Assembly (NCBI GenBank): GCA_943328975.2
Contig: CALQCC020000018.1
Location: forward strand, 1-64,000
DNA from: Bordetella parapertussis
GTDB taxonomy: Bacteria; Acidobacteriota; Terriglobia; Bryobacterales; Bryobacteraceae
Reading direction: 5' to 3'
DNA: 64,000 nucleotides
Below the pieces are notes generated by a model, which made no database searches, was not told where the DNA came from, and saw only the letters and a program-made list of their open reading frames with translations. Shown piece after piece: positions 1 to 64,000 of the stretch. Each line of letters opens with the position of its first letter. Position 1 is the first letter of the stretch. The translations under genes were made by a program, and so were the position numbers.

Positions 1-165
1 ACCGCACAACCGACCTGAGAGGCACACCGATGGGATGCTAGCCAGGGCGAAATGCCCGCTGGCGGCCATCATGAAACCACGCAGTCCCGCCTCAAACTCA
101 TATCCGAAACCAAAAAGCACTGAAGCTGCCCCTTTTTTCCGCACCCTGTGTAGCCTGCGCTGCGG

Positions 166-171
166 TAGAGT
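166..171 (+). promoter_or_regulatory. -10 box of leaderless type (TAGAGT)
   Basis: TAGAGT ends 7 bases before the ATG at 179. There is no recognisable -35 17 bases upstream and no Shine-Dalgarno. Transcription would begin at or next to the start codon. It belongs to the window-wide TANNNT pattern and is inferred only from sequence. Confidence 0.4.
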
Positions 172-178
172 GGTGGCG

Positions 179-724
179 ATGTGTCTCCGCGTGATCTTCG
201 TTTCGACGCTGTTCCTGTTTGCGGGCGCGAGGGCGCCCTCCCAGCTGTCCGAAAGGCCTCCTTTGCTCACGGTTTGTGAAGCCGTGGAGGATCTGAAGCG
301 ATACGCCGGCAAGACGGTGATCGTTGTAGGCCGATACAGCGAAAGCGAGGAGGGTGCCTGGCTAAGCGAAGAGTGCGGGCTGAGGATTCGGAACGGTGGC
401 CTCGATTTTAGGCCGTCGATCTCAACAACCTACGTTCTCTCCGATTTTGCCCCGCCGCCCTCATTGCCAGCCGGTTTCAAATGGGATGAGCCAGCAATGC
501 GTCAAAAGTTACAGCAAGTAATGCGAACCACGGAATTGCAGGTCCTAGAAGAGGGCGGCGATAGGTGGGTTGCCATGTTTGGACGCCTAGAAACAGAACT
601 GGCACGCAACAGTCGGATTGGCGATGGTGGTTATTCTGACAGGATTGGTTTCGGCCATCTTAGTGGGGCTCCGGCCCAGTTGGTAGGCCCCGAGCGTGGA
701 CTCTATCCGTTAGCAGTTCGTTAA
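179..724 (+). CDS. Secreted hypothetical protein, small beta-rich domain
   Basis: The 181-residue product starts with a short basic end and a hydrophobic stretch (residues 1-18, MCLRVIFVSTLFLFAGARA), a likely signal peptide, so it should act outside the cytoplasm. The rest begins with a VCEAVEDLKRYAGKTVIVVGRY-like block. Its layout (VCE, about 10 residues, GK.V.V.GRY, then EGAWL..EC) resembles small OB-fold-like secreted proteins I associate with acidobacteria. Two cysteines (in VCE and EEC) might pair. An in-frame ATG exists at 35, but it would put about 48 polar residues before the signal sequence, and a TAGAGT box lies 7 bases before 179. The gene stands alone and no function can be assigned. 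Confidence 0.6.
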   Translation: MCLRVIFVSTLFLFAGARAPSQLSERPPLLTVCEAVEDLKRYAGKTVIVVGRYSESEEGAWLSEECGLRIRNGGLDFRPSISTTYVLSDFAPPPSLPAGFKWDEPAMRQKLQQVMRTTELQVLEEGGDRWVAMFGRLETELARNSRIGDGGYSDRIGFGHLSGAPAQLVGPERGLYPLAVR

Positions 725-751
725 GAACCGAAGTCGGGGCTCACTCGGATT

Positions 752-1972
752 TCAGGCCGCCGGCGTATCCAACCGCGGCCCGAGGGTCAAATAGTTGAGC
801 GCGGTCGACACTACGGCGCAGGTTAGGATCACTAGCGCCATGGGGATGGCGGGGTTGTCGAGCGATCCGAGGAACGCTGTGCCGACGGCGGCGATTAGGA
901 ACTGATTGGTGCCTAAGAGCGCGGACGCGGTGCCGGCCATTTCGGCGTGGCGCATCATTGCGATGGTGGAGCCATTGGGGAACACGAAGCCTTGCGCGGC
1001 TATGTAGACGAAGATGGCGAAGAAGACCACGGGGAGTCCGCCGATGCCGGTGAGCACCGAGGCCAGCAGCGTGATTGCTGCGACTAGCTGCGTGAGGTTC
1101 GCTACACGCAGCACCTTCCAGAGAGGGATGCGGTGCGGCATGCGTCCGTTGATCTGCGATGCTGCGACCATGCCAGCCGCGACGCTGCCGAAGAGCCAGC
1201 CGAAATGTTCGATGGCCACGCCGTATTGCGTGATGAAGACAAACGACGCGCTGGCGATGTAGGCGAAGGCTCCGGCGGAACTGAAGCCGCATACGGCGGA
1301 GGCTCCCATGAAGGTGCGGTCCTTCAAGAGGCTTGCGTAACCGGAGAGGATGGTGCCGAGATGCAGAGGTCGGCGAGCTGCGTGGCTCATCGATTCGCGC
1401 AAGCGAAAGTGCATGCCGATGAAGCACAGGGTTCCGACGGTTGCTTGCGCGAGGAATGCGGACTTCCATCCAAACCACAGCAGCAGGTAGCTGCCGAGCA
1501 GCGGAGCCAGGATCGGTGACACGCCCAGCACCAGAACCAACATCGAAAATACGCGGCGGAGTTCGGAGGGCGGGAAGAGGTCACGCACCATGGCTCGGGA
1601 GATGACGGAGCCTCCGCACGCGCCGAGGGCTTGGAAGAGGCGCAGCAGCGACATGATGCCGATGGATGGCGCGAAGGCGCAGGCGGCGGAGGAGATCGTG
1701 AAGAGCGCGAGGCTGAAGTAGAGTGGCGGCTTGCGGCCAAAGCGGTCCGTGATGGGGCCGTAGAGCAGTTGGCCGACGGCGAAGCCTGCGAGGAAGGTGA
1801 CCATCGTCGATTCGACCGCGGCGGCTGAGGCGTGGAAGATGGTTTCGAGCTGCGGCATCGCCGGCAGATACATGTCGATCGATACGGGGGCGATGGCTTG
1901 CAGCATTCCGAGCAAGACGAGAAGCTCAAGGCGTTCCCAGCGGGGCATCTCTGAAGAGGGGGGTGGAGTCAC
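752..1972 (-). CDS. MFS transporter, Bcr/CflA multidrug efflux family
   Basis: A 406-residue inner membrane protein with about 12 hydrophobic segments, the length expected for drug:proton antiporters of this family. Residues 31-40 (SIDMYLPAMP) match the family signature at the start of TM1, and residues 72-82 (GPITDRFGRKP) are the MFS motif A in the TM2-TM3 loop. By family it would export drugs or small metabolites using the proton gradient; the substrate is not predictable. It starts with GTG. It is divergent from the hydrolase at 2017 with 44 bases between them, and a TAATCT box sits 6 bases before the start codon. No regulator gene is adjacent. Confidence 0.87.
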   Translation of the reverse strand: MTPPPSSEMPRWERLELLVLLGMLQAIAPVSIDMYLPAMPQLETIFHASAAAVESTMVTFLAGFAVGQLLYGPITDRFGRKPPLYFSLALFTISSAACAFAPSIGIMSLLRLFQALGACGGSVISRAMVRDLFPPSELRRVFSMLVLVLGVSPILAPLLGSYLLLWFGWKSAFLAQATVGTLCFIGMHFRLRESMSHAARRPLHLGTILSGYASLLKDRTFMGASAVCGFSSAGAFAYIASASFVFITQYGVAIEHFGWLFGSVAAGMVAASQINGRMPHRIPLWKVLRVANLTQLVAAITLLASVLTGIGGLPVVFFAIFVYIAAQGFVFPNGSTIAMMRHAEMAGTASALLGTNQFLIAAVGTAFLGSLDNPAIPMALVILTCAVVSTALNYLTLGPRLDTPAA

Positions 1973-1978
1973 GGAGAA

Positions 1979-1984
1979 AGATTA
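1979..1984 (-). promoter_or_regulatory. -10 box of leaderless type (TAATCT) for the MFS gene
   Basis: On the minus strand TAATCT ends 6 bases before the GTG start at 1972. A second candidate, TACACT, overlaps it by one base at 1984-1989 (11 bases from the start). Either would give an mRNA with almost no leader. Confidence 0.35.
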
Positions 1985-2001
1985 GTGTAACAGTGTCAGG
2001 A

Positions 2002-2007
2002 TAGAAT
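2002..2007 (+). promoter_or_regulatory. -10 box of leaderless type (TAGAAT)
   Basis: TAGAAT ends 9 bases before the ATG at 2017 and would drive the three-gene operon to 5122. There is no purine-rich ribosome binding site between the box and the start codon. Confidence 0.4.
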
Positions 2008-2016
2008 CGAATAATC

Positions 2017-2715
2017 ATGATCGACATAACTTGGTTGGGTCACGGGACCTATACGATGCGCCTTGCTACAGGCGAAGTGATATTAGTGGACCCTTGGATT
2101 GAAGGGAACCCTGCGTATCCGGTGGCGCATGAATTGGATCGCGTGGACGTGATTCTGGTTTCGCACGGGCACTTCGACCACATTCACGATGTGCTGCCGC
2201 TGGCGAAGAAGTTTGCGCCGCAGATCGTGGCGATTTACGAAACGGCGCATTGGTTAGAGAAAAAAGGCGCGAAGAACGTCATCGGGATGAACAAGGGCGG
2301 CACGGTGACGGTGGGTCCTGTGTCGGTGACCATGACGACGGCGGTGCATAGCTGCGGCATCCTGGACGGCGAGGATATTATTTACGGGGGCGAAGCCGCG
2401 GGCTATATCGTGCGGTTGCCGTCGCGTCGCAATGTGTACTGCGCGGGCGATACGAACGTGTTTACCGACATGCAGTTGATTGAACGGCTGTATCATCCTG
2501 AGCTCGTGTTCTTGCCGATTGGGGACTTTTATACGATGGGTCCGCGGGAGGCTGCGTTGGCGTGCAGGTTGCTCGACGCGCGCAAGGTGATTCCGCTGCA
2601 CTTCGGAACGTTCCCTGCGTTGACGGGCCGGCCGGAGCAGTTGGCGGAGTTGTTGCGCGACCATCCGGAGACTGAGATTTGGACGCTCGAACCGGGCAAA
2701 ACGGTTCAGTGGTGA
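2017..2715 (+). CDS. Metal-dependent hydrolase, UPF0173 (metallo-beta-lactamase fold)
   Basis: The 232-residue protein has the metallo-beta-lactamase metal site SHGHFDHIHD at residues 49-58 (H50, H52, D54, H55), a further GDTNVF aspartate motif, and the C-terminal HFGTFPALTG block, which together mark the UPF0173 family (length about 230). It is a predicted soluble cytoplasmic hydrolase with a two-metal centre; the natural substrate of the family is unknown. It is first in an operon: its TGA is overlapped by the GTG of the glycosyltransferase gene (GTGA at 2712-2715). The link to membrane lipid and glycan genes downstream is positional only. Confidence 0.88.
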   Translation: MIDITWLGHGTYTMRLATGEVILVDPWIEGNPAYPVAHELDRVDVILVSHGHFDHIHDVLPLAKKFAPQIVAIYETAHWLEKKGAKNVIGMNKGGTVTVGPVSVTMTTAVHSCGILDGEDIIYGGEAAGYIVRLPSRRNVYCAGDTNVFTDMQLIERLYHPELVFLPIGDFYTMGPREAALACRLLDARKVIPLHFGTFPALTGRPEQLAELLRDHPETEIWTLEPGKTVQW

Positions 2716-4589
2716 AGAAGCAGGCGCTGGTCGTAATCATTCTTACGATCCTGCTGCGCCTGCCGTTTCTGAACGAAGCGGTGCAGGGCGACGACGTCTA
2801 TTATTTGTACGGTGCGCAGCATGCGCTGATCGAGCCGCTGCATCCGTTGCACACGCATTTTGCCTTCATGGGCGAGATGGTGGACATGCGCGGGCATCCA
2901 CACGGTCCTCTCAATCCGTGGATCCTGGGCGGGCTGCTGGCGGTGTTCGGTGAAGTGCGCGAGGTCCCGTTCCATGCCGCGTACATTGTGTTCAGTTTGA
3001 TGGCGTCGCTGGCGATGTTGTCACTGGCTCGGAGGTTCTGTCCGGAGCGGGCGTTGCTGGCGACATTCCTGTTCATGGTGGTCCCGGCGTTCGTTGTGAA
3101 TGGGAATTCCTTCGAAACGGACCTGGTATTCCTGGCGTTTTGGATGATATCGATTGTGTATTTCATGAAGGCGATCGATACGCGTTCGATATCGTTGCTA
3201 TTGGTGTCGGCAATGGCGGGGGCGTTGGCGGGGTTGGACGCGTACCAGGCAGGGATGCTGACGCCGATCCTTGCGCTGTACTTGTGGTCGCATGATCGGA
3301 CATGGAAGCTGGCGTGGGTGGTTCTGCTGGCGGCTCCGGCGAAGATCGTCGGGTGGCAGGTGTGGGAATGGTGGACGGGCGGCGTGTTGCCAATCACGGT
3401 GCTGCTGGGCTACATGCAGAGTGCTGCGCTACAGTCGTCGGCTCGCAAGTTGGGTAGCGGAGTGGCGCTGATCGGGCATGCGGGGTGGGTTGTGTTCCCG
3501 GTACTGATTTTTCTGGCGTTCGGTAAGACCGCGGGTCTGTGGCGATGGGCCGTGGTAGTGGTTGCGGCGGTGGCTGCGTTGGTTTACGACGTGAATCCGT
3601 TGTTCTGGATTTCGATCGCGGCGGGCGTCTTGTTGGTCACGTCGGTGATGCGGCGGGACTTCTTGAGCGCCTGGGTGCTGCTGTTTTTCGCGGCGTCGCT
3701 GGTGGTGTTCTTCGCGGGATCGGCGCGGTACCTGTTGCCGATCGCGGCGCCGGTGGCAGTTCTTGTTGCGCGGGCGGTGGCGCCGACGTGGTTGATCGCT
3801 GGGATCGCCGCGCAGTTTGTGGTGTCGATTGGATTAGCGGCGGCGAACTATCAACACTGGGGTGAAGCGCGCGATTTTGCGGATGCTGTGATGCGGCAGG
3901 CGAACGGTCGGCGGGTGTGGGTGGATGCGGAGTTGGGTATCCGGCATTACCTGGAGGCTCAGGGAGCGCTGCCGTTGTTGCGCGATCAAGTGCTGCGCGC
4001 GGATGACATTGTGGTCCGCAGTGAACTGGTGATGCCCGTGACGGTGAATGCTCCTATGGCGCGATTGATGGAGGCTACGATCGTGCCGTCGGCGCCGCTG
4101 CGGCTGATTTCGATTGAGGGCGGATCGGGTTATTCAACGTCCTCGAAGGGGCTGCTGCCGTTTGAGATTTCTCGCGAGGTGGTGGATCGGTTGACGGCGG
4201 ACGTGGTGACGGAACGCAAGGCGGAGTTGAGTTATCTGGACCCCAAGGATTCGAAGGCCGCGGCGCACGTGATTGCGGGATTGTTTCCGGATGGATGGAT
4301 GTCGGAGCAGGCTAGCGTATTGCTGAAGGTCCCGGCAAGCATGAAGTCGCTGGGCGTGGCGCTGTTTATTCCTCCCGATGCGCCCGCTCGGCGGATCACG
4401 CTGCTGGCGGATGGCAAGGTTGTAGCGGAAGATACCTTCGCGAAGCCGGGAGCGTATACCTTGGTGGCTCCTTTCAAGACCGAAGCGAAGCAGGTCACGG
4501 TGGGACTGCGAGTGGACGCGACGCACACGGTGCCTCCGGATGGGCGGGCTCTGGGCGTGATCATCACGGGAGTGGGTTTCCGCGAATGA
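2712..4589 (+). CDS. GT39/ArnT-like integral membrane glycosyltransferase
   Basis: The 625-residue product has a hydrophobic N-terminal two thirds with about 10-12 membrane segments and a soluble C-terminal domain from about residue 450. The first large loop starts with QGDDVYY, an acidic pair in the position of the catalytic Asp-Asp/Glu of GT-C enzymes such as Pmt and ArnT, which use lipid-phosphate-linked sugars outside the inner membrane. The GTG start overlapping the previous stop (GTGA) was chosen over an ATG at 2679 because it gives a clean KK-plus-hydrophobic N-terminus. It also overlaps the next gene by ATGA (4586-4589). Donor and acceptor are unknown; the family assignment rests on topology and the DD pair. 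Confidence 0.7.
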   Translation: MKKQALVVIILTILLRLPFLNEAVQGDDVYYLYGAQHALIEPLHPLHTHFAFMGEMVDMRGHPHGPLNPWILGGLLAVFGEVREVPFHAAYIVFSLMASLAMLSLARRFCPERALLATFLFMVVPAFVVNGNSFETDLVFLAFWMISIVYFMKAIDTRSISLLLVSAMAGALAGLDAYQAGMLTPILALYLWSHDRTWKLAWVVLLAAPAKIVGWQVWEWWTGGVLPITVLLGYMQSAALQSSARKLGSGVALIGHAGWVVFPVLIFLAFGKTAGLWRWAVVVVAAVAALVYDVNPLFWISIAAGVLLVTSVMRRDFLSAWVLLFFAASLVVFFAGSARYLLPIAAPVAVLVARAVAPTWLIAGIAAQFVVSIGLAAANYQHWGEARDFADAVMRQANGRRVWVDAELGIRHYLEAQGALPLLRDQVLRADDIVVRSELVMPVTVNAPMARLMEATIVPSAPLRLISIEGGSGYSTSSKGLLPFEISREVVDRLTADVVTERKAELSYLDPKDSKAAAHVIAGLFPDGWMSEQASVLLKVPASMKSLGVALFIPPDAPARRITLLADGKVVAEDTFAKPGAYTLVAPFKTEAKQVTVGLRVDATHTVPPDGRALGVIITGVGFRE

Positions 4590-5122
4590 TGCGACACGTT
4601 CCGAATATCTTGAGCGCGGCTCGGCTGATCGCCGCTCCGTATGTCTTCGTGTTGCTGTGGACGCATGGGTGGAACGCTGCGCTGGTGTGGATGACGATCA
4701 TCGGCGCGACGGATGGATTCGACGGCTATATCGCTCGGCGGTTCGATGCGGCGTCACGATTGGGCGCGTATCTTGATCCGGTCGCGGACAAGGTGTTATT
4801 GAGTGGTGCGTTTCTGACTCTGGGTTTGAACGGGACGATTCCGGTCTGGCTGGTGTGGCTGGTGTTGGGCCGGGACGCGGTGATTCTGTTGTTTGCGATC
4901 GGCGTGTTGCTCTTCACGCGGACTCGGCGCGACTTTCCTCCGTCTCAGGCCGGGAAGTTGAGCACTCTGGTGCAGATCGTGTACATTCTGACCGTAGTTG
5001 GCGCGGCGGCGGGGCATATTCCAGCGAGTTTGCCCTCGGTCATTGGATGGGTGGTTGTGGCTGCAACCGGTTGGAGCAGCGTGGATTACGCCATCCGGGG
5101 CCTGGCGATGCGGCGGCAATAA
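4586..5122 (+). CDS. CDP-alcohol phosphatidyltransferase (PgsA-like)
   Basis: This 178-residue membrane protein carries a perfect CDP-alcohol phosphatidyltransferase signature, D-x2-DG-x2-AR-x8-G-x3-D-x3-D, at about residues 33-60 (DGFDGYIAR, then GAYLDPVAD). Enzymes of the family move a phosphatidyl group from CDP-diacylglycerol to an alcohol such as glycerol 3-phosphate in the inner membrane. Length and the RxPNxxTxxR-like start (RHVPNILSAARL) fit phosphatidylglycerophosphate synthase, but related cardiolipin or inositol enzymes cannot be excluded. It is translationally coupled to the glycosyltransferase and closes that operon, with 39 bases to the next gene. Confidence 0.85.
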   Translation: MMRHVPNILSAARLIAAPYVFVLLWTHGWNAALVWMTIIGATDGFDGYIARRFDAASRLGAYLDPVADKVLLSGAFLTLGLNGTIPVWLVWLVLGRDAVILLFAIGVLLFTRTRRDFPPSQAGKLSTLVQIVYILTVVGAAAGHIPASLPSVIGWVVVAATGWSSVDYAIRGLAMRRQ

Positions 5123-5146
5123 GCACACGGAAAGGCCGAAGTATGC

Positions 5147-5152
5147 TACCCT
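5147..5152 (+). promoter_or_regulatory. Extended -10 box (TGcTACCCT) before the nucleoside operon
   Basis: TACCCT, preceded by TG plus one base, ends 9 bases before the ATG at 5162. A competing TATGCT at 5142-5147 would give a slightly longer leader. No Shine-Dalgarno is visible. Confidence 0.3.
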
Positions 5153-5161
5153 CATCTATTA

Positions 5162-6466
5162 ATGCGCACAATCGACCTCATCCAACGGAAGAGGGACGGC
5201 GAAGAACTGTCCCCAGAAGAGATCGATCTCATCGTTGATGCTTATACGAGCGGGGATCTTCCTGACTACCAGATGTCGGCGTTTCTCATGGCCGTGTTTT
5301 TTGCGGGCATGGACGAACACGAGGTGGACGCGCTTACGGCGCGGTTCATTCAGTCGGGTGAAACGATCGATTTGTCTGGCATCCCGGGTCTAAAAGTCAC
5401 CAAGTGCTCCACCGGTGGCGTGGGTGACAAGACGACCCTGATCGCTGCGCCTCTGGCTGCGGCAGCGGGTGTGATTGTCCCGGTGTTGCCCGGACGTTCG
5501 CGCGAATTTTTCGGCGGCACGTTGGATAAGTTGGAAGCGATTCCCGGATTCCGTTCGAATCTGACGATCGACGAATTCAAGGCCCAACTGGCTACGCACG
5601 GGTTGGCGTTCATGGATCAGCCTGAGACCGTGGCTCCGTCCGAGGCTCGGGTAATGGCGCTGCGCGCGGCATCTGGCTCAGTGGAATCAGCTCCGTTGAT
5701 GGCTGCCTCGATCATGGCTCGCACGGTTGCGGAAGGCGCGGATGCGCTGATTCTGGACGTGAAGGTCGGCAGTGGCGCGCACATGAAGAAGCAGGTGACG
5801 GCCCGTCGCATGGCGCAAACCATGGTGTCGGTGGGACGGCGTCTGAACAAGCGTGTGCAGGCTTTGATCACGGACATGAACCAGCCGCTCGGTTTTGCGA
5901 TCGGCAATGCGCTGGAAGTGATGGAAGTTTCGCAGACGTTGCAGAACGTGGGTCCGGCGGATTTGACTCGGCTTTCGCTTGAGTTGGCTGCGCGTTTGAT
6001 TCACTTGGGCAAGGTCACGGCCACGCTGGAAGAAGCGCGGGAACTGGCGCAGGCCAAGTTGCTGGATGGCTCGGGCTATCGCAAGTTGAAGGACGTGATT
6101 CAGGCGCAGGGCGGCGATCCGAAGGTGTTGGACCGCTTTGAACTGCTGCCGAACGCTACGGGAGCACGCGAGATTGCGTCTCCGCGCAGTGGCTACATTT
6201 CGGGTATCGATGCCGAGGGCATTGGTCGCGCGGCGGCCATGATCGGTGGCGGACGCGAAGTTGCCGGTGGGGCGATCGATCCCGCGGTGGGCGTGATCCT
6301 GGAAGTGAAAAACGGTCAACGCGTGGATGCGGGTGGCGTGTTGTGCCGCTTGTACTACACGGCGGAAGACAACGTCGAAGAAGCGGCTCAATTGGTGGAA
6401 GGCGCGTTCCGCATTTCGTCCACGCCGCCGGACGAGCGGGCTCTCATTCTAGAAGTCGTCGGCTAA
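5162..6466 (+). CDS. Pyrimidine-nucleoside/thymidine phosphorylase, divergent active site
   Basis: A 434-residue homologue of thymidine/pyrimidine-nucleoside phosphorylase, which cleaves pyrimidine nucleosides with phosphate to base plus (deoxy)ribose 1-phosphate. Seen: KCSTGGVGDKT at 81-91 (phosphate loop), GGTLDKLE at 118-125, KVGSGAHM and a C-terminal lipoyl-like domain (ISGIDAEGIGRAAAMIGGGR). Unusual: where E. coli enzyme has SGRGLGHTGGT, this protein has PGRSREFFGGT, so the phosphate-contacting Ser (E. coli S113) is Pro110; K190 of E. coli corresponds to Arg187, while R168 and S183 are kept. It heads an operon with a nucleoside carrier and purine nucleoside phosphorylase, which supports nucleoside salvage. 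Exact substrate is uncertain. Confidence 0.85.
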   Translation: MRTIDLIQRKRDGEELSPEEIDLIVDAYTSGDLPDYQMSAFLMAVFFAGMDEHEVDALTARFIQSGETIDLSGIPGLKVTKCSTGGVGDKTTLIAAPLAAAAGVIVPVLPGRSREFFGGTLDKLEAIPGFRSNLTIDEFKAQLATHGLAFMDQPETVAPSEARVMALRAASGSVESAPLMAASIMARTVAEGADALILDVKVGSGAHMKKQVTARRMAQTMVSVGRRLNKRVQALITDMNQPLGFAIGNALEVMEVSQTLQNVGPADLTRLSLELAARLIHLGKVTATLEEARELAQAKLLDGSGYRKLKDVIQAQGGDPKVLDRFELLPNATGAREIASPRSGYISGIDAEGIGRAAAMIGGGREVAGGAIDPAVGVILEVKNGQRVDAGGVLCRLYYTAEDNVEEAAQLVEGAFRISSTPPDERALILEVVG

Positions 6467-6478
6467 CGGCCACGCCTT

Positions 6479-7684
6479 ATGCAGCGGTTCACTGGGCTCT
6501 TAGGGCTGGCGGTGATTCTGGCTGTTGCGTATCTCGCATCACGCGACCGCAAGGCGATCCAACTGCGCATCGTCTTGTGGGGACTGGGCCTCCAGTTCGC
6601 GTTTGCTTTTCTTGTTCTCAAGACTCCGTTGGCGGGCGCGTTTACCACGCTGAGCGGCGGCATCAACCATTTACTAGGCTACGCGGCCGAAGGCAGTAAG
6701 TTTGTCTTCGGAGACAAGCTGGGCGCCGATTCCGGCGGCTTCGGCGTCATCCTCGCGTTTCAAGTTCTCCCCATCATCATTTTCATTGCGTCGTTGTTTT
6801 CGGTGTTGTACTACTTGGGCATCATGCAGGTATTCGTGCGTGGCATGGCGGTGGCGATGCAGCGCATCATGAAGACAAGCGGTGCGGAGACAACAAGCGT
6901 TGCTGCGAGCATCTTCATGGGGCACACCGAGGCTCCGCTGACGATTCGTCCATTCCTTGCTGGCCTCACCGAGAGCGAACTGTTCACTGTGATGGTCAGC
7001 GGCATGGCGCACATCTCGGGGTCGGTGATGGCTGCGTATGTTTTGATCGCGCATGTGGAGATCCGGCATTTGTTGACGGCCGTGATCATGACGTCGCCGG
7101 CGACGCTGATGCTGGCGAAGATGCTGGTTCCGGAGACGGAGACGCCAGCTACGGCGGGCGAAGTGAAGGTGGAGATAGAGCGTCCGGGTGTAAACGTGAT
7201 TGACGCGGCGTCGCGCGGGGCGGGGGACGGCTTGATGCTGGCGCTGAATGTGGGCGCGATGCTAATCGCCTTCATCGGGCTGATCGCGCTGGTCAATGGG
7301 ATTCTGGGCTCGATCATTCCAGGGCTGTCGATGCAAGGCGTGCTGGGTCGTGTTTTCGCGCCCGTGGCGTGGTTGCTGGGGGTCGCATGGAATGACTGCG
7401 CGGCGGTGGGGAACCTGCTGGGCACGCGCCTCATCCTCAACGAATTTGTGGCATATTCGGATTTGGGCAAGATCGGCGCGACGCTTGATCCGCATTCTGT
7501 CGTGATCTCGACGTACGCATTGTGCGGGTTCGCGAACATCGCGTCAATTGCGATGCAAGTGGGTGGCATCGGTGCGTTGGCTCCGTCGCGCAAGTCGGAT
7601 ATTGCGAGGCTGGGTCTGAAGGCGATGGCGGCGGGTACGATGGCGAACTTTATGACGGCTGCGATTGCGGGGATGTTGTTATGA
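6479..7684 (+). CDS. Concentrative nucleoside transporter, NupC/CNT family
   Basis: The 401-residue inner membrane protein has the CNT architecture: N-terminal helices, a conserved gate region, and the transport core with NEFVAY (about residue 320) followed by [15 protein letters not shown] and a GGIGALAP segment. CNT proteins import nucleosides with Na+ or H+. It sits between a pyrimidine and a purine nucleoside phosphorylase, so it very likely feeds both. It starts 12 bases after the previous stop and overlaps the next gene by ATGA (7681-7684). Whether it prefers purine or pyrimidine nucleosides cannot be read from the sequence. Confidence 0.93.
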
Positions 7685-8448
7685 GGGCGCGGCCGAGCGT
7701 TGGCGTTGTTCTTGGGAGCGGCTTGGGCGGATTCGCTGACAGCCTTGAGGGCAGGCGTGAGACGCCTTACAGCGAGATCCTGGGTTGGCCTGTATCGAGT
7801 GTTGCGGGGCACGCGGGAAAGGTGATCGAAGGGCGCGTGGGCGGCACGGAGATCGTCGTGCTGGCTGGGCGAGCGCACTTGTACGAAGGGTTCACGGCGC
7901 AGCAGGTTACGTTCGGCATTCGCGAGTTGGCTCGGCGAGGCGTGCAGAGCGTCATTCTGACGAATGCGGCGGGCGGTATCAATCTTGGCTACACGCCGGG
8001 GGAGTTGGTGCTGATCTCAGACCACATTAACTTGCAGGGCACGAGTCCGTTGATCGGTCCGCACGACGAACCGCAGTTTCCGGATATGAGCGAGGCTTAC
8101 TCGCTGGAGTATCGCAACGTGGCGCGTGCGGTCGGGCAGCGGATGGGGCTGGTGTTGCAGGAAGGCGTCTACGCGGGACTGTTGGGGCCCAGCTTCGAGA
8201 CTCCGGCGGAGATTCGCTACCTGCGCGGCATCGGCGCGGACCTAGTCGGCATGTCGACGGTGATGGAAACCATCGCGGCGAATCATGCGGGGCTGAAGGT
8301 GCTCGGGATTTCTTGCGTGACGAACATGGCGGCGGGGGTGCTACCGCAGAAGTTGTCGCATGCGGAAGTGCTCGAGACCGGGGAACGCGTGAAAGACACG
8401 CTCTCTGCCTTGCTGCGGGAGTTGGTCCGGGCGTTGGCGGCTCGGTAG
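7681..8448 (+). CDS. punA: Purine-nucleoside phosphorylase, trimeric type
   Basis: A 255-residue enzyme of the PNP/UDP family, homotrimeric class, splitting purine nucleosides (typically inosine and guanosine) with phosphate. Visible motifs: VLGSGLGG near the N-terminus (phosphate), [30 protein letters not shown] with the purine-site Glu, MSTVMETI, and TNMAAG with the base-binding Asn. Length is slightly short of the usual 270-280. The ATG at 7681 overlapping the transporter stop is preferred because the frame's upstream extension lies inside the transporter gene and matches nothing in the family. It is the last gene of the nucleoside operon and is convergent with uvrA. Confidence 0.93.
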
Positions 8449-8513
8449 AGCAATCTGGTGCCGCACGAGGAACCCACGAATAGCGTTTTGACGGCGGGGT
8501 TGAATAAAAGGCG

Positions 8514-11306
8514 CTACTTCTCCAACGCCAAGTAATGCCCCGTGTAGGAGCCCTTCACCTTCATCACTTCCTCGGGCGTGCCCTCGGCGACGATCTTTCC
8601 TCCGCCGCTGCCGCCTTCGGGGCCTAGGTCGATGACCCAGTCGGCGCGTTTGATTACTTCTAGATTGTGCTCGATGATGAGGATGCTTGCGCCGGTGCGG
8701 AGGAGTTGTTCGAAGGCATCTAGGAGCTTGGCGATGTCGTCGAAGTGTAAGCCTGTGGTGGGTTCGTCGAAGATGTAGAGCGTGCCTTCGCTGGTGGCTT
8801 GCGCTAAGTGGGACGCTAGTTTGACGCGCTGCGCTTCGCCGCCGGAGAGGGTTGTGCCGGACTGGCCCAGGCGCACGTAGCCTAAGCCGACGTCGTTCAG
8901 GACCTTCAACTTGTTCGCTAGCTTCGGGGTCGCCGAGAAGAAGGAGATGGCTTCCTTGATGCTGAGCTGCAGGACTTCGTGGATGTTCAGGGCGTGGTAG
9001 CGGATGTCCAGGACGGTGGACTTGAAGCGGGTGCCCTTGCAATCGTCGCAGACTAATTCCACGTCGGCCAGGAACTGCATCTCGACGGTCACGGTGCCGT
9101 CGCCTTGGCAGGTTTCGCAGCGGCCGCCAGGGATGTTGAAGGAGAAGTGGCCGGCGGTGTAGCCTCGGCGGGCGGCCTCGGGGGTGCTGGCGAAGAGCTC
9201 GCGGATGACGTCGAACGCCTTGATATAGGTGACCGGGTTGGAGCGCGGGGTGCGGCCGATGGGGCTTTGGTCGACTAGCACTACCTGAGTGAGGAGGTCG
9301 GCCTTTTCGACTTTGCGGCAAGTTTGTTTTTCGGGCGGGATGCCCCACTCGTCGGGCGTTACGGTCGCGGTGGGGACGTTGCGGTCCATGCGCTTTTGCA
9401 ACGTCTGGTAGATCACGTCATGCACTAGCGTCGATTTGCCGGAACCGGAGACGCCGGTGATGGCGCACATGATGTTGAGCGGGATGGTGACGTCGATGCC
9501 TTTGACGTTGTTGGCTTGGCAGCCGATGAACTTGATGGCACGTTTCGGGTCGAGGGTGCGGCGGGCCTTGAGGTAGCTGGTCTTGAGATCGCCGCGGAGG
9601 TACTTGGACGTGAGCGAATCGCTGCCAGGGGACATCAGCTTCTTGAAGGAGCCTTCGAAGACGATCTGGCCGCCGAGTTCGCCGGCTCCGGGGCCGAGGT
9701 CGATGATGTGGTCGGCGGAGCGCATGACGTCGGGGTCGTGTTCGACCACCAGGATGGTGTTGCCGAGGTCGCGCAGTTCGTGGAGGATGCCGACCAGGCG
9801 CGCGGTGTCGCGCGAGTGCAGGCCGATGGACGGTTCGTCGAGGACGTAACAGGCTCCGACTAAGCGCGAGCCTAGGCAGGTGGCGAGTTGGATGCGCTGG
9901 GCTTCGCCGCCGGAGAGCGTGGGCGAGAGGCGATCGAGCGTGAGGTATTCGAGGCCGACGTCGTTGAGGAACTTGAGGCGCTGGCGGATTTCGAGCAGGA
10001 TCTTTTCGGCGATGGCGGTTTCTTCGGGCGAGAGGTGCATCGCTAGGAAGAACGCTTGGGCTTCGGCGATGTTGAGCTTGACGATGTCGCCGATGGTCTT
10101 GCCGCCGACCCGAATCCACAGGGCTTCGGGTCGCAGGCGGGAGCCGTCGCATTCGGGGCAGCGCGTGTATCCGCGGTAGCGGCTGAGGAACACGCGCACG
10201 TGGACTTTGTAGTTCTTCTTTTCGACTCCGCTGAAATAGTCCTTGATGGCCGCGTGCAGGATGATGACTTCTTCGGGCTTCAGTTCGCCGACGGGGACGG
10301 AGAAGCGGATCTTCCCCTTGAAGTCGCGGCGGAATTCCGTGAGATACCAGGCGTGCTGCGGCTTGGTCCAGGGATCGACGGCGCCTTGTTGGATGGAGAG
10401 CGAGCGATTGGGGATGATGAGGTCGAGGTCGTAGTCGACAGTGTTGCCGAAGCCTTGGCAGCGTTTGCAGGCGCCTTGCGGGTTGTTGAAGCTGAAGAGC
10501 CCGGGCTCAGGTTCGTTGAACTGCTTGCCGCACTTCTTGCATTCGAAGCGCTGGTTGAAGCGGAGGACCTCGTCGCCGCTGGCGGATTGGAAGAAGGCTT
10601 CGCCGGATTCGCGGTAGCAGATTTCTAGCGTGTCGACCACGCGCTGGCGCATGTTGTCGGTGATGGCTAGGCGGTCGACCAGGACGAAGACGGGCTTGGA
10701 GAAGTCCACGTCGAGCAGGGATTCAGGGGTGGAGAATTCGTAGACTTGCGCGTTCTGATACAGGCGGGTGAAGCCGCGTTTGCGGAGGTCAAAGAGGCGG
10801 TCGCGGAGGGCTTCCGAGATTTCTTTCGTAGGCTCGGGGGGCAAGGGGAACAGGGCGTACCAACGCGAGGCGATGGGGAGCACGGAGAGTTTGGCTGCGA
10901 CCTGATCGACTGTGTCGCGTTCGACGTAGATGTTGCAGTCGGGGCAGTAGGTGCGGCCGGCTCGGGCCCACAGCAGGCGGAGGAAGTCGTAGAGTTCGGT
11001 GGTGGTGGCTACGGTCGAACGAGGATTGCGCGTCGTGTTTTTTTGTCGAATGGCGACGGGTGGAGCGATGCCGTCGATCTCTTCTACGTCGGGCTTTTCC
11101 ATGCGCTCCAGGAATTGGCGCGCGTAGGCGGAGAGCGATTCGACGTAGCGGCGCTGGCCTTCGGCGTAGATGGTGTCGAACGCTAGCGACGATTTGCCGG
11201 AGCCGGAGACGCCGGTGACTACGGTCAACTTCTCATGCGGGATCTCTAGCGAGATGCCCTTGAGGTTATGGACGCGTGCGTTACGAATTTTGATGGAGTC
11301 GTTCAA
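8514..11306 (-). CDS. uvrA: Excinuclease ABC subunit A (UvrA)
   Basis: The 930-residue product is a complete UvrA, the damage-sensing ATPase of nucleotide excision repair acting with UvrB and UvrC. Two ABC halves are seen: Walker [10 protein letters not shown] near residue 32 and GVSGSGKST in the second half, signature [12 protein letters not shown] and [12 protein letters not shown], each followed by a DEP Walker B. Zinc fingers are present as CKKC...CKRC in the first half and CETC...CDDC in the second. The start codon is TTG (the family start [17 protein letters not shown] fits). It is divergent from mutY with 105 bases between, most of which are filled by a palindromic repeat. Confidence 0.97.
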
Positions 11307-11320
11307 GGTGATGTGTGTCT

Positions 11321-11384
11321 GTCCGCTCCCTTACGGTCGCGGTTCTGTGTCGGGAGCCAACGTCACGGCTGTTAGGGAGCGGAC
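11321..11384. repeat. Palindromic repeat with 11-bp terminal inverted repeats
   Basis: GTCCGCTCCCT (11321-11331) is repeated inverted as AGGGAGCGGAC (11374-11384) around 42 bases that include ACGGTCGCGG. It occupies most of the uvrA-mutY divergent spacer. Read forward it encodes a [10 protein letters not shown]-like string that I recall as common in spurious acidobacterial ORFs, which suggests a dispersed intergenic repeat. Only one copy was noticed in this window. Confidence 0.65.
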
Positions 11385-11399
11385 GGACGGTATGTACTC

Positions 11400-11405
11400 T
11401 AGTAT
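11400..11405 (+). promoter_or_regulatory. -10 box of leaderless type (TAGTAT) for mutY
   Basis: TAGTAT ends 6 bases before the TTG start at 11412. The intervening bases (AGAAAA) do not form a Shine-Dalgarno. It lies just outside the palindromic repeat. Confidence 0.4.
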
Positions 11406-11411
11406 AGAAAA

Positions 11412-12359
11412 TTGGACCACTCAACCATACGTAAAGCTTTGAGCCGCTGGTTTGTGCGGGAACAGCGGGATCTGCCGTGGCGGCGGACGCGCGATCCTTA
11501 CGCGATCTGGATTTCGGAGATCATGCTGCAGCAGACGCGCGTGGCGGCGGTGATCCCTTACTATGAGCGCTTCTTGGGACGGTTCCCGGATGTTGGCGCG
11601 TTGGCTGAGGCGGACGAGGCCGAGGTGCTGACGATGTGGGCGGGGCTGGGGTATTACTCGCGGGCTCGGAATCTGCAGAAGGCGGCTCGGCAAATGGTGG
11701 AGCTGGGCGGGTTCCCGCGCGAGTACGACGCGATTCGAGGGCTGGCGGGGATCGGAGATTACACGGCAGGGGCGGTGGCGAGTATCGCGTTTGGGTTGCC
11801 GCATCCGGCGATCGATGGTAATGTGCGGCGCGTCGTCGTGAGGCTCGCAGGGGATGCGGATGTCTCGATCGCGGACGAGGCGGGCGCGTTGGTCGACAAG
11901 CGGAATCCGGGACAATTGAATCAGGCGTTGATGGAATTGGGTGCTGTGATTTGCCTGCCGGGGACTCCGCGATGTGGTGAGTGTCCGGTGGAGAAGTTGT
12001 GCGGGGCTCGGCGGCTGGGGCTGGAGAATGAGTTGCCGCCGGCGAAGGTGAAGGCGAAACTGGTCCGGAGGGATCGGACGCTGGTGGTGATTCGGAAGCA
12101 TGGGAAGATCCTGCTGGTGCCCAGTCCGCGTGTGGAGGGGTTCTGGGATCTGCCTGAGCCATTCTCTGGCGTGCGACTGGGGGCATGTCTGGGTACGTTC
12201 CGCCATGCGATCACAACGAGTCAATATGTATTTGAGGTCCGAGAGGCTTCAGGGGGCCGGTTGCCACAGGGGGCGCGGTGGTGGGATGAGCGGGAGCTGG
12301 GGAAAATTCCGTTCGGCACCGTGTCGAAAAAAGCGCTGGCGTGTTTAGAGAAGATATAG
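11412..12359 (+). CDS. mutY: A/G-specific adenine glycosylase (MutY)
   Basis: The 315-residue enzyme removes adenine mispaired with 8-oxoguanine or guanine. In order: [11 protein letters not shown] with the catalytic Glu (about residue 37), the HhH element [11 protein letters not shown], the catalytic Asp in AIDGNVRR, and a perfect 4Fe-4S loop C-x6-C-x2-C-x5-C ([17 protein letters not shown]). A shortened NUDIX-like C-terminal domain follows from about residue 215 ([19 protein letters not shown], then EGFWDLPE), the part that recognises 8-oxoG. The start is TTG; it places about 20 residues before the conserved LPWR, as in characterised MutY. Next to uvrA it forms a DNA repair pair. Confidence 0.95.
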
Positions 12360-12369
12360 GGGGGATTGG

Positions 12370-13749
12370 GTGAAGATGAAAGCTCCGCAGATCATGCGCG
12401 TTGTGTGTTCGCTGGGGGCCGCGATGGTCCCACTGACGCTGTTTGCCCTGAGCGGCGGACCTGACCCGCGGCACACGGCTGCTCCGGGGGACCAACCGCT
12501 CGCTTGCGCGACTGCTGGTTGCCACACGAATTCAATCAAGGGTGGACCGATCAACTTTCACGGCGGCAACGTGACGGCTACGTTTTCGCAAGGGAGCACT
12601 TATATTCCGGGGACGCCGGTTTCCATTACCGTGCGCGTGAGCGATCCGGCGAATCGCCAGTACGGATTCCAGATGACGGCTCGGCTTGAAAGTAACTTGG
12701 CGCAAGCGCAAGCTGGCCGGTTTATTCCGGGGACGGGACCCGTTGTGTTGTGTGACAACGGCGCGCCGCGTTCGCCTAGCGGCAATTGCCCTGCGAGTGC
12801 TCCCGTGGAATTTATTGAGCATTCCTCGCCTTCATCAAGTACGGGAACGTGGACGTTCAACTGGACACCGCCTGCAACGGCTTCGGGACCGGTGCATTTC
12901 TACGTTGCCGGGAACGCCGTGAATGGGGATCGTAGCTCAGATGGGAACGATCACGTGTACACCGCGGAGTACGTGCTGACGCCGACGGCTGGGTGCGTTT
13001 CGGGCGTGCCGACGGTCACGGGAGTCATCTCGGCGGGGGCTTTTGGGGCGCGGACTGATTTCGCTCCTGGGTCGTGGCTGGAGGTTTACGGTTCAAATTT
13101 TGCGAATGGATTGAAGCTTTGGGAAGGTCCGGATTTCAACGGCCTTTCGGCTCCGACTGTGCTCGATCGAGTGCGGGCGCAGGTCAACGGGAAGGACGCG
13201 TTTACTTGGGTCGTCAGCCCTGGGCAGTTGAACGTGCAGGCTCCGGACAATGCGGGGACCGGACCGATGAGTGTGACGGTGACCAATTGCGAGCAGACCA
13301 GTGCTCCGGTTAACTTGACGCAGCAGCGAGTGGCTCCGGGTGTGTGGGCGCCGCCTACGTTTACCTCTGGTGGGAAACAACTATTGGGTGCGACTACGGC
13401 GGATGGGAAGACGTTCATCGGGAATGTTGCGGGAGTGGCCTCGCGGCCTGCGAAACCGGGGGAGATGATCATTTCTTACGGGGTGGGGTTTGGGGCTACG
13501 AATCCTGCGGTGGCGGCTGGGCAGATTACGGCCGGGCTTGCGCCGCTGGCGGACCCGTTTGTGATGACGATTGGTGGAGTGCCGCTAACTGCTCCGCAGT
13601 TAGTCTATGCGGGGCTGGCTCCAGGGTTTGTGGGGCTGTACCAATTCAATGTCATTGTTCCCGATGTTCCGGATGGAGATCAGGCGGTGACGATGCGTGT
13701 GGGGAGTGTGACGGTCCCGCAGACGTTGTTCTTGAGCGTGAAGCGCTAG
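12370..13749 (+). CDS. Secreted protein with N-terminal CX4CH domain and TIGR03437-type C-terminal domain
   Basis: 459 residues with a signal peptide (hydrophobic to about residue 27). Residues about 35-205 form a Reeler-like domain of the sort found in secreted acidobacterial proteins; it begins with a CATAGCH segment (residues 44-50) where relatives usually have a CXXCH haem-like motif, so the spacing here is CX4CH. From about residue 215 the protein matches the Solibacter-type TIGR03437 domain (GVISAGAFG, then PGSWLEVYGSNFA, and YGVGFGATNP). The role of either domain is unknown; a surface or matrix protein is plausible. GTG at 12370 has GGGGGGA upstream; ATG at 12376 is an alternative start. 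It follows mutY by 10 bases. Confidence 0.78.
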   Translation: MKMKAPQIMRVVCSLGAAMVPLTLFALSGGPDPRHTAAPGDQPLACATAGCHTNSIKGGPINFHGGNVTATFSQGSTYIPGTPVSITVRVSDPANRQYGFQMTARLESNLAQAQAGRFIPGTGPVVLCDNGAPRSPSGNCPASAPVEFIEHSSPSSSTGTWTFNWTPPATASGPVHFYVAGNAVNGDRSSDGNDHVYTAEYVLTPTAGCVSGVPTVTGVISAGAFGARTDFAPGSWLEVYGSNFANGLKLWEGPDFNGLSAPTVLDRVRAQVNGKDAFTWVVSPGQLNVQAPDNAGTGPMSVTVTNCEQTSAPVNLTQQRVAPGVWAPPTFTSGGKQLLGATTADGKTFIGNVAGVASRPAKPGEMIISYGVGFGATNPAVAAGQITAGLAPLADPFVMTIGGVPLTAPQLVYAGLAPGFVGLYQFNVIVPDVPDGDQAVTMRVGSVTVPQTLFLSVKR

Positions 13750-14417
13750 ACGCCGCGCTTGTCGCCCCAGATGTCGACGTGGAGTCGGGGGCTGAAGCGG
13801 AAGCCTTCCCGCTTGCAGATTTCGGAGAGCCATTGGGCGCGTTCGCGCGTGACTTCGGGCGTGGTACCTTCGGGCATCAACACCACCCGGCTGCGGTCGG
13901 CTGCTGTTTCTTGTAGTATCGCGGTCACCTCGGCCAAGTCTTCCGGTGACGCGATGACGAACTTCAGCTGATACTCGAACTCACTCATGAGTCGCTTGAG
14001 GATCTCTGGTTGATAGCGGGTCTGTTCGTGGCGTTCGGCCCAAGGACCTTGCGGAGTGGAGTTCGCTAGCTTGGGGCTGATGCTCATCAGGTCGGCGACG
14101 ACGGGTTGGTAGACGGTGCCGGCCGTTTCGATGCTGATGTGCAAGCCCAGTTGCTTCAGTGCCTTGGTCAGTGCGACGACGGGGGCGAACAACATGGGCT
14201 CGCCACCGGTGATCACGACGTGGAGCGCGGGGTGCTTCTGGACCTCTTCGATGATGGCGTCGTTGGTCATCTCCGTGCCTTCGGGGGACCAAGACGTGTA
14301 GGGCGTATCGCACCACGTGCATCGCAGGTTGCAGCCGGAGGTTCGCACGAAGACACTGGGGACGCCGACTAGGATGCCTTCGCCTTGGATCGAATAGAAG
14401 ATCTCGGCGATTTTCAT
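13746..14417 (-). CDS. queE: 7-carboxy-7-deazaguanine synthase (radical SAM)
   Basis: A 223-residue radical SAM enzyme converting 6-carboxy-tetrahydropterin to 7-carboxy-7-deazaguanine in preQ0/queuosine synthesis. Residues 1-20 ([20 protein letters not shown]) are the typical QueE start, and the cluster motif CX3CX2C is C29, C33, C36 ([13 protein letters not shown]), which distinguishes it from longer-loop QueE types. A GGEPM motif for SAM binding follows. The ATG at 14415-14417 overlaps the queC stop codon (ATGA), so the longer upstream reading frame is rejected. It overlaps the convergent TIGR03437 gene by 4 bases at its 3' end. Confidence 0.94.
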
Positions 14418-15097
14418 ACAGCGTAGGCGATCGGGTCGGTGAGGCCGGCTTCGCGGAAGCCTTTCAAGCGCAGCAGACAGGAATCGCAGCGTCCGCAGGA
14501 GCGGTCTTGCGAGTCGGGGTCGTAGCAACTGTGCGTGGTCGTGAAATCCACGCCGACTTCGGACGCCAGTCTCACGATGCCGGCTTTGTCGAGCTTCGAT
14601 AGCGGCGTGTGAATCCGCAGACGAGTGCGGCCTTCGACGCCGGACTTGGTGGCGAGATTCGCCATGGCCTCGAAGGCGGCGATGAATTCGGGACGGCAAT
14701 CGGGATAGCCGGAATAGTCGATGGCGTTGACTCCGATGAAGATGTCGCTGGCTTCGAGTACTTCGGCCCAGGCCATTGCGTAAGACAAGAAGATCGTGTT
14801 GCGCGCGGGAACGTAGGTGATGGGGATGCCTGTGGGCATGTCGTCCGCGGTGTCATGCTTGGGGACCGCTATATCGGCGGTGAGGGCGCTGCCACCGAAG
14901 GCTCGCAGGTCGATGTGCGCAGTGCGGTGCTCGCGCGCTGCGAAATGTTTTGCGACACGTGCGGCGGCGTCGAGTTCGATGCGATGGCGCTGGCCGTAGT
15001 CGAACGATAGCGCATAGCAGGTGTAGCCATCTCGACGGGCGACGCCCAAACAGGTGGCGGAATCGAGACCTCCGCTTAAGAGACAGACAGCATTCAT
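14414..15097 (-). CDS. queC: 7-cyano-7-deazaguanine synthase
   Basis: The 227-residue enzyme turns 7-carboxy-7-deazaguanine into preQ0 using ammonia and ATP. The PP-loop SGGLDSAT is at residues 8-15 and [11 protein letters not shown] at about 33-43. The C-terminal zinc site is visible as CYDP, then CGRCDSC, four cysteines in the expected spacing. It is first in a two-gene operon with queE and is divergent from the OPT transporter. A TAGAAT box lies 9 bases before the ATG. With queG at 20148 and tRNA-His(GTG) at 27615 several parts of the queuosine pathway are in this window. Confidence 0.96.
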
Positions 15098-15106
15098 GGA
15101 ACCCTC

Positions 15107-15112
15107 ATTCTA
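15107..15112 (-). promoter_or_regulatory. -10 box of leaderless type (TAGAAT) for queC-queE
   Basis: On the minus strand TAGAAT ends 9 bases before the queC ATG (15097). The intervening GAGGGTTCC is purine rich, so a weak Shine-Dalgarno cannot be excluded, but a standard leader does not fit. There is no room for a preQ1 riboswitch. Confidence 0.4.
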
Positions 15113-15138
15113 GCGTCTGGAGGGGTCCCTGCGAGTGG

Positions 15139-15144
15139 TATGAT
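15139..15144 (+). promoter_or_regulatory. Extended -10 box (TGgTATGAT) that decides the OPT start
   Basis: TATGAT with an upstream TG ends 7 bases before the ATG at 15152. The alternative ATG at 15140 lies inside this box, which is the reason the later start is preferred. Confidence 0.45.
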
Positions 15145-15151
15145 CGAGCGC

Positions 15152-17188
15152 ATGAGCCAGCCTACGCCTGAAAAACATCGGCCCTTTGTTCCGGAAAACG
15201 CGAAGATGTCGGAGTTCACGGCTCGGGCTGTGATTCTCGGATTGGTGTTGTGTGTGGTTCTGGGCGCTGCCAACGCCTATTTGGGACTGCGTGCGGGCGT
15301 CACGATTGCAGCGACGTATCCGGCGGCGGTCATCAGTATGGCGGTGCTGCGGATTTGGAAGGGTTCAATTCTGGAAGAGAATTTGGCCCGCACTGCGGGT
15401 TCGATTGGAGAGTCGGTCGCGGCCGGGGCGATCTTCACCATACCGGCGTTCGTGATCGCGGGGGCGTGGCCGCAGTTCGATTTCGCGCACTCCTACTGGC
15501 AATCGACAGCGATGATGATCGTCGGCGGGATTTTAGGCGTGTTGTTTGTGTCGCTGGTGCGGCGCGTGATGGTCGAAGACCCGGCGTTGCCGTTTCCGGA
15601 GTCGGTAGCTGCTGCGGAGATTCACAAGGCGGGGCGGCAGGGGGCGGAGACGGCTCGGTATTTGTTCTGGAATATCGGTGTCGGCGCGGTGGTGCAGCTA
15701 CTTGGCGAGATGAAGTTGTACGCAGTGGAACACGATTTCACGATTCGCATCGGACAGCCGGGTGTTAGCTCGGTACGGTTGGGCGCGGCGGGTTCAAGCA
15801 ACGTCATTCAGACAGGCGGAGTATCGACGTTCGGAGCGCCAACCGTGAGTCCTGCGTATCTAGGCGTCGGGTATGTGATTGGGCCGAAGCTCGCGGCGCT
15901 GCAATTCTCAGGAGCGTTGCTGGCGTGGGGAATGCTGGTGCCGCTGTTCATGTACTTCTTGGGTCCACGACTGCAGGAGTTCATTCCGGCAGGTTCCAAT
16001 GTTGACGAGGGATGGGCCGCACAGGCTGCTGCAGTATGGCGCTATATCGTGCGGCCGATCGCGGTGGGCGGCATGCTAGTGGGCGCGGCGTACACGTTGA
16101 TCAAGATGGGGCGCAAGCTCACGTCGAGCCTGGGACGCGCGCTGAAGGAAGTGCGGGAAGGCGCTCCACCGCTGGAGTCTGTGGTTCGCACGGAGCGCTA
16201 CATGGGATCGAAGACGGTGCTGGCATTGATCGGCGTGGTGTTCCTGTTCATGGTGGCGCTCTACATTTACATCTCCGGGAACGTGGTGGCGGGGACGGTG
16301 GCGGCTGTGGTGATGCTGGTTGTCGGGTTCTTCTTTTCCACGGTGTCGGGAAATTTGGTGGGCATGATCGGGTCCTCGAATAATCCGATTTCGGGGCTGA
16401 CGCTTTCCACGTTGATCATCGCGGCTTTGTTGATGGTCGCGCTGGGGGTGCGCGGGCCGGAGGGTGTGGCGGTCGTTCTGGGCGTGGCTGCGGTGGTCTG
16501 TGTCGCGGCCGCGGTGTCTGGCGAACTGCTGCAGGACTTCAAGGCTGGCTATATCTTGGGCGGCACGCCGAGGACGATTCAGTTGGTGGAGTTGATCGCG
16601 GTGGTGTTGGCGAGTATCGTGATGTGGTTCGTGTTGTACGTGCTGTATGCGGACAACGTGCAGCGCGGGGGATCGGGCTTCGGCGATCCGGGGTTGGCTG
16701 CTCCTCAGGCTGGATTGATGGCCGTGTTGGCACAAGGGATCGTCGGTGGCGACATGGCATGGCCGCTGGTGGTGAGCGGCGGGGTGTTTGGATTCGCGCT
16801 GATCCTGTTGGGCGTTCCGAGTCCGATGCTGGTGTCGGTGGGCATGTATCTGCCGTTCTCGACTTGCTTCGGAATCTTCTTCGGCGGCATGGTGCGAGGG
16901 GTTGCGGATTGGATGGGGCGGCGTGCGGGTCACAACGAAGCGCAGCGCACGCGGACCGAGAGCGTCGGGATTCTGATCGCCAGTGGACTGATCGCGGGCG
17001 AAGCGTTGACGGGAGTGATCGTGGCGGCATTCCGTTACTACGACCAGTCGCTACCGCAGATCCTGTCTGATCCTTCGTACCTGCCGGGCTTCATCGTGAT
17101 GCTGGTATTGGGCGCGATCATCGTCAAGATTCCATTCGCCAACGCCGGGCGGCCGGAGGATCCGGCTCCACCAGCGGCAATGATGTAA
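15152..17188 (+). CDS. OPT family oligopeptide transporter
   Basis: A 678-residue inner membrane protein with about 14-16 hydrophobic segments, the usual size for prokaryotic OPT proteins. The conserved N-terminal block is present (LGLVLCVVLGAANAYLGLRA, then GVTIAATYPAAVISMAVLR and ENLARTAGSIGESVAAG), as are a GSSNNPISGLT segment mid-protein and GVPSPMLVSVGMYLP near the C-terminus. OPT proteins import oligopeptides or metal-chelate compounds driven by protons; which one applies here is open. Start at 15152 (MSQPTPEKH) is favoured over 15140 by the adjacent TATGAT box. It lies 22 bases upstream of the next gene. Confidence 0.9.
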   Translation: MSQPTPEKHRPFVPENAKMSEFTARAVILGLVLCVVLGAANAYLGLRAGVTIAATYPAAVISMAVLRIWKGSILEENLARTAGSIGESVAAGAIFTIPAFVIAGAWPQFDFAHSYWQSTAMMIVGGILGVLFVSLVRRVMVEDPALPFPESVAAAEIHKAGRQGAETARYLFWNIGVGAVVQLLGEMKLYAVEHDFTIRIGQPGVSSVRLGAAGSSNVIQTGGVSTFGAPTVSPAYLGVGYVIGPKLAALQFSGALLAWGMLVPLFMYFLGPRLQEFIPAGSNVDEGWAAQAAAVWRYIVRPIAVGGMLVGAAYTLIKMGRKLTSSLGRALKEVREGAPPLESVVRTERYMGSKTVLALIGVVFLFMVALYIYISGNVVAGTVAAVVMLVVGFFFSTVSGNLVGMIGSSNNPISGLTLSTLIIAALLMVALGVRGPEGVAVVLGVAAVVCVAAAVSGELLQDFKAGYILGGTPRTIQLVELIAVVLASIVMWFVLYVLYADNVQRGGSGFGDPGLAAPQAGLMAVLAQGIVGGDMAWPLVVSGGVFGFALILLGVPSPMLVSVGMYLPFSTCFGIFFGGMVRGVADWMGRRAGHNEAQRTRTESVGILIASGLIAGEALTGVIVAAFRYYDQSLPQILSDPSYLPGFIVMLVLGAIIVKIPFANAGRPEDPAPPAAMM

Positions 17189-17198
17189 CGGCACTTGT

Positions 17199-17204
17199 TA
17201 AAGT
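17199..17204 (+). promoter_or_regulatory. Extended -10 box (TGtTAAAGT)
   Basis: TAAAGT preceded by TG plus one base ends 6 bases before the TTG start at 17211. The gene could instead be read from the OPT promoter, 22 bases separating the two genes. Confidence 0.3.
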
Positions 17205-17210
17205 AGAAAG

Positions 17211-19583
17211 TTGCCCCGCCTAAGTGTTTCCGGAGAATCAACCGCCAGCGGTTCCCAGTGGACCCAGCTCTATCTAGGGTTGGGTTTCACAACGCTCGCG
17301 ACGTTGCTGCTTGAGCTGTCCTTGACGCGACTGTTTTCGGTCGTCTTCTTCTATCACTTCGCGTTTCTGGCGATCTCGCTGGCGTTGTTCGGCTTCGGAG
17401 CCGGAGGTGTGTTCTCTTACGTCATCGCGAACCGGCCGGGGAATCTTTCGGCAGAGTTGGGGCGGCTGACGTTCATCAACAGCGTGGTTGTTGTTCTGCT
17501 GCTGTGGTTCATCTTGACGCGACATGGGGACATGACGCTGGCAACGCTCGCCGGCGTCTATGTCGCGAGTGCGGTGCCGTTTTTCTTTGCCGGGACCGTG
17601 GTCTCACTGGCGATCAGTGAGGCGATCGGGCGCATCGACCGGGCGTATCTGTGGGACTTGATGGGAGCGGCTGCGGGTTGTTTGTTGCTGGTTCCGTTCC
17701 TCGACTACTTTGGTGGACCCAATACGGTGATCGCGGCGGGTGTAATTTATGGGATCGCCGCATCGATTTGGTTTAACCGCGCGGGCGAAGCGCAGTTGCG
17801 GGCGTCCGCGGTGCTAGTGTCGTTGTTGTTGGTGACGTTGATGATCATGAACGGTACCAATCACATTTTCGATGTGCAGTGGGCCAAGGGCGAACGGCTG
17901 CCGGAAGAACGGATGTCGAAGTGGAATAGTTTCTCGCGTGTGGGCCTCACGCGCGTGCCGCAGGGTTACTGGGATATTCGCATTGATGCGGACGCTGCGA
18001 CGGGGATTCCGAACATCGATTGGGATAAGCCGCTCACGCCGGCGCAGAAGGACGACCTGCTAAATCGTGGGGCGGGGTTGCCGTACCTACTGCGTCCGGG
18101 CGCGAAGACCGTGATCATCGGAGCAGGTGGTGGGTACGATCTGGCTCGCGCGCTTGGTTCGGGTAGCAAAGATGTCACAGGTGTAGAGATCAATCCGATC
18201 ATCGCCAACGACATCATGCGCGGGCAGATGCGGAAGGAAAGTTTCGGGCTGTATCAACGGCCAGAGGTGCGGATCTTTGTCGAAGACGGCCGCAGTTTCA
18301 TTCGCAGCAGTCCCGAAAAATACCAAGTGTTGCAGGCGACGTTGGTGGATACGTGGGCATCCACAGCAGCGGGCGCGTTCGCGTTGTCCGAGAATAATCT
18401 CTACACGGCGGATGCGTTTGAAGATTATCTCGCGCATTTGACCGATGATGGGGTGCTGGCGTTTAGCCGCTGGGGTTTCGATCCGCCTCGTGAATCGCTG
18501 CGTGTAATCTCGCTCGGCATGGAAGCGCTGGGGCGGTTGGGTGAGAAGAATCCGGCGCTGCACGTCATTGCTGTTCGGGAGCAGGCCGCGAACCTTGGTG
18601 GCTGGGGCGCACTCGATACATTGCTGATCTCGCGTAAGCCGTTCACGGCAGCGGATATCGAACACGCCGGGCACTTGGCGTCGGAGATCGGCCTGGAGGT
18701 TCTCTACTTGCCGGGGGCGGGGCTACAGAATCCGTTTGGGCAGATGCTGTCGAGCGCGAATCCGGCGGCGTTCTGGCGCGACTATCAATTCGATGTCACG
18801 CCAGTGACGGATGATCGGCCGTTCTTCTTTTATACAGTGCAGGCTCGCGATTTGTGGGATTACTTGCGCAATGCGAGCCAATCCAGCGCGGACTTCAAAG
18901 TGAACCAGGCAGTCCCGTTGCTGTTCGGACTGATGGTGCTGTGTTTGGTGGCCACGGGACTGGTGATGGTGTTGCCTCGACTGGTGTTGGGGAGCCGATT
19001 GCCGAAACAGAAGGGCATCCTTACGTTCTTGCTGTATTTCGTGTGTTTGGGGGCCGGGTACATTTTGGTGCAGATGGCGTTGATCCAAAAGTTCATGCTG
19101 TTGTTGGGACAGCCGACGCGGGCTCTGACGGTGATTGTGTTCTCGATGCTGGTTGCGAGCGGAGCGGGGAGCTACTTCAGCCGGACGGTGGTCGCCGGCG
19201 TCGATCGGCGATTGATGATGGTGCTGGCCGCCGTCGCAGCGCTGATCGCATTGCTGGCGGTGGGCGCCACTCCCCTCGTGCGTGTGGCCGCGACTTGGCC
19301 GATGGTGGCCCGCGTGATGGTCGCGGTGGCGGCGATTGCTCCGGCGGCGTTCTTCATGGGGATGCCCTTTCCTAGCGGGCTACGAAGATTAGAAGAGCGG
19401 CATGCTCCGTCGTTACGCTGGGCTTGGTCATTGAACGCGGCTGCGAGTGTGGCGGGCTCTGTGGTTTCGGTGGTGCTCGCGATTTACCTGGGCTTGCGTG
19501 TGACGTTGTTGATCGGTGGCGCGATGTATCTAGTGGCGCTGCTGGTTATCCTGATCACGCGTCGCGATTCACAACCTGCATGA
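17211..19583 (+). CDS. Membrane-fused spermidine-synthase-like (SAM fold) protein
   Basis: 790 residues in three parts: about five to six membrane segments (residues 18-210), a Rossmann SAM-binding domain (about 215-560) with VIIGAGGGYDLARAL at about 300-313 and the acidic ribose contact in GVEINP, and another six membrane segments (about 575-785). The fold matches polyamine aminopropyltransferase-like proteins, but the catalytic DSSDP-type motif of true spermidine synthases is not found: the corresponding strand reads LVDTWASTAAG. I infer a methyltransferase-like or other membrane function rather than spermidine synthesis. Start is TTG. It overlaps the uridine kinase gene by ATGA. Confidence 0.72.
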   Translation: MPRLSVSGESTASGSQWTQLYLGLGFTTLATLLLELSLTRLFSVVFFYHFAFLAISLALFGFGAGGVFSYVIANRPGNLSAELGRLTFINSVVVVLLLWFILTRHGDMTLATLAGVYVASAVPFFFAGTVVSLAISEAIGRIDRAYLWDLMGAAAGCLLLVPFLDYFGGPNTVIAAGVIYGIAASIWFNRAGEAQLRASAVLVSLLLVTLMIMNGTNHIFDVQWAKGERLPEERMSKWNSFSRVGLTRVPQGYWDIRIDADAATGIPNIDWDKPLTPAQKDDLLNRGAGLPYLLRPGAKTVIIGAGGGYDLARALGSGSKDVTGVEINPIIANDIMRGQMRKESFGLYQRPEVRIFVEDGRSFIRSSPEKYQVLQATLVDTWASTAAGAFALSENNLYTADAFEDYLAHLTDDGVLAFSRWGFDPPRESLRVISLGMEALGRLGEKNPALHVIAVREQAANLGGWGALDTLLISRKPFTAADIEHAGHLASEIGLEVLYLPGAGLQNPFGQMLSSANPAAFWRDYQFDVTPVTDDRPFFFYTVQARDLWDYLRNASQSSADFKVNQAVPLLFGLMVLCLVATGLVMVLPRLVLGSRLPKQKGILTFLLYFVCLGAGYILVQMALIQKFMLLLGQPTRALTVIVFSMLVASGAGSYFSRTVVAGVDRRLMMVLAAVAALIALLAVGATPLVRVAATWPMVARVMVAVAAIAPAAFFMGMPFPSGLRRLEERHAPSLRWAWSLNAAASVAGSVVSVVLAIYLGLRVTLLIGGAMYLVALLVILITRRDSQPA

Positions 19584-20176
19584 CTGTGATCGCCATTGGC
19601 GGTTGCTCGGGTTCGGGCAAGACGGTGCTGGCGCGGGCGCTGGAAGCTCGGCTGGGAGACTGCTCGGTTCTTGCGCTCGATTCCTACTATCATCCACAGG
19701 CGGAGTTGTCTCTGGAGGAACGGGCTCGGCGCAATTACGATCATCCGGATGCGCTGGAGTGGGAATTGCTCCATGGGCACTTGAGCGCGCTGCTGCGCGG
19801 CGAGCCCGTGCACGTCCCGCAGTATTTGTTCGACCAACACACACGGGCCACGGAGACACTCGCCGTAACGCCTGCCGGCGTAATTCTCGTGGAGGGGATT
19901 CTGGCGTTGCATCGACCGGAGATCCGCGCACTCTCCGACCTACAAGTGTTTGTCGACACGGCGGAGAGTGAATGCTTGCGGCGGCGCTTAGATCGCGACA
20001 CGGTGGAACGTGGCCGCACAGTGGACAGTGTGCTCGATCAGTATCGGGGTACAGTCTGGCCTATGGCGCTCGAATACGTTCTGCCGAGTCGTGAGAATGC
20101 GGACTTGATTGTGAGTGGCGAACATTCCGTCGCGGAAGCAGTGGAAGCTATTTTGAGCCGTTGGATAGCGCGATAG
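19580..20176 (+). CDS. udk: Uridine kinase-type nucleoside kinase
   Basis: A 198-residue P-loop kinase: Walker A GGCSGSGKT at residues 7-15, LALDSYYH, NYDHPDALEWELL, VILVEGILAL, and the lid RRRLDRDTVERGRTVDSVL followed by QYRGTVWPM. This set is diagnostic of uridine/cytidine kinases and close relatives, which phosphorylate salvaged nucleosides with ATP or GTP in the cytosol. It fits with the nucleoside operon at 5.1-8.4 kb. The ATG overlapping the previous stop (ATGA) is chosen; longer readings run into the membrane protein gene. Its last 29 bases overlap the 3' end of the convergent queG. Confidence 0.85.
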   Translation: MTVIAIGGCSGSGKTVLARALEARLGDCSVLALDSYYHPQAELSLEERARRNYDHPDALEWELLHGHLSALLRGEPVHVPQYLFDQHTRATETLAVTPAGVILVEGILALHRPEIRALSDLQVFVDTAESECLRRRLDRDTVERGRTVDSVLDQYRGTVWPMALEYVLPSRENADLIVSGEHSVAEAVEAILSRWIAR

Positions 20177-21071
20177 CCGCGTTGCGCTGCAGGCCTGCCT
20201 GTTTGGTTCTGGCGATGGGGGATTTCCGGAAGCGATCTCGGAACGTTTCGGGGCCCATAGATGTTAGCTCGGTGAGCGGCACTGGCAAAGGCTGGAACGC
20301 TGCTTCGGTGGTGACTGGAGCACGGCGATTCCACGGGCAAACGTCTTGGCAGACGTCGCAGCCGAAGACATGGTCGCCGATGCCACGGTGAAACTCTTCG
20401 GGGATGGGGCCGCGCAGTTCGATGGTCAAATAGGAGATGCATCGGCGGGAGTCTAACGTCCAGCGGCCATCCTTGGGCACCAGCGCTTGCGTGGGGCAGG
20501 CCTCGATGCACGCGGTACAGGAGCCGCAACGATCCGCTGGGGGCGCGTCGGGAGTGAGCTCTAGCGACGTCACGATCTCTCCCAGGAAGAACCACGAACC
20601 TTGCGGCTCATTGATGAGGCAGGTGTTCTTGCCGATCCAACCCAGGCCGGCCTCGCGCGCGAGGCTGCGCTCCAGCAGCGGTGCGGTGTCGACGCAGATC
20701 TTGTAGTCGAACTGTTGGTGTTGGCTCAAACGGGCGACTACGGATTCCAGCGCAGACTTCATGACGTCGTGATAGTCGCCGGTGCCCCACGCATAGCGGG
20801 AAATATTCGCATTGGCGGGGTCGCGTGGGAGGGAGGGCGTATTGTAGAGCTTGCCTACACTGATGACGGAACGCGCGGTGGGGAGTAGTGCCCGGACGTC
20901 GCGCCGTATCTCCGCTCGATGATCGGTAAGGTAGCGCATTTCGCCCGCATCGCCGTCTACGACCCAGGTCTCATAGCGGTTGAAATCGGCCACGGGGCCG
21001 GCCTGCGCGATGCCGACGAGTTCGAAACCGCACTCGTGGGCCGCGCTCTTCACCATTGCTTCGGAAAGCAT
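20148..21071 (-). CDS. queG: Epoxyqueuosine reductase
   Basis: A 307-residue iron-sulfur, cobalamin-dependent enzyme that reduces epoxyqueuosine to queuosine in tRNA, the last step of the pathway. Seen: the N-terminal CGFELVGIA block, two ferredoxin-like clusters (CGSCTACIEACP and CDVCQDVCPW), and GWIGKNTCLINEPQGSWFF. It lacks the C-terminal HEAT-like extension of the E. coli enzyme (about 380 residues), like other short QueG proteins. Starts at 21095 (MRRVYSKF) and 21056 (MVKSAAHE) are alternatives; 21071 has a TATACT box 8 bases upstream. It is divergent from aguB. Confidence 0.93.
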   Translation of the reverse strand: MLSEAMVKSAAHECGFELVGIAQAGPVADFNRYETWVVDGDAGEMRYLTDHRAEIRRDVRALLPTARSVISVGKLYNTPSLPRDPANANISRYAWGTGDYHDVMKSALESVVARLSQHQQFDYKICVDTAPLLERSLAREAGLGWIGKNTCLINEPQGSWFFLGEIVTSLELTPDAPPADRCGSCTACIEACPTQALVPKDGRWTLDSRRCISYLTIELRGPIPEEFHRGIGDHVFGCDVCQDVCPWNRRAPVTTEAAFQPLPVPLTELTSMGPETFRDRFRKSPIARTKQAGLQRNAAIALSNGSK

Positions 21072-21079
21072 GAACTTTG

Positions 21080-21085
21080 AGTATA
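21080..21085 (-). promoter_or_regulatory. -10 box of leaderless type (TATACT) for queG
   Basis: On the minus strand TATACT ends 8 bases before the ATG at 21071. No good -35 hexamer is found 17 bases upstream and no Shine-Dalgarno intervenes. Confidence 0.45.
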
Positions 21086-21113
21086 CGCGTCGCATCAGCG
21101 AAAATAGAGACTT

Positions 21114-21989
21114 ATGCCGCAACCCTTCCGCGTGGGACTGGTGCAGATGAGCTGCCCGGACCCGAAAGACAATCTGGCCAAGGCGGTCGACAAAGTACGC
21201 GAGGCCGCGGCGCGCGGGGCGCAGATTATCCTGCTGCAGGAGTTGTTCCGCTGCCAATACTTCTGCCGTGAGGAAGTACACCTTTCCAACTTTGATTTAG
21301 CCGAGTCGATCCCGGGGCCGACTACCGACGTCATGGGCAAGTTGGCGAAGGAACTGGGAGTGGTGATCGTGGCGTCGCTCTTTGAACGGCGCGCGGCCGG
21401 GCTGTATCACAACACCGCGGTGGTGCTCACGACGGACGGATCCATCGCCGGGATCTACCGAAAGATGCACATTCCGGAAGATCCTTCTTACTACGAAAAG
21501 TATTATTTCTCGCCGGGAGACTTGGGCTTCGGGTCGATTGAGACGCCGTTCGCGAAGATCGGCGTGTTGGTGTGTTGGGATCAGTGGTATCCGGAGGCGG
21601 CGCGTATTACGGCGATGTCGGGAGCAGACATCCTGGTGTATCCCACCGCCATCGGTTGGGTTCCTGAAGACAAGGCTGATGGGGCCTGGCAAATCGAAGC
21701 GTGGCAGACGATGCAGAGGTCGCACGCAATTGCGAATGGAATCTATGTTGCGGGCATCAACCGCATCGGTCGCGAGAGCTTGGCTCGGACCATCGACTTC
21801 TGGGGCTCGTCGTTTGTCTCAGACCCCAGCGGTCGCCTGATGGACGTGGCTCCGGTGGATGAGGAGAAGATCATCGTGGTGGAATGCGATCCGGCTGCGA
21901 TGGAGATGGCTCGCCGAAACTGGCCGTTTTTCCGCGATCGCCGGATTGATGCCTACGGGCCGATTTTGAATCGGTGGTCGGGCAAATGA
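21114..21989 (+). CDS. aguB: N-carbamoylputrescine amidase
   Basis: A 291-residue nitrilase-superfamily enzyme hydrolysing N-carbamoylputrescine to putrescine, CO2 and ammonia. The catalytic triad can be read as Glu43 (LLQELFRC), Lys117 (YRKMHIPEDP) and Cys154 (LVCWDQWYPEAAR); length and the PSYYEKYYFSPGDLG segment match AguB. The gene overlaps aguA by ATGA (21986-21989), giving the two consecutive steps from agmatine to putrescine. An arginine decarboxylase to make agmatine is not in the window, so the source of agmatine may be elsewhere or external. Confidence 0.95.
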   Translation: MPQPFRVGLVQMSCPDPKDNLAKAVDKVREAAARGAQIILLQELFRCQYFCREEVHLSNFDLAESIPGPTTDVMGKLAKELGVVIVASLFERRAAGLYHNTAVVLTTDGSIAGIYRKMHIPEDPSYYEKYYFSPGDLGFGSIETPFAKIGVLVCWDQWYPEAARITAMSGADILVYPTAIGWVPEDKADGAWQIEAWQTMQRSHAIANGIYVAGINRIGRESLARTIDFWGSSFVSDPSGRLMDVAPVDEEKIIVVECDPAAMEMARRNWPFFRDRRIDAYGPILNRWSGK

Positions 21990-22987
21990 AGTTACGACTG
22001 CCTGCGGAATGGGAACGCCATGAGGCCACTTGGCTCGCATGGCCGCATGAGAAAAGCGACTGGCCGGGAAAGTTCGCGCCGATACCGTGGATCTACGCGC
22101 AGATCGTGCGGCACTTGGCGCGGGCGGAGAAGGTTCGGATGCTCGTTGAGGATGCCGACGTCGAACGCAGAGTCCGGCGGATGCTCAAGCAGGCCGACGT
22201 GGCGATGGACGGCGTCGAGTTTTTCCAGCAGCCCACCGATCGCAGTTGGACACGCGACTATTGCCCGCTGTTTGTGCGCTCCAAGGCAGGAGTGGAGATC
22301 ACGCACTGGCGGTTCAACGGTTGGGCTAAGTACGATAACTCTACGAATGATTCCGTCGTGCCTGCAGTGATCGCTCGGAAGCTGGGGTTGAATCGCCACG
22401 AACCAGGATTCGTGCTGGAGGGCGGCAGCATCGACGTGAACGGAGCGGGGAAGTTGCTGACCACCGAAGAGTGCCTGCTGGATGAACAAGTCCAGGTGCG
22501 CAACCCAGGACTGGGCCGGCGCGGGTATGAAAAGCTGTTCCGCGAATACTTTGGCGTGCGCGAGACGATCTGGCTGCATCGCGGAATCGTCGGAGATGAC
22601 ACACACGGGCACGTGGACGATCTTGCGCGGTTTACCGATGTGAATACGGTTGTGACTGCAACGGAGAAGGACAAGTCAGACGCGAACTACGATCTTCTGC
22701 GGGAGAACTTGGCGATCCTGAAGTCGCACAAGGACCTGCGAGTTGTGACTCTGCCGATGCCCGAGCCCGTGGTCTTCGCGGGGCAGCGTCTGCCTGCCAG
22801 CTACGCGAACTTCTATATCGCCAACGGACTGGTGTTGGTCCCGACGTTCACCGACAAGAACGACGCGGTCGCGTTGAACACCATTCAGAAGTTGTTTCCG
22901 GATCGTGAAGTTGTGGGCATACCGTGCCGCGACTTGGTACTGGGGTTGGGGACGCTCCACTGCATGACGATGCAGCAGCCCGCTTAG
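21986..22987 (+). CDS. aguA: Agmatine deiminase
   Basis: A 333-residue guanidino-modifying enzyme converting agmatine to N-carbamoylputrescine. Recognisable: PAEWERHEATWLAWPH at the N-terminus, DRSWTRDYCP (about 87-96), EGGSIDVNG, HGHVDDLARF, and the catalytic Cys326 in LGTLHCMTMQQP close to the C-terminus. The ATG at 21986 inside the aguB stop context is chosen over 21974 because the conserved PAEWE lies 5 residues in. The 3' end overlaps the next convergent gene by 4 bases. Confidence 0.95.
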   Translation: MKLRLPAEWERHEATWLAWPHEKSDWPGKFAPIPWIYAQIVRHLARAEKVRMLVEDADVERRVRRMLKQADVAMDGVEFFQQPTDRSWTRDYCPLFVRSKAGVEITHWRFNGWAKYDNSTNDSVVPAVIARKLGLNRHEPGFVLEGGSIDVNGAGKLLTTEECLLDEQVQVRNPGLGRRGYEKLFREYFGVRETIWLHRGIVGDDTHGHVDDLARFTDVNTVVTATEKDKSDANYDLLRENLAILKSHKDLRVVTLPMPEPVVFAGQRLPASYANFYIANGLVLVPTFTDKNDAVALNTIQKLFPDREVVGIPCRDLVLGLGTLHCMTMQQPA

Positions 22988-24780
22988 AAGATGAAGCTGA
23001 CGCCGCCGCGCACTTGGCGAGGGGCGTTGGTCAACACGGCCTTGCGGCCATCCGGGCTATTGAGGTTGAGGTAGCCCTGTGCGAGCATGTTGCGCAACTC
23101 CGCAATCAACTCCATGCGCAAGCCCATCAGGCCGGGCAGGGGTTGGCGGCCGATGAAGTTCCAGCCGATCTGTTGCGTTGTCCGTCCCGTCAAGGATTGG
23201 TGAATGGGCATCAGTGCGCGGAAGTCGGTCCATCCATAGCTGGCGCCTAAATGAGTCCCCGTGATGGGCATGGACGCGTTAATGCGGGCGGTCACCCAGG
23301 GCCTGGGCGATTGACGGATGTTGGAGCGCAGCGAACCGCGATCACTGGTGGTTTGGTCGGCGATTAACGCTCCGGCTTGCCCACCTTCGACTGCAATTTC
23401 GAGCCGGTCATTCACTGCCTCGGAGAGTGCGGCGGAAAATCCACTGCGTTGGTAGTTGCCGGCATTGAAGACTGTGCCTCGGGTGTTGAGGTCGGGAAGC
23501 AGGTTGGAGGTTCCGGCCAAACCGATATCGCCGGACATTAGGAAGACTGAGTTCGCGACCGCTTCACGGAAAGCGGTCGCAGTGAAGGTGCGGTCGCCGT
23601 CGACAACTTGGTAGGAGGCCTCGTAGCTTTTCGTTCGCTCCACTGTGGCGCGATCGTCACGGCGGGACAGGCGGGGTGCCTGCGCCAGTGCGGTGAGGTC
23701 CTGGCTTAAGTCGGTTTGGCCTTCAGGGGTGCGGCTGAGAAGTTCGGTGGGCGCGAAGCCGGAGCTGAAGGCCGCGCGCATGAGTCCGCCGTTGCCTAGA
23801 TTGTATGTGGCGCGAGCGAAGGGGCTGACGTAGTTCAAGCGACCGTAAAGCATGATCGAATCCAGGCTGGAGCCATATTCCAGGCGTAGGCCATCCATGA
23901 TCTCGATGGAGTCTATCGTGGATATGGACGCTGTCCGTAAGACCGGCGCGTTTTGCGAATTCATTGCGGTCGGAAAGTAGGCCTGGCGCACGGTCAAGGA
24001 AATCTGGGGACCAGCAACTCCCTGCGAGCCTCGGTTGCCCGGCCGCTCCCGCATATAGGTAGTGCGGAAACCCGCCGAGGGGAGTCCGGATGCCGCGCCG
24101 TAGCCGAAGTTGCCGCTCACGCGGACCTTGCTGCCGCCGGCTACAGAGGTCTCCAGCGCGAAAGCGGTGCCCATGTCCTGTTGGAAACTACTGTTCAGCG
24201 AATTGGTATCACCACCGGAAAGGTTCACAACGCCCGTGGTGTCAGAGAAGATCGTCGCGGATTCCCGGGTCGAGGGCGGGGCGACGGGCAGGAAGCGCAA
24301 CACCGGACGGGTTGTTTGAGAAGACCGCAGGACCCACTTCCATTCGTCGCTCATCAAGGTGGCGCGATTGGGGGCTCCGGGGGTGACGTCGATGGAACTG
24401 AGCACAGCGGCGAGGCTCACGCGTAGCAGGCTCTCTGAGCCTGCTAGGATGGTGATATTGCGGCGCATGGCGGGGAAAAAGCTGGCGAGCGTCACACGCA
24501 GCGTATAGACATCGGGAGCTAGGGCGGCAAACGCGAATTTGCCGTCTTCGGTGGAAAGTCCGCGACGGATCAAATTGTCGTAACGGTCGTAGAGGAGAAC
24601 GGCCGCACCCATCTGCGTCACGCCGGAGGCGTTTCGGACTTCACCTAACAACGTTCCGGTGAATGCGGCGGGTGCCGAGCGAAGAGAATCGTGCGATTGG
24701 GCCTGCGTGGAGGCGGGCAAGGATACCAAGGCGAATGCCAAGCTGAGAACCGACGCGTTACTCAACCTCTGTAAGCTCAT
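22984..24780 (-). CDS. Exported carboxypeptidase-regulatory-like protein, probable outer membrane beta-barrel
   Basis: About 598 residues. A signal peptide ends near ASTQAQ (residue 28); residues about 40-125 form a carboxypeptidase regulatory-like (beta-sandwich) domain, and the rest is rich in alternating strands with many short Ser/Thr/Gly turns. The chain ends VRGGVSFIF: a terminal Phe as in the outer-membrane beta-signal. This layout is that of the TonB-dependent-receptor-like proteins abundant in acidobacteria, though no plug domain is evident, so the transported substrate is unknown. An upstream GTG at 24819 is possible; 24780 gives a cleaner signal sequence. It follows the GWxTD gene after a hairpin at 24854-24877. 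Confidence 0.62.
   Translation of the reverse strand: MSLQRLSNASVLSLAFALVSLPASTQAQSHDSLRSAPAAFTGTLLGEVRNASGVTQMGAAVLLYDRYDNLIRRGLSTEDGKFAFAALAPDVYTLRVTLASFFPAMRRNITILAGSESLLRVSLAAVLSSIDVTPGAPNRATLMSDEWKWVLRSSQTTRPVLRFLPVAPPSTRESATIFSDTTGVVNLSGGDTNSLNSSFQQDMGTAFALETSVAGGSKVRVSGNFGYGAASGLPSAGFRTTYMRERPGNRGSQGVAGPQISLTVRQAYFPTAMNSQNAPVLRTASISTIDSIEIMDGLRLEYGSSLDSIMLYGRLNYVSPFARATYNLGNGGLMRAAFSSGFAPTELLSRTPEGQTDLSQDLTALAQAPRLSRRDDRATVERTKSYEASYQVVDGDRTFTATAFREAVANSVFLMSGDIGLAGTSNLLPDLNTRGTVFNAGNYQRSGFSAALSEAVNDRLEIAVEGGQAGALIADQTTSDRGSLRSNIRQSPRPWVTARINASMPITGTHLGASYGWTDFRALMPIHQSLTGRTTQQIGWNFIGRQPLPGLMGLRMELIAELRNMLAQGYLNLNSPDGRKAVLTNAPRQVRGGVSFIF
24424..24446. repeat. Perfect 10-bp inverted repeat inside a coding region
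   Basis: TAGCAGGCTC (24424-24433) and GAGCCTGCTA (24437-24446) flank a 3-base loop. It lies within the regulatory-domain part of the barrel-like protein gene and stays in frame. Its core stem GCAGGCT/AGCCTGC is identical to arm 1 of the cloverleaf repeat at 47935-47951. Confidence 0.6.
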
Positions 24781-24853
24781 ACTCAGGAGCTCCCTGTCAC
24801 GCAGACCTAGGCGCGACACACTGCCTGTTTCGACTCTCTATCGTACCGCAAAC

Positions 24854-24877
24854 GGAGGACGGGTAAAACCGTCCTCC
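24854..24877 (-). terminator. GC-rich hairpin after the GWxTD gene
   Basis: A perfect 9-bp stem (GGAGGACGG with CCGTCCTCC) and 6-base loop lie 10 bases past the GWxTD stop codon. The following bases on the minus strand are GTTTGC, a poor U tract, so it may be a weak intrinsic terminator or an mRNA-stabilising hairpin that separates this gene from the next one. Confidence 0.5.
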
Positions 24878-24887
24878 ATCTGGTCGC

Positions 24888-26558
24888 TTAAATGATTTTG
24901 AACTTGGCGGACGGCGTGAGGGTCTCATTCCGATTGGTATCGGTTACCTTGATTCGGAGCGTATACTCACCCGGGGTCATGCCATCCAGTTTCAGGCGCT
25001 TTTCGATGATCTTTTGCGACGCGCCACCGTACAGGAGGTTCACGTCTTCGGTGAATTCGAGTACCTTCTCATTGGATCCATTGCGCACGATTTCGTAGGT
25101 CACATTGCCGGCTGGCTTCTGGGTGGTTTCGTCCGCTTCGAAGTTGTAAACCTGCATGTAAATGCCTAAGGTTTCGTCACGCTTGAAGGTTTCGTTCACG
25201 CGTGGGCGAACTTTGCTGCCACCGATCACGAACTGGCCCGTGCCAACGCTGCGGGTGGGAACCTTTTCGAGTTGGTCGGCCAAGATCAAAGAGCTAGCCG
25301 AGAGCTGATCTTCGCTGAACGACGGCACATCCAGTGCCACATCGTAGCTGACCAAGTTATCGCCGACAACGTCTTTGGCTGCCACGCTGAGCTTATAGCG
25401 GCCCGGAAGCAGGGAGACGGTCGTGTTGAAGATCGCTTGGCCGGTGGAAAGCGCCGCGAGCTGCTCGGCAGGTCCGCGAACTTCCAGAACCTGTTCGATG
25501 GGCCGACCGACCGGGCGGCGCGTCATGGTGGAGATGGACGCGTGCAGGTTGATCAGCGCTTCCGCTAAACCTTCCTTCTGCCGGAACTGGAGGTCTTCAC
25601 GATTGAACTGGATGGTGATGCTGGCCAATACGGAGGATTCGGTCACCGGGATATAGTCGGTGCGCACGATCATCGGAAGCAGGTTGTACTTGATGGTGGA
25701 GTTCACCAACGCATCCAGATCCTTGAACTTGATGGTTGGTGCCTTTTCGATGTTCACGAAGCGCTGCAAGCGGTCGAACATGTTCATCTGCGCGGTGCCG
25801 GAGAGCGGACCCATGCCCAGTTGCATCGGGTTGGCGGTGGAGAAGCGGTCGCTCTTGTCGGCGAGACCCAGTTGTTCGTAAAGCGTGAGACCGGCACCGG
25901 GAACGCGTAACAGTGCGTCCTTGTCGGACGGGTTCCAGGTCATGCGGTATTCGTTGGTCATCGTCTTGTCGACGAATTCAATAGTGATGTCTTGGCCAAC
26001 GCCATCCAGGTAACGGTAGCGCCATTGTTCGTACGGGAAGAACGTGGTTTCGCCGCCGCCTTCTTCAATGGGACGAACACCGGGGCCGCCGGTGGGATGT
26101 TCGGTACGCTCGTCGGCGGGTCCGAACTTGATGTACACCATGCCGCGATCAGTCTTCCAACCAGGGATACCCGAGGCAAAGCGATCATTCGCCCAAGCGA
26201 TGCGACGATAGTGCTCTTCTTTGAGTTCGTTCTCTTCGGTGTCGGGTGTGGGGTCGCGGCGCAGCCAGAACTGTTCGATGAACTGCTGACGTTCGTCGTC
26301 AGTCTCCAGGCGGTTGAATGCGGTGCGTTCTTCCGGCGTGATGATCCAGAGCACTTCTTCGTTCAGCCACTTCTTGTAAGGCGTTTCCAGCTCTTTCTTG
26401 AGCTTGGCTTCGTTTGCCTTGCGCTGTTTGTCGGTTTGCGGCTTGGCGACGGTTGCCTTCACTTGGGGCTGTTGTTGCTGAGCCGATAGGGGCAGCGAGA
26501 GCGTCGCGGCGATGGAAGAAGAGACTAACAAGACCCTTAACAGCATAGGTTTAACCAC
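24888..26558 (-). CDS. GWxTD domain-containing exported protein
   Basis: 556 residues with a signal peptide (hydrophobic to about residue 25, then SAQQQQPQ). Residues about 40-210 hold the GWxTD domain: WLNEEVLWIITPEER, then FIEQFWLRRDPTPDTEENELKEE-like sequence with FWxxRDPTP, and PGWKTDRGMVYIKFGPAD. The C-terminal half is beta-rich, with YKLSVAAKD and YTLRIKVTD strands. GWxTD proteins are common in acidobacteria and Bacteroidetes relatives but their function is unknown. The GTG at 26558 has AAAGGA 4 bases upstream, so unlike many genes here it uses a Shine-Dalgarno; ATG at 26546 is an alternative. Confidence 0.85.
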   Translation of the reverse strand: MVKPMLLRVLLVSSSIAATLSLPLSAQQQQPQVKATVAKPQTDKQRKANEAKLKKELETPYKKWLNEEVLWIITPEERTAFNRLETDDERQQFIEQFWLRRDPTPDTEENELKEEHYRRIAWANDRFASGIPGWKTDRGMVYIKFGPADERTEHPTGGPGVRPIEEGGGETTFFPYEQWRYRYLDGVGQDITIEFVDKTMTNEYRMTWNPSDKDALLRVPGAGLTLYEQLGLADKSDRFSTANPMQLGMGPLSGTAQMNMFDRLQRFVNIEKAPTIKFKDLDALVNSTIKYNLLPMIVRTDYIPVTESSVLASITIQFNREDLQFRQKEGLAEALINLHASISTMTRRPVGRPIEQVLEVRGPAEQLAALSTGQAIFNTTVSLLPGRYKLSVAAKDVVGDNLVSYDVALDVPSFSEDQLSASSLILADQLEKVPTRSVGTGQFVIGGSKVRPRVNETFKRDETLGIYMQVYNFEADETTQKPAGNVTYEIVRNGSNEKVLEFTEDVNLLYGGASQKIIEKRLKLDGMTPGEYTLRIKVTDTNRNETLTPSAKFKII

Positions 26559-26629
26559 CTTGTCCTTTATTACCCGGTCTCACTTGATTCTACGCCTGGG
26601 CGGGGCATTAAGCAACGCCCACAGGGCGG

Positions 26630-27211
26630 CTATTGGACGGTGCCCACGCGGTCCAGGGGCCAGTAGGAGAAGACCGCTTTGCCGTAAATGTAGCTGCGAG
26701 CGACGGTGCCCCAGGTCCGGCTGTCGTTGGAAGAGCTGCGGTGGTCGCCCAGCACGAAGTATTCGCCCTCGGGCACCGTCACCCGATCCAGCGAAACGTG
26801 GTCGCGGTATTCTTCCGGGACGTAGGGTTCGGTGAGTTCTTGATCATTGACGTAAACCCGCCCGCGGCTGATTTCGACGGTGTCGCCAGGGACGCCGATC
26901 ACACGCTTGATGTAGGACTTGCTGGTGTCACCGGGGAACCAGAAAACCACAGTATCTCCGTGGTTTACGGCCGTAATGCCGAAGCGATAGGAGAACTTAT
27001 TGATAAAAATGCGCTCTTGATCAACCAGCGAAGGCATCATGCTGGTACCTTCGACGCGGACCGGCTGGTAGAGGAACAGAATCACGATCAGCGCGATTAG
27101 GACGCTGAGGGCGAGGTCGCGGAGCCAGAGCAGGGTTCCCGCCGGCGGTCGGCTGGGCGGACCCTGGGCGGGATCGCGGGGGGTAAGGTCCGGGCTGGAA
27201 TCCGATTGCAT
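26630..27211 (-). CDS. lepB: Signal peptidase I
   Basis: A 193-residue membrane-anchored serine protease that removes signal peptides from exported proteins at the periplasmic face of the inner membrane. One hydrophobic segment (about residues 30-47) is followed by the catalytic Ser in VEGTSMMPSL, the catalytic Lys in SYIKRVIGVPGD, and the GDHRSSSNDSRTWGTV box. Upstream in-frame ATGs exist (27325, 27271), but 27211 gives a normal cytoplasmic tail and has TATAGT 9 bases before it. Given the many exported proteins in the window it is a natural neighbour rather than part of a pathway. Confidence 0.93.
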   Translation of the reverse strand: MQSDSSPDLTPRDPAQGPPSRPPAGTLLWLRDLALSVLIALIVILFLYQPVRVEGTSMMPSLVDQERIFINKFSYRFGITAVNHGDTVVFWFPGDTSKSYIKRVIGVPGDTVEISRGRVYVNDQELTEPYVPEEYRDHVSLDRVTVPEGEYFVLGDHRSSSNDSRTWGTVARSYIYGKAVFSYWPLDRVGTVQ

Positions 27212-27220
27212 CTCCACACC

Positions 27221-27226
27221 ACTATA
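27221..27226 (-). promoter_or_regulatory. -10 box of leaderless type (TATAGT) for lepB
   Basis: On the minus strand TATAGT ends 9 bases before the ATG at 27211. The intervening GGTGTGGAG contains a GGAG directly touching the start codon, too close for a normal ribosome binding site. Confidence 0.4.
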
Positions 27227-27324
27227 GACGCATACGGGGACGAATGGTTGGCGGGGAAATGGGAATTCCATATGGGGGACTAACCGGGTATTAGTACAGG
27301 GGTACACCGTAGGGCATATGTCCA

Positions 27325-27353
27325 TTTACGCTTAGGGATTTTTCCGGCATACT
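27325..27353 (+). promoter_or_regulatory. Promoter TTTACG-17-CATACT for the small basic protein gene
   Basis: TTTACG (27325-27330) and CATACT (27348-27353) are 17 bases apart. The -10 element ends 8 bases before the ATG at 27362, so the transcript would start nearly at the ATG. No Shine-Dalgarno is present. Confidence 0.45.
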
Positions 27354-27361
27354 GAGTCCCG

Positions 27362-27598
27362 ATGGATATTCAAAACATTCTTGCTCAACTCCACTCGGAG
27401 CGGCAGCATGTCAACGAAGTGATCCTGACCCTGGAGCGTCTTGCTCAGGGTATCCAGCGGCGTAAGGATCTGCCCACCGCGACGAGCCTGCTAGCGCTCG
27501 AAGGCGGCAAACCGAAGCGGACTGTTAGTCCAGAAACTCGGGCCAAGCTGGCGCGAGCTCAACGGAAGCGTTGGGCCGTGAAGAAGAATAAGTCATAG
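27362..27598 (+). CDS. Small basic hypothetical protein
   Basis: 78 residues with two parts: an N-terminal helix-prone segment (about 1-32, LAQLHSERQHVNEVILTLERL) with coiled-coil character, and a basic C-terminal tail from about residue 50 (KPKRTVSPETRAKLARAQRKR, seen in part). The SPETRAKLARAQRKRWA tail resembles short basic C-termini found on small acidobacterial proteins, and could bind nucleic acid, but this is inference. It has its own promoter-like sequence and ends 17 bases before the tRNA-His 3' end on the opposite strand. No signal peptide. Confidence 0.6.
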   Translation: MDIQNILAQLHSERQHVNEVILTLERLAQGIQRRKDLPTATSLLALEGGKPKRTVSPETRAKLARAQRKRWAVKKNKS

Positions 27599-27614
27599 AA
27601 TGACTAGGAGAGGT

Positions 27615-27692
27615 TGGGGCGGCTAACGGGATTTGAACCCGTGACATCCAGAATCACAATCTGGCGCTACTACCAGCTGAGCTATAGCCGCC
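27615..27692 (-). tRNA. tRNA-His (anticodon GTG)
   Basis: Reading the minus strand: acceptor GGCGGCTA, TA, D-arm GCTCAGCTGGTAGTAGC, anticodon arm CCAGA-TTGTGAT-TCTGG with anticodon GTG, variable ATGTC, T-arm ACGGG-TTCAAAT-CCCGT, then TAGCCGCC and an encoded CCA. Position 8-9 TA fixes the numbering, so the first G is G-1 and pairs with C73, giving the 8-bp acceptor that identifies tRNA-His. The D stem has one mismatch (C13-T22) and the D loop one base more than E. coli. Its GUG anticodon makes it a target for queuosine at position 34. Confidence 0.97.
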
Positions 27693-27703
27693 GTAGTGCT
27701 TTT

Positions 27704-27709
27704 ATTGTA
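27704..27709 (-). promoter_or_regulatory. -10 box (TACAAT) for tRNA-His
   Basis: On the minus strand TACAAT ends 11 bases before the tRNA 5' end, a normal distance for a stable RNA start. The -35 region (GGCCAC at 17 bases) is poor. Confidence 0.45.
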
Positions 27710-27737
27710 GCATCGGTGGACCTGTTGTGGCCACGCG

Positions 27738-28334
27738 GTGTGTTACTTTGATGAGATCGGTACCGATCCTACTCACCTGCTCACCGTCTTAATTGCGGAC
27801 CGTCGTGGCATTGTCGCGGCGATCACTGCTGTTCTTTCCGAACTCCACGTCGAACTCCTGGAACTTACTCAGACCGTTGTGTGCGGCTATTTCACGATCA
27901 CACTGGCGGTGGCGACCCCTGGTGATGAGGCGAGGGAATCAGCCTTGGACCAAGCGTTAGTTGCTGGCCTGCGGAAGGCACTTGGTCCGGAGGCTGCTGT
28001 CACTTTGCTGCCGTATCGGGCTACAAAGGAAGTTTCCGCGGAGTGTGATCGCTACATTTTGACCGCTACTGGTGAAGCCAGCACGGCGGTGATCCATGCC
28101 CTGACCGAACTGGTGGCGGAGCGCGGCGGCAACTTTGTGGACTTCAGTTTTCAAAACACCGCGGCGGGTGTGAGCTTTGTCGCGGAGATTGATCTGCCGC
28201 TTACCCAAGCGCTGGATCAGTTGCAGATTGACCTCCGGCACGTGGGTGCGGCTGCGGGCCTGCGCGTCCGTTTGCAACATCAAAGGCTGTTCACGGCAAC
28301 CAACGAAATCGCATTCCGGAGAGTGGGTTCATGA
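27738..28334 (+). CDS. Tandem ACT-domain protein, partner of UPF0210
   Basis: 198 residues forming two ACT-like domains: residues about 13-90 (HLLTVLIADRRGIVAAITAVL) and about 105-185 (RYILTATGEASTAVIHALTEL). ACT domains bind amino acids or similar small ligands. The start is GTG and no Shine-Dalgarno or -10 box is obvious. It overlaps the UPF0210 gene by ATGA; small ACT proteins (UPF0237) are commonly encoded next to UPF0210 proteins, but here the ACT protein is double length, more like the GcvR arrangement. A regulatory or sensing role toward its partner is plausible but unproven. Confidence 0.75.
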   Translation: MCYFDEIGTDPTHLLTVLIADRRGIVAAITAVLSELHVELLELTQTVVCGYFTITLAVATPGDEARESALDQALVAGLRKALGPEAAVTLLPYRATKEVSAECDRYILTATGEASTAVIHALTELVAERGGNFVDFSFQNTAAGVSFVAEIDLPLTQALDQLQIDLRHVGAAAGLRVRLQHQRLFTATNEIAFRRVGS

Positions 28335-29710
28335 TCAGGCGGGCTGCGATTGCGGAAACGCTGCGGATGTTCCAGGAAGAAAATCTGGATGTGCGCACCG
28401 TGACGTTGGGTCTGAATATTGAGGAGTGCTCCAGTCCTTCGCTGAGCCAGTTGCTGGATAAACTACGGGCGACGATTCTTTCGCGAGCCAGCGGTCTGGT
28501 GCAAGCAACGCGCACGCTGGAACAGCGCTTCGGTGTGCCGGTGGTGAACAAGCGCATTGCGGTTACTCCGATTGCGAGCATCGCGGCAGGGCACAACCGA
28601 GATGCTCTCGTGAAGGTTGCTGAGCAGTTGGATCGGGTGGCAGCCGAAGCCGGGGTGGACCTGATCGGCGGGTTCGGCGCGTTCATGCAAAAGGCGATGA
28701 CGGCTACGGCGTCAGAGCTATTGGACAGTCTGCCGGAAGCGATGTCGCGGACGCAGCGGGTGTGCGGTGGCATCAACGTGGCCAGCACTCGGGTCGGCAT
28801 CAATATGGACGCTGTGCGCAAAGCCGGTCACACCATCAAGGCGATGGCCGAGGCCGACAAAGCCAACGGCGGTTTCGCGTGCGCGAAATTGGTGGTGTTC
28901 GCCAACATGCCGGACGACAATCCGTTCATGGCTGGAGCTACCCACGGCCAGGGCGAAGGTGACGCGGTGATCAACATCGGCGTCTCTGGTCCAGGTGTGA
29001 TCAAGCGGGCCCTGCAGCGATTGATTGAAGAAGTCGGCGCCGATAACCTGACGCTGGCGGACATTGCCGAAGAGATCAAGATCACGGCGTTCCGCGTAAC
29101 GCGCGTGGGTGAACTACTGGGTCGCGAACTGGCGGAGTCTCTGGACGTAGAGTTCGGCATCGTGGATTTGTCGCTGGCTCCGACCCCTAAGGTGGGTGAT
29201 TCGATTGGCGAGATCCTGCAGGCCATGGGGATACTGAAGGTCGGCGCGCCGGGATCGACTGCGGCGCTTGCGCTATTGAACGATGCGGTAAAAAAGGGCG
29301 GGGCATTCGCCAGTAGCAGCGTCGGTGGGTTGAGCGGTGCCTTTATTCCAGTGATGGAAGACGCGACCCTGGCCGAGGCCGTCGCGAACGGCAGCTTGAC
29401 CATCGAGAAGCTGGAAGCCATGACGAGCGTGTGCAGCGTGGGGCTCGACATGGTCCCGATTCCTGGGGACACGCCTGCGGACACGATCGCCGCGATCATC
29501 GCGGATGAGATGGCGATTGGAGTGGTCAACAACAAGACCACGGCGACTCGGCTGATTCCGGTTCCAGGCAAGAAGGCCGGGGAGATCGTCAACTTCGGCG
29601 GACTCTTTGGCGCCAGCACGATCATGACGGTGCGCGATGTCACGGGCTCGGAGCAGTTCGTGAAGTTTGGCGGACGAATTCCCGCGCCGTTGCAGAGCTT
29701 ACGGAATTAA
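28331..29710 (+). CDS. UPF0210/PFL family protein (DUF711)
   Basis: A 459-residue protein of the UPF0210 family (normal length about 450), soluble and glycine rich. Recognisable blocks are the MIRRAAIAETLRMFQEENLDVRT-like start (seen in part), NKRIAVTPIASIA, LIGGFGAFMQKAMT, and the C-terminal MAIGVVNNKTTATRLIPVPG with GGLFGASTIM. The family has a fold related to pyruvate formate-lyase-like barrels in some annotations, yet no glycyl radical motif is seen and the biochemical role is unknown. Translational coupling to the ACT protein suggests a ligand-controlled complex. Convergent with alkB, overlapping by 4 bases. Confidence 0.87.
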   Translation: MIRRAAIAETLRMFQEENLDVRTVTLGLNIEECSSPSLSQLLDKLRATILSRASGLVQATRTLEQRFGVPVVNKRIAVTPIASIAAGHNRDALVKVAEQLDRVAAEAGVDLIGGFGAFMQKAMTATASELLDSLPEAMSRTQRVCGGINVASTRVGINMDAVRKAGHTIKAMAEADKANGGFACAKLVVFANMPDDNPFMAGATHGQGEGDAVINIGVSGPGVIKRALQRLIEEVGADNLTLADIAEEIKITAFRVTRVGELLGRELAESLDVEFGIVDLSLAPTPKVGDSIGEILQAMGILKVGAPGSTAALALLNDAVKKGGAFASSSVGGLSGAFIPVMEDATLAEAVANGSLTIEKLEAMTSVCSVGLDMVPIPGDTPADTIAAIIADEMAIGVVNNKTTATRLIPVPGKKAGEIVNFGGLFGASTIMTVRDVTGSEQFVKFGGRIPAPLQSLRN

Positions 29711-30315
29711 ACCGCGACGCGGAAGGTTAGATTGATGCGGCACGCTTCGGTGAGTGGATGCTCTCCGGCTTTCAAGGGCAGAATGCCGTGGTAACGAAGC
29801 CGAGCCGGCCCGCCCCATACAACGACGTCGCCGTGATGGAGCTTCACGCGAGCGGCTTTGTCAGAGCGCTGAAGTCCTCCAAATAAGAACACTGCGGGGA
29901 GTCCGAGAGAGACGGACACGATGGGCTGTCCGAAGTCTTGCTCGTCTTTGTCCTGATGCAGCGACATCTTCGCGGCGGGTTCATAGCGGTTGATCAGGCA
30001 AGCGTCGGGGACGAAGTTCGGGAATCCGGCATCCGCGGCCGCGGCAGCGGCGAGTGCGAGAAACGGCGCGGGCAACTCGGGCCAGGGTTGCTGAGTCTCG
30101 GGATCGATGGCGCTGTAGCGATAGCCCGTGCGATCGGTGACCCAACCGAACGGCCCGCAATTGGTCATCGCGACGGACATGCGGAATCCGCCTGGCGTAA
30201 CCATGTGACGAAATGGAGCGGCGGCGGTTACGTCGGTCACTGCTTGCCACAGTGCAACTTCTTCCTTGCGCGCGAACTCCGGCAGCAGGATCGCTCCCGG
30301 CGCGATCTCCATCAT
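29707..30315 (-). CDS. alkB: AlkB-type 2-oxoglutarate/Fe(II) DNA demethylase
   Basis: A 202-residue dioxygenase that repairs N1-methyladenine and N3-methylcytosine by oxidative demethylation. The iron ligands are His120, Asp122 (KMSLHQDKDE) and His176 (RLRYHGILP); the final RINLTFR supplies the 2-oxoglutarate Arg. GWVTDRTGYRYSAIDP and the CLINRYEP nucleotide-recognition segment match E. coli AlkB. Its ATG overlaps the ada stop codon (30312-30315), so the pair is co-transcribed and likely induced by methylation damage through Ada. Confidence 0.94.
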   Translation of the reverse strand: MMEIAPGAILLPEFARKEEVALWQAVTDVTAAAPFRHMVTPGGFRMSVAMTNCGPFGWVTDRTGYRYSAIDPETQQPWPELPAPFLALAAAAAADAGFPNFVPDACLINRYEPAAKMSLHQDKDEQDFGQPIVSVSLGLPAVFLFGGLQRSDKAARVKLHHGDVVVWGGPARLRYHGILPLKAGEHPLTEACRINLTFRVAV

Positions 30316-31355
30316 TGTTGTGCCTCGCGTTCGAGCAGCGCGCGCTTGCGCGCTACGCCCCAGCGATAGCCGGAGAGGCCTCCATCATTCCGGACCACTC
30401 GATGGCAGGGGATGGCGACCGCGAGTGCGTTGGTCGCGCACGCTCCGGCGACGGCGCGGACGGCTTTGGGCGCTCCGATTTGCTGCGCGATCTGGGAGTA
30501 GCTCGCGGTCGTGCCGGGCGGGATCGTTTGCAGCGCCTGCCACACACGTTGTTGGAATGCGGTTCCTCGAATGTCGAGCGGAAGATGCAAGCCGAGATGC
30601 GGAGCTTCCACGAATCCGATTACTGCCGCCACGGTGCGTTCAAAGTCTCCATCGCCCGCCATCAGGTTCGCCTGTGGGAAGCGGTCCTGGAGATTGTGGG
30701 TCAGCGCATTGGGATCGTCGCCCAGGAGAATCGCGCAGATGCCGCGATCACTCTGCGCAACCAGGATGGAACCAAGAGAACATTCGCCGACAGCGAAGTG
30801 GATGTTGGTGCCGGATCCGCCTGCACGGTAGTTCGACGGCGTCATGCCGAGGATACGATCTGCTGCGGCATAGAATCGACTGCTGGAACTATAGCCCGCC
30901 TCGTAGACGGCATCGGTCACGGTCCTGCTTTGACGAAGCTCTTGCTGAATGCGTCGGGCGCGGTGTGCTGTGGCGTATTGCTTGGGTGTCAGGCCGGTGA
31001 TGCCCTTGAAGACGCGATGAAAGTGGAATGTGCTGAGGCCAGCGCGGTCGGCCAGACCTTGGAGGCTAGGCTGTTCTTCCGAAGTTTCGATGAGCCTACA
31101 AACGTTGGCGATGGTCGCCGCGTGTTGTTCCGCTAACGAGGCTTCGTTCGGAACGCAGCGTTTGCAGGCGCGGAATCCGGCTGCTTCGGCTGCACTGTTG
31201 GTATCGAAGAAAGAAACATTCTCTGGCCGCGCGAGGCGTGCGGCGCAGGATGGGCGGCAATAGACTCCCGTGGTCCGGACGGCGTAGACGAAACTTCCGT
31301 CCGCGCCGGAATCGCGCGCTAGTAGGGCCGCCCAGCGTGGGTCGTTTGTGATCAC
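30312..31355 (-). CDS. ada: Ada: methyl-sensing regulator and O6-alkylguanine-DNA methyltransferase
   Basis: 347 residues with three modules: an N-terminal zinc methyl-phosphotriester acceptor (C33, C37, C64, C67 in VYCRPSC and ACKRC), an AraC-type helix-turn-helix domain (about 80-170, GLSTFHFHRVFKGITGLTP), and a C-terminal methyltransferase with acceptor Cys317 in IPCHRV. By family, methylation of the first site turns it into an activator of its own operon while the C-terminal site repairs O6-methylguanine. It starts with GTG and heads the ada-alkB operon, with TAGATT 6 bases upstream. Confidence 0.96.
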   Translation of the reverse strand: MITNDPRWAALLARDSGADGSFVYAVRTTGVYCRPSCAARLARPENVSFFDTNSAAEAAGFRACKRCVPNEASLAEQHAATIANVCRLIETSEEQPSLQGLADRAGLSTFHFHRVFKGITGLTPKQYATAHRARRIQQELRQSRTVTDAVYEAGYSSSSRFYAAADRILGMTPSNYRAGGSGTNIHFAVGECSLGSILVAQSDRGICAILLGDDPNALTHNLQDRFPQANLMAGDGDFERTVAAVIGFVEAPHLGLHLPLDIRGTAFQQRVWQALQTIPPGTTASYSQIAQQIGAPKAVRAVAGACATNALAVAIPCHRVVRNDGGLSGYRWGVARKRALLEREAQQ

Positions 31356-31361
31356 AAGTAC

Positions 31362-31367
31362 AATCTA
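31362..31367 (-). promoter_or_regulatory. Extended -10 box (TGcTAGATT) for ada-alkB
   Basis: On the minus strand TAGATT, with TG one base before it, ends 6 bases before the GTG start at 31355. An Ada-type operator would have to overlap or lie upstream of it; I could not recognise one. Confidence 0.4.
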
Positions 31368-31414
31368 GCAGCGGTGCGTCGTGAGAACACTCCGGTTCTT
31401 GCGGTCGAATTCAG

Positions 31415-32863
31415 CTACAGGCCGGCCTTCTTCCACAGCGCGTCCACGCGTTGCTTGACGTCGTCGGACATCTTGATCACGTCGGGCCACGGACGAGTGA
31501 AGCCCTCGCCGGGCCACTTCTTCGTCGCGTCGACACCCATCTTGCTGCCGTAGTTAGCGAGGCGACTGGCATGGTCGAGTGAATCGACCGGACCAAGCAC
31601 GAACTGAATGTCGCGCTCCGGGTCGATGTTGTTGAGTGCCTTCCACGCGACTTCGCTGAAGTTCTGCACGTCCACGTCTTCGTCCACCACGACGATGACC
31701 TTGGAGAACATCGCTTGGCCGAGGCCCCAGATCGCGTGCATGACTTTACGCGCTTGGCCAGGGTACGACTTGCGGATCGACACCAGGATCAGGTTGTGGA
31801 AGATGCCTTCGGGCGGCATCGCGATGTCGCGGACCTCGGGAAGTTGCAGTCGCATCAAGGGCAGGAAGATGCGCTCGATGGCCTTGCCCATGTAGAAATC
31901 TTCCATCGGTGGCGGGCCGACGATGGTGGTTGCGTAGATGGGATCCTTGCGATGCGTGACGCAGGTGACGTGGAAGACAGGGTAGTCGTCGTCGAGCGAA
32001 TAGAATCCTGTGTGGTCGCCGAACGGGCCTTCGTTGCGAAGTTCGTCTAGCTCAACGTATCCCTCCAAAACAATTTCCGCATTCGCCGGAACTTCAATGT
32101 CGGAAGTCTCGCACTTCACCATCTCAACGGGCTTGCCGCGCAGGAAGCCGGCGATCATCATTTCGTAGAGATCGGGTGGCAGCGGCAGTATCGCCGAATA
32201 CATGGTCGCCGGGTCAGCACCGATGGCGACCGCGACGTCCATACGCTTCTTGGTTCCGTCCGCCTGATTGCGGCGCATATGTTCGGCGCCCTGCTTGTGG
32301 GTCTGCCAGTGCATGCCAGTGGAGCGTTCGTCGAAGACCTGCATGCGGTAGCAGCCGCAATTCTGCTTGCCTGTATCCGGGTTGCGCGTGAACACCATGG
32401 GCAGAGTGATGAAGGGTCCGCCATCCTGCGGCCAGCAGTGCAGCACAGGGATGTCTTTCAGCGAGAAGTTGCCTTTGAGGATGACGTCTTTGCACGGGCC
32501 GCTCGAAACGGTTTTGGGAAACGCCGACGCCAGATCCGCCAGCTTGGGCAACATCTTGAGCTTGCCTAGAAAACCTTCGGGCTTTTGGAGCGCGATCAAG
32601 TCGGAGATCTTGGCGGCGATTTCCTCGATCGAATCGACCTCCAGAGCGAGCTCCATTCGCTTCATTGACGCGAAGGCGTTGATCAGCACCGGCATGTGCG
32701 AACGGCGCGGCTTCTCGAACAAAAGCGCGGGGCCGTTGTTCTTCACGCTGCGATCAGCGAACTCCGTTATCTCCAGGTACGGGTCGACTTCAAAGGGGAT
32801 TCGCTTGAGCTCGCCCTGTTTCTCTAGAGCTCGGATGAAAGCGCGCAGGTCATCGTAGGCCAT
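31415..32863 (-). CDS. ubiD: UbiD family prenylated-FMN decarboxylase
   Basis: A 482-residue UbiD-type enzyme (usual 480-500), decarboxylating an aromatic or polyprenyl-aromatic acid with prenylated FMN. Visible: MAYDDLRAFIRALEKQGEL at the N-terminus, GPFGDHTGFYS, DPIYATTIVGPPPMED and the acidic VVDEDVDVQNFSEVAW segment typical of the family. Ubiquinone or menaquinone synthesis is the likely role, but UbiD paralogues also act on other acids, and no UbiX or quinone gene lies nearby. It is divergent from fabG with 24 bases between start codons, so each promoter must overlap the other gene's start region. Confidence 0.87.
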   Translation of the reverse strand: MAYDDLRAFIRALEKQGELKRIPFEVDPYLEITEFADRSVKNNGPALLFEKPRRSHMPVLINAFASMKRMELALEVDSIEEIAAKISDLIALQKPEGFLGKLKMLPKLADLASAFPKTVSSGPCKDVILKGNFSLKDIPVLHCWPQDGGPFITLPMVFTRNPDTGKQNCGCYRMQVFDERSTGMHWQTHKQGAEHMRRNQADGTKKRMDVAVAIGADPATMYSAILPLPPDLYEMMIAGFLRGKPVEMVKCETSDIEVPANAEIVLEGYVELDELRNEGPFGDHTGFYSLDDDYPVFHVTCVTHRKDPIYATTIVGPPPMEDFYMGKAIERIFLPLMRLQLPEVRDIAMPPEGIFHNLILVSIRKSYPGQARKVMHAIWGLGQAMFSKVIVVVDEDVDVQNFSEVAWKALNNIDPERDIQFVLGPVDSLDHASRLANYGSKMGVDATKKWPGEGFTRPWPDVIKMSDDVKQRVDALWKKAGL

Positions 32864-32872
32864 CTAGGTACT

Positions 32873-32878
32873 ATTATG
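32873..32878 (-). promoter_or_regulatory. -10 box (CATAAT) for ubiD
   Basis: On the minus strand CATAAT ends 9 bases before the ubiD ATG. It overlaps the TACTAT/TATTAT run and the Shine-Dalgarno (GGAAG, 32878-32882) of the divergent fabG, so the two starts share one short element. Confidence 0.35.
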
Positions 32879-32887
32879 GAAGATTAC

Positions 32888-33622
32888 ATGGCTACAAAGA
32901 CAGCATTCATCACTGGCGCGAGCCGAGGCATCGGTCGGGCGTGCGCAATTGCCTTGGCGCAGGCAGGTACGCGGGTCGCTTTGGCGGCTCGGGACATGGC
33001 AAAGTTGGAGGAAACAGCGACAGCGGTTCGGGCGCTGGGAGTGGAAGCGCACGTAGTCGCGATCGACATGGCGTCGGTCGATTCGATCAAGGAAGCGATT
33101 GCTTCTACGGCGAAAGATTTCGGGCGCATTGACATCCTGGTGAACAACGCCGGAATTACGCGCGATGGTCTTGCCTTGCGGATGAAGCCCGAAGATTGGG
33201 ATGCCGTACTGCGCACCAATCTCACCGGTGCGTTCTTCGCTTGCCAGCAAGTGATGCAAGGCATGATGAAGGAACGTTGGGGCCGCATCATCAATATTTC
33301 TTCCATCGTGGGCGAGTCTGGAAATCCTGGCCAAGCGAATTACGTCGCGTCGAAAGCAGGCTTGATCGGGCTCACCAAGTCCCTGGCGCAAGAGATTGCG
33401 AGCCGGAATATTACGGTGAACGCGGTCACGCCTGGGTTCATCGATACGGATATGACGGCCGTGCTCACCGAAGAGCAGAAGACGAATATGTTGGCCCACA
33501 TTCCTCTAAAGCGCTTGGGCAAGCCGGAAGATATCGCCGCGGCGGTCCGGTTCCTGGCGAGCGAAGAAGCGGGCTACATTACCGGACACATCTTGAGCGT
33601 CAACGGCGGAATGTACATGTAG
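32888..33622 (+). CDS. fabG: 3-oxoacyl-ACP reductase (FabG-type SDR)
   Basis: A 244-residue short-chain dehydrogenase: NADP(H) motif TGASRGIG at 9-16, NNAG at 86-89, and the catalytic set N111, S139, Y152, K156 (NYVASKAGL). VTPGFIDTDMT and the C-terminal [14 protein letters not shown] match FabG closely, so reduction of 3-oxoacyl-ACP in fatty acid synthesis is likely, although other SDR substrates are possible and no other fab gene is adjacent. The ATG at 32888 is chosen over 32876 because GGAAG sits 5 bases before it. Its last 23 bases overlap the convergent GT9-like gene. Confidence 0.9.
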   Translation: MATKTAFITGASRGIGRACAIALAQAGTRVALAARDMAKLEETATAVRALGVEAHVVAIDMASVDSIKEAIASTAKDFGRIDILVNNAGITRDGLALRMKPEDWDAVLRTNLTGAFFACQQVMQGMMKERWGRIINISSIVGESGNPGQANYVASKAGLIGLTKSLAQEIASRNITVNAVTPGFIDTDMTAVLTEEQKTNMLAHIPLKRLGKPEDIAAAVRFLASEEAGYITGHILSVNGGMYM

Positions 33623-34718
33623 CAAGGGCGGCGCGCACTGCGCCGAGCGGGTCGGGTTCGTCACCTCGGATGATTGTTCCGTGTGGGCGCCAACGGGCCT
33701 GCATTCGTTCGCTGGCGAAGCCGGCGGCGATGCTGATGACTGGTACGCCACAAGCGCTGGCCACGTGGCCGGCTGCGGAATCGTAGCCGACGAATAATTG
33801 CGAGCGCGCGATTTCTGCTGCGAATGGAGCGAAGGCTCCGTCATGGGTTCGCATTCCCGGTTGCAACACTCGCTCCACGCGGGCTCGTTCTTCGGGGCTT
33901 CCACCCAGGTCGACCAACACTCTGGCTCCCGTTGCCCTTAACGTTCGCATGAGTTCCAGTTCGAACGTGTCATCCAGGCGCTTCGCGAGGTTCTCGCCGA
34001 CACCGAGGCTGACTGTAATGTTGAAAGCTTCGCCGGTAGCGGGCTGCGGGGCGATGTAGGGTCGGGCCTGTAGGTCGTGCGCCCAGCGCGCCGCTAGGTC
34101 CGGCAAACGGTCGAGTGAGTCGCCTCCGAAAGAGCGGCTTTCAAAGAAGCAGTAGCGATCTTCCGGGCACACCTGCAGTAGGCCAAGCTGCGTCAGCCTG
34201 GAGTCTGGATCGATCACCAGTCCATCGTCGAACCATAATGAGCCCGATGCCGCGAGACGGTCCTTGAGTGATCCGCTGCGCGCGTAAGGGGCAGGGAGGT
34301 GCCCCACGCGCGGGTCGGCGTCGAAGAGTTCGTAGTTCTTGCGCGGGCCCACGAATACGATGCTCGCGTTCGGGTATCGGCGCTTGGCCGCATCCATCAG
34401 GACGCTGGTAACGGCGACATCCGCTCCAAGGGTGATGCGCGAAAGAACGTACACGCGGTCCGCTGTTACGGGTAGCGGCGCCGATGGTGACTGGCGTAGC
34501 CGCGGGTTTAATTCAGGAGCAACCCGTTCGATCGCCGCACGGAACAGTAGTCCGTAGGCGAAGCACAGGCGCGGCTCGAACAGATCGCCCAATGGCTCGA
34601 CTACGCCGGAGAGAAACGCCCGCCCTTCGTCGATTGCCAGGGCCTGATCCAGGAGAGACGTCGCGACTGGACGCCCCTCCAGGCAGCATGTCAGGATCTC
34701 AAGACAGATATTTTCCAA
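33600..34718 (-). CDS. GT9-like (ADP-heptose transferase family) protein
   Basis: 372 residues, no signal peptide. The region from about 90 to the end resembles the two Rossmann halves of LPS heptosyltransferases: [21 protein letters not shown] at the first, then an [18 protein letters not shown] segment, and a C-terminal [23 protein letters not shown] block in the place of the GNDSGxxHxAxAxGxP motif that binds the nucleotide sugar. A transfer reaction on a cell-surface glycan is likely, but the helix-rich 80-residue N-terminus is unusual and donor and acceptor are unknown. It is the last gene of a six-gene operon and overlaps mtnP by 20 bases. Confidence 0.65.
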
Positions 34719-35559
34719 CCAGCAGCTCCAGCTTTTTGCGTGTGGCGTCGGGTACGGTCTTGGGGTCGGTGATGATCGCGTGTTTCAAGGACGAACCACA
34801 TTTGCAGGTGCGTTGTTCCGGCATGGCGGCGACGGCGGCCTGCACCAACTTGGTTGCGTTCGCGGCATTCTGCGTGAGGTTGGCGATGATGTCTTCTACT
34901 GTGACCGCGTCGTGTTCCGGATGCCAGCAGTCATAGTCTGTGACCATGGCGACCGTCGTGTAACACATCTCCGCTTCACGGGCGAGCTTTGCCTCTTGCA
35001 GATTGGTCATGCCGATCACGTCCATGCCCCAGCTGCGATAGAGGTTCGATTCGGCGAGAGTGGAAAATGCCGGGCCTTCCATGCATAGATACGTGCCGCC
35101 TAGCTTCACGCTGACGCCTGCGTCACGGCCGGCTGCGAACGCGAGGTCCGCCATCTGCGAACAGATCGGATGCGCGAAGCTCACATGCGCCACCAAGCCT
35201 TCGCCGAAGAACGTCGAGATGCGTCCACGGGTGCGGTCGAGGAACTGATACGGGATCACGAAGTCGAGCGGCTTGTGCTCTTCCTTCAGTGATCCGACCG
35301 CGCTGAGGGAAAGGATGCGTTCCACGCCCAGCGATTTCATGCCCCAGATGTTCGCCCGGAAATTCAGTTCCGACGGCGAGAAGCGATGTCCTCGCGCATG
35401 CCGCGCCAAAAACGCGACCTGCTTGCCCGCGAGCGTACCGACGACATAGGAGTCTGACGGCGCACCCCAAGGGGTATCAATCTTGCGTTCTTCCTGTACT
35501 TCAAAGCCGGGCATCGAGTACAACCCGCTGCCGCCGATAATTCCAATGGTAGGTTTCAT
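34699..35559 (-). CDS. mtnP: S-methyl-5'-thioadenosine phosphorylase
   Basis: A 286-residue PNP-family enzyme cleaving methylthioadenosine with phosphate, the first step of methionine salvage and removal of the by-product of polyamine and radical-SAM chemistry. Seen: [10 protein letters not shown] at residues 5-14, [20 protein letters not shown], and the C-terminal MVTDYDCWH in which Asp distinguishes adenosine-type substrates. Length matches the family. It sits between methylmalonyl-CoA epimerase and a GT9-like gene with overlaps on both sides; the metabolic link to these neighbours is unclear. Confidence 0.93.
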
Positions 35560-35948
35560 TCTTGTATGAGTTCTAATAATACGCCGCCCGTTGAGGCGGG
35601 GTGAATAAATGAGTATAAATGGCCGCCCGCTCCTATGCGAGGTTCATTGAGAATTCGGGCGCCAGAGGTCTTCAATCGCTCGACGGCTGCGGTAAGATCG
35701 GGGACGGTCATGGCGATATGATGCAGCCCTTCGCCGCGTTTCTCAATGAACTTGGCGATGACGGAACCAGGTTCCGACGCTTCTAGCAGTTCGATGCGCG
35801 ATTCCCCGAGCGGGAGCATCGCCGCGTGGACCTTCTCAGCGGCAACGGTTTCGCGTAGGGAAACTTCCAGGCCCAGTTGGTCGCGATAGAACTTGAGCGC
35901 CTCGTCAATCGAGCGGACGGCGATTCCTAGATGGTCGATCTTGCTCAT
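35556..35948 (-). CDS. mce: Methylmalonyl-CoA epimerase
   Basis: A 130-residue single-domain VOC-fold enzyme that interconverts (R)- and (S)-methylmalonyl-CoA in propionyl-CoA metabolism. Family features are [18 protein letters not shown] at residues 4-21, the metal His in IDHLG and in LHHIAMTV, and the final GVLLELIQE with a metal-binding Glu. Size is typical (about 130-140). It overlaps meaB by ATGA and mtnP by 4 bases, within the operon that also has an acyl-CoA dehydrogenase, consistent with odd-chain or branched-chain acyl-CoA breakdown. The mutase itself is not in the window. Confidence 0.93.
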
Positions 35949-36676
35949 AGCGTGCGGCGTGGCGCTCGGCGAATGGCCGCCAATAAATCTTCGATGCCTT
36001 TGCCTTCCGATGCGATGACTTTCACGATCTCGGGCGGCGTGTCCTCACCTAACGCCGTGGCGCTGTGAATGTTGCTGACGAGGAGGTCTGCGCCGGGCAG
36101 GTCGGCTTTGTTGATGGCGAACACTTGGGCGATCTCCATGATACCGGCTTTGATGGATTGCACATCGTCACCGGACCCAGGCACCAGGACAACCACCGTC
36201 ACCTGCGCCAGACGGGCGATCTCAATTTCGGCCTGGCCCACGCCCACGGTTTCGACGATGACGACGTCGAAGCCCGCCGCGTCCATCAGTGTGACCATTG
36301 CTGCTGTAGAGCGCGCCAAGCCGCCTGGCCATCCCCGTGCGGCCATCGAGCGAATGAAAACGCCGGGGTCCGCATGATGCTGCTGCATTCGGATCCGATC
36401 GCCTAGAATGGCTCCGCCTGTGAAGGGACTGCTGGGGTCCACCGCAATGACCGCGACCCTCTTGCCCTCGGCGCATAGAGTGCGGATAAGTTGGTCGCAC
36501 AGAGTGCTCTTGCCGGCGCCAGGCGGGCCAGTGATGCCGATGGTGAGAGCGCGCCCTGCGTGAGGTCCGAGTTCCGTGAGGATCAGTTCCGCATCGGGGG
36601 CAGCATTCTCGATATGGGTCGCGGCACGCGCCAGAGCACGAAGGTCGCCGCTGAGAATCTGTTCTGCGGTAGACAT
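35945..36676 (-). CDS. meaB: MeaB/ArgK-type GTPase chaperone of methylmalonyl-CoA mutase, short form
   Basis: 243 residues. P-loop GPPGAGKST is at 50-58, followed by VIAVDPSSPFTGGAILGDRIRM-type switch sequence (seen in part), the FIRSMAARGWPGGLA block, DVVIVETVGVGQAE, and NKADLPGA for guanine specificity. MeaB protects and reloads adenosylcobalamin-dependent methylmalonyl-CoA mutase. Characterised members have about 310-330 residues; here the chain stops directly after GKGIEDLLAAIRR, so the C-terminal helical dimerisation arm is missing. The ATG overlaps the acyl-CoA dehydrogenase stop (TAATG), ruling out longer starts. Confidence 0.9.
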   Translation of the reverse strand: MSTAEQILSGDLRALARAATHIENAAPDAELILTELGPHAGRALTIGITGPPGAGKSTLCDQLIRTLCAEGKRVAVIAVDPSSPFTGGAILGDRIRMQQHHADPGVFIRSMAARGWPGGLARSTAAMVTLMDAAGFDVVIVETVGVGQAEIEIARLAQVTVVVLVPGSGDDVQSIKAGIMEIAQVFAINKADLPGADLLVSNIHSATALGEDTPPEIVKVIASEGKGIEDLLAAIRRAPRRTL

Positions 36677-37818
36677 TAACTCTTGAGTAACTGCCGGGCG
36701 ATCACAAGCCGTTGAATCTCGCTGGTGCCTTCGCCGATGGTGCAGAGCTTCGCGTCGCGATAGAACTTCTCGACGGGATAGTCTTTGATAAAGCCGTAGC
36801 CGCCGTGAATTTGCACAGCCTCGTTGGCAACGCGCACTGCCGTCTCCGAGGTATACAGCTTCGCCATCGACGATTCTTTGTTCACGCTCAGTCCGGAATC
36901 TTTCATCCACGCCGCGCGTAGCGTGAGCAGTCGCGAGGCGTCGATCTCAGTGGCCATGTCGGCGAGCTTGTGTTGAATCGCTTGGAACTCAGAGATGAAG
37001 CGCCCGAATTGTTTGCGCTGTTTGGCGTACTTGAGGGCGGCTTCGTAGGCTCCTTGCGCGATGCCGACGCCGAGCGCTGCGATCGAAATGCGACCTCCGT
37101 CGAGAATACGCAGGCTGTCGATGAAGCCCTCGCCACGGTTGCCGATCAAGTTCGATGCGGGTACGCGGCAATCAGTCAAGATAAGTTCGCCGGTGGGCGA
37201 ACAGCGCATGCCCAGTTTGTTTTCTTTCTTGCCGACGCGGAACCCCGGCGTATCTTTCTCAACGGCGATGGCCGAAATTCCATGCGAAGACTTGTCGCGA
37301 TCCGTCACCGCCATCACGACAAACAGGTCTGCTACATGCGCGTTGGTGGTGAACGTCTTCAGGCCGTTGATGACCCACGTGTCGCCATCAAGCACCGCTT
37401 TGGTGTGGGTCCCTCCAGCGTCGGAGCCGGACTCGGGCTCGGTCAGAGCCCATGATCCGATCCACTCGCCCGATGCGAGCTTCGGGATGTAGGCCTTCTT
37501 CTGCGCGTCGCTCCCAGCGGTATTGATGTGGCTGGTGCAAAGAGAAATGTGGGCCGCAGCGCTCAGCCCGATCGATGGGTCTACACGAGCCAACTCTTCG
37601 ATGATGATCGAGTAGTCGACGTAGTTGTAGCCTGAACCGCCCAGTTCTTCTGGGAAGACGGCGCCGAGGACGCCGAGCGCTCCGAGTTTACGGAACACGT
37701 CCGTGGGAAAGGTCTGCGATTCATCCCACTCCATCACATGGGGCAGGATCTCCGTTTCCGCAAACGCGCGAACGGTCTTGCGAAGTTGGTTTTGTTCTTC
37801 CGTGAATCCGAAGTTCAT
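36676..37818 (-). CDS. Acyl-CoA dehydrogenase
   Basis: A 380-residue FAD flavoenzyme introducing a trans-2,3 double bond into acyl-CoA. FAD/substrate motif WALTEPESGSDAGG is at about 123-136, FTTNAHVADLF follows, and the C-terminal GYGFIKDYPVEKFYRDAK then IGEGTSEIQR places the catalytic base at about Glu363, the position used by short- and branched-chain dehydrogenases. With meaB and mce downstream a role in branched-chain or odd-chain acyl-CoA oxidation leading to propionyl-CoA is likely. It starts 6 bases after the oxidoreductase gene's stop. Confidence 0.9.
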   Translation of the reverse strand: MNFGFTEEQNQLRKTVRAFAETEILPHVMEWDESQTFPTDVFRKLGALGVLGAVFPEELGGSGYNYVDYSIIIEELARVDPSIGLSAAAHISLCTSHINTAGSDAQKKAYIPKLASGEWIGSWALTEPESGSDAGGTHTKAVLDGDTWVINGLKTFTTNAHVADLFVVMAVTDRDKSSHGISAIAVEKDTPGFRVGKKENKLGMRCSPTGELILTDCRVPASNLIGNRGEGFIDSLRILDGGRISIAALGVGIAQGAYEAALKYAKQRKQFGRFISEFQAIQHKLADMATEIDASRLLTLRAAWMKDSGLSVNKESSMAKLYTSETAVRVANEAVQIHGGYGFIKDYPVEKFYRDAKLCTIGEGTSEIQRLVIARQLLKS

Positions 37819-37824
37819 GAGTGT

Positions 37825-39027
37825 CTACAGAATCTCTTCGCGGCGCGCGTCCCAGCGGACCGTGCGGCCTTGCCGGTAACTCTCCACAGCCATGCGGCAC
37901 GCGATGGAGACGCGATAGCCCAGGTCGAAAGAGCAGTTGGGCTCCGCACCCAAGCGAATTGCATCGAGGAAATTCTGCATGTGGGCTTGCGGGGTATGGG
38001 CGCTGCGCCCGACGACCTCTTTGAGGTCGGGACGATTCATTTTCTGTGGCGTGTACTTTACTTGCGTCGCGCGGGAGATGGCTCCGTTGGTGCCCAGAAC
38101 ATCTTCACTCACGCCGAGTTGATTGTTGCCCAGGCCAGAGACCCAACTGATCATCATCTCTTCCGGCTGATGCAACGTGACGCTCACCGTATCGGGAACC
38201 TCGCGGCCATCTTTCCAGAGATAGATGCCGCCTTCCATCGAGGCGGAAACCGGGATTTGCAGGTTGAGGGTCTTGTACCAGAAGCTCAACTGCTGGCTCA
38301 TGTGTTCAAAGACGGAACCGCCGGAGTAGTCCCAGAAGTAGCGCCAGTGGACAAAACGATTGGCGTCAAATACACGCCGCTCATCAAAGGCCGCCCACTC
38401 GATCGAACGTTCGCTAAGCTCGGGGCTGAACATCGCCGGTCGAGCCCACTGCGGCTTGCCGTTCGGTGTGTTGCGATGCATTTGCATGCTGATCGCGGTG
38501 ATTTGTCCCAGCCGTTGGGGATCGCTGAGGAATTGTTCCACGTCCGAGACGTGCCCGGTGGAGCAGGCCTGATGGCCGATTTGGACCACCTTGGTCGACG
38601 CCCGGTAGGCGGACCGCATCTGTTTCGCCTCCGCGACCGTGAAGGCCGCGGCCTTTTCGAGGTAGACGTGTTTGCCCGCACCCAGTGCGTCCTGGAATTG
38701 CGTGGCGTGAAGGTGTTGCGGAGTGGCGATTGCTACTGCGTCGATGTCTTTCACGTCCAGCAGCGCGCGATAATCCTGAAACGCCAGCGATCCCGGTACG
38801 GACGCCGCGGCGCGATCCAGATGTTTGGAATAGATATCGGCGAAGGCGACAATCTCAGCGCCGGAGCACACGCGCAAGTGATTCACGAGTTCCATCCCGC
38901 GATCGCCCGCGCCGATGATGCCGATGCGTACGCGTTCGTTTGCGCCGAGTACGCGGCTAGGTCCGGCCGCGAGCGTACCCGCCAAGCCATAGGCCACCTT
39001 GCCGACGAAATTGCGCCGGGAATCCAT
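37825..39027 (-). CDS. Gfo/Idh/MocA family oxidoreductase with Tat signal
   Basis: 400 residues. The N-terminus MDSRRNFVGKVAYGLAGTLA carries the twin-arginine motif (RRNFVGK, residues 4-10) and a moderately hydrophobic stretch, so a folded, cofactor-loaded protein is probably exported. The NAD(P) motif follows as IGIIGAGDRGMELV at about 35-48, then AIATPQHLHA and the EKAAAFTV segment of the family with its Lys. Members oxidise or reduce sugars and related alcohols; the substrate is unknown. It is the first gene of the operon running to 33600, with TACACT 8 bases before its ATG. Confidence 0.87.
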   Translation of the reverse strand: MDSRRNFVGKVAYGLAGTLAAGPSRVLGANERVRIGIIGAGDRGMELVNHLRVCSGAEIVAFADIYSKHLDRAAASVPGSLAFQDYRALLDVKDIDAVAIATPQHLHATQFQDALGAGKHVYLEKAAAFTVAEAKQMRSAYRASTKVVQIGHQACSTGHVSDVEQFLSDPQRLGQITAISMQMHRNTPNGKPQWARPAMFSPELSERSIEWAAFDERRVFDANRFVHWRYFWDYSGGSVFEHMSQQLSFWYKTLNLQIPVSASMEGGIYLWKDGREVPDTVSVTLHQPEEMMISWVSGLGNNQLGVSEDVLGTNGAISRATQVKYTPQKMNRPDLKEVVGRSAHTPQAHMQNFLDAIRLGAEPNCSFDLGYRVSIACRMAVESYRQGRTVRWDARREEIL

Positions 39028-39035
39028 GAAATTCC

Positions 39036-39041
39036 AGTGTA
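39036..39041 (-). promoter_or_regulatory. Extended -10 box (TGtTACACT) for the six-gene operon
   Basis: On the minus strand TACACT, with TG one base upstream, ends 8 bases before the ATG at 39027. It lies in the 39-base gap after the ABC efflux operon, giving the oxidoreductase operon its own start. Confidence 0.45.
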
Positions 39042-39066
39042 ACAGCCAGCGCGGCGAGGCGCGCCG

Positions 39067-40212
39067 TTACTCCAGAGTCTTGCGAAATCTGGCGATGCTG
39101 ATCGACAGGATCGTGATGCCGAAGAACGCGAGTGCGACCAGGTTGGGCCACAGAATGTCGAGGCCTGACCCTTTCAAGAAAATGCCCCGCACGATTTCCA
39201 GAAAATAGCGCATCGGATTCAGATACGTGAACCATTGCACAGCCTGCGGCATGCTACGGATCGGGAACGAGAAACCGCTGAGCATCATGAACGGTTGAAA
39301 CAGCAGGAAGGTCGCCATGTTGGCTTGCTGCTGTGTCTTCGAAATGGTCGAGATGAAAAGGCCAGCGCCCAGGTTGGTCAGGATGAACAGGAAGGAGGAG
39401 AAACACAGTAACCAGAAGTTGCCGGCGAACGGGACTCGAAAAATAATCAACGACGCTGCCAGTACGAGTAAGAGATCCCAGAAACCGATGGCTACGAACG
39501 GCAGTGTTTTCCCCAGGATCAGTTCCACAGGACGAATCGGTGTCACCATCAGTTGCTCCATGGTGCCGATCTCTTTTTCACGCACCAGCGCCATAGTTGT
39601 GAGCGAGAGGGTGACCAGCATAAGAATGTTGACGATCACGCCGGGCACGAAGTAGTTGCGGCTCTTGAGCTCGGGGTTGAACCACACGCGGGGTTCGGCC
39701 ACGATCCGAGGAATAGCGGCTGAGAGAGGAGCGCCGGCCGCGACCATCTTGGTCCGCTGACGCTTGTTCATGACCTCAGTGGTGTACCGCCCAATCGCCT
39801 GCGCTGAGTACGCCGAGACAAGTTGCGCGCTATTGGAATCGGTGCCGTCGAGTAAGATCTGGACTCCTGAGGAGCGCCCATGCTCCAGGTCTTGCGCGAA
39901 TCCGGGCAATACACGGACAACGCCATCGACCGTGCTGCGGTCGAGTAGGTCCTGCATCTCGGTTGGACTCGATGGCGTGGCCAGGATTTCAAACAAACCG
40001 GAGCCTTCAAACTGAGAGAGCAATTCGCGGCTCTGCGGTGTTTTGTCTTCGTCCATCCATGCAATCTGAGCGTGATTCACGTCCAGGTTCACCGCGTAGC
40101 CGAACACCAGCAACTGGATCAGCGGTGGCAGCACGAGCATCGCGCGCATCTGCGGATTGCGGAGAACCTGACGGAACTCCTTGCGGATAATGCAGATTAA
40201 ACGTTGTCTCAT
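39067..40212 (-). CDS. ABC-2 type permease (YbhR/YbhS-like)
   Basis: 381 residues: one N-terminal membrane helix (MLVLPPLIQLLVFGYAV, about 25-41), a long periplasmic loop (about 42-170), then five membrane segments in the C-terminal half, the ABC-2 exporter layout. EKEIGTMEQLMVTPIRPVEL is the conserved cytoplasmic element before TM3. It forms the membrane channel with the neighbouring permease and the two ATPases. The ATG at 40212, two bases after the upstream gene's stop, is chosen over a start at 40299 inside that gene. It is the last gene of the efflux operon. Confidence 0.88.
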   Translation of the reverse strand: MRQRLICIIRKEFRQVLRNPQMRAMLVLPPLIQLLVFGYAVNLDVNHAQIAWMDEDKTPQSRELLSQFEGSGLFEILATPSSPTEMQDLLDRSTVDGVVRVLPGFAQDLEHGRSSGVQILLDGTDSNSAQLVSAYSAQAIGRYTTEVMNKRQRTKMVAAGAPLSAAIPRIVAEPRVWFNPELKSRNYFVPGVIVNILMLVTLSLTTMALVREKEIGTMEQLMVTPIRPVELILGKTLPFVAIGFWDLLLVLAASLIIFRVPFAGNFWLLCFSSFLFILTNLGAGLFISTISKTQQQANMATFLLFQPFMMLSGFSFPIRSMPQAVQWFTYLNPMRYFLEIVRGIFLKGSGLDILWPNLVALAFFGITILSISIARFRKTLE

Positions 40213-40214
40213 GG

Positions 40215-41348
40215 TTAGGCGACCTTCTGCCGCAGCTTGCGCGTCGCGAGGTAGAACATGCCGGCGCCATATACGATCAGCAGCAACAAATCGAACCACA
40301 GCAATCGCAGGCCGATGCCCTTGAGGAAGATGCCCTTGGCGATATTGATGAAGTACCGGGCGGGAACGAAAAGCGCGATGCCTTGGATGATCGTGGGCAT
40401 GTTCTGAATCGAATAGACGAAGCCGGAAAGTAGAAACGCGGGCAGGAACGAGGTAAAGGTTCCCATCTGATAGGCGGTCAACTGACTACGATGGCTGGCG
40501 GAGATGAAGATGCCCCAAGCCATGCCGCCGAACAGGAAGACGCAGGATGAGAACAGGAGCAGCGGCAGGCTGCCCTTCAGCGGCACGTCGAAGACATTGA
40601 TGCCGACGTAAAGAGCGATCAACATGTCGACCAAGCCCAGCAGGAAGTACGCCGCGAGCTTGCCCATGGCGAGTTCCGCGGGCCGGATGGGCGTCGAGAG
40701 CAGTTGTTCCATCGTTCCGTTCTCCCACTCACGCGCGATGCAGAGTGAGGTGAGCAGCGCCGCGATGATCATGGTGATGACGCCGATCAAGCCGGGGACG
40801 ATGAAGTTTCGCGACACAAGATCGGTGTTGTACCAGACGCGGGTCTGCACGTCGATGGGCGGTCTCATGACGCTTCCCGTTCGGATCGCTTGCGCATTGT
40901 TGCGCGTGATCGCAGCGTAGTTCTGGATCAAACCCTGCGCATACCCGAGGGCAATGGAAGCCGTATTCGAATCCGATCCATCCAGCAAGATCTGGACCTT
41001 CGCCTCTTTGCCCTGCGCCAGGTTCGAGGCGTAGTTCACCGGGATGACGATGCCGACTAAGGCACGGCGTTGATCGATAGCGCGTTCGATGACGGAGTAG
41101 CTGTCCGTTTCGTCAATGATCGAAAAATAATGAGAGCCGCTAAACTCGCGGACCAACGCCTGGCTTTCCGCCGATTGATCGGAATCGTAGACGATGGTCA
41201 GCACGCGATCTACATCCAAGCTCAAGGCGTAGCCGAACAGCAGCAGGACCAACAGGGGCTGCATGATGGCGGCCATCAAGCTGCGCGTATCGCGCACGAT
41301 GTGCAGGATTTCTTTGTGAGCGATGGCGTAGGTGCGGCGGAAATTCAT
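40215..41348 (-). CDS. ABC-2 type permease (YbhR/YbhS-like)
   Basis: 377 residues with the same layout as the following permease: TM1 at about 27-44 (IMQPLLVLLLFGYALSL), an extracytoplasmic loop to about residue 175, then five membrane segments, with the cytoplasmic element EWENGTMEQLLSTPIRPAEL. Paralogy with its neighbour is clear, so a heterodimeric channel is likely, as for E. coli YbhS-YbhR. It overlaps the upstream ATPase gene by 4 bases. Substrate unknown; drugs or toxic metabolites are suggested by the operon type. Confidence 0.88.
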   Translation of the reverse strand: MNFRRTYAIAHKEILHIVRDTRSLMAAIMQPLLVLLLFGYALSLDVDRVLTIVYDSDQSAESQALVREFSGSHYFSIIDETDSYSVIERAIDQRRALVGIVIPVNYASNLAQGKEAKVQILLDGSDSNTASIALGYAQGLIQNYAAITRNNAQAIRTGSVMRPPIDVQTRVWYNTDLVSRNFIVPGLIGVITMIIAALLTSLCIAREWENGTMEQLLSTPIRPAELAMGKLAAYFLLGLVDMLIALYVGINVFDVPLKGSLPLLLFSSCVFLFGGMAWGIFISASHRSQLTAYQMGTFTSFLPAFLLSGFVYSIQNMPTIIQGIALFVPARYFINIAKGIFLKGIGLRLLWFDLLLLIVYGAGMFYLATRKLRQKVA

Positions 41349-42298
41349 GATGCGATCTTCTTGTTTTGAAATTCCAGCAGTGTCACGAAGACGTCTTCCA
41401 TGGACGGGGGGATCGGCTCAAGTACCTTGATCTGTATACCCTCAGCCTCCAACACTTGCCGTATGTCGCTGGCGCCTTTCGCCTGATCGTCGACCTTTAC
41501 GTGCAGCCCCGCTCCGAATACGGCGACGTCCTCGATGCCAGTACGACCTTTAAGCAGCGTCATGCTGCCGAACAAATCCGATGTTTCCAGGTTGAGCAGG
41601 TGGCCCTCGCCTAGCGACGCTTTCAGTTCCGCCGGAGATCCCAGCGCGATCACTTTGCCGCCGCCCATGAGTGCGATGCGGTTGCAGTATTCCGCTTCGT
41701 CCATGTAGTGCGTCGTGACGAACACGGTATGGCCGTCTTCGGAAAGCTGATAGATCAGGTCCCAAAAATCGCGCCGAGCCATGGGGTCGACGCCGCTGGT
41801 GGGTTCGTCCAGGAAGAGAACCGGGGGCTCGTGGAGAATCGCACAACCGAGAGCGAGCCGCTGCTTCCAGCCGCCTGAGAGCAGGCCCGTCATCATCTTT
41901 CGCTTCTCGGTAAGACCGGCCATCTTCAGAACATGCTCGCGACGTTGCTCGAACTTTTCTGGTGCGACGCCGTAGATGCCGCCAAAGAACTCGATATTTT
42001 CGTCGACGCTCAGATCATCGTAGAGCGAGAACTTCTGCGACATGTAGCCGATGTTCTTGCGGATCTCCTCCGATTGCGTTGCTACATCGAAGCCCGCCAC
42101 GGTCGCACTGCCCGAAGTCGGCGCCAAGAGTCCGCACAGAATCCGGATCGTCGTCGATTTACCCGCGCCGTTTGGTCCCAGGAAGCCGAAGATTTCACCC
42201 GGCGCAACGTCGATGGACACATTGTCCACCGCGACGAAATCGCCGAATCGCTTCGTCAACGAGTCGATGCGGACTGCTGGACCGCTCTTAGGCTGCAC
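41345..42298 (-). CDS. ABC transporter ATPase (second of two)
   Basis: A 317-residue nucleotide-binding subunit. Walker A GPNGAGKSTT is at about 38-47, signature LSGGWKQRLALG at about 141-152, Walker B VLFLDEPTSGVD, and the H-loop TTHYMDEA. After about residue 235 a regulatory extension typical of DrrA/CcmA-type exporters follows. It resembles one half of E. coli YbhF, in which two ATPase domains are fused; here they are separate genes overlapping by 11 bases. Confidence 0.92.
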   Translation of the reverse strand: MQPKSGPAVRIDSLTKRFGDFVAVDNVSIDVAPGEIFGFLGPNGAGKSTTIRILCGLLAPTSGSATVAGFDVATQSEEIRKNIGYMSQKFSLYDDLSVDENIEFFGGIYGVAPEKFEQRREHVLKMAGLTEKRKMMTGLLSGGWKQRLALGCAILHEPPVLFLDEPTSGVDPMARRDFWDLIYQLSEDGHTVFVTTHYMDEAEYCNRIALMGGGKVIALGSPAELKASLGEGHLLNLETSDLFGSMTLLKGRTGIEDVAVFGAGLHVKVDDQAKGASDIRQVLEAEGIQIKVLEPIPPSMEDVFVTLLEFQNKKIAS

Positions 42299-43205
42299 GA
42301 CCCAACTCCTCCCGCCGGACCAACGCTACGAAGACGTCTTCGAGCGATGGCGAAATGGGGCGATAGTCAAAGGTGAACTGCTGCGCCAATTTCGCAACGG
42401 AGGCTTTGCCTTCGTCGAGGAATAGATGTAAGTCTGCACCCGAAGGCTGAACTGCGACGACTCCAGGCTGGCCCGTGAGTTCCGCCCGCGTCTTGCGCAA
42501 GTTTGTGGAGGTCACGCTGTAACAGGACTCGGTTAATTCGTTGCGCAGTGCGGACGGCGTATCGCAGCGGATCATCTTTCCCAGATGCATGAGGCCGACA
42601 CGATTGGCGCGTTCGGCTTCGTCCAGGTATGCAGTGGCCACCATAACGGTGAGGCCTTCACGCACCAATTCGTATAGAATCGCCCAGAAATCCCGGCGCG
42701 ATACGGGATCGACGCCGTTGGTCGGTTCGTCCAGGAACAAAACCCGCGGCTTGTGGAGCAGGGTACACATCAGCGCCAGCTTCTGCTTCATGCCGCCGGA
42801 TAACTTGCCGGCCTGCCGTGCGCGGAACGGCTCCATGCGCGTCATCTGCAGCAGCCGATTCGAAAGTTCCTCGCGTTCCTTGCCCACGATGCCGAACAGG
42901 TCGCCGTAGAAATTCATATTCTCGTCGACGGTCAAGTCCGTATAGAGGCCGAACTTTTGGGCCATGTATCCGATGTGATCTTTTACTTCGTCCGGGGATT
43001 TCGCAACGTCGAGCCCCGTAACAACAGCGCGGCCTTCGGTGGGATCCATCAATCCGCACAGCAGCCGCATCGTCGTTGTTTTGCCCGCGCCATCCGGACC
43101 CACCAACGCGAAAATCTCACCTTGGGCGATTTTAAGATTCAGGCCGCTTACAGCCGTCAGGTCGCCAAACTTACGGGTGAGATTCTCCGCGATGACAATG
43201 CTCAC
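42288..43205 (-). CDS. ABC transporter ATPase (first of two)
   Basis: A 305-residue nucleotide-binding subunit: Walker A GPDGAGKTTT (about 36-45), signature LSGGMKQKLALM, Walker B VLFLDEPTNGVD, and a C-terminal extension ending in the LEDVFVALV block also present in its neighbour, which indicates duplication. The H-loop position reads VATAYLDEA, so the usual His is replaced by Ala-Tyr context; in its partner it is TTHYMDEA. One ATPase of the pair may therefore be catalytically weaker. It overlaps the HlyD gene by 4 bases. Confidence 0.92.
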   Translation of the reverse strand: MSIVIAENLTRKFGDLTAVSGLNLKIAQGEIFALVGPDGAGKTTTMRLLCGLMDPTEGRAVVTGLDVAKSPDEVKDHIGYMAQKFGLYTDLTVDENMNFYGDLFGIVGKEREELSNRLLQMTRMEPFRARQAGKLSGGMKQKLALMCTLLHKPRVLFLDEPTNGVDPVSRRDFWAILYELVREGLTVMVATAYLDEAERANRVGLMHLGKMIRCDTPSALRNELTESCYSVTSTNLRKTRAELTGQPGVVAVQPSGADLHLFLDEGKASVAKLAQQFTFDYRPISPSLEDVFVALVRREELGRAA

Positions 43206-44371
43206 AGTACGATCTCCGCGTCCACCGGCATGTTGTTTTTCAATTCATGCGCGGTGTTGTCCACTTCGATCTTCACGCGGTAGACCAGCTTCACGCGTTC
43301 TTCCTTGGTCTGGATCTGTTTCGGCGTGAACTCGGCTTCGGAGGAGATAAAGGAAATGCGGCCCGGGTATTTCTTTCCGGGGAAAGAATCGGTGCTCAAA
43401 GAAACGGTGCCGCCCAGATGGACGCGGCCCAGATCCGTCTCGTTGACGTAGGCGCGTAGCCACGGATGATCCAGATCTCCGATGCTGATGATGGTGGTGC
43501 CGGCGGCAACTACTTCTCCGGATTCAGCGGCCTTCAGCAGGATTACGCCGTCGATGGGCGCGACCAGCGTGGTATCCGCCAACTGCGCGTCCGTCATGCC
43601 CACCAGAGCCTTGTTGCGGTCGATTTCCGCACGCCGTCCGGTCAGTTCCTGCTCCTTGCGCTTGATCTCGATCCGATTCGCCTCCGCAGTGGCGATTGCC
43701 GCCTGCGCCCGAGCGACAGCCGCTCGCGCCGCCGTGATCTCTTCTTTACGCGGACCTTCTTGCACCAGCGCTAGACGCTGCTCGGATTGGCGGAGCAAGG
43801 CATTGGTGCTATCGACCTTGGTCTTCGCTTGATCGCGTTGCGAGGTCGAGATGTCTTCGCGGCTGTAGAGCGTCTGCGCGCGTTCCCACTCTGCTTTGGC
43901 GATATCGTTCCAGGCGTGGGCGTCGGTAACGGCGGCCTGCGCCTGCGCGATTTCCTGCGAGCGGCTTCCCGCTAGCAAGTCGTCCAGCCGAGCCTGCGCT
44001 TGGGCCAGTTCCGCCCGTCGCAGTGCTACGTCGCTTTCAATGGTCGCCTTCTGATACTCGATGGACGTTTGGAGCTGTTGATACTGGGACTGAGCGCCGC
44101 TGACAGAAGCCGCGTCTCGCGCCCGCTGCTGTTCCAGTTGCGAGGCCTCCAGCTTGGCGATCACTTGGCCCTTCTTGACCCACTCGCCTTCGCGCACCGT
44201 GAGCTCGGTCACCCGTCCGGCTGTCTTAAAGGACAAGTCGACCTGCGTCAGTTCCAGGTTTCCTGAGATCTGCAGCCGATTGCCGTTCGCGGCCACCTGC
44301 TGCTGGTTCCAATACCAATATCCACCGCCAGCGACGGCCAATAACAATAGAATCGGAAGACGTTTCTTCAT
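43202..44371 (-). CDS. HlyD/MFP-type periplasmic adaptor (YbhG-like)
   Basis: 389 residues anchored by an N-terminal membrane segment (about 5-22, LPILLLLAVAGGGYWYW). A first lipoyl half (GRVTELTVREGEWVKKGQVIAKLE, seen in part) is followed by long Ala/Gln/Arg-rich coiled-coil hairpins (about 85-260), the second lipoyl half (DGVILLKAAESGEVVAAG) and a beta-barrel domain. Such adaptors bridge the inner membrane ABC complex to an outer membrane channel. The adjacent tolC-like gene, overlapping by 4 bases, supplies that channel. Confidence 0.92.
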   Translation of the reverse strand: MKKRLPILLLLAVAGGGYWYWNQQQVAANGNRLQISGNLELTQVDLSFKTAGRVTELTVREGEWVKKGQVIAKLEASQLEQQRARDAASVSGAQSQYQQLQTSIEYQKATIESDVALRRAELAQAQARLDDLLAGSRSQEIAQAQAAVTDAHAWNDIAKAEWERAQTLYSREDISTSQRDQAKTKVDSTNALLRQSEQRLALVQEGPRKEEITAARAAVARAQAAIATAEANRIEIKRKEQELTGRRAEIDRNKALVGMTDAQLADTTLVAPIDGVILLKAAESGEVVAAGTTIISIGDLDHPWLRAYVNETDLGRVHLGGTVSLSTDSFPGKKYPGRISFISSEAEFTPKQIQTKEERVKLVYRVKIEVDNTAHELKNNMPVDAEIVL

Positions 44372-45681
44372 GGTTTTACGAACTCCTGAATGTGTCCTGT
44401 CGCCACGGCCAAGTCGAGCCGGGCAACGTTGTAACTGTAAAGCGCAAGAATCTGGTTGTCGCGAGCGCGATCCAACCGAGCCTGCGCGTTGGTGATTTCG
44501 AGCGGGATGCCGACGCCGGCTTGGTAGCGTCTCTGCGCCTGTTCTACTTCGTTCTGCGCCAGAGCCAAGCCCTCCCGTGCGGTGGTTACCTGTGATTCGG
44601 CTGAGCGGATGCTGTCCATCGCCAGCCGGACTTCCAGCTCCACCTGCTGTTCCAGATCGCGGGTCCGAAGCTGTTCGGCCCGTAGTTGGGTATTACTCTC
44701 CAGCCGCCGAGCGCTGCGCCGGCCGCCGTCGAACAAAGGAATGGAGACCGAAACTCCAACGGTGCGTGTGCGCGCCAGTCCGATGGCAGGCTGCCCAATG
44801 CCGCCGTAATCCCCGAACGTGGAAACGGTGGGCAAACGTTCCGCCTCAACCGCGGAAGTGTTCATGCGAGCGACTGTTTCCCGCTGTTTCTGGGCCCGTA
44901 ATTCCAACCTGGATTCGTGAGCGCGCGTGAGTGCCGCCTCTGCGCTGCCCAGATCCGCGGGGGAGTAACTCAGCTTATCGACCAACTGGACCGGCATGGA
45001 AAGATCCAATCCCATCGCCCGCAGCAACTGCAGCCCCGCGCGATTGCGTTCGTTCCGCACAACGATTAAGCGGCCATCGTCGTTCGCCAATTGGACCTGC
45101 GCTCGGGTGACCTCGATGCCAGTCCCCGTACCCGCGTCCTTTTGCGATTTCGCCAAATCCACCAGCGCCCGGGACAAATCCACATTGGCCTGCGCGGCTT
45201 CGAGTGCCGCATCCGCGCGCAACGTTGCCAGATAGGCCCGCGCAACTTGGTCGGTGACCTGAGTCTTGGTGACTTCGAGGTCCGCCTTGCTGGTATCGAC
45301 TCCAGCCTGCACTGCACGGTAGCGGCGTAGGTTGGCGAAATCGAGCACCGTCCATCGCGCCGTGGGGCGGATGTCCACTACCGAGAACGGGCCCACCACG
45401 TTGGGAAGTGTGAATCCCGGCACGCTGATGTTGAAGCCGAAGGTTCGCAGATTCACCGTCTGATTGCGCGCCTGGAAGGTGCCGTCCACCGTGGGTAGCA
45501 AGGTCGACTTGGCCTGCAGGACCTGGTTCTCCGCACGGACGATGGATTGCTCCGCCAGCGCGATCTTGAGGCTGCCCTCCGGACTGGTGGCGATATCCAC
45601 GGCTCGGGCCAAGCTCAGTTGCAGCGTCGTTTGCGCGAACGCTGCCGCTGAAAACACAAAACTGAGGAACACGTTTCGCAT
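44368..45681 (-). CDS. TolC family outer membrane efflux channel
   Basis: 437 residues with a signal peptide (MRNVFLSFVFSAAAFAQ) and the internal twofold repeat of TolC proteins: LARAVDIATSPEGSLKIALAEQSI at the start of repeat one and the AQKQRETVARMNTSAVEAERLP region at the start of repeat two, both helix rich. It forms the trimeric channel-tunnel used by the HlyD-ABC assembly encoded downstream. E. coli ybhGFSR has no dedicated channel gene and relies on TolC, so this dedicated copy is an addition. It starts 5 bases after the regulator's stop. Confidence 0.92.
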   Translation of the reverse strand: MRNVFLSFVFSAAAFAQTTLQLSLARAVDIATSPEGSLKIALAEQSIVRAENQVLQAKSTLLPTVDGTFQARNQTVNLRTFGFNISVPGFTLPNVVGPFSVVDIRPTARWTVLDFANLRRYRAVQAGVDTSKADLEVTKTQVTDQVARAYLATLRADAALEAAQANVDLSRALVDLAKSQKDAGTGTGIEVTRAQVQLANDDGRLIVVRNERNRAGLQLLRAMGLDLSMPVQLVDKLSYSPADLGSAEAALTRAHESRLELRAQKQRETVARMNTSAVEAERLPTVSTFGDYGGIGQPAIGLARTRTVGVSVSIPLFDGGRRSARRLESNTQLRAEQLRTRDLEQQVELEVRLAMDSIRSAESQVTTAREGLALAQNEVEQAQRRYQAGVGIPLEITNAQARLDRARDNQILALYSYNVARLDLAVATGHIQEFVKP

Positions 45682-45686
45682 AGGGG

Positions 45687-46301
45687 TTAAGTTGTATTGG
45701 ATGCCGGGGTATGGAACCCGGCGGCAAGAAATTGTACGGTGCGCCGCAATAACGCCTCGCGGTCGTCAATGCTGCAAAGGCCATTGGTGATGCGGGGAAT
45801 GAGGTGGCCCCACAAAAGGGTGTGCGTCATCACGCCCACCGAAAACTGCATCCGCCAGAAAATATCGACCATCGGCAAACCGGGCAAGGCCTCGCTGAGG
45901 GCTGTGGAAAAACGGAGCGCAACGGGTGCCAGATGGACGTTGAATAGGCGGTCGACAAACATGTCCGGGTTCGACATGACGCGGCCCATGAGCGGAATCA
46001 GGGACTGAATCCGAATCTCAAAAATCGGCCGCAGGAAGGCGTCGAGGATCTTTTCCACGGTAGGATTCGGGCCTGCCGCATCCAGCATTTCGAGCCGACG
46101 AGCGTTCACCGGCTCAATTCTGCGCGCGATCACGGCGTCGATCAGGGCGTCCTTGGAGTGAAAATGATAGTTGACGGCCGCAAGATTCACGGCGGCGTCG
46201 GTTGTGATGTCACGTAAAGAAACAGACTCGAAGCCATTCATTCCGAACAGTTTCTCTGCCGTGTCCAGGATTCGACCTTTGGTGCCTGTACGTTCACTCA
46301 T
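45687..46301 (-). CDS. TetR family repressor of the efflux operon (CecR-like)
   Basis: 204 residues. The N-terminal helix-turn-helix is at about 9-55 (RILDTAEKLFGMNGFESVSLR, seen in part, then AAVNYHFHSKDALIDAVIARR); the C-terminal ligand domain has the RPIFEIRI and PNPTVEKILDAFL features of the CecR (YbiH) subfamily. As the first gene of the seven-gene operon it most likely represses itself and the pump, through the inverted repeat at 46317-46332. Inducer unknown; for CecR-type systems antibiotics or related small molecules are reported. Start ATG is the only good one, 12 bases after the -10 box. Confidence 0.92.
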   Translation of the reverse strand: MSERTGTKGRILDTAEKLFGMNGFESVSLRDITTDAAVNLAAVNYHFHSKDALIDAVIARRIEPVNARRLEMLDAAGPNPTVEKILDAFLRPIFEIRIQSLIPLMGRVMSNPDMFVDRLFNVHLAPVALRFSTALSEALPGLPMVDIFWRMQFSVGVMTHTLLWGHLIPRITNGLCSIDDREALLRRTVQFLAAGFHTPASNTT

Positions 46302-46313
46302 ACGAACGTTTTA

Positions 46314-46342
46314 ATCATACAATTGAATGTATCCTCCGTCAA
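46314..46342 (-). promoter_or_regulatory. Promoter TTGACG-17-TATGAT of the TetR-efflux operon
   Basis: On the minus strand TTGACG (46342-46337) and TATGAT (46319-46314) are separated by exactly 17 bases, the best sigma70-like promoter in the window. Transcription would start about 5-6 bases before the ATG at 46301. Confidence 0.7.
46317..46332. promoter_or_regulatory. Candidate TetR operator ATACA-N6-TGTAT
   Basis: A perfect 5-bp inverted repeat with a 6-base centre (ATTGAA) covers the spacer between the -35 and -10 boxes and half of the -10, where repressor binding would block RNA polymerase. A second inverted repeat, ACGTTC-N8-GAACGT (46290-46309), spans the tetR start codon. Confidence 0.6.
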
Positions 46343-46356
46343 GAGAACTGTTTGGC

Positions 46357-47979
46357 ATGAAACTTCCACCGCGCCCTGTACGTCGGATCTCCATGGTCTT
46401 TTTGCGTCTCGCAGCCGCCGGGCTGATGGTGGCATCCGCGTGGGCGCAGGAGCCGCCCGCCCCCACCTTCCGGGCGAGCACCCGGCTGGTCCAGGTGGAC
46501 GTCGTAGTGAAGTCCAAGGACGCCCCTGTGGGCGGCCTCACCAAGGACGACTTCCAGGTCTCCGACAACGGTAAGCTGCAGCAGATCGCTGTCTTCAGCG
46601 TGCGCGAGGTCAACGTAACGCCGCCGGTCGCCGTGCCACTGCCTGCGGGCGTGGTGACGAACCGTCCCCAGTATCGTGGCGTGGAGCCAGTGTCCGCCAC
46701 CGTGGTTCTTATCGACGCCCAGAACACACAGCCCGAAGACCAAGGTTACGCACGCTTGCAAGCTCTGAAGTATTTGGACCGGGCCTCCCGGCGGGAACTG
46801 GTCGCGGTGTACGCGCTGGACACGACGCTCAAGGTCCTGCAAGGGTTCACCGAAGACCGCGCGGCTCTGCGGGCGTCGATCGACAAGTACAAGATGACGC
46901 AGTCGCTGAACATGCAGGACGGTACCCCTGGATCACCGGGTCTGCTGACTGGCCTCACTGGCAACGGGGCAAACGCGATGCGAGCGATGAACTTCCAGCG
47001 GCAGGCCGACATCACTTCCGCCGCCTTTGAATCCATCGCCCGACACCTGTCAGGACTACCGGGCCGCAAGAAGTTCATCTGGATCACCGCTGCCCCACCG
47101 CTCACCTTCACGCAGGAGAACGAGCGCAACGGTGCCACCATGAGAGAATTTACCAACCTGAGTCCGCAACTCTTTGCACCCCTGCGACTGATGAACGATG
47201 CCAATGTCGCCATCTATCCGCTCGACCCGCGCGGTGTCTTGCCGTACCATACTCCGGGGCTGAACGACCCTGGCCTACCCACGATGATCCAACTTGCCGA
47301 GATGACGGGGGGCAAGGCGTTCTATAACGACAACGACTTGGCTTCGGAGATCGAGGCCGCCATCGCCGACACCGACCTCACCTACACGCTCGGCTTTTAC
47401 CCAACCGAGGAAGGAGTTGACGGTAGTCTTCATTCCATCTCGGTAAAAGTGAATCGCAGCGGAGCGGACGCACGCTATCGCAGGTCTTATACAGCCGAGA
47501 CGGTCACCAAGCCGCTCACAGAGAAGTTTCGTAAAGCGACGCTAAGTGCTTGGGTGAACCAGCCGCTGGATTCGACCGAGATCCCCCTTCAAGCCGCCGC
47601 CGTGCCGACGATCAACAAGCCCGGATATTACGACGTCGAAGTAGGCATCGATCCGTCGTCGCTGAAGCTCGAACAAAAGGACGGTAGCTTTGTCGGCAGC
47701 TTTGAAGTTGCCATCGTGCCTGACGTTGAGAATAGCCCCAAAGGCCTGCACCAGACGATCAAAGTGAATCTTACGCAGGAGCGTTTACTCAAGGCGCTCC
47801 AAACCGGCATCGTGGTGATCAATCAGATTCGCGTCATCAACAACAAAGGCAAGCTGCTCGCCAATCAACTGCACTTGGTGGTGATGGATCAGGCGACAGG
47901 CAAGACCGGCTCCGTGCGGATTCCGCTCTGTGGGGCAGGCTCCCAGCCTGCAAACCGGTTCATAACCGGCTCCTGCTGA
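46357..47979 (+). CDS. Acidobacterial VWFA-related exported protein, degenerate MIDAS
   Basis: 540 residues. Signal peptide to about residue 32 (LRLAAAGLMVASAWAQ). A first beta-domain (STRLVQVDVVVKSKD, then VGGLTKDDFQVSDNGKLQ) is followed by the VWFA-type domain (about 115-340). Where the metal-ion site DxSxS should be, the strand reads VVLIDAQNTQ, so the metal site is probably lost, unlike in the two VWFA proteins at 51.4-53.4 kb. The last 16 codons lie inside the cloverleaf repeat (from 47930), ending GAGSQPANRFITGSC, so the native C-terminus was probably replaced by repeat insertion. Divergent from the TetR gene. Function unknown. Confidence 0.75.
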   Translation: MKLPPRPVRRISMVFLRLAAAGLMVASAWAQEPPAPTFRASTRLVQVDVVVKSKDAPVGGLTKDDFQVSDNGKLQQIAVFSVREVNVTPPVAVPLPAGVVTNRPQYRGVEPVSATVVLIDAQNTQPEDQGYARLQALKYLDRASRRELVAVYALDTTLKVLQGFTEDRAALRASIDKYKMTQSLNMQDGTPGSPGLLTGLTGNGANAMRAMNFQRQADITSAAFESIARHLSGLPGRKKFIWITAAPPLTFTQENERNGATMREFTNLSPQLFAPLRLMNDANVAIYPLDPRGVLPYHTPGLNDPGLPTMIQLAEMTGGKAFYNDNDLASEIEAAIADTDLTYTLGFYPTEEGVDGSLHSISVKVNRSGADARYRRSYTAETVTKPLTEKFRKATLSAWVNQPLDSTEIPLQAAAVPTINKPGYYDVEVGIDPSSLKLEQKDGSFVGSFEVAIVPDVENSPKGLHQTIKVNLTQERLLKALQTGIVVINQIRVINNKGKLLANQLHLVVMDQATGKTGSVRIPLCGAGSQPANRFITGSC

Positions 47980-48019
47980 ATTGCAAACGCCCAGCGACGG
48001 CTACGAGCCGCCGAGCAGC

Positions 48020-48036
<17 letters not shown>
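47930..48036. repeat. Cloverleaf palindromic repeat, 107 bp, four hairpins in a 9-bp outer stem
   Basis: The outer stem is GTGGGGCAG (47930-47938) with CTGCCCCAC (48028-48036). Inside are GCAGGCT-CCC-AGCCTGC (47935-47951), CCGGTT-CAT-AACCGG (47955-47969), CGGCT-ACG-AGCCG (47998-48010) and GCAGCTT-ACG-AAGCTGC (48015-48031), all perfect stems with 3-base loops. The outer stem shares bases with the first and last hairpins, so alternative folds exist. It holds the stop codons of both convergent genes (VWFA TGA 47977-47979; kdsA 48020-48022). It may act as a bidirectional terminator and looks like a REP-type mobile repeat. Confidence 0.8.
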
Positions 48037-51310
<3,274 letters not shown>

Positions 51311-51383
51311 ACCCGGACTGTTCCAGCCAAGCGCGCCAGCTACAAAAAAGTGGAAGGCGAATATGAGGATTGGAACAGGTTGT

Positions 51384-51389
51384 TATACT
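51384..51389 (+). promoter_or_regulatory. Extended -10 box (TGtTATACT) before the VWFA cluster
   Basis: TATACT with an upstream TG. It ends 9 bases before an in-frame GTG at 51399, or 27 bases before the ATG at 51417. If the window-wide leaderless spacing holds, 51399 is the real start. Confidence 0.4.
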
Positions 51390-51416
51390 GAAGCCAGGGT
51401 GCCGGGACCCTCATAC

Positions 51417-52421
51417 ATGATGCGATTTGCCGCGGTGGTCGCCTTGACGCTGTTCGCACTCTCTTCGCCGGTTGGGGCGCAGGGACAGAAACCAAGTGTG
51501 CCTGCGACTGGCACGACAATCGTTCCGCGCGTGCGGCCGCCTGCCGCAGACGACGCGGAGTCCATTCTGGATCGCCGGGCTGATCTCCGTATCGACACTA
51601 CTGAAGTCCGCATTCCTGTATCCGTGACGCATCAGCAATCCGGGAAAGTGGTGACTGGCCTCGAAGTCATCAATTTCGAACTCTTTGAAGACAAGGTCAA
51701 GCAGGAGATCCTGTCGTTTACGGCGGAAGACGCTCCGGTGTCTGTGGGCGTAGTATTCGACGCCAGCGGCAGCATGGGGACCAAGCTTTCCAAGTCTCGC
51801 CAGGCCGTATCGCAGTTCGTTCGCACCGCAAATCCGGAAGACGAGTTCTTCCTGGTGCAGTTCAACGATCGACCGGCGTTGACCGTGCCATTTACCGCAG
51901 AGACGGAGGAAATCCTCAATCGTCTCGCGTTTGTGCAGTCGAAGGGAGCGACGGCCCTGCTCGACGGCGTTTACATGGCCATGAACGAAATGAAAAAAGC
52001 GCGTAACGCACGCAAGGCCATCCTGATCATCTCTGATGGAGGGGATAACTCCAGCCGATACACCGAATCAGAAGTCAAGAATGCGGTGCGCGAGGCAGAC
52101 GTCCAGATCTACGCGATCGGCATTTTTGAGCCAAATGGGATGGGCAACACGCAGGAAGAACGAATGGGCCCTGGTTTGCTCGGAGAATTGACAGAGCAGA
52201 CGGGCGGTCGGCATTTCGCGATTCAGAATTTGGGCGAATTGCCGGACGTGGCGGAAAAGATTGGACTCGAATTGCGTAACGAATATGTGCTCGGGTATCG
52301 TCCAAAGAATGAGTCCCGAGATGGAAAATATCGCAAGGTGGAAGTGAAATTGGTAAAGGTTGAAAAATTGCCGCGTTTGAAGAGCCGTGCCCGGGGTGGA
52401 TACTATGCGCCAGCTCAGTAA
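51417..52421 (+). CDS. VWFA domain exported protein with intact MIDAS (first of tandem pair)
   Basis: 334 residues with a signal peptide (MMRFAAVVALTLFALSSPVGAQ). Residues about 60-115 form a beta-domain (TTEVRIPVSVTHQQSGKVV, then NFELFEDKVKQEILSF), then a VWFA domain with complete metal site DASGS in VGVVFDASGSM (about 119), a TALLDG Thr site and IIISDGGDN-like Asp (LIISDGGDNSS). The C-terminal NEYVLGYRPKNESRDGKYRK segment recurs in acidobacterial VWFA proteins. Function unknown; binding of a protein partner outside the cytoplasm is likely. GTG at 51399 is an alternative start. It overlaps the next gene by 17 bases. Confidence 0.82.
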   Translation: MMRFAAVVALTLFALSSPVGAQGQKPSVPATGTTIVPRVRPPAADDAESILDRRADLRIDTTEVRIPVSVTHQQSGKVVTGLEVINFELFEDKVKQEILSFTAEDAPVSVGVVFDASGSMGTKLSKSRQAVSQFVRTANPEDEFFLVQFNDRPALTVPFTAETEEILNRLAFVQSKGATALLDGVYMAMNEMKKARNARKAILIISDGGDNSSRYTESEVKNAVREADVQIYAIGIFEPNGMGNTQEERMGPGLLGELTEQTGGRHFAIQNLGELPDVAEKIGLELRNEYVLGYRPKNESRDGKYRKVEVKLVKVEKLPRLKSRARGGYYAPAQ

Positions 52422-53418
52422 GTGGATGCTGCTCGCCAGCGTGACGCTGGGAAGCGCGGTTGCGCAGATTCTTCCGCCGCCCCCGCCTGAGCCGGAACCC
52501 GCAGACGCCGCTGCTACCTTTACGGCGGACACCAAGGAAGTGACGCTCTACGTCAGCGTCCTGGATCGCGACGGGAAGATGATCCCGGATATTTCGCGCT
52601 CGAACTTCAAGGTGACCGAGAACGCCATTGAGCAGGAACTGAAACTCTTCCGGCGGGAAGACGTGCCCGTTTCGATGTGTTTGGTGATCGATAGCAGCGG
52701 CAGCATGAAGGACAAATACACGCGCGTGATTGCCGCCGTTGTTGCGTTGATCCGGGCGTCGAACAAAGACGATGAGATTTGCGTCGTCAACTTCAATGAC
52801 CTCTATTACAAAGACCAGGCATTTACGAACGACGTAGCAAAGCTGGAAGAAGTATTGCAGCGCATTGACAACCACGGCGGTACCGCCATGCGCGATGCGT
52901 TGAGCGCCACCGTCGATTACGTAAAGGCCGAAGGCAAGCGGGACAAAAAGGTCATCGTCCTGGTGAGCGACGGGAACGATAATTCCAGTTCTAAGACAAC
53001 GCTGGAGGATCTCTTAAAGACCGTCCGTGACGCCGAGGTTCTCGTTTACTCCATCGGACTGCTGAGTGAAGAGGAACGCGGCGAGGCTCGCAAGGCCAAG
53101 CGCGCGCTGGATAATCTGGCGGAAGTCTCGGGAGGCTTCGCTTACTATCCCAAGGATCTCGCCGAGGTGGAGACGATCACGCCACAGATCGCGCACGAGA
53201 TTCGCAACCAATACATTCTCGCGTACACGCCGAGCGGACCGTTGGATGGGTCGTACCGGCGTCTTAAAGTGGAAGTGAAGGGTGTCCGGAGTGCCACGGT
53301 GCGACATCGTGCCGGGTATTACGCGAAGGAGGCGGCACAGGCCGCTCCCAAGCCTGCTGCTGCGGCGCCCAAGACTCCCGTTGCCGCCCCCGCGAAGCCT
53401 GCCAATACCAAACAATGA
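52405..53418 (+). CDS. VWFA domain exported protein with intact MIDAS (second of tandem pair)
   Basis: 337 residues, signal peptide to about residue 19 (WMLLASVTLGSAVAQ), then a proline-rich linker. Domain order equals the upstream gene: TKEVTLYVSVLDRDGKMIPDI, NFKVTENAIEQELKLF, VWFA domain with DSSGS in CLVIDSSGSM, GGTAMRDAL, VSDGNDNSSS, and NQYILAYTPSGPLDGSYRRL, so the two genes are a tandem duplication. The C-terminal 25 residues are an Ala/Pro/Lys tail of low complexity. Start 52405 is taken because 52387 would add residues before the signal. Overlaps the 68-residue gene by ATGA. Confidence 0.82.
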   Translation: MRQLSKWMLLASVTLGSAVAQILPPPPPEPEPADAAATFTADTKEVTLYVSVLDRDGKMIPDISRSNFKVTENAIEQELKLFRREDVPVSMCLVIDSSGSMKDKYTRVIAAVVALIRASNKDDEICVVNFNDLYYKDQAFTNDVAKLEEVLQRIDNHGGTAMRDALSATVDYVKAEGKRDKKVIVLVSDGNDNSSSKTTLEDLLKTVRDAEVLVYSIGLLSEEERGEARKAKRALDNLAEVSGGFAYYPKDLAEVETITPQIAHEIRNQYILAYTPSGPLDGSYRRLKVEVKGVRSATVRHRAGYYAKEAAQAAPKPAAAAPKTPVAAPAKPANTKQ

Positions 53419-53621
53419 TCGGCTTCCTGTGGCGTTCCGTGGCCGGGCACCGCTTGCAGCCCTGGCGCAGTCCATACCTTCGCTGGCGCATCGAAACCTA
53501 CTGGGGGTTGCACGCCGATGAAATTACGCCGGCGCAATTCCGTCAGTTTGTCTGGGAACATCGAACGGAATTGATCCGTTTCCTCAAATGGGCGCACCGT
53601 ATGGAGCAGGCTCATTCGTGA
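53415..53621 (+). CDS. Small hypothetical protein (68 residues)
   Basis: The reading frame starts in the stop codon of the VWFA gene (ATGA) and ends in the start codon of the VOC gene (GTGA), so both junctions support translation. It is rich in Trp, Arg and His (MIGFLWRSVAGHRLQPWRSP at the start) with an acidic middle (ITPAQFRQFVWEHRTELIRF) that could form a helix. No signal peptide and no family was recognised. Confidence 0.6.
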   Translation: MIGFLWRSVAGHRLQPWRSPYLRWRIETYWGLHADEITPAQFRQFVWEHRTELIRFLKWAHRMEQAHS

Positions 53622-54451
53622 CGCCCTTGCTGGGGCTCCACCACGTCACCGCGTTGGCGGGCGACGGGCAAACTAATATCGACTACTACACGCGGGCGGT
53701 CGGCCTGCGCTTAGTCAAGCGCACGGTGAACTACGACGATCCGGCCTCGCATCACTTCTACTACGCGGACGCCGCGGGAACGCCGGGGAGCGTTCTGACC
53801 TTCTTCCCCTGGGGTCATGTGCGCGTGCCGCGCAAGGGCTCGGGACAAGCGGTCGCGGTGGCGTTCACGGCGTCGACCGTGGATGCAAGGCTCACCCGCT
53901 TCGGTCGGCCAATTCAAACAGTGATCGATCCAGATGGAATGACGCTGGAGTTCGTCGCGGACGTCATCCCACAACGCCTCCATTCGGTGACCGTATGTGT
54001 CTCGGAACTTGAAAGCGCCGAGCGTTTCTTTGCAGAGACGCTCAGTCTGCCGCGCGTAGGACAGGAAGACAACCGGATCCGGTTCGCCATCGGCGAGACG
54101 CAGTTCGTCGACCTCCTTCACGAACCGGCCGCTGTGCCTGGCAAGATGGGAGCGGGCAGCATCCACCACGTTGCCTTACGCGCCGGGGCTGAGGCCGAGC
54201 TCTCCGCATGGCGCGAACACTTGATGGCCGCTGGGCTTCGCGTGAGCCCCGTCAAAGATCGCACCTACTTTCATTCGATCTACTTCCGATGCGCCGGGAA
54301 TGCCCTCTTTGAGATCGCGACTGATGGTCCAGGTTTCACCATTGACGAAGCGCCCTCCGAACTTGGCCGACGGCTTTGCTTGCCTCCGTGGCTGGAACAG
54401 CATCGAGCTGAAATTGAAGGGCGACTCTCACCGGTCCACACCGGCGTCTAG
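53618..54451 (+). CDS. Glyoxalase/VOC family protein (MhqO-like ring-cleaving dioxygenase type)
   Basis: 277 residues with two VOC modules: residues about 4-110 (LLGLHHVTALAGDGQTNIDYY, seen in part, TRAVGLRLVKRTVNYDD, FYYADAAGTPGSVLTFFPW) and about 125-270 (HSVTVCVSELESAERFF, IHHVALRAG, YFHSIYFR). The first block is characteristic of MhqO/MhqE-type proteins acting on hydroquinones or catechols, but substrate is unproven and these are about 310 residues. Possible metal ligands are the His in LHHVT and IHHVA and the Glu in LFEIATDG. GTG start within the preceding stop (GTGA). Confidence 0.78.
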   Translation: MTPLLGLHHVTALAGDGQTNIDYYTRAVGLRLVKRTVNYDDPASHHFYYADAAGTPGSVLTFFPWGHVRVPRKGSGQAVAVAFTASTVDARLTRFGRPIQTVIDPDGMTLEFVADVIPQRLHSVTVCVSELESAERFFAETLSLPRVGQEDNRIRFAIGETQFVDLLHEPAAVPGKMGAGSIHHVALRAGAEAELSAWREHLMAAGLRVSPVKDRTYFHSIYFRCAGNALFEIATDGPGFTIDEAPSELGRRLCLPPWLEQHRAEIEGRLSPVHTGV

Positions 54452-54494
54452 TTTCTTAGTGCGATAATCATAAACCTCATCAGAGGGGGCGTAT

Positions 54495-56321
54495 TTGACC
54501 AGTCGCGTAATCCTGATTGCTTTGCTCGCCCGCGTGTTGACCGCACAGGATGCGGTTCGCTACGAGCTGAGCTTCCCCAACGCCGCCCATCACGAGGCGG
54601 AGGTCCGCGCCACCTTCACTGCGCTGCCATTGGGGACGCTCGAAGTGGTGATGAGTCGATCCTCACCTGGGCGTTACTCGCTGCACGAGTTCGCTCGCAA
54701 CATGTACAACGTTCGGGCCAAGGACGCGGCAGGCCGCGCTCTCGCGATTGCGCGATCCACGCCCTATCAGTGGAACGTTTCCGGCCACAACGGTACGGTC
54801 ATCTTCGAATACACGCTCTTCGGCGACGTGGTCAACGGAACCTACAACGCGATCGACTTGACCCATGCCCACCTCAACGCTCCAGCCACCTTTGTGTGGG
54901 CGAGAGGCCTGGAACAGCGGCCTGTTCAGGTGAAACTCGAAGCGCCCCAAGGCGTCGAATGGACGGTGGCCACCCAGCTCGCCGCTTCGGGCGATTGGTG
55001 GACAGCCCCCTCCCGAGACCTCTTGATCGACAGCCCCATCGAGTTCGGCCCGCACAAGCTCCGCGAGTGGCGTGTCGGCGATGCGCAATTCCGAATGGTG
55101 CTGCATTCGACGGCGGACGAGGCGACGGTTTCCGAGTACGCTCGCCTGTGCGAGGCTGTGACAGTCGAAGCGCAAGGCGTGTTCGGAACCTTCCCGCGCT
55201 ATGACTCGGGTCGCTACACAATGCTGCTGGATTATCTGCCGTACGCATCCAGAGACGCGATGGAGCATCGAAACTCCACCTTCATCAGCCACGCTCCACC
55301 TCCCGGGAAAAGCAGCGCGGACTTGATCGAATCGGTGGCGCATGAGTTTTTCCATTCCTGGAACGTCGAGCGAATCCGTCCGCGTTCGCTGGAACCATTC
55401 GATCTGGAGCGCCCCAACATGTCCGGTGAACTGTGGTTCGCCGAAGGCGTCACGAACTACTACGGACCGCTGGTGCTCACTCGCGCAGGCATCATGGACT
55501 TGGACCGCTTTGCCGCAGACCTGGGCATCGCCCTGAACGCGCTGCTAACCTCGCCGGGCAGGGAACTGTTTGACGCAGTCGGGATGAGCCAACTTGCGCC
55601 GTTCTACGACCGCGCCGCCGGTGGCGAACCCAGCAACGAAGAGAACGCCTTCCTCTCCTATTATTACTACGGGCAGGCCCTGGGCGCGGGTATCGATCTC
55701 GATATTCGCACCCGCTTTCCCGGCAAGAGTCTGGATGACTGGATGCGAGCCATGTGGCGCTCACATCCCGACGTAGACAAGCCCTACACGCAGGACGATC
55801 TGCAACGGGCGCTCGCGGAGGCGACGGAAAGCGAAACATTTGCCCACGAAATGTTTTCCCGCTACGTGAACGGGCACGAAGCGATGGACTACAAGACGCT
55901 GCTGGCGCGCGCGGGTTTGTTGCTGCGCAAAGTAACGCCCGGCGAAGTGTGGTTCGGCGCGCCGCAGGCAAATGCATCCAGCACCGGACTTTCGATCAAC
56001 GGTGGTGTTCTTCGCGGCTCACCCGCCTACGTGGCTGGTATTGATCGCGGCGACCGCGTGGTCTCCGTGGACGGCAAAGATATCAAGGAACAGAAGGATT
56101 GGGACAAGATTCTTAAGTCGCACAAGCCTGGGGACCAGACGCGCGTTGTCGTGGAAGGCCGCGGAGGACGCAGAAACGTGCCCCTGGTGTGGCAGGAAGC
56201 TCCTGCCCTAGAACTGGTGACCTACGAATCCGCGAAGCAAACCGTGACGGCCTCGATCCGTGAGTTTCGGACAGCGTGGTTAGGCTCGAAGGCCATTCAT
56301 CCCTTGCCAAAGCTACAATGA
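54495..56321 (+). CDS. M61 family metallopeptidase with C-terminal PDZ domain
   Basis: 608 residues. Signal peptide MTSRVILIALLARVLTAQ; an N-terminal beta-domain; the zinc site HEFFHSWNVERIRP (H283, E284, H287), with the third ligand in WFAEGVTNYYG (about Glu317); and a PDZ domain at about 500-575 (GSPAYVAGIDRGDRVVSVDG). Family M61 glycyl aminopeptidases remove N-terminal Gly from peptides. The start is TTG with GAGGGGG 6 bases upstream, a clear Shine-Dalgarno. It overlaps the PD40 gene by ATGA (56318-56321), so peptide turnover in the periplasm coupled with its neighbour is plausible. Confidence 0.9.
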   Translation: MTSRVILIALLARVLTAQDAVRYELSFPNAAHHEAEVRATFTALPLGTLEVVMSRSSPGRYSLHEFARNMYNVRAKDAAGRALAIARSTPYQWNVSGHNGTVIFEYTLFGDVVNGTYNAIDLTHAHLNAPATFVWARGLEQRPVQVKLEAPQGVEWTVATQLAASGDWWTAPSRDLLIDSPIEFGPHKLREWRVGDAQFRMVLHSTADEATVSEYARLCEAVTVEAQGVFGTFPRYDSGRYTMLLDYLPYASRDAMEHRNSTFISHAPPPGKSSADLIESVAHEFFHSWNVERIRPRSLEPFDLERPNMSGELWFAEGVTNYYGPLVLTRAGIMDLDRFAADLGIALNALLTSPGRELFDAVGMSQLAPFYDRAAGGEPSNEENAFLSYYYYGQALGAGIDLDIRTRFPGKSLDDWMRAMWRSHPDVDKPYTQDDLQRALAEATESETFAHEMFSRYVNGHEAMDYKTLLARAGLLLRKVTPGEVWFGAPQANASSTGLSINGGVLRGSPAYVAGIDRGDRVVSVDGKDIKEQKDWDKILKSHKPGDQTRVVVEGRGGRRNVPLVWQEAPALELVTYESAKQTVTASIREFRTAWLGSKAIHPLPKLQ

Positions 56322-57322
56322 CAGTCATGAAGTACCTACTGGCTCTCATTCCCGTTCTCTGCTGGGGGCAAACCGCCCACCTATCCAATCTGAAGCAACT
56401 CACGCATGGCGGCCAGAATGCCGAAGCCTATTGGGCACCGGATGGCACAAAGCTCATCTTCCAATCCACGCGCGACAACAGCCAATGCGACCAGATCTAC
56501 ACGATGAACGCCGACGGCTCGAATCAAAAGATGGTCTCGACCGGCAAAGGCGTCACCACCTGTGGCTACTTCCTCGCCGACAGCAAGCACTTCGTCTACG
56601 CTTCCACGCATGACGCCGGACCTGCATGCCCCGCGCCCGCCGATCGCAGCAAGGGCTACGTGTGGGCCGTGTATCCCGGCTTCGATATCTACCTCGCCGA
56701 TGAGACGGGCAAGATCGAGAAGAAGCTCACCAACGCCCCTGGCTACGATGCCGAGGCGACGGTCAATTGGAAGAACAACACGATTCTGTACACGTCCAAG
56801 TCGTCCGCCGACCTGGACCTGTGGACGATGAAACCCGACGGTTCTGCGAAGAAGCAGATTACGAAAAGCCCCGGTTACGATGGCGGCGCAGTATTTTCGC
56901 GCGATGGTTCCAAGATGGTGTGGCGCGCGTTTCATCCCACCACGCCCGAACAGACCAAGACCTATCGCGACCTGCTGGCCGAGGATCTGACCGTTCCCAT
57001 GAAAATGGAACTGTGGGTCGCCAACCGCGATGGATCGAACGCAAAACAAATCACGCAGTACGGCTGCGCCAGCTTCGCTCCGACGTTCACGCCGGATGGC
57101 CGCAAGATCTTGTTCTCCTCCAATAAACACAAATGCGACAGCCGCGACTTCGAGTTGTACATGGTGAACACCGACGGCTCTGGTTTGGAGCAGGTCACCA
57201 GCTACGGCGGCTTCACCTCCTTCCCCGAGTTTTCACCGGATGGCAAGACGCTAGTGTTCGCATCCAGCTATCAAGGCACCGGCAACTACGAGTTCAACAT
57301 CTTCACAGCTGACTGGAAGTAG
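56318..57322 (+). CDS. Exported PD40/TolB-like beta-propeller protein
   Basis: 334 residues with a signal peptide (MTVMKYLLALIPVLCWGQTA). At least five WD40-like PD40 repeats are visible by their PDG/DGS-containing turns: EAYWAPDGTKLIFQSTRD, IYTMNADGSNQKM, DLWTMKPDGSAKKQI, TFTPDGRKILFSSN, and FPEFSPDGKTLVFASS. Four or more cysteines suggest disulfides. PD40 propellers serve as interaction platforms or as parts of peptidases; no catalytic domain is seen here. Alternative start ATG at 56327 exists. It is coupled to the M61 peptidase gene. Confidence 0.83.
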   Translation: MTVMKYLLALIPVLCWGQTAHLSNLKQLTHGGQNAEAYWAPDGTKLIFQSTRDNSQCDQIYTMNADGSNQKMVSTGKGVTTCGYFLADSKHFVYASTHDAGPACPAPADRSKGYVWAVYPGFDIYLADETGKIEKKLTNAPGYDAEATVNWKNNTILYTSKSSADLDLWTMKPDGSAKKQITKSPGYDGGAVFSRDGSKMVWRAFHPTTPEQTKTYRDLLAEDLTVPMKMELWVANRDGSNAKQITQYGCASFAPTFTPDGRKILFSSNKHKCDSRDFELYMVNTDGSGLEQVTSYGGFTSFPEFSPDGKTLVFASSYQGTGNYEFNIFTADWK

Positions 57323-57328
57323 AACGCA

Positions 57329-58093
57329 ATGAAGACGCTACTCCTGGTTCTTTTGTGCTCCATCCCGTCGTGGGCCGGGAAGCGGATTGTGATGAATATG
57401 ACGGTAGATGGAGTTTCCCAACGTCTGGAAACGCTGGTCGAGCCGACGCGCCTCCGCATGAACATGGGAGATCTCGCTTCGATCATTTTCCTCACCGACG
57501 GTGGAAGATCGCGAATCGTGACTCTGACACCTGCTACAAACCAATACATGGAGATTGATCAAGCGATCTTCATTGAACTACAGACCTCGTTGGATGGCCT
57601 GTTCGCCAAGCTGCCGCCCGAGATGCGCGACCAGTTAAAAGAGCAAATGCGGAAAGAGACCACTTCGGTCGCGCAGCCGCAAGTGCCGAAGATGGTTCTG
57701 AGCGGTGAGCGAACAGTGAAGGGTTTTCCTTGCAAAGTCTACGCTGTGATGAATGGCGATCTGAAGACGCAGGAAGTCTGCGTTGCAAGCGCGGCGGACC
57801 TTGGCATTTCGAGCGCGGATGCAGCTGTGTTCGGACTGATGCGGACCTTTAGTGAAGAACTCTTGCGGAGCCTGTCCCAACTTCCTTTTCCCATGCAACT
57901 CGACGGGTTCGAGCAGTATTTGAATCCCCTCTCAGGGACGCGCGACGGTCAAGGCGTGCAAGTCATCCACTACGAAAACGGCAAAGCGACCGCGGAGGAT
58001 TTGATTCAGTCGGTGGACGATGCTACCTTCACGGATGCTGATTTCTCGACAGGCACAGCCGTGAAGCGAGAAATGCCGCGATTCCCCCAATAG
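57329..58093 (+). CDS. DUF4412-like exported protein (first of tandem pair)
   Basis: 254 residues with a signal peptide (MKTLLLVLLCSIPSWAGKR). After cleavage a beta-rich domain follows (VMNMTVDGVSQRLETLVEPT, then RLRMNMGDLASIIFLTDGG and YMEIDQ), and the chain ends near EDLIQSVDDATFTDADFSTG. The layout and the tail DATFTDADFSTGTA are shared with the next gene. Such proteins resemble the DUF4412 family of exported proteins of unknown function, possibly lipid or ligand binding. It begins 6 bases after the PD40 gene. Confidence 0.72.
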   Translation: MKTLLLVLLCSIPSWAGKRIVMNMTVDGVSQRLETLVEPTRLRMNMGDLASIIFLTDGGRSRIVTLTPATNQYMEIDQAIFIELQTSLDGLFAKLPPEMRDQLKEQMRKETTSVAQPQVPKMVLSGERTVKGFPCKVYAVMNGDLKTQEVCVASAADLGISSADAAVFGLMRTFSEELLRSLSQLPFPMQLDGFEQYLNPLSGTRDGQGVQVIHYENGKATAEDLIQSVDDATFTDADFSTGTAVKREMPRFPQ

Positions 58094-58127
58094 AAACGCT
58101 CCCGCCACGGCCCCACTCGCTCGCGCG

Positions 58128-58133
58128 TAGAAT
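58128..58133 (+). promoter_or_regulatory. -10 box of leaderless type (TAGAAT)
   Basis: TAGAAT ends 6 bases before the ATG at 58140; the transcript would start on the A of the ATG. No -35 is visible. Confidence 0.4.
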
Positions 58134-58139
58134 AGGGGC

Positions 58140-58961
58140 ATGAAACAAGTTCTTTCCGCTTTTTGTGCTCTCATGTCGCTGGCCACTATGCCTGTTTGGG
58201 CCGCCAAGCGGATTCAGATGGAATCCACCGACCTGACTAAGAACACAACTAAGCCGCGAGAGATCCTGCTCGATGCGGACCGTCTGCGTGTGAACGAGGG
58301 TGACACGTCCGTCATGTTCCTTACGAAGGGCGGCAACCGCCTCGTCATGCTGAACAAGACTCGCAATGAGTATCAGGAGTTGGACCAAGCCGCGATGGAC
58401 GCAATGGGTCAACAGCTGGCCGGTGCGATGTCGCAAATGGATGCGATGTTGAAGGGTATGCCTCCGGCGCAGCGCGCCCAAATGGAACAGATGTTGAAGG
58501 GTAAGATGCCGGCTGCTTCGTCCACCCCTGCGGCCAGTACGACGTATACGGCTAAGGGTCCGGGAACAGTGAACGGATTCCGCTGCACCAATTACGACGG
58601 AACGCGCGGCGGACAGAAGGTCTCCGAAGTGTGTGCGGCTCAGATGGCGGACGTCAAGATCAGCCCCTCGGATTTTCAGGTAATGGAAAAGATGCGCGAG
58701 TTCATGTCGGGAATGTTGAAGGCCATGCAGAACTCTCCGTTCGCGGGGATGATGTCCGGCGCATCCATCACTCAGGCGGGGATAAACGGGTTGCCGGTGC
58801 AGACCACCACCTTTAACAATGGCCAAGCGACCCAGCGGGAACAAGTGAAGGCCGTGCAGGACGCCACTTTAACCGACGCTGATTTTTCAACAGGCACCGC
58901 CAAGAAAACCGACATGCTCGGCATGGGCGCGGCTGGCCGGGGCGCAGCGAAGGGAAAATAG
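58140..58961 (+). CDS. DUF4412-like exported protein (second of tandem pair)
   Basis: 273 residues with a signal peptide (MSLATMPVWAAK end). It mirrors the upstream gene: a strand-rich start (RIQMESTDLTKNTTKPREIL), DADRLRVNEGDTSVMFLTKG, YQELDQAAMDAMG, and the same ending DATLTDADFSTGTA. A Met/Gln-rich insertion (about 85-125, MLKGMPPAQRAQMEQMLKG) and a Pro/Ala linker are new compared with the first copy. GTVNGFRCTNYDG and EVCAAQMADVKI contain two cysteines matching GFPCKVYA and EVCVASAADLGI of the paralogue. Function unknown. Confidence 0.72.
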   Translation: MKQVLSAFCALMSLATMPVWAAKRIQMESTDLTKNTTKPREILLDADRLRVNEGDTSVMFLTKGGNRLVMLNKTRNEYQELDQAAMDAMGQQLAGAMSQMDAMLKGMPPAQRAQMEQMLKGKMPAASSTPAASTTYTAKGPGTVNGFRCTNYDGTRGGQKVSEVCAAQMADVKISPSDFQVMEKMREFMSGMLKAMQNSPFAGMMSGASITQAGINGLPVQTTTFNNGQATQREQVKAVQDATLTDADFSTGTAKKTDMLGMGAAGRGAAKGK

Positions 58962-58963
58962 CT

Positions 58964-60016
58964 TTACGCGAGCACGGGGAACGGTCCGGCTTCCTGGCGG
59001 CTCAGTTGTCCGCACGCCGCGTACACGTCCAGCCCGCGGGGCTTGCGCACGTAGCACGGGAACGATTTTCGGATAATGGCCTGAAAGGATGCGACCTGCG
59101 CGGGATCCGGAGTCTCAAACGAAATCCCAGGCCCCGGGTTCAGCGCGATCAAGTTGACCACCGCGTCGATCTTAGCGAGCAGTTTCAACACCCGGTGCGC
59201 GTCGGCATCGGTATCGTTCACGCCCTTGAGCAACACATATTCAAACATGATGCGCTCGCGCGGCTTCAACGGGTAAGCGCGGCACGTTTCCATCAGGTCG
59301 GCAAGATGATACTTGCGCGTGATCGGCATGATCTGCTGCCGCTGTTCTTCGTGCGAGGCGTTGAGAGAGATCGCCAATTTGGGCCGGATCTCAGCTTGCC
59401 CCAGTTCGATGATCTTGGGAATAATGCCGGACGTGGACACCGCAATGCGGCGCGGCGCGACCGCTCCGCCGCGTTGATCGGTCAGCAGCCGAGTGGCTTT
59501 CAGCACGTTGGGCAGGTTCAGCAGCGGTTCGCCCTGGCCCATCATGACGATATTGAGCCGATCGACATTTGCCTCGACGCCTTGATCCCCAGCCACGCGC
59601 AACACTTGCCCCACGATCTCGCCCGCGGTGAGGCTGCGCTCCAAGCCCATCAGCGCGGTCAGGCAGAACTTGCAATCCACGGGACAGCCGACCTGGCTCG
59701 AAATGCAGATCGTTGCGCGCTCGCCTTCGGGCATCCATACCGATTCCACCGTCTTGCCGTCGTGTAGTTTGAGCAGGTAGCGGCGTGTTCCGTCCGCCGA
59801 ATCGTAAATCTTCGCGATCTCCGGCAACCCCAATGGCAGCACGTCGCGCATCGCCTGAGGAATGTTCGTGATTTCGTCGAGGCTGGTCACGCGCCGGTGA
59901 TACACGGCTTCGTAGATCTGTTGCGCGCGGAACTTGGGATGCCCTGGACCCAGCGCGGCGTGAATTTCGGCCACGTCCATGCCGACGACGGAGGTGGGTG
60001 CTAGCGTGGGAGGCAT
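58964..60016 (-). CDS. rlmN: 23S rRNA (adenine2503-C2)-methyltransferase RlmN
   Basis: A 350-residue radical SAM enzyme that methylates C2 of A2503 in 23S rRNA (and A37 in some tRNAs). The cluster cysteines are C111, C115 and C118 (GCPVDCKFC), and the methyl-carrying Cys is about C335 (YAACGQL). [23 protein letters not shown] and [11 protein letters not shown] are typical. It is convergent with the DUF4412-like gene (2 bases between) and divergent from the tannase gene, with TACTCT 7 bases before its ATG. Confidence 0.95.
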
Positions 60017-60023
60017 TTCTTTC

Positions 60024-60029
60024 AGAGTA
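60024..60029 (-). promoter_or_regulatory. Extended -10 box (TGtTACTCT) for rlmN
   Basis: On the minus strand TACTCT, with TG one base upstream, ends 7 bases before the ATG at 60016. It is placed back to back with the TAACAT box of the divergent gene inside a 36-base spacer. Confidence 0.45.
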
Positions 60030-60038
60030 ACATTCGAC

Positions 60039-60044
60039 TAACAT
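60039..60044 (+). promoter_or_regulatory. -10 box of leaderless type (TAACAT) for the tannase gene
   Basis: TAACAT ends 8 bases before the ATG at 60053. No Shine-Dalgarno lies in AGACAGTC. Together with the box at 60024-60029 it would give two leaderless transcripts from a spacer too short for normal leaders. Confidence 0.45.
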
Positions 60045-60052
60045 AGACAGTC

Positions 60053-61564
60053 ATGAAGATCGCGTTTTTCCTTATTGCCGGTATTTGTGCCGTGCAGGCC
60101 GCTCCCGTCATTGACTGCTCCGCGCTTGCCTCCAAATCTTTTGGGGCTGATGTCAAAATTGAATCCGCTAAAGCCGTTGCTGCCGCTGCCAACCTGCCCG
60201 CCCATTGCGAAGTTCGTGGCGTGATCTGGCCGGAAGCGCGCTTCGTTGTGAAGTTGCCGACAGCATGGAATGAACGTTTCCAGATGGTCGGGAACGGCGG
60301 GTGGGCCGGCACCATCACGACCGCCGCAGTGGACGCAGCTGTGCGTGGTGGCTATGCCTCTACGTCCACCGATACGGGTCACGATGCGCAAAAGGAGCCC
60401 GGAGCTACATTCGCCTTGAAGAGCGACACGAACCCCAACGCCGCGCGCAAGGTGATCGACCACGGCTATCTCTCGGTTCATGAGACCGCGCTGCTGGCGA
60501 AGAAAGTGATCCGGGCCTACTACGGCGCCGACGCGAAGTATTCTTATTGGGTCGGCTGCTCCACCGGCGGACGGCAAGGCCTCATCGAAGCCCAACGGTA
60601 TCCGGAGGACTTCGACGGCTACGTGATCGGAGCTCCTGTGCTCAACCTCAGCGGCTTGCAGATGAAAGCGATTTGGAATTGGATTCAAGTTGGTCCGGGC
60701 CCCGGCGAGATCAAGGCGGAGAAATTGCCTGCGCTGGAAGCAGGTGTTTACAGTAAGTGCGATGCCTTGGATGGATTGAAAGACGGGTTGATCGAAAACC
60801 CGCTGACGTGCAATTTCGATCCGGCCAAAGATCTACCCAAATGCTCCGGTGCGGAGACTGCAACGTGCTTCACCGCCGGACAGATCGCTGCACTGAAGAA
60901 GGTCTACGATGGCGTTCACAATTCAAAGGGCGAGTTGTTGTTCCCCGGAGCCGCGCTGGGCGGCGAGGCATTCGCAGCTGGACGAGGCGGAGTTCGCACC
61001 AGCGGCTGGGATGGCTCCATGTTGGCTAGCTTTCAACTTGGCGACACGTTCATGAAGTTCATGGCGTTCGACGTACGCCCCGGCGCCAAGTGGGACTATC
61101 ACTCGTATAACTTCGACACCGATCCGGTCAAGATGGCGAACACCGCGTTAGTGATCAACGCCACCGTCACTGACCTTACCGCCGTGAAGATGCGCGGCGC
61201 GAAGATCGTCCACTATCATGGCTGGGCCGATCCCGGTGTGACCTCGAAGATGTCCGTCGACTACTACGAAGCCGCGAAGCGTACCATGGGCGAGAAAGAG
61301 ACCACCGACTTCTATCGCTTCTTCCCCGTTCCTGGAATGTTCCATTGCGGTGGAGGCCCCGGCTGCGGCGACGCCGATTGGTTGACCGCCGTCGTCAACT
61401 GGGTGGAAAAGGGCGTAGCCCCTGAGATGGTCGTCGGTGCACACGTGGAGAATGGCCAGACGACACGCACACGACCGCTCTGCATGTACCCGACGGTTGC
61501 GCGTTACAAAGGCACCGGCAGTATCGACCAGGCAGAGAACTTCGCCTGTGCAGCGCAGCGGTAG
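60053..61564 (+). CDS. Tannase/feruloyl esterase family hydrolase
   Basis: 503 residues with a signal peptide (MKIAFFLIAGICAVQAAP). The serine nucleophile is S170 in WVGCSTGGRQG; the acid is probably the Asp in HYHGWADPGV and the base His in GMFHCGGGPG, the family pattern with a disulfide bringing nucleophile and His regions together. Members hydrolyse ester bonds in tannins or feruloylated polysaccharides in the periplasm or outside the cell, consistent with plant-material use by soil bacteria. Which ester is cut is unknown. DUF1697 follows directly (TAG then ATG). Confidence 0.88.
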   Translation: MKIAFFLIAGICAVQAAPVIDCSALASKSFGADVKIESAKAVAAAANLPAHCEVRGVIWPEARFVVKLPTAWNERFQMVGNGGWAGTITTAAVDAAVRGGYASTSTDTGHDAQKEPGATFALKSDTNPNAARKVIDHGYLSVHETALLAKKVIRAYYGADAKYSYWVGCSTGGRQGLIEAQRYPEDFDGYVIGAPVLNLSGLQMKAIWNWIQVGPGPGEIKAEKLPALEAGVYSKCDALDGLKDGLIENPLTCNFDPAKDLPKCSGAETATCFTAGQIAALKKVYDGVHNSKGELLFPGAALGGEAFAAGRGGVRTSGWDGSMLASFQLGDTFMKFMAFDVRPGAKWDYHSYNFDTDPVKMANTALVINATVTDLTAVKMRGAKIVHYHGWADPGVTSKMSVDYYEAAKRTMGEKETTDFYRFFPVPGMFHCGGGPGCGDADWLTAVVNWVEKGVAPEMVVGAHVENGQTTRTRPLCMYPTVARYKGTGSIDQAENFACAAQR

Positions 61565-62077
61565 ATGGCGAGTTACATCGCGCTTTTGCGCGCCGTCAAT
61601 GTTGGTGGTACCGGCAAGCTGTCCATGGCTGATCTCAAATCGATGTGCAGCGATGCCGGTTTCACGCAGGTCCAAACGTATATTGCGAGTGGCAACGTAG
61701 TCTTCATGACCGAGGCATCTCCAAAGAGAGTAAAGTCCGAACTGGAGGCTCGCCTTCTTGCCTATGCGGGGAAGTCCGTCGGGGTCGTGGTCCGCACGGC
61801 CCCTGAAATGGTAGACGTGCTTGCGCGGAACCCATTTCCAAAGGCCGCCCCGAACCGCACAGCCGTGATCTTCCTCGATGAAGCTCCGCAGGCGGACACG
61901 TTGTCACATGCGGCTGGCCAGCAGGATGAAGAGATGCAGCTGGGTTCGCGCGAGATTTACGTTCATTATCCAAGCGGCATGGGTACTTCCAAGCTGAAGA
62001 TCCCCGCAGCGAAGACGGGCACTGCTCGGAATATGAACACCGTTGCGAAACTCACAGCGCTTGCCGCAGCTTTGTGA
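61565..62077 (+). CDS. DUF1697 family protein
   Basis: A 170-residue soluble protein starting MASYIALLRAVNVGGTGKLS, followed by LKSMCSDAGFTQVQTYIASG and NVVF, a strongly conserved DUF1697 layout (about 170-180 residues, ferredoxin-like fold). The C-terminal SREIYVHYPSGMGTSKLKIP block also fits. The function of the family is unknown. Its ATG touches the preceding stop codon, so it is probably translated from the tannase mRNA, but a functional link is only positional. Convergent with glgB, 7 bases apart. Confidence 0.88.
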   Translation: MASYIALLRAVNVGGTGKLSMADLKSMCSDAGFTQVQTYIASGNVVFMTEASPKRVKSELEARLLAYAGKSVGVVVRTAPEMVDVLARNPFPKAAPNRTAVIFLDEAPQADTLSHAAGQQDEEMQLGSREIYVHYPSGMGTSKLKIPAAKTGTARNMNTVAKLTALAAAL

Positions 62078-62084
62078 GCGCGGT

Positions 62085-64000
62085 CTAACGTTCGGGCTTC
62101 AACACCACCACACCCAACGGAGGCAGCATCACCCGGGCACTCGCCGGTCGCCCGTGATAGTCGCCTTCGACGGCCTCTACGCAGCCGGCATTGCCCAAGT
62201 TGCTACCGCCGAACATCTCAGCGTCGGTGTTAAATACCTCGCGATATCGTCCCGCTCGTGGCATCCCGATCTGATAGTCGCCGCGTTCCATCGGAGTGAA
62301 GTTGCAGCAGAACACCAGGAAATCTTCCCGATCCCGAGCGTAACGCGCAAACACAATGATGCTGCTTTCGACATCCCGGAAATCGATCCACTCAAAGCCG
62401 CGGTGGTCATCGTCCACTTCAAACAGCGCCGGCTCGCGGCGATACAGTGCGTTCAGCGCACTCACCATGGTCTGCAACTTGTGATGCACCGGGAACTGCA
62501 GCAGCCACCAGTCGAGCTGCTTGTCGTGATTCCACTCCGCTGTCTGCCCGAACTCCGCTCCCATAAACTGCAGCTTCTTGCCCGGATGCCCGTACATGTA
62601 CGCCATGAACGCGCGCGTGTTAGCGAACTTGCGCCACTCATCGCCAGGCATCTTTGAAGTGAGCGACAGCTTGCCGTACACCACTTCGTCATGCGAGACC
62701 GGCAGCATGAAGTTCTCACTGAACGCGTACAGCATGCTGAAGGTGATGTTCTTCTGGTGATACTTACGGTACAGCGGATCGGTGGAGAAGTATTCCAGGA
62801 TGTCGTGCATCCAGCCCATGTTCCACTTCATCGTGAAGCCGAGCCCATCCAGATAAGTGGGCCGTGTTACGCCCGGCCAGGAAGTGGATTCTTCCGCGAT
62901 CGTCATCGCGCCCGGCACCTGGTGCGCCAGTTCGTTGAAGCGTTTCAGGAAGTCGATCGCTTCCAGGTTCTCTCGGCCTCCGTAGATGTTCGGAACCCAG
63001 TCGCCTTCCTTGCGCGAGTAGTCGAGATACAGCATGGACGCCACCGCATCCACACGCAAGCCGTCGAGGTGAAACTCTTTCAGCCAATATAAAGCGTTCG
63101 AGAGCAAAAACGCCTTGACCTCATTGCGCCCGAAATTGAAGACCAGCGTGCCCCAGTCGCGATGTTCGCCCTTGCGCGGGTCCTCATGTTCATACAACGC
63201 CGTTCCATCGAAGCGCCCCAGCGCATGTTCATCGCGCGGGAAATGTCCGGGGACCCAATCGAGAATCACGCCGAGCCCAGCCTGATGGCATGCGTCCACG
63301 AAGTAGCGGAAGTCATCCGGATTGCCGAAGCGCGAGGTCGGAGCAAAGTAGCCCGACACCTGGTAACCCCACGAGCCGGTGAACGGATGCTCCATCACCG
63401 GCATCAATTCCAAATGCGTATAGCCCAGCTTCGTCGCGTAAGTGACCAAGCGATCCGCCAGTTCCCGATACGTCAGCAGCGCATCACCTTCGCCGTGCAG
63501 CCAACTCCCTAAATGCACTTCGTAAATCGAAACTGGCTGATGCACCCAGTTCCGAGCCGCCCGCCTAGCCATCCATTCTTCGTCGCGCCAATGATGCCCG
63601 TTGAGCGGCCACACAACGCTCGCCGTCTTCGGCGACAACTCCGCGTAGAACCCGTAAGGATCGCTCTTGTCCTGCGGGCCGCCCAGCTTCGACAGGACGG
63701 AATACTTGTACGTCGCACCGCTTTCCAGGCCCGGCATAAAGAATTCCCAGATGCCGCCATCACGCAACCGCATCGGATGACGCGTGCGATCCCAGCCGTT
63801 GAAGTCGCCCATCACGCTGACCACGGCCGCGTTCGGAGCCCATACCGCGAACCGCACACCGTCCACACCGTCACTCGCGCAAGTGTGCGCGCCCATGGTG
63901 CGATAACTTTCGTAGTTCGTTCCCTCGCCGTGCAAGTGCAATTCAAACGAAGTCAGCAGCGGCGGGAACCGATACGGATCGTCCACAATGTAAGACTCGC
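62085..64000 (-). CDS. glgB: 1,4-alpha-glucan branching enzyme (partial, 5' end cut by window edge)
   Basis: At least 638 residues, open to the window edge (upstream codons read ESYI before VDDPYRFPP, the normal internal GlgB motif, so the gene continues beyond 64000). Domains: a carbohydrate-binding N-terminal module ([23 protein letters not shown], seen in part), then a GH13 barrel with [30 protein letters not shown] containing the nucleophile Asp, [11 protein letters not shown] with the acid Glu, and [11 protein letters not shown]. It makes alpha-1,6 branches in glycogen. No glycogen gene partner is in the window. Confidence 0.95.

Follow-up and report, generated by a model that had tools for sequence, protein, structure and literature searches.

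Leaderless genes preceded by TA-like (TANNNT) signals were described in a 2011 in silico survey that included 953 bacterial genomes, and its Table 2 gives predicted leaderless genes in 3/3 Acidobacteria genomes, at 13.3% (9.7-19.4) (PMC3160421). In Deinococcus-Thermus, a -10 motif lying about 6-7 bp before ORFs has been shown experimentally, with TACACT as the commonest form in D. radiodurans (PMC12340547). Many mycobacterial mRNAs carry the start codon at their 5' end (PMC4633059, PMC3898074), and mycobacteria are reported to need ATG or GTG at this position, CTG and TTG being ineffective (PMC4633059).

Here we describe TANNNT boxes next to start codons in a 64,000-nucleotide stretch of acidobacterial DNA (the window) and elsewhere in the same genome. 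Extended -10 sigma-70 promoters carry TGn before the box and lack a -35; the boxes found here are alike in both respects, but abut the start codon. They match the surveyed Acidobacteria in motif, place and phylum, and the share predicted there overlaps the range that we find; in the parts of that survey considered here, however, Acidobacteria are confined to a table and a list, with the three species unnamed and without ortholog comparison (PMC3160421). Deinococcus-Thermus differs in being another phylum, with about 30% of ORFs involved (PMC12340547). The mycobacterial transcripts resemble the state that the boxes suggest (PMC4633059, PMC3898074), except that here gene 17211 keeps a TTG start and 11412 has one too, unlike the codon use described for mycobacteria (PMC4633059). 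A literature search by titles and abstract openings found no report of mapped transcript starts in Acidobacteria.

Boxes in the window and their conservation

A preliminary description of the window had listed sixteen starts with TANNNT 6-9 bases upstream, seven of them with TGn ahead of the box, and we recovered both counts (16/16 and 7/16); two extra starts, at 27362 and 32863, lack TANNNT, as had been stated. Most listed starts also lack a Shine-Dalgarno, as described (only 15097 has a similar tetramer at the usual spacing; the AGGA of start 2017 is 15 bases away), and most lack a -35 (only 60016 matches TTGACA, at 4/6 positions with a spacer of 15-19). The earlier estimate of about one chance match among 28 starts agrees with a background of 0.011 per position before first genes. 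The boxes are as follows, with distances in bases to the start codon and with distances in the relatives G001 and G008 where given.

166..171, + strand: TAGAGT, 7 before ATG 179; a weak case, with no ortholog among the examined loci and the gene not called
1984..1989, - strand: TGtTACACT box, 11 before GTG 1972 (MFS transporter)
2002..2007, + strand: TAGAAT, 9 before ATG 2017 (metallo-beta-lactamase superfamily); 9 in G001 and G008
5147..5152, + strand: TGcTACCCT box, 9 before ATG 5162 (pyrimidine nucleoside phosphorylase domains)
11395..11405, + strand: overlapping TACTCT (at 11) and TAGTAT (at 6) before TTG 11412 (MutY-like, though short of the NCBIfam cut-off); G001 (6 and 11) and G008 (7 and 12) keep both
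15107..15112, - strand: TAGAAT, 9 before ATG 15097 (QueC), with GAGG near the start; 9 in G008, only 4 and 12 in G001
15139..15144, + strand: TGgTATGAT box, 7 before ATG 15152 (OPT transporter)
17196..17213, + strand: TGtTAAAGT, a putative extended -10 (17196-17204), exactly 6 before TTG 17211
21080..21085, - strand: TATACT, 8 before ATG 21071 (QueG); 8 in G001, 9 in G008
27221..27226, - strand: TATAGT, 9 before ATG 27211 (signal peptidase S26); 9 in G001, 8 in G008 (by eye)
31362..31367, - strand: TGcTAGATT box, 6 before GTG 31355 (Ada-like); TAAATT at 6 in G001
39036..39041, - strand: TGtTACACT box, 8 before ATG 39027 (Gfo/Idh/MocA family); 8 in both sister species
51384..51389, + strand: TGtTATACT box, 27 before the likelier start ATG 51417
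56314..56319, + strand: TACAAT, 7 before ATG 56327; kept in G001 and G008, absent from the earlier list
58128..58133, + strand: TAGAAT, 6 before ATG 58140
60024..60029, - strand: TGtTACTCT box, 7 before ATG 60016 (RlmN)
60039..60044, + strand: TAACAT, 8 before ATG 60053 (tannase/feruloyl esterase family); 8 in both sister species

The putative promoters of 60053 and 60016 face each other across a 36 bp spacer. The box of 56327 sits inside a gene row (gap 5).

Two sister species retain the box before 11 of 15 checkable starts; positions 40001-51300 were left out of this matching. When orthologs of called window starts were compared, boxes at 6-9 were kept in 13/13 cases, those at 14-60 in 15/37 and those at 0-5 in 0/7, after dropping comparisons with identity under 60%, an alignment start after residue 12 or fewer than 80 bases upstream. 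A shifted ortholog start hid the boxes of 27211, and that of 15152 in G001, from the automatic ortholog listing; they were recovered by eye or in the comparison across the genus. Among orthologs the middle bases of the box vary while T, A and T stay.

The boxes of 1972, 51399, 58140 and 15097 are not at 6-9 in every relative. For GTG 1972, the box kept in relatives is TGtTACACT at 11 (by eye, 11 in G008 and 13 in G001), not TAATCT at 6. All five inspected relatives of 58140 lack TANNNT at 6-9. Start 51399 is probably wrong, with ATG 51417 the likelier start, and the distance from box to 51417 is, by eye, 27 in G008, 21 in G014, G018 and G020, and 6 in G001; this would make it a candidate short-leader promoter.

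Four genes were followed across the genus, with counts that include the window's own locus. The box of 5162 lies at 5-10 in 18/22 loci and at 12 in the remaining 4 (L182-L189, partial or weak matches, left out), and that of 15152 lies at 5-10 in 11/20 (L210-L217 left out likewise). For 60016, with 22/22 loci used, the box is at 5-10 in 16/22 despite an N-terminus of varying length, although permuted control patterns reach up to 13/22. For 17211, TANNNT is exactly 6 from TTG in 19/20 loci, against up to 11/20 for permuted patterns (L341-L345 and L349-L353, partial or weak, left out).

Position, gene class and probable promoter character

With starts chosen without regard to the motif, we counted boxes in 864 kb of the same genome (the window and 40 stretches of 20 kb), holding 728 complete genes called by a home-made caller, many of whose starts are uncertain. 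Among in-frame ATG candidates, 37 boxes fall at distance 6 and 38 at 7 vs 10.9 per distance, whereas out-of-frame candidates show no peak; the boxes are more frequent than chance would give. Among genes with a single possible start, window excluded, 25/93 have a box at 6-9; four-wide control windows at distances 10 to 90 average 2.77 and never exceed 9. With the window included, the distance is exactly 6 in 15/104. Box genes make up about 9% of all called genes after background subtraction and 26% of single-start genes without it, and the start codons of the 27 single-start box genes are 20 ATG, 5 GTG and 2 TTG. Taking 5 of the 41 own loci alone leaves just 23 boxes at 5-9 vs 15.0 expected. 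When TANNNT-N(d)-ATG is simply counted in all DNA, without gene calls, no peak stands out clearly: distance 7 has 78, the distances on either side 61 and 59, and others as many as 72. TTG candidates look raised at distances 4-7 (45 vs about 28), a rise that we do not claim, as a true ATG closely preceded by an in-frame TTG can produce it.

The box depends on gene class: it is at 6-9 in 23/66 first genes vs 2/32 tightly packed genes (gap under 15) among single-start genes (Fisher p 0.0025). By class, it precedes 12/31 divergent genes, 8/16 with a gap of 15-39, only 3/19 with a same-strand gap of 40 or more (a weak class) and 2/6 at stretch edges.

Boxes at distance 6-7 also differ in composition from those at 25-40, with G at -2 in 52% vs 33%, A at box position 4 in 51% vs 23% and A at position 5 in 51% vs 30%. 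TGn stands directly before the box in 22% at 6-7 and 34% at 8-9 vs 10% at 25-40. A TTGACA-like -35 with a spacer of 15-19 was found in 14% of 83, no excess over shifted controls (12-19%). Strong Shine-Dalgarno tetramers precede 2/27 single-start box genes vs 22/77 others (p 0.03), and relaxed ones 4/27 vs 29/77; such tetramers peak before genes without a box, and the anti-Shine-Dalgarno is intact. The RpoD stretch IRIPVHMIETINK, which we take to be region 2.4/3.0, the part through which RpoD would recognize an extended -10, is identical in the solved RpoD chain 7ye1_F (one alignment inspected).

The same motif-blind test was negative (flat) in E. coli and positive in Deinococcus deserti plasmid 1. 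With 67 of 80 named loci placed in groups, the signal also appeared when genomes of the same family and of the same order were pooled, and in a single genome from a different order of the class; it was not clear in G060, a further genome of this class, or in three genomes that lie outside the class.

It is hardly credible that the pattern is an artefact of start choice, composition or the many spacings read. The preliminary description had admitted picking three starts partly by the box rule, among them the doubtful 51399, and the raw count lacks a clear peak; but the motif-blind tests outside the window, with their out-of-frame and distance controls, contradict such an origin, as do the conservation of the box in sister species and the flat E. 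coli control. An artefact of start choice in particular is rejected by the single-start and in-frame vs out-of-frame counts. A translation signal within the leader, of the A/T-rich or context type reported for Bacteroidetes, with transcription starting further upstream, would fit the closeness of the box to the start codon and the lack of a Shine-Dalgarno in many single-start genes, and Flavobacterium reportedly relies on base context (PMC6847099). Such a signal should precede tightly packed operon genes too, yet few of these have it. The extended -10 features, the fixed T, A and T amid variable middle bases, and the intact anti-Shine-Dalgarno, with Shine-Dalgarno tetramers peaking before other genes, make this explanation quite unlikely.

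Real -10 boxes might instead produce 5' ends scattered 3-25 bases upstream, with few mRNAs truly leaderless. The variable distances at 51417 (two species have 27, three have 21 and one has 6), at 5162 (9-12) and at 1972 (11-13) speak for this, as do G at -2 and TGn being slightly raised at distances 10-14 too. Against it stand the sharp peak at 6-7, the 15 single-start genes at exactly 6 and the near-constant spacing of 17211, and we regard scattered short leaders as unlikely.

We favor, with a probability of roughly 0.87, sigma-70 type (housekeeping) extended -10 promoters that give leaderless or near-leaderless mRNAs for a minority of genes; from the box, its position, gene class and conservation we infer promoter activity, 5' ends and translation mode. 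An extended -10 (TGnTAnnnT, no -35) would set its last T 6-9 bases before the start codon. Because sigma-70 transcription usually begins about 7 bases past the last T of the -10 box, the mRNA would have its 5' end at the start codon or 1-3 bases upstream. A Shine-Dalgarno would not fit on mRNAs of this kind, and their translation would follow the leaderless route, in which the ribosome loads on a 5'-terminal or nearly 5'-terminal start codon. The genes served would mainly be first in their transcription units, with part of the others carrying Shine-Dalgarno sequences. The earlier leaderless-promoter reading is in this respect backed by position, gene class, -35 absence, scarce Shine-Dalgarno, the extended -10 signature and conservation, while its list of starts suffers from one that is probably wrong and three that relatives do not support at 6-9.

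The TTG start of gene 17211

The 790-aa product of 17211 has no match in Pfam or NCBIfam, and the consensus across loci is TGnTAnAGTA-N5-TTG. The conserved TAnAGTA is not merely the end of one upstream gene: a frame of at least 136 codons ends there in only 5/19 loci, and frames of 3-91 codons in the other 14. In mycobacteria and E. coli, a leaderless UUG is reported to be a poor start codon or to fail altogether. Against such reports, ribosomes of Terriglobia may initiate on transcripts that have their 5' end at UUG or 1-3 bases upstream of it, with selection keeping both the leaderless spacing and the UUG, a proposal to which we give slightly less than even odds.

The preliminary description knew of no account of such boxes for this lineage; at the phylum level this novelty fails, given the leaderless genes predicted in the survey's Acidobacteria (PMC3160421). 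What appears to be new is the 17211 box-to-TTG spacing kept across the genus, TTG being reported ineffective when leaderless in mycobacteria (PMC4633059).

Together, the boxes would indicate, by comparison across genomes, that leaderless starts serve a sizeable minority of genes in members of a large soil phylum, altering the phylogenetic picture of leaderless initiation. Start annotation would change, with at least one start moving here, and promoter design for these bacteria would be affected. The conserved UUG case would offer a direct test of the generality of the 5'-terminal ATG/GTG rule.

TANNNT boxes at a fixed distance from start codons

The preliminary description had reported a TANNNT box 6–9 bases upstream of 16 start codons, by whose positions the genes are named here. 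It took these boxes for promoters of leaderless type in an acidobacterial lineage. The box, with distance counted from its last T to the start codon, is present at 16/16 of these listed starts, and TGn precedes it at 7/16, as claimed; 27362 and 32863 lack TANNNT, matching that account's own statement. Shine-Dalgarno and -35 elements are mostly absent, as it had said: a Shine-Dalgarno-like tetramer at the usual spacing occurs only for 15097, and a 4-of-6 match to -35 only for 60016.

Genes were then called across 864 kb of the genome (the window plus 40 own stretches of 20 kb; 728 complete genes) by a script that used coding composition and start-codon type and never the upstream motif. The genome spans 4.34 Mb in 69 contigs, with the window on contig C18. 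Around each gene start all in-frame candidates were scored, so that no start was selected. For ATG, in-frame candidates had 37 boxes at distance 6 and 38 at distance 7 (background 10.9); one other frame had 6 and 7, against a background of 12.7, and the remaining one 2 and 5, against 4.8. The corresponding in-frame counts were 12 and 9 for GTG (background 6.7) and 12 and 10 for TTG (background 7.1). Among genes with a single possible start, 27/104 had a box at 6–9, 15 of them at exactly 6, where the background is 0.72 per distance. With the window excluded, the count was 25/93, compared with a mean of 2.77 and a maximum of 9 in four-wide windows at distances 10–90. When TANNNT was simply counted with no gene calls, no distance stood out clearly.

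After background subtraction, the ATG and GTG excess (152 vs 87.7) amounts to 8.8% of the 728 genes, which we think is an underestimate, as the background itself includes true boxes. The share by single-start genes is 26% (27/104), which we think is high because such genes favor short spacers. We conclude that the initial observation is real and that its interpretation is right in kind.

Nature of the element and its extent across taxa

Single-start genes carried the box in 12/31 cases when divergent, 8/16 when the gap was 15–39, 3/19 when it was 40 or more, 2/32 when it was under 15 and 2/6 at stretch edges (pooled classes, 23/66 vs 2/32 for gaps under 15; Fisher p 0.0025). This skew away from gaps under 15 is the behavior expected of a promoter, not of a translation signal. 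Compared with 245 boxes at distances 25–40, the 83 boxes at 6–7 are enriched for G at -2 (52% vs 33%) and for A at box positions 4 (51% vs 23%) and 5 (51% vs 30%), and no -35 enrichment was found (14% vs 12–19% at shifted positions). Strong Shine-Dalgarno tetramers precede 2/27 box genes vs 22/77 others (p 0.03), and relaxed ones 4/27 vs 29/77 (p 0.03). With GGATCACCTCCTTA at its 3' end, the 16S has an intact anti-Shine-Dalgarno. Judged by sequence, the element is a predicted extended -10 of the sigma-70 type.

The RpoD stretch IRIPVHMIETINK is identical in the solved RpoD chain 7ye1_F (one printed alignment). Among the matches listed, the best named RpoD relatives are from Acidobacteria MAG SZAS TMP-7 (72% over residues 1–549) and a Candidatus Sulfopaludibacter MAG (72% over residues 1–421). 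Judging by these names, the genome probably belongs to the Acidobacteriota, class Terriglobia, close to Bryobacterales. The genome encodes further RpoD-like proteins. Contigs C33, C7 and C20 hold two RpoD-like sigma factors above the family cut-off and one below, and ~1.3 kb away from the C7 sigma factor is a partial match containing two stops.

Some intergenic regions of the window have features of their own:
1972/2017, 15097/15152, 60016/60053 and 32863/32876: divergent start codons 44, 54, 36 and 12 bp apart
11317–11349 (region 11307–11365): short dispersed repeat between genes
Because the spacers of the divergent pairs are short, facing -10 boxes share them; at 32863/32876, the CATAAT box of 32863 would overlap the opposite start codon. 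The repeat, REP-like by its spread, has 11 further matches in the 40 other own stretches (two pairs inverted), with 11/12 matches outside called genes, and 27 short matches in the sister genome G001 and 1 in the sister genome G008.

Boxes at 5–9 bases from ATG or GTG, observed vs expected, and single-start genes with a box at 6–9; samples are small
Five own loci: 23 vs 15.0
Pooled same family: 54 vs 25.0; 8/33
Pooled same order: 29 vs 16.3; 4/25
G154 (another order, same class): 21 vs 7.9; 4/17
G060 (same class): 0/4; ATG boxes at 6–7, 2 vs 1.3
Named Terriglobia-like loci: 8/28
Three genomes outside the class: 5 vs 3.7, 1 vs 7.1, 7 vs 2.9; 2/8, 0/10, 1/23
D. deserti plasmid 1: 18 vs 4.8; 4/12
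E. coli K-12: 15 vs 21.0; 1/26
Delta/Myxo: 2/45
Alpha: 0/14; ATG boxes 5 vs 1.9
Beta/Gamma: 2/18
Pelagibacter, AT-rich: 9/43 (background about 5.4)

The preliminary description knew of no account of such promoters for this lineage. In one survey, however, leaderless genes are predicted in 3/3 Acidobacteria genomes (mean 13.3%) with the same TANNNT signal (PMC3160421); the kind is thus known, and for the phylum a prediction is already on record. The same layout is described as experimentally shown in Deinococcus-Thermus (PMC12340547). Titles and abstract openings from a literature search (leaderless, dRNA-seq) reported no mapped transcript starts in Acidobacteria. Our analysis adds comparative support, corrects some of the starts and points to one gene that may be a notable exception to the rule on start codons.

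Conservation in sister species and the genus

In comparisons with G001 and G008, window boxes at 6–9 bases from called starts were kept within 2 bases in 13/13 cases, those at 14–60 in 15/37 and those at 0–5 in 0/7. Further upstream, from -25 to -60, sufficient DNA was available in 26 comparisons of listed starts: 22 share 6–14 identical bases of 36 and the other four share 18, 19, 26 and 30, a few shifted ortholog starts lowering the identity. Orthologs in G001 or G008, read partly by eye, were available for 15/16 listed starts; none was found for 179 among the fetched loci. Eleven starts (2017, 5162, 11412, 15152, 17211, 21071, 27211, 31355, 39027, 60016 and 60053) keep a box 6–9 bases before an in-frame start in every such ortholog. 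The box is kept at 6–9 in 1/2 orthologs for 15097, in 1/2 for 51399, with a different start, and in 0/1 for 58140; for 1972 it lies at 11–13 instead.

In the genus-wide set, which includes the own locus, a box 5–10 bases before an open in-frame start was found in 18/22 loci for 5162 (at 12 in the remaining four), 11/20 for 15152, 16/22 for 60016 (six misses, at 12, 12, 40, 62 or none) and 20/20 for 17211. For seven permuted control patterns the maxima were 2/22, 6/20, 13/22 and 11/20, respectively, the high values for 60016 and 17211 arising because related loci share other bases too. In 60016 orthologs the N-terminus varies in length, and the box shifts along with the start codon.

Three further sites bear on promoter layout:
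51384–51419: one promoter box, by eye 27 (own, G008), 21 (relatives G014, G018, G020) or 6 (G001) bases before ATG
56314–56319: -10 box 7 bases upstream of an operon-internal gene; both sister species retain it
58140: TAGAAT at 6 in the own gene; GGAGGAGG before ATG in the ortholog L296 of the relative G019
At the first, orthologs appear to alternate naturally between a short-leader and a leaderless layout, the second may be an internal leaderless promoter, and at the third a Shine-Dalgarno may have been exchanged for a leaderless layout.

The probable TTG start of gene 17211

Gene 17211–19583 encodes a 790 aa protein with a strong match in 21/23 genus genomes, own included, and no match in Pfam or NCBIfam. 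Its start was at first doubted, since ATG or GTG is considered necessary for leaderless initiation. TANNNT nevertheless lies exactly 6 bases from TTG in 19/20 genus loci with readable upstream DNA, the sole exception, L346, being a second copy in its genome with the box at 10. In these 19 loci TTG is invariant, T-12, A-11, A-9 and T-7 are each 19/19 (all but A-9 by selection of the box), T-15, G-14 and A-6 are 18/19 each and G-8 is 17/19, and positions -45 to -16 reach 13/19 at most. No other ATG, GTG or TTG occurs between TTG and the preceding in-frame stop in 17/19 loci, and the following codons are conserved as protein (codon 3 is arginine in 18/19, as CGC, CGT, CGG or AGA). TTG is thus very likely the start of 17211. 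Upstream frames at least 136 codons long run into the box at their ends in 5/19 loci and not in the other 14. The exact 6-base spacing would presumably not be needed if transcription began further upstream and gave a leader. If RNA polymerase prefers a purine start, the 5' end may lie 1–3 bases before UUG.

In mycobacterial reporters, neither TTG nor CTG was effective at the leaderless position (PMC4633059), and a review describes UUG as far less efficient in E. coli (PMC9031893). Gene 17211 may be a notable exception to the start-codon rule, worth a test at the bench.
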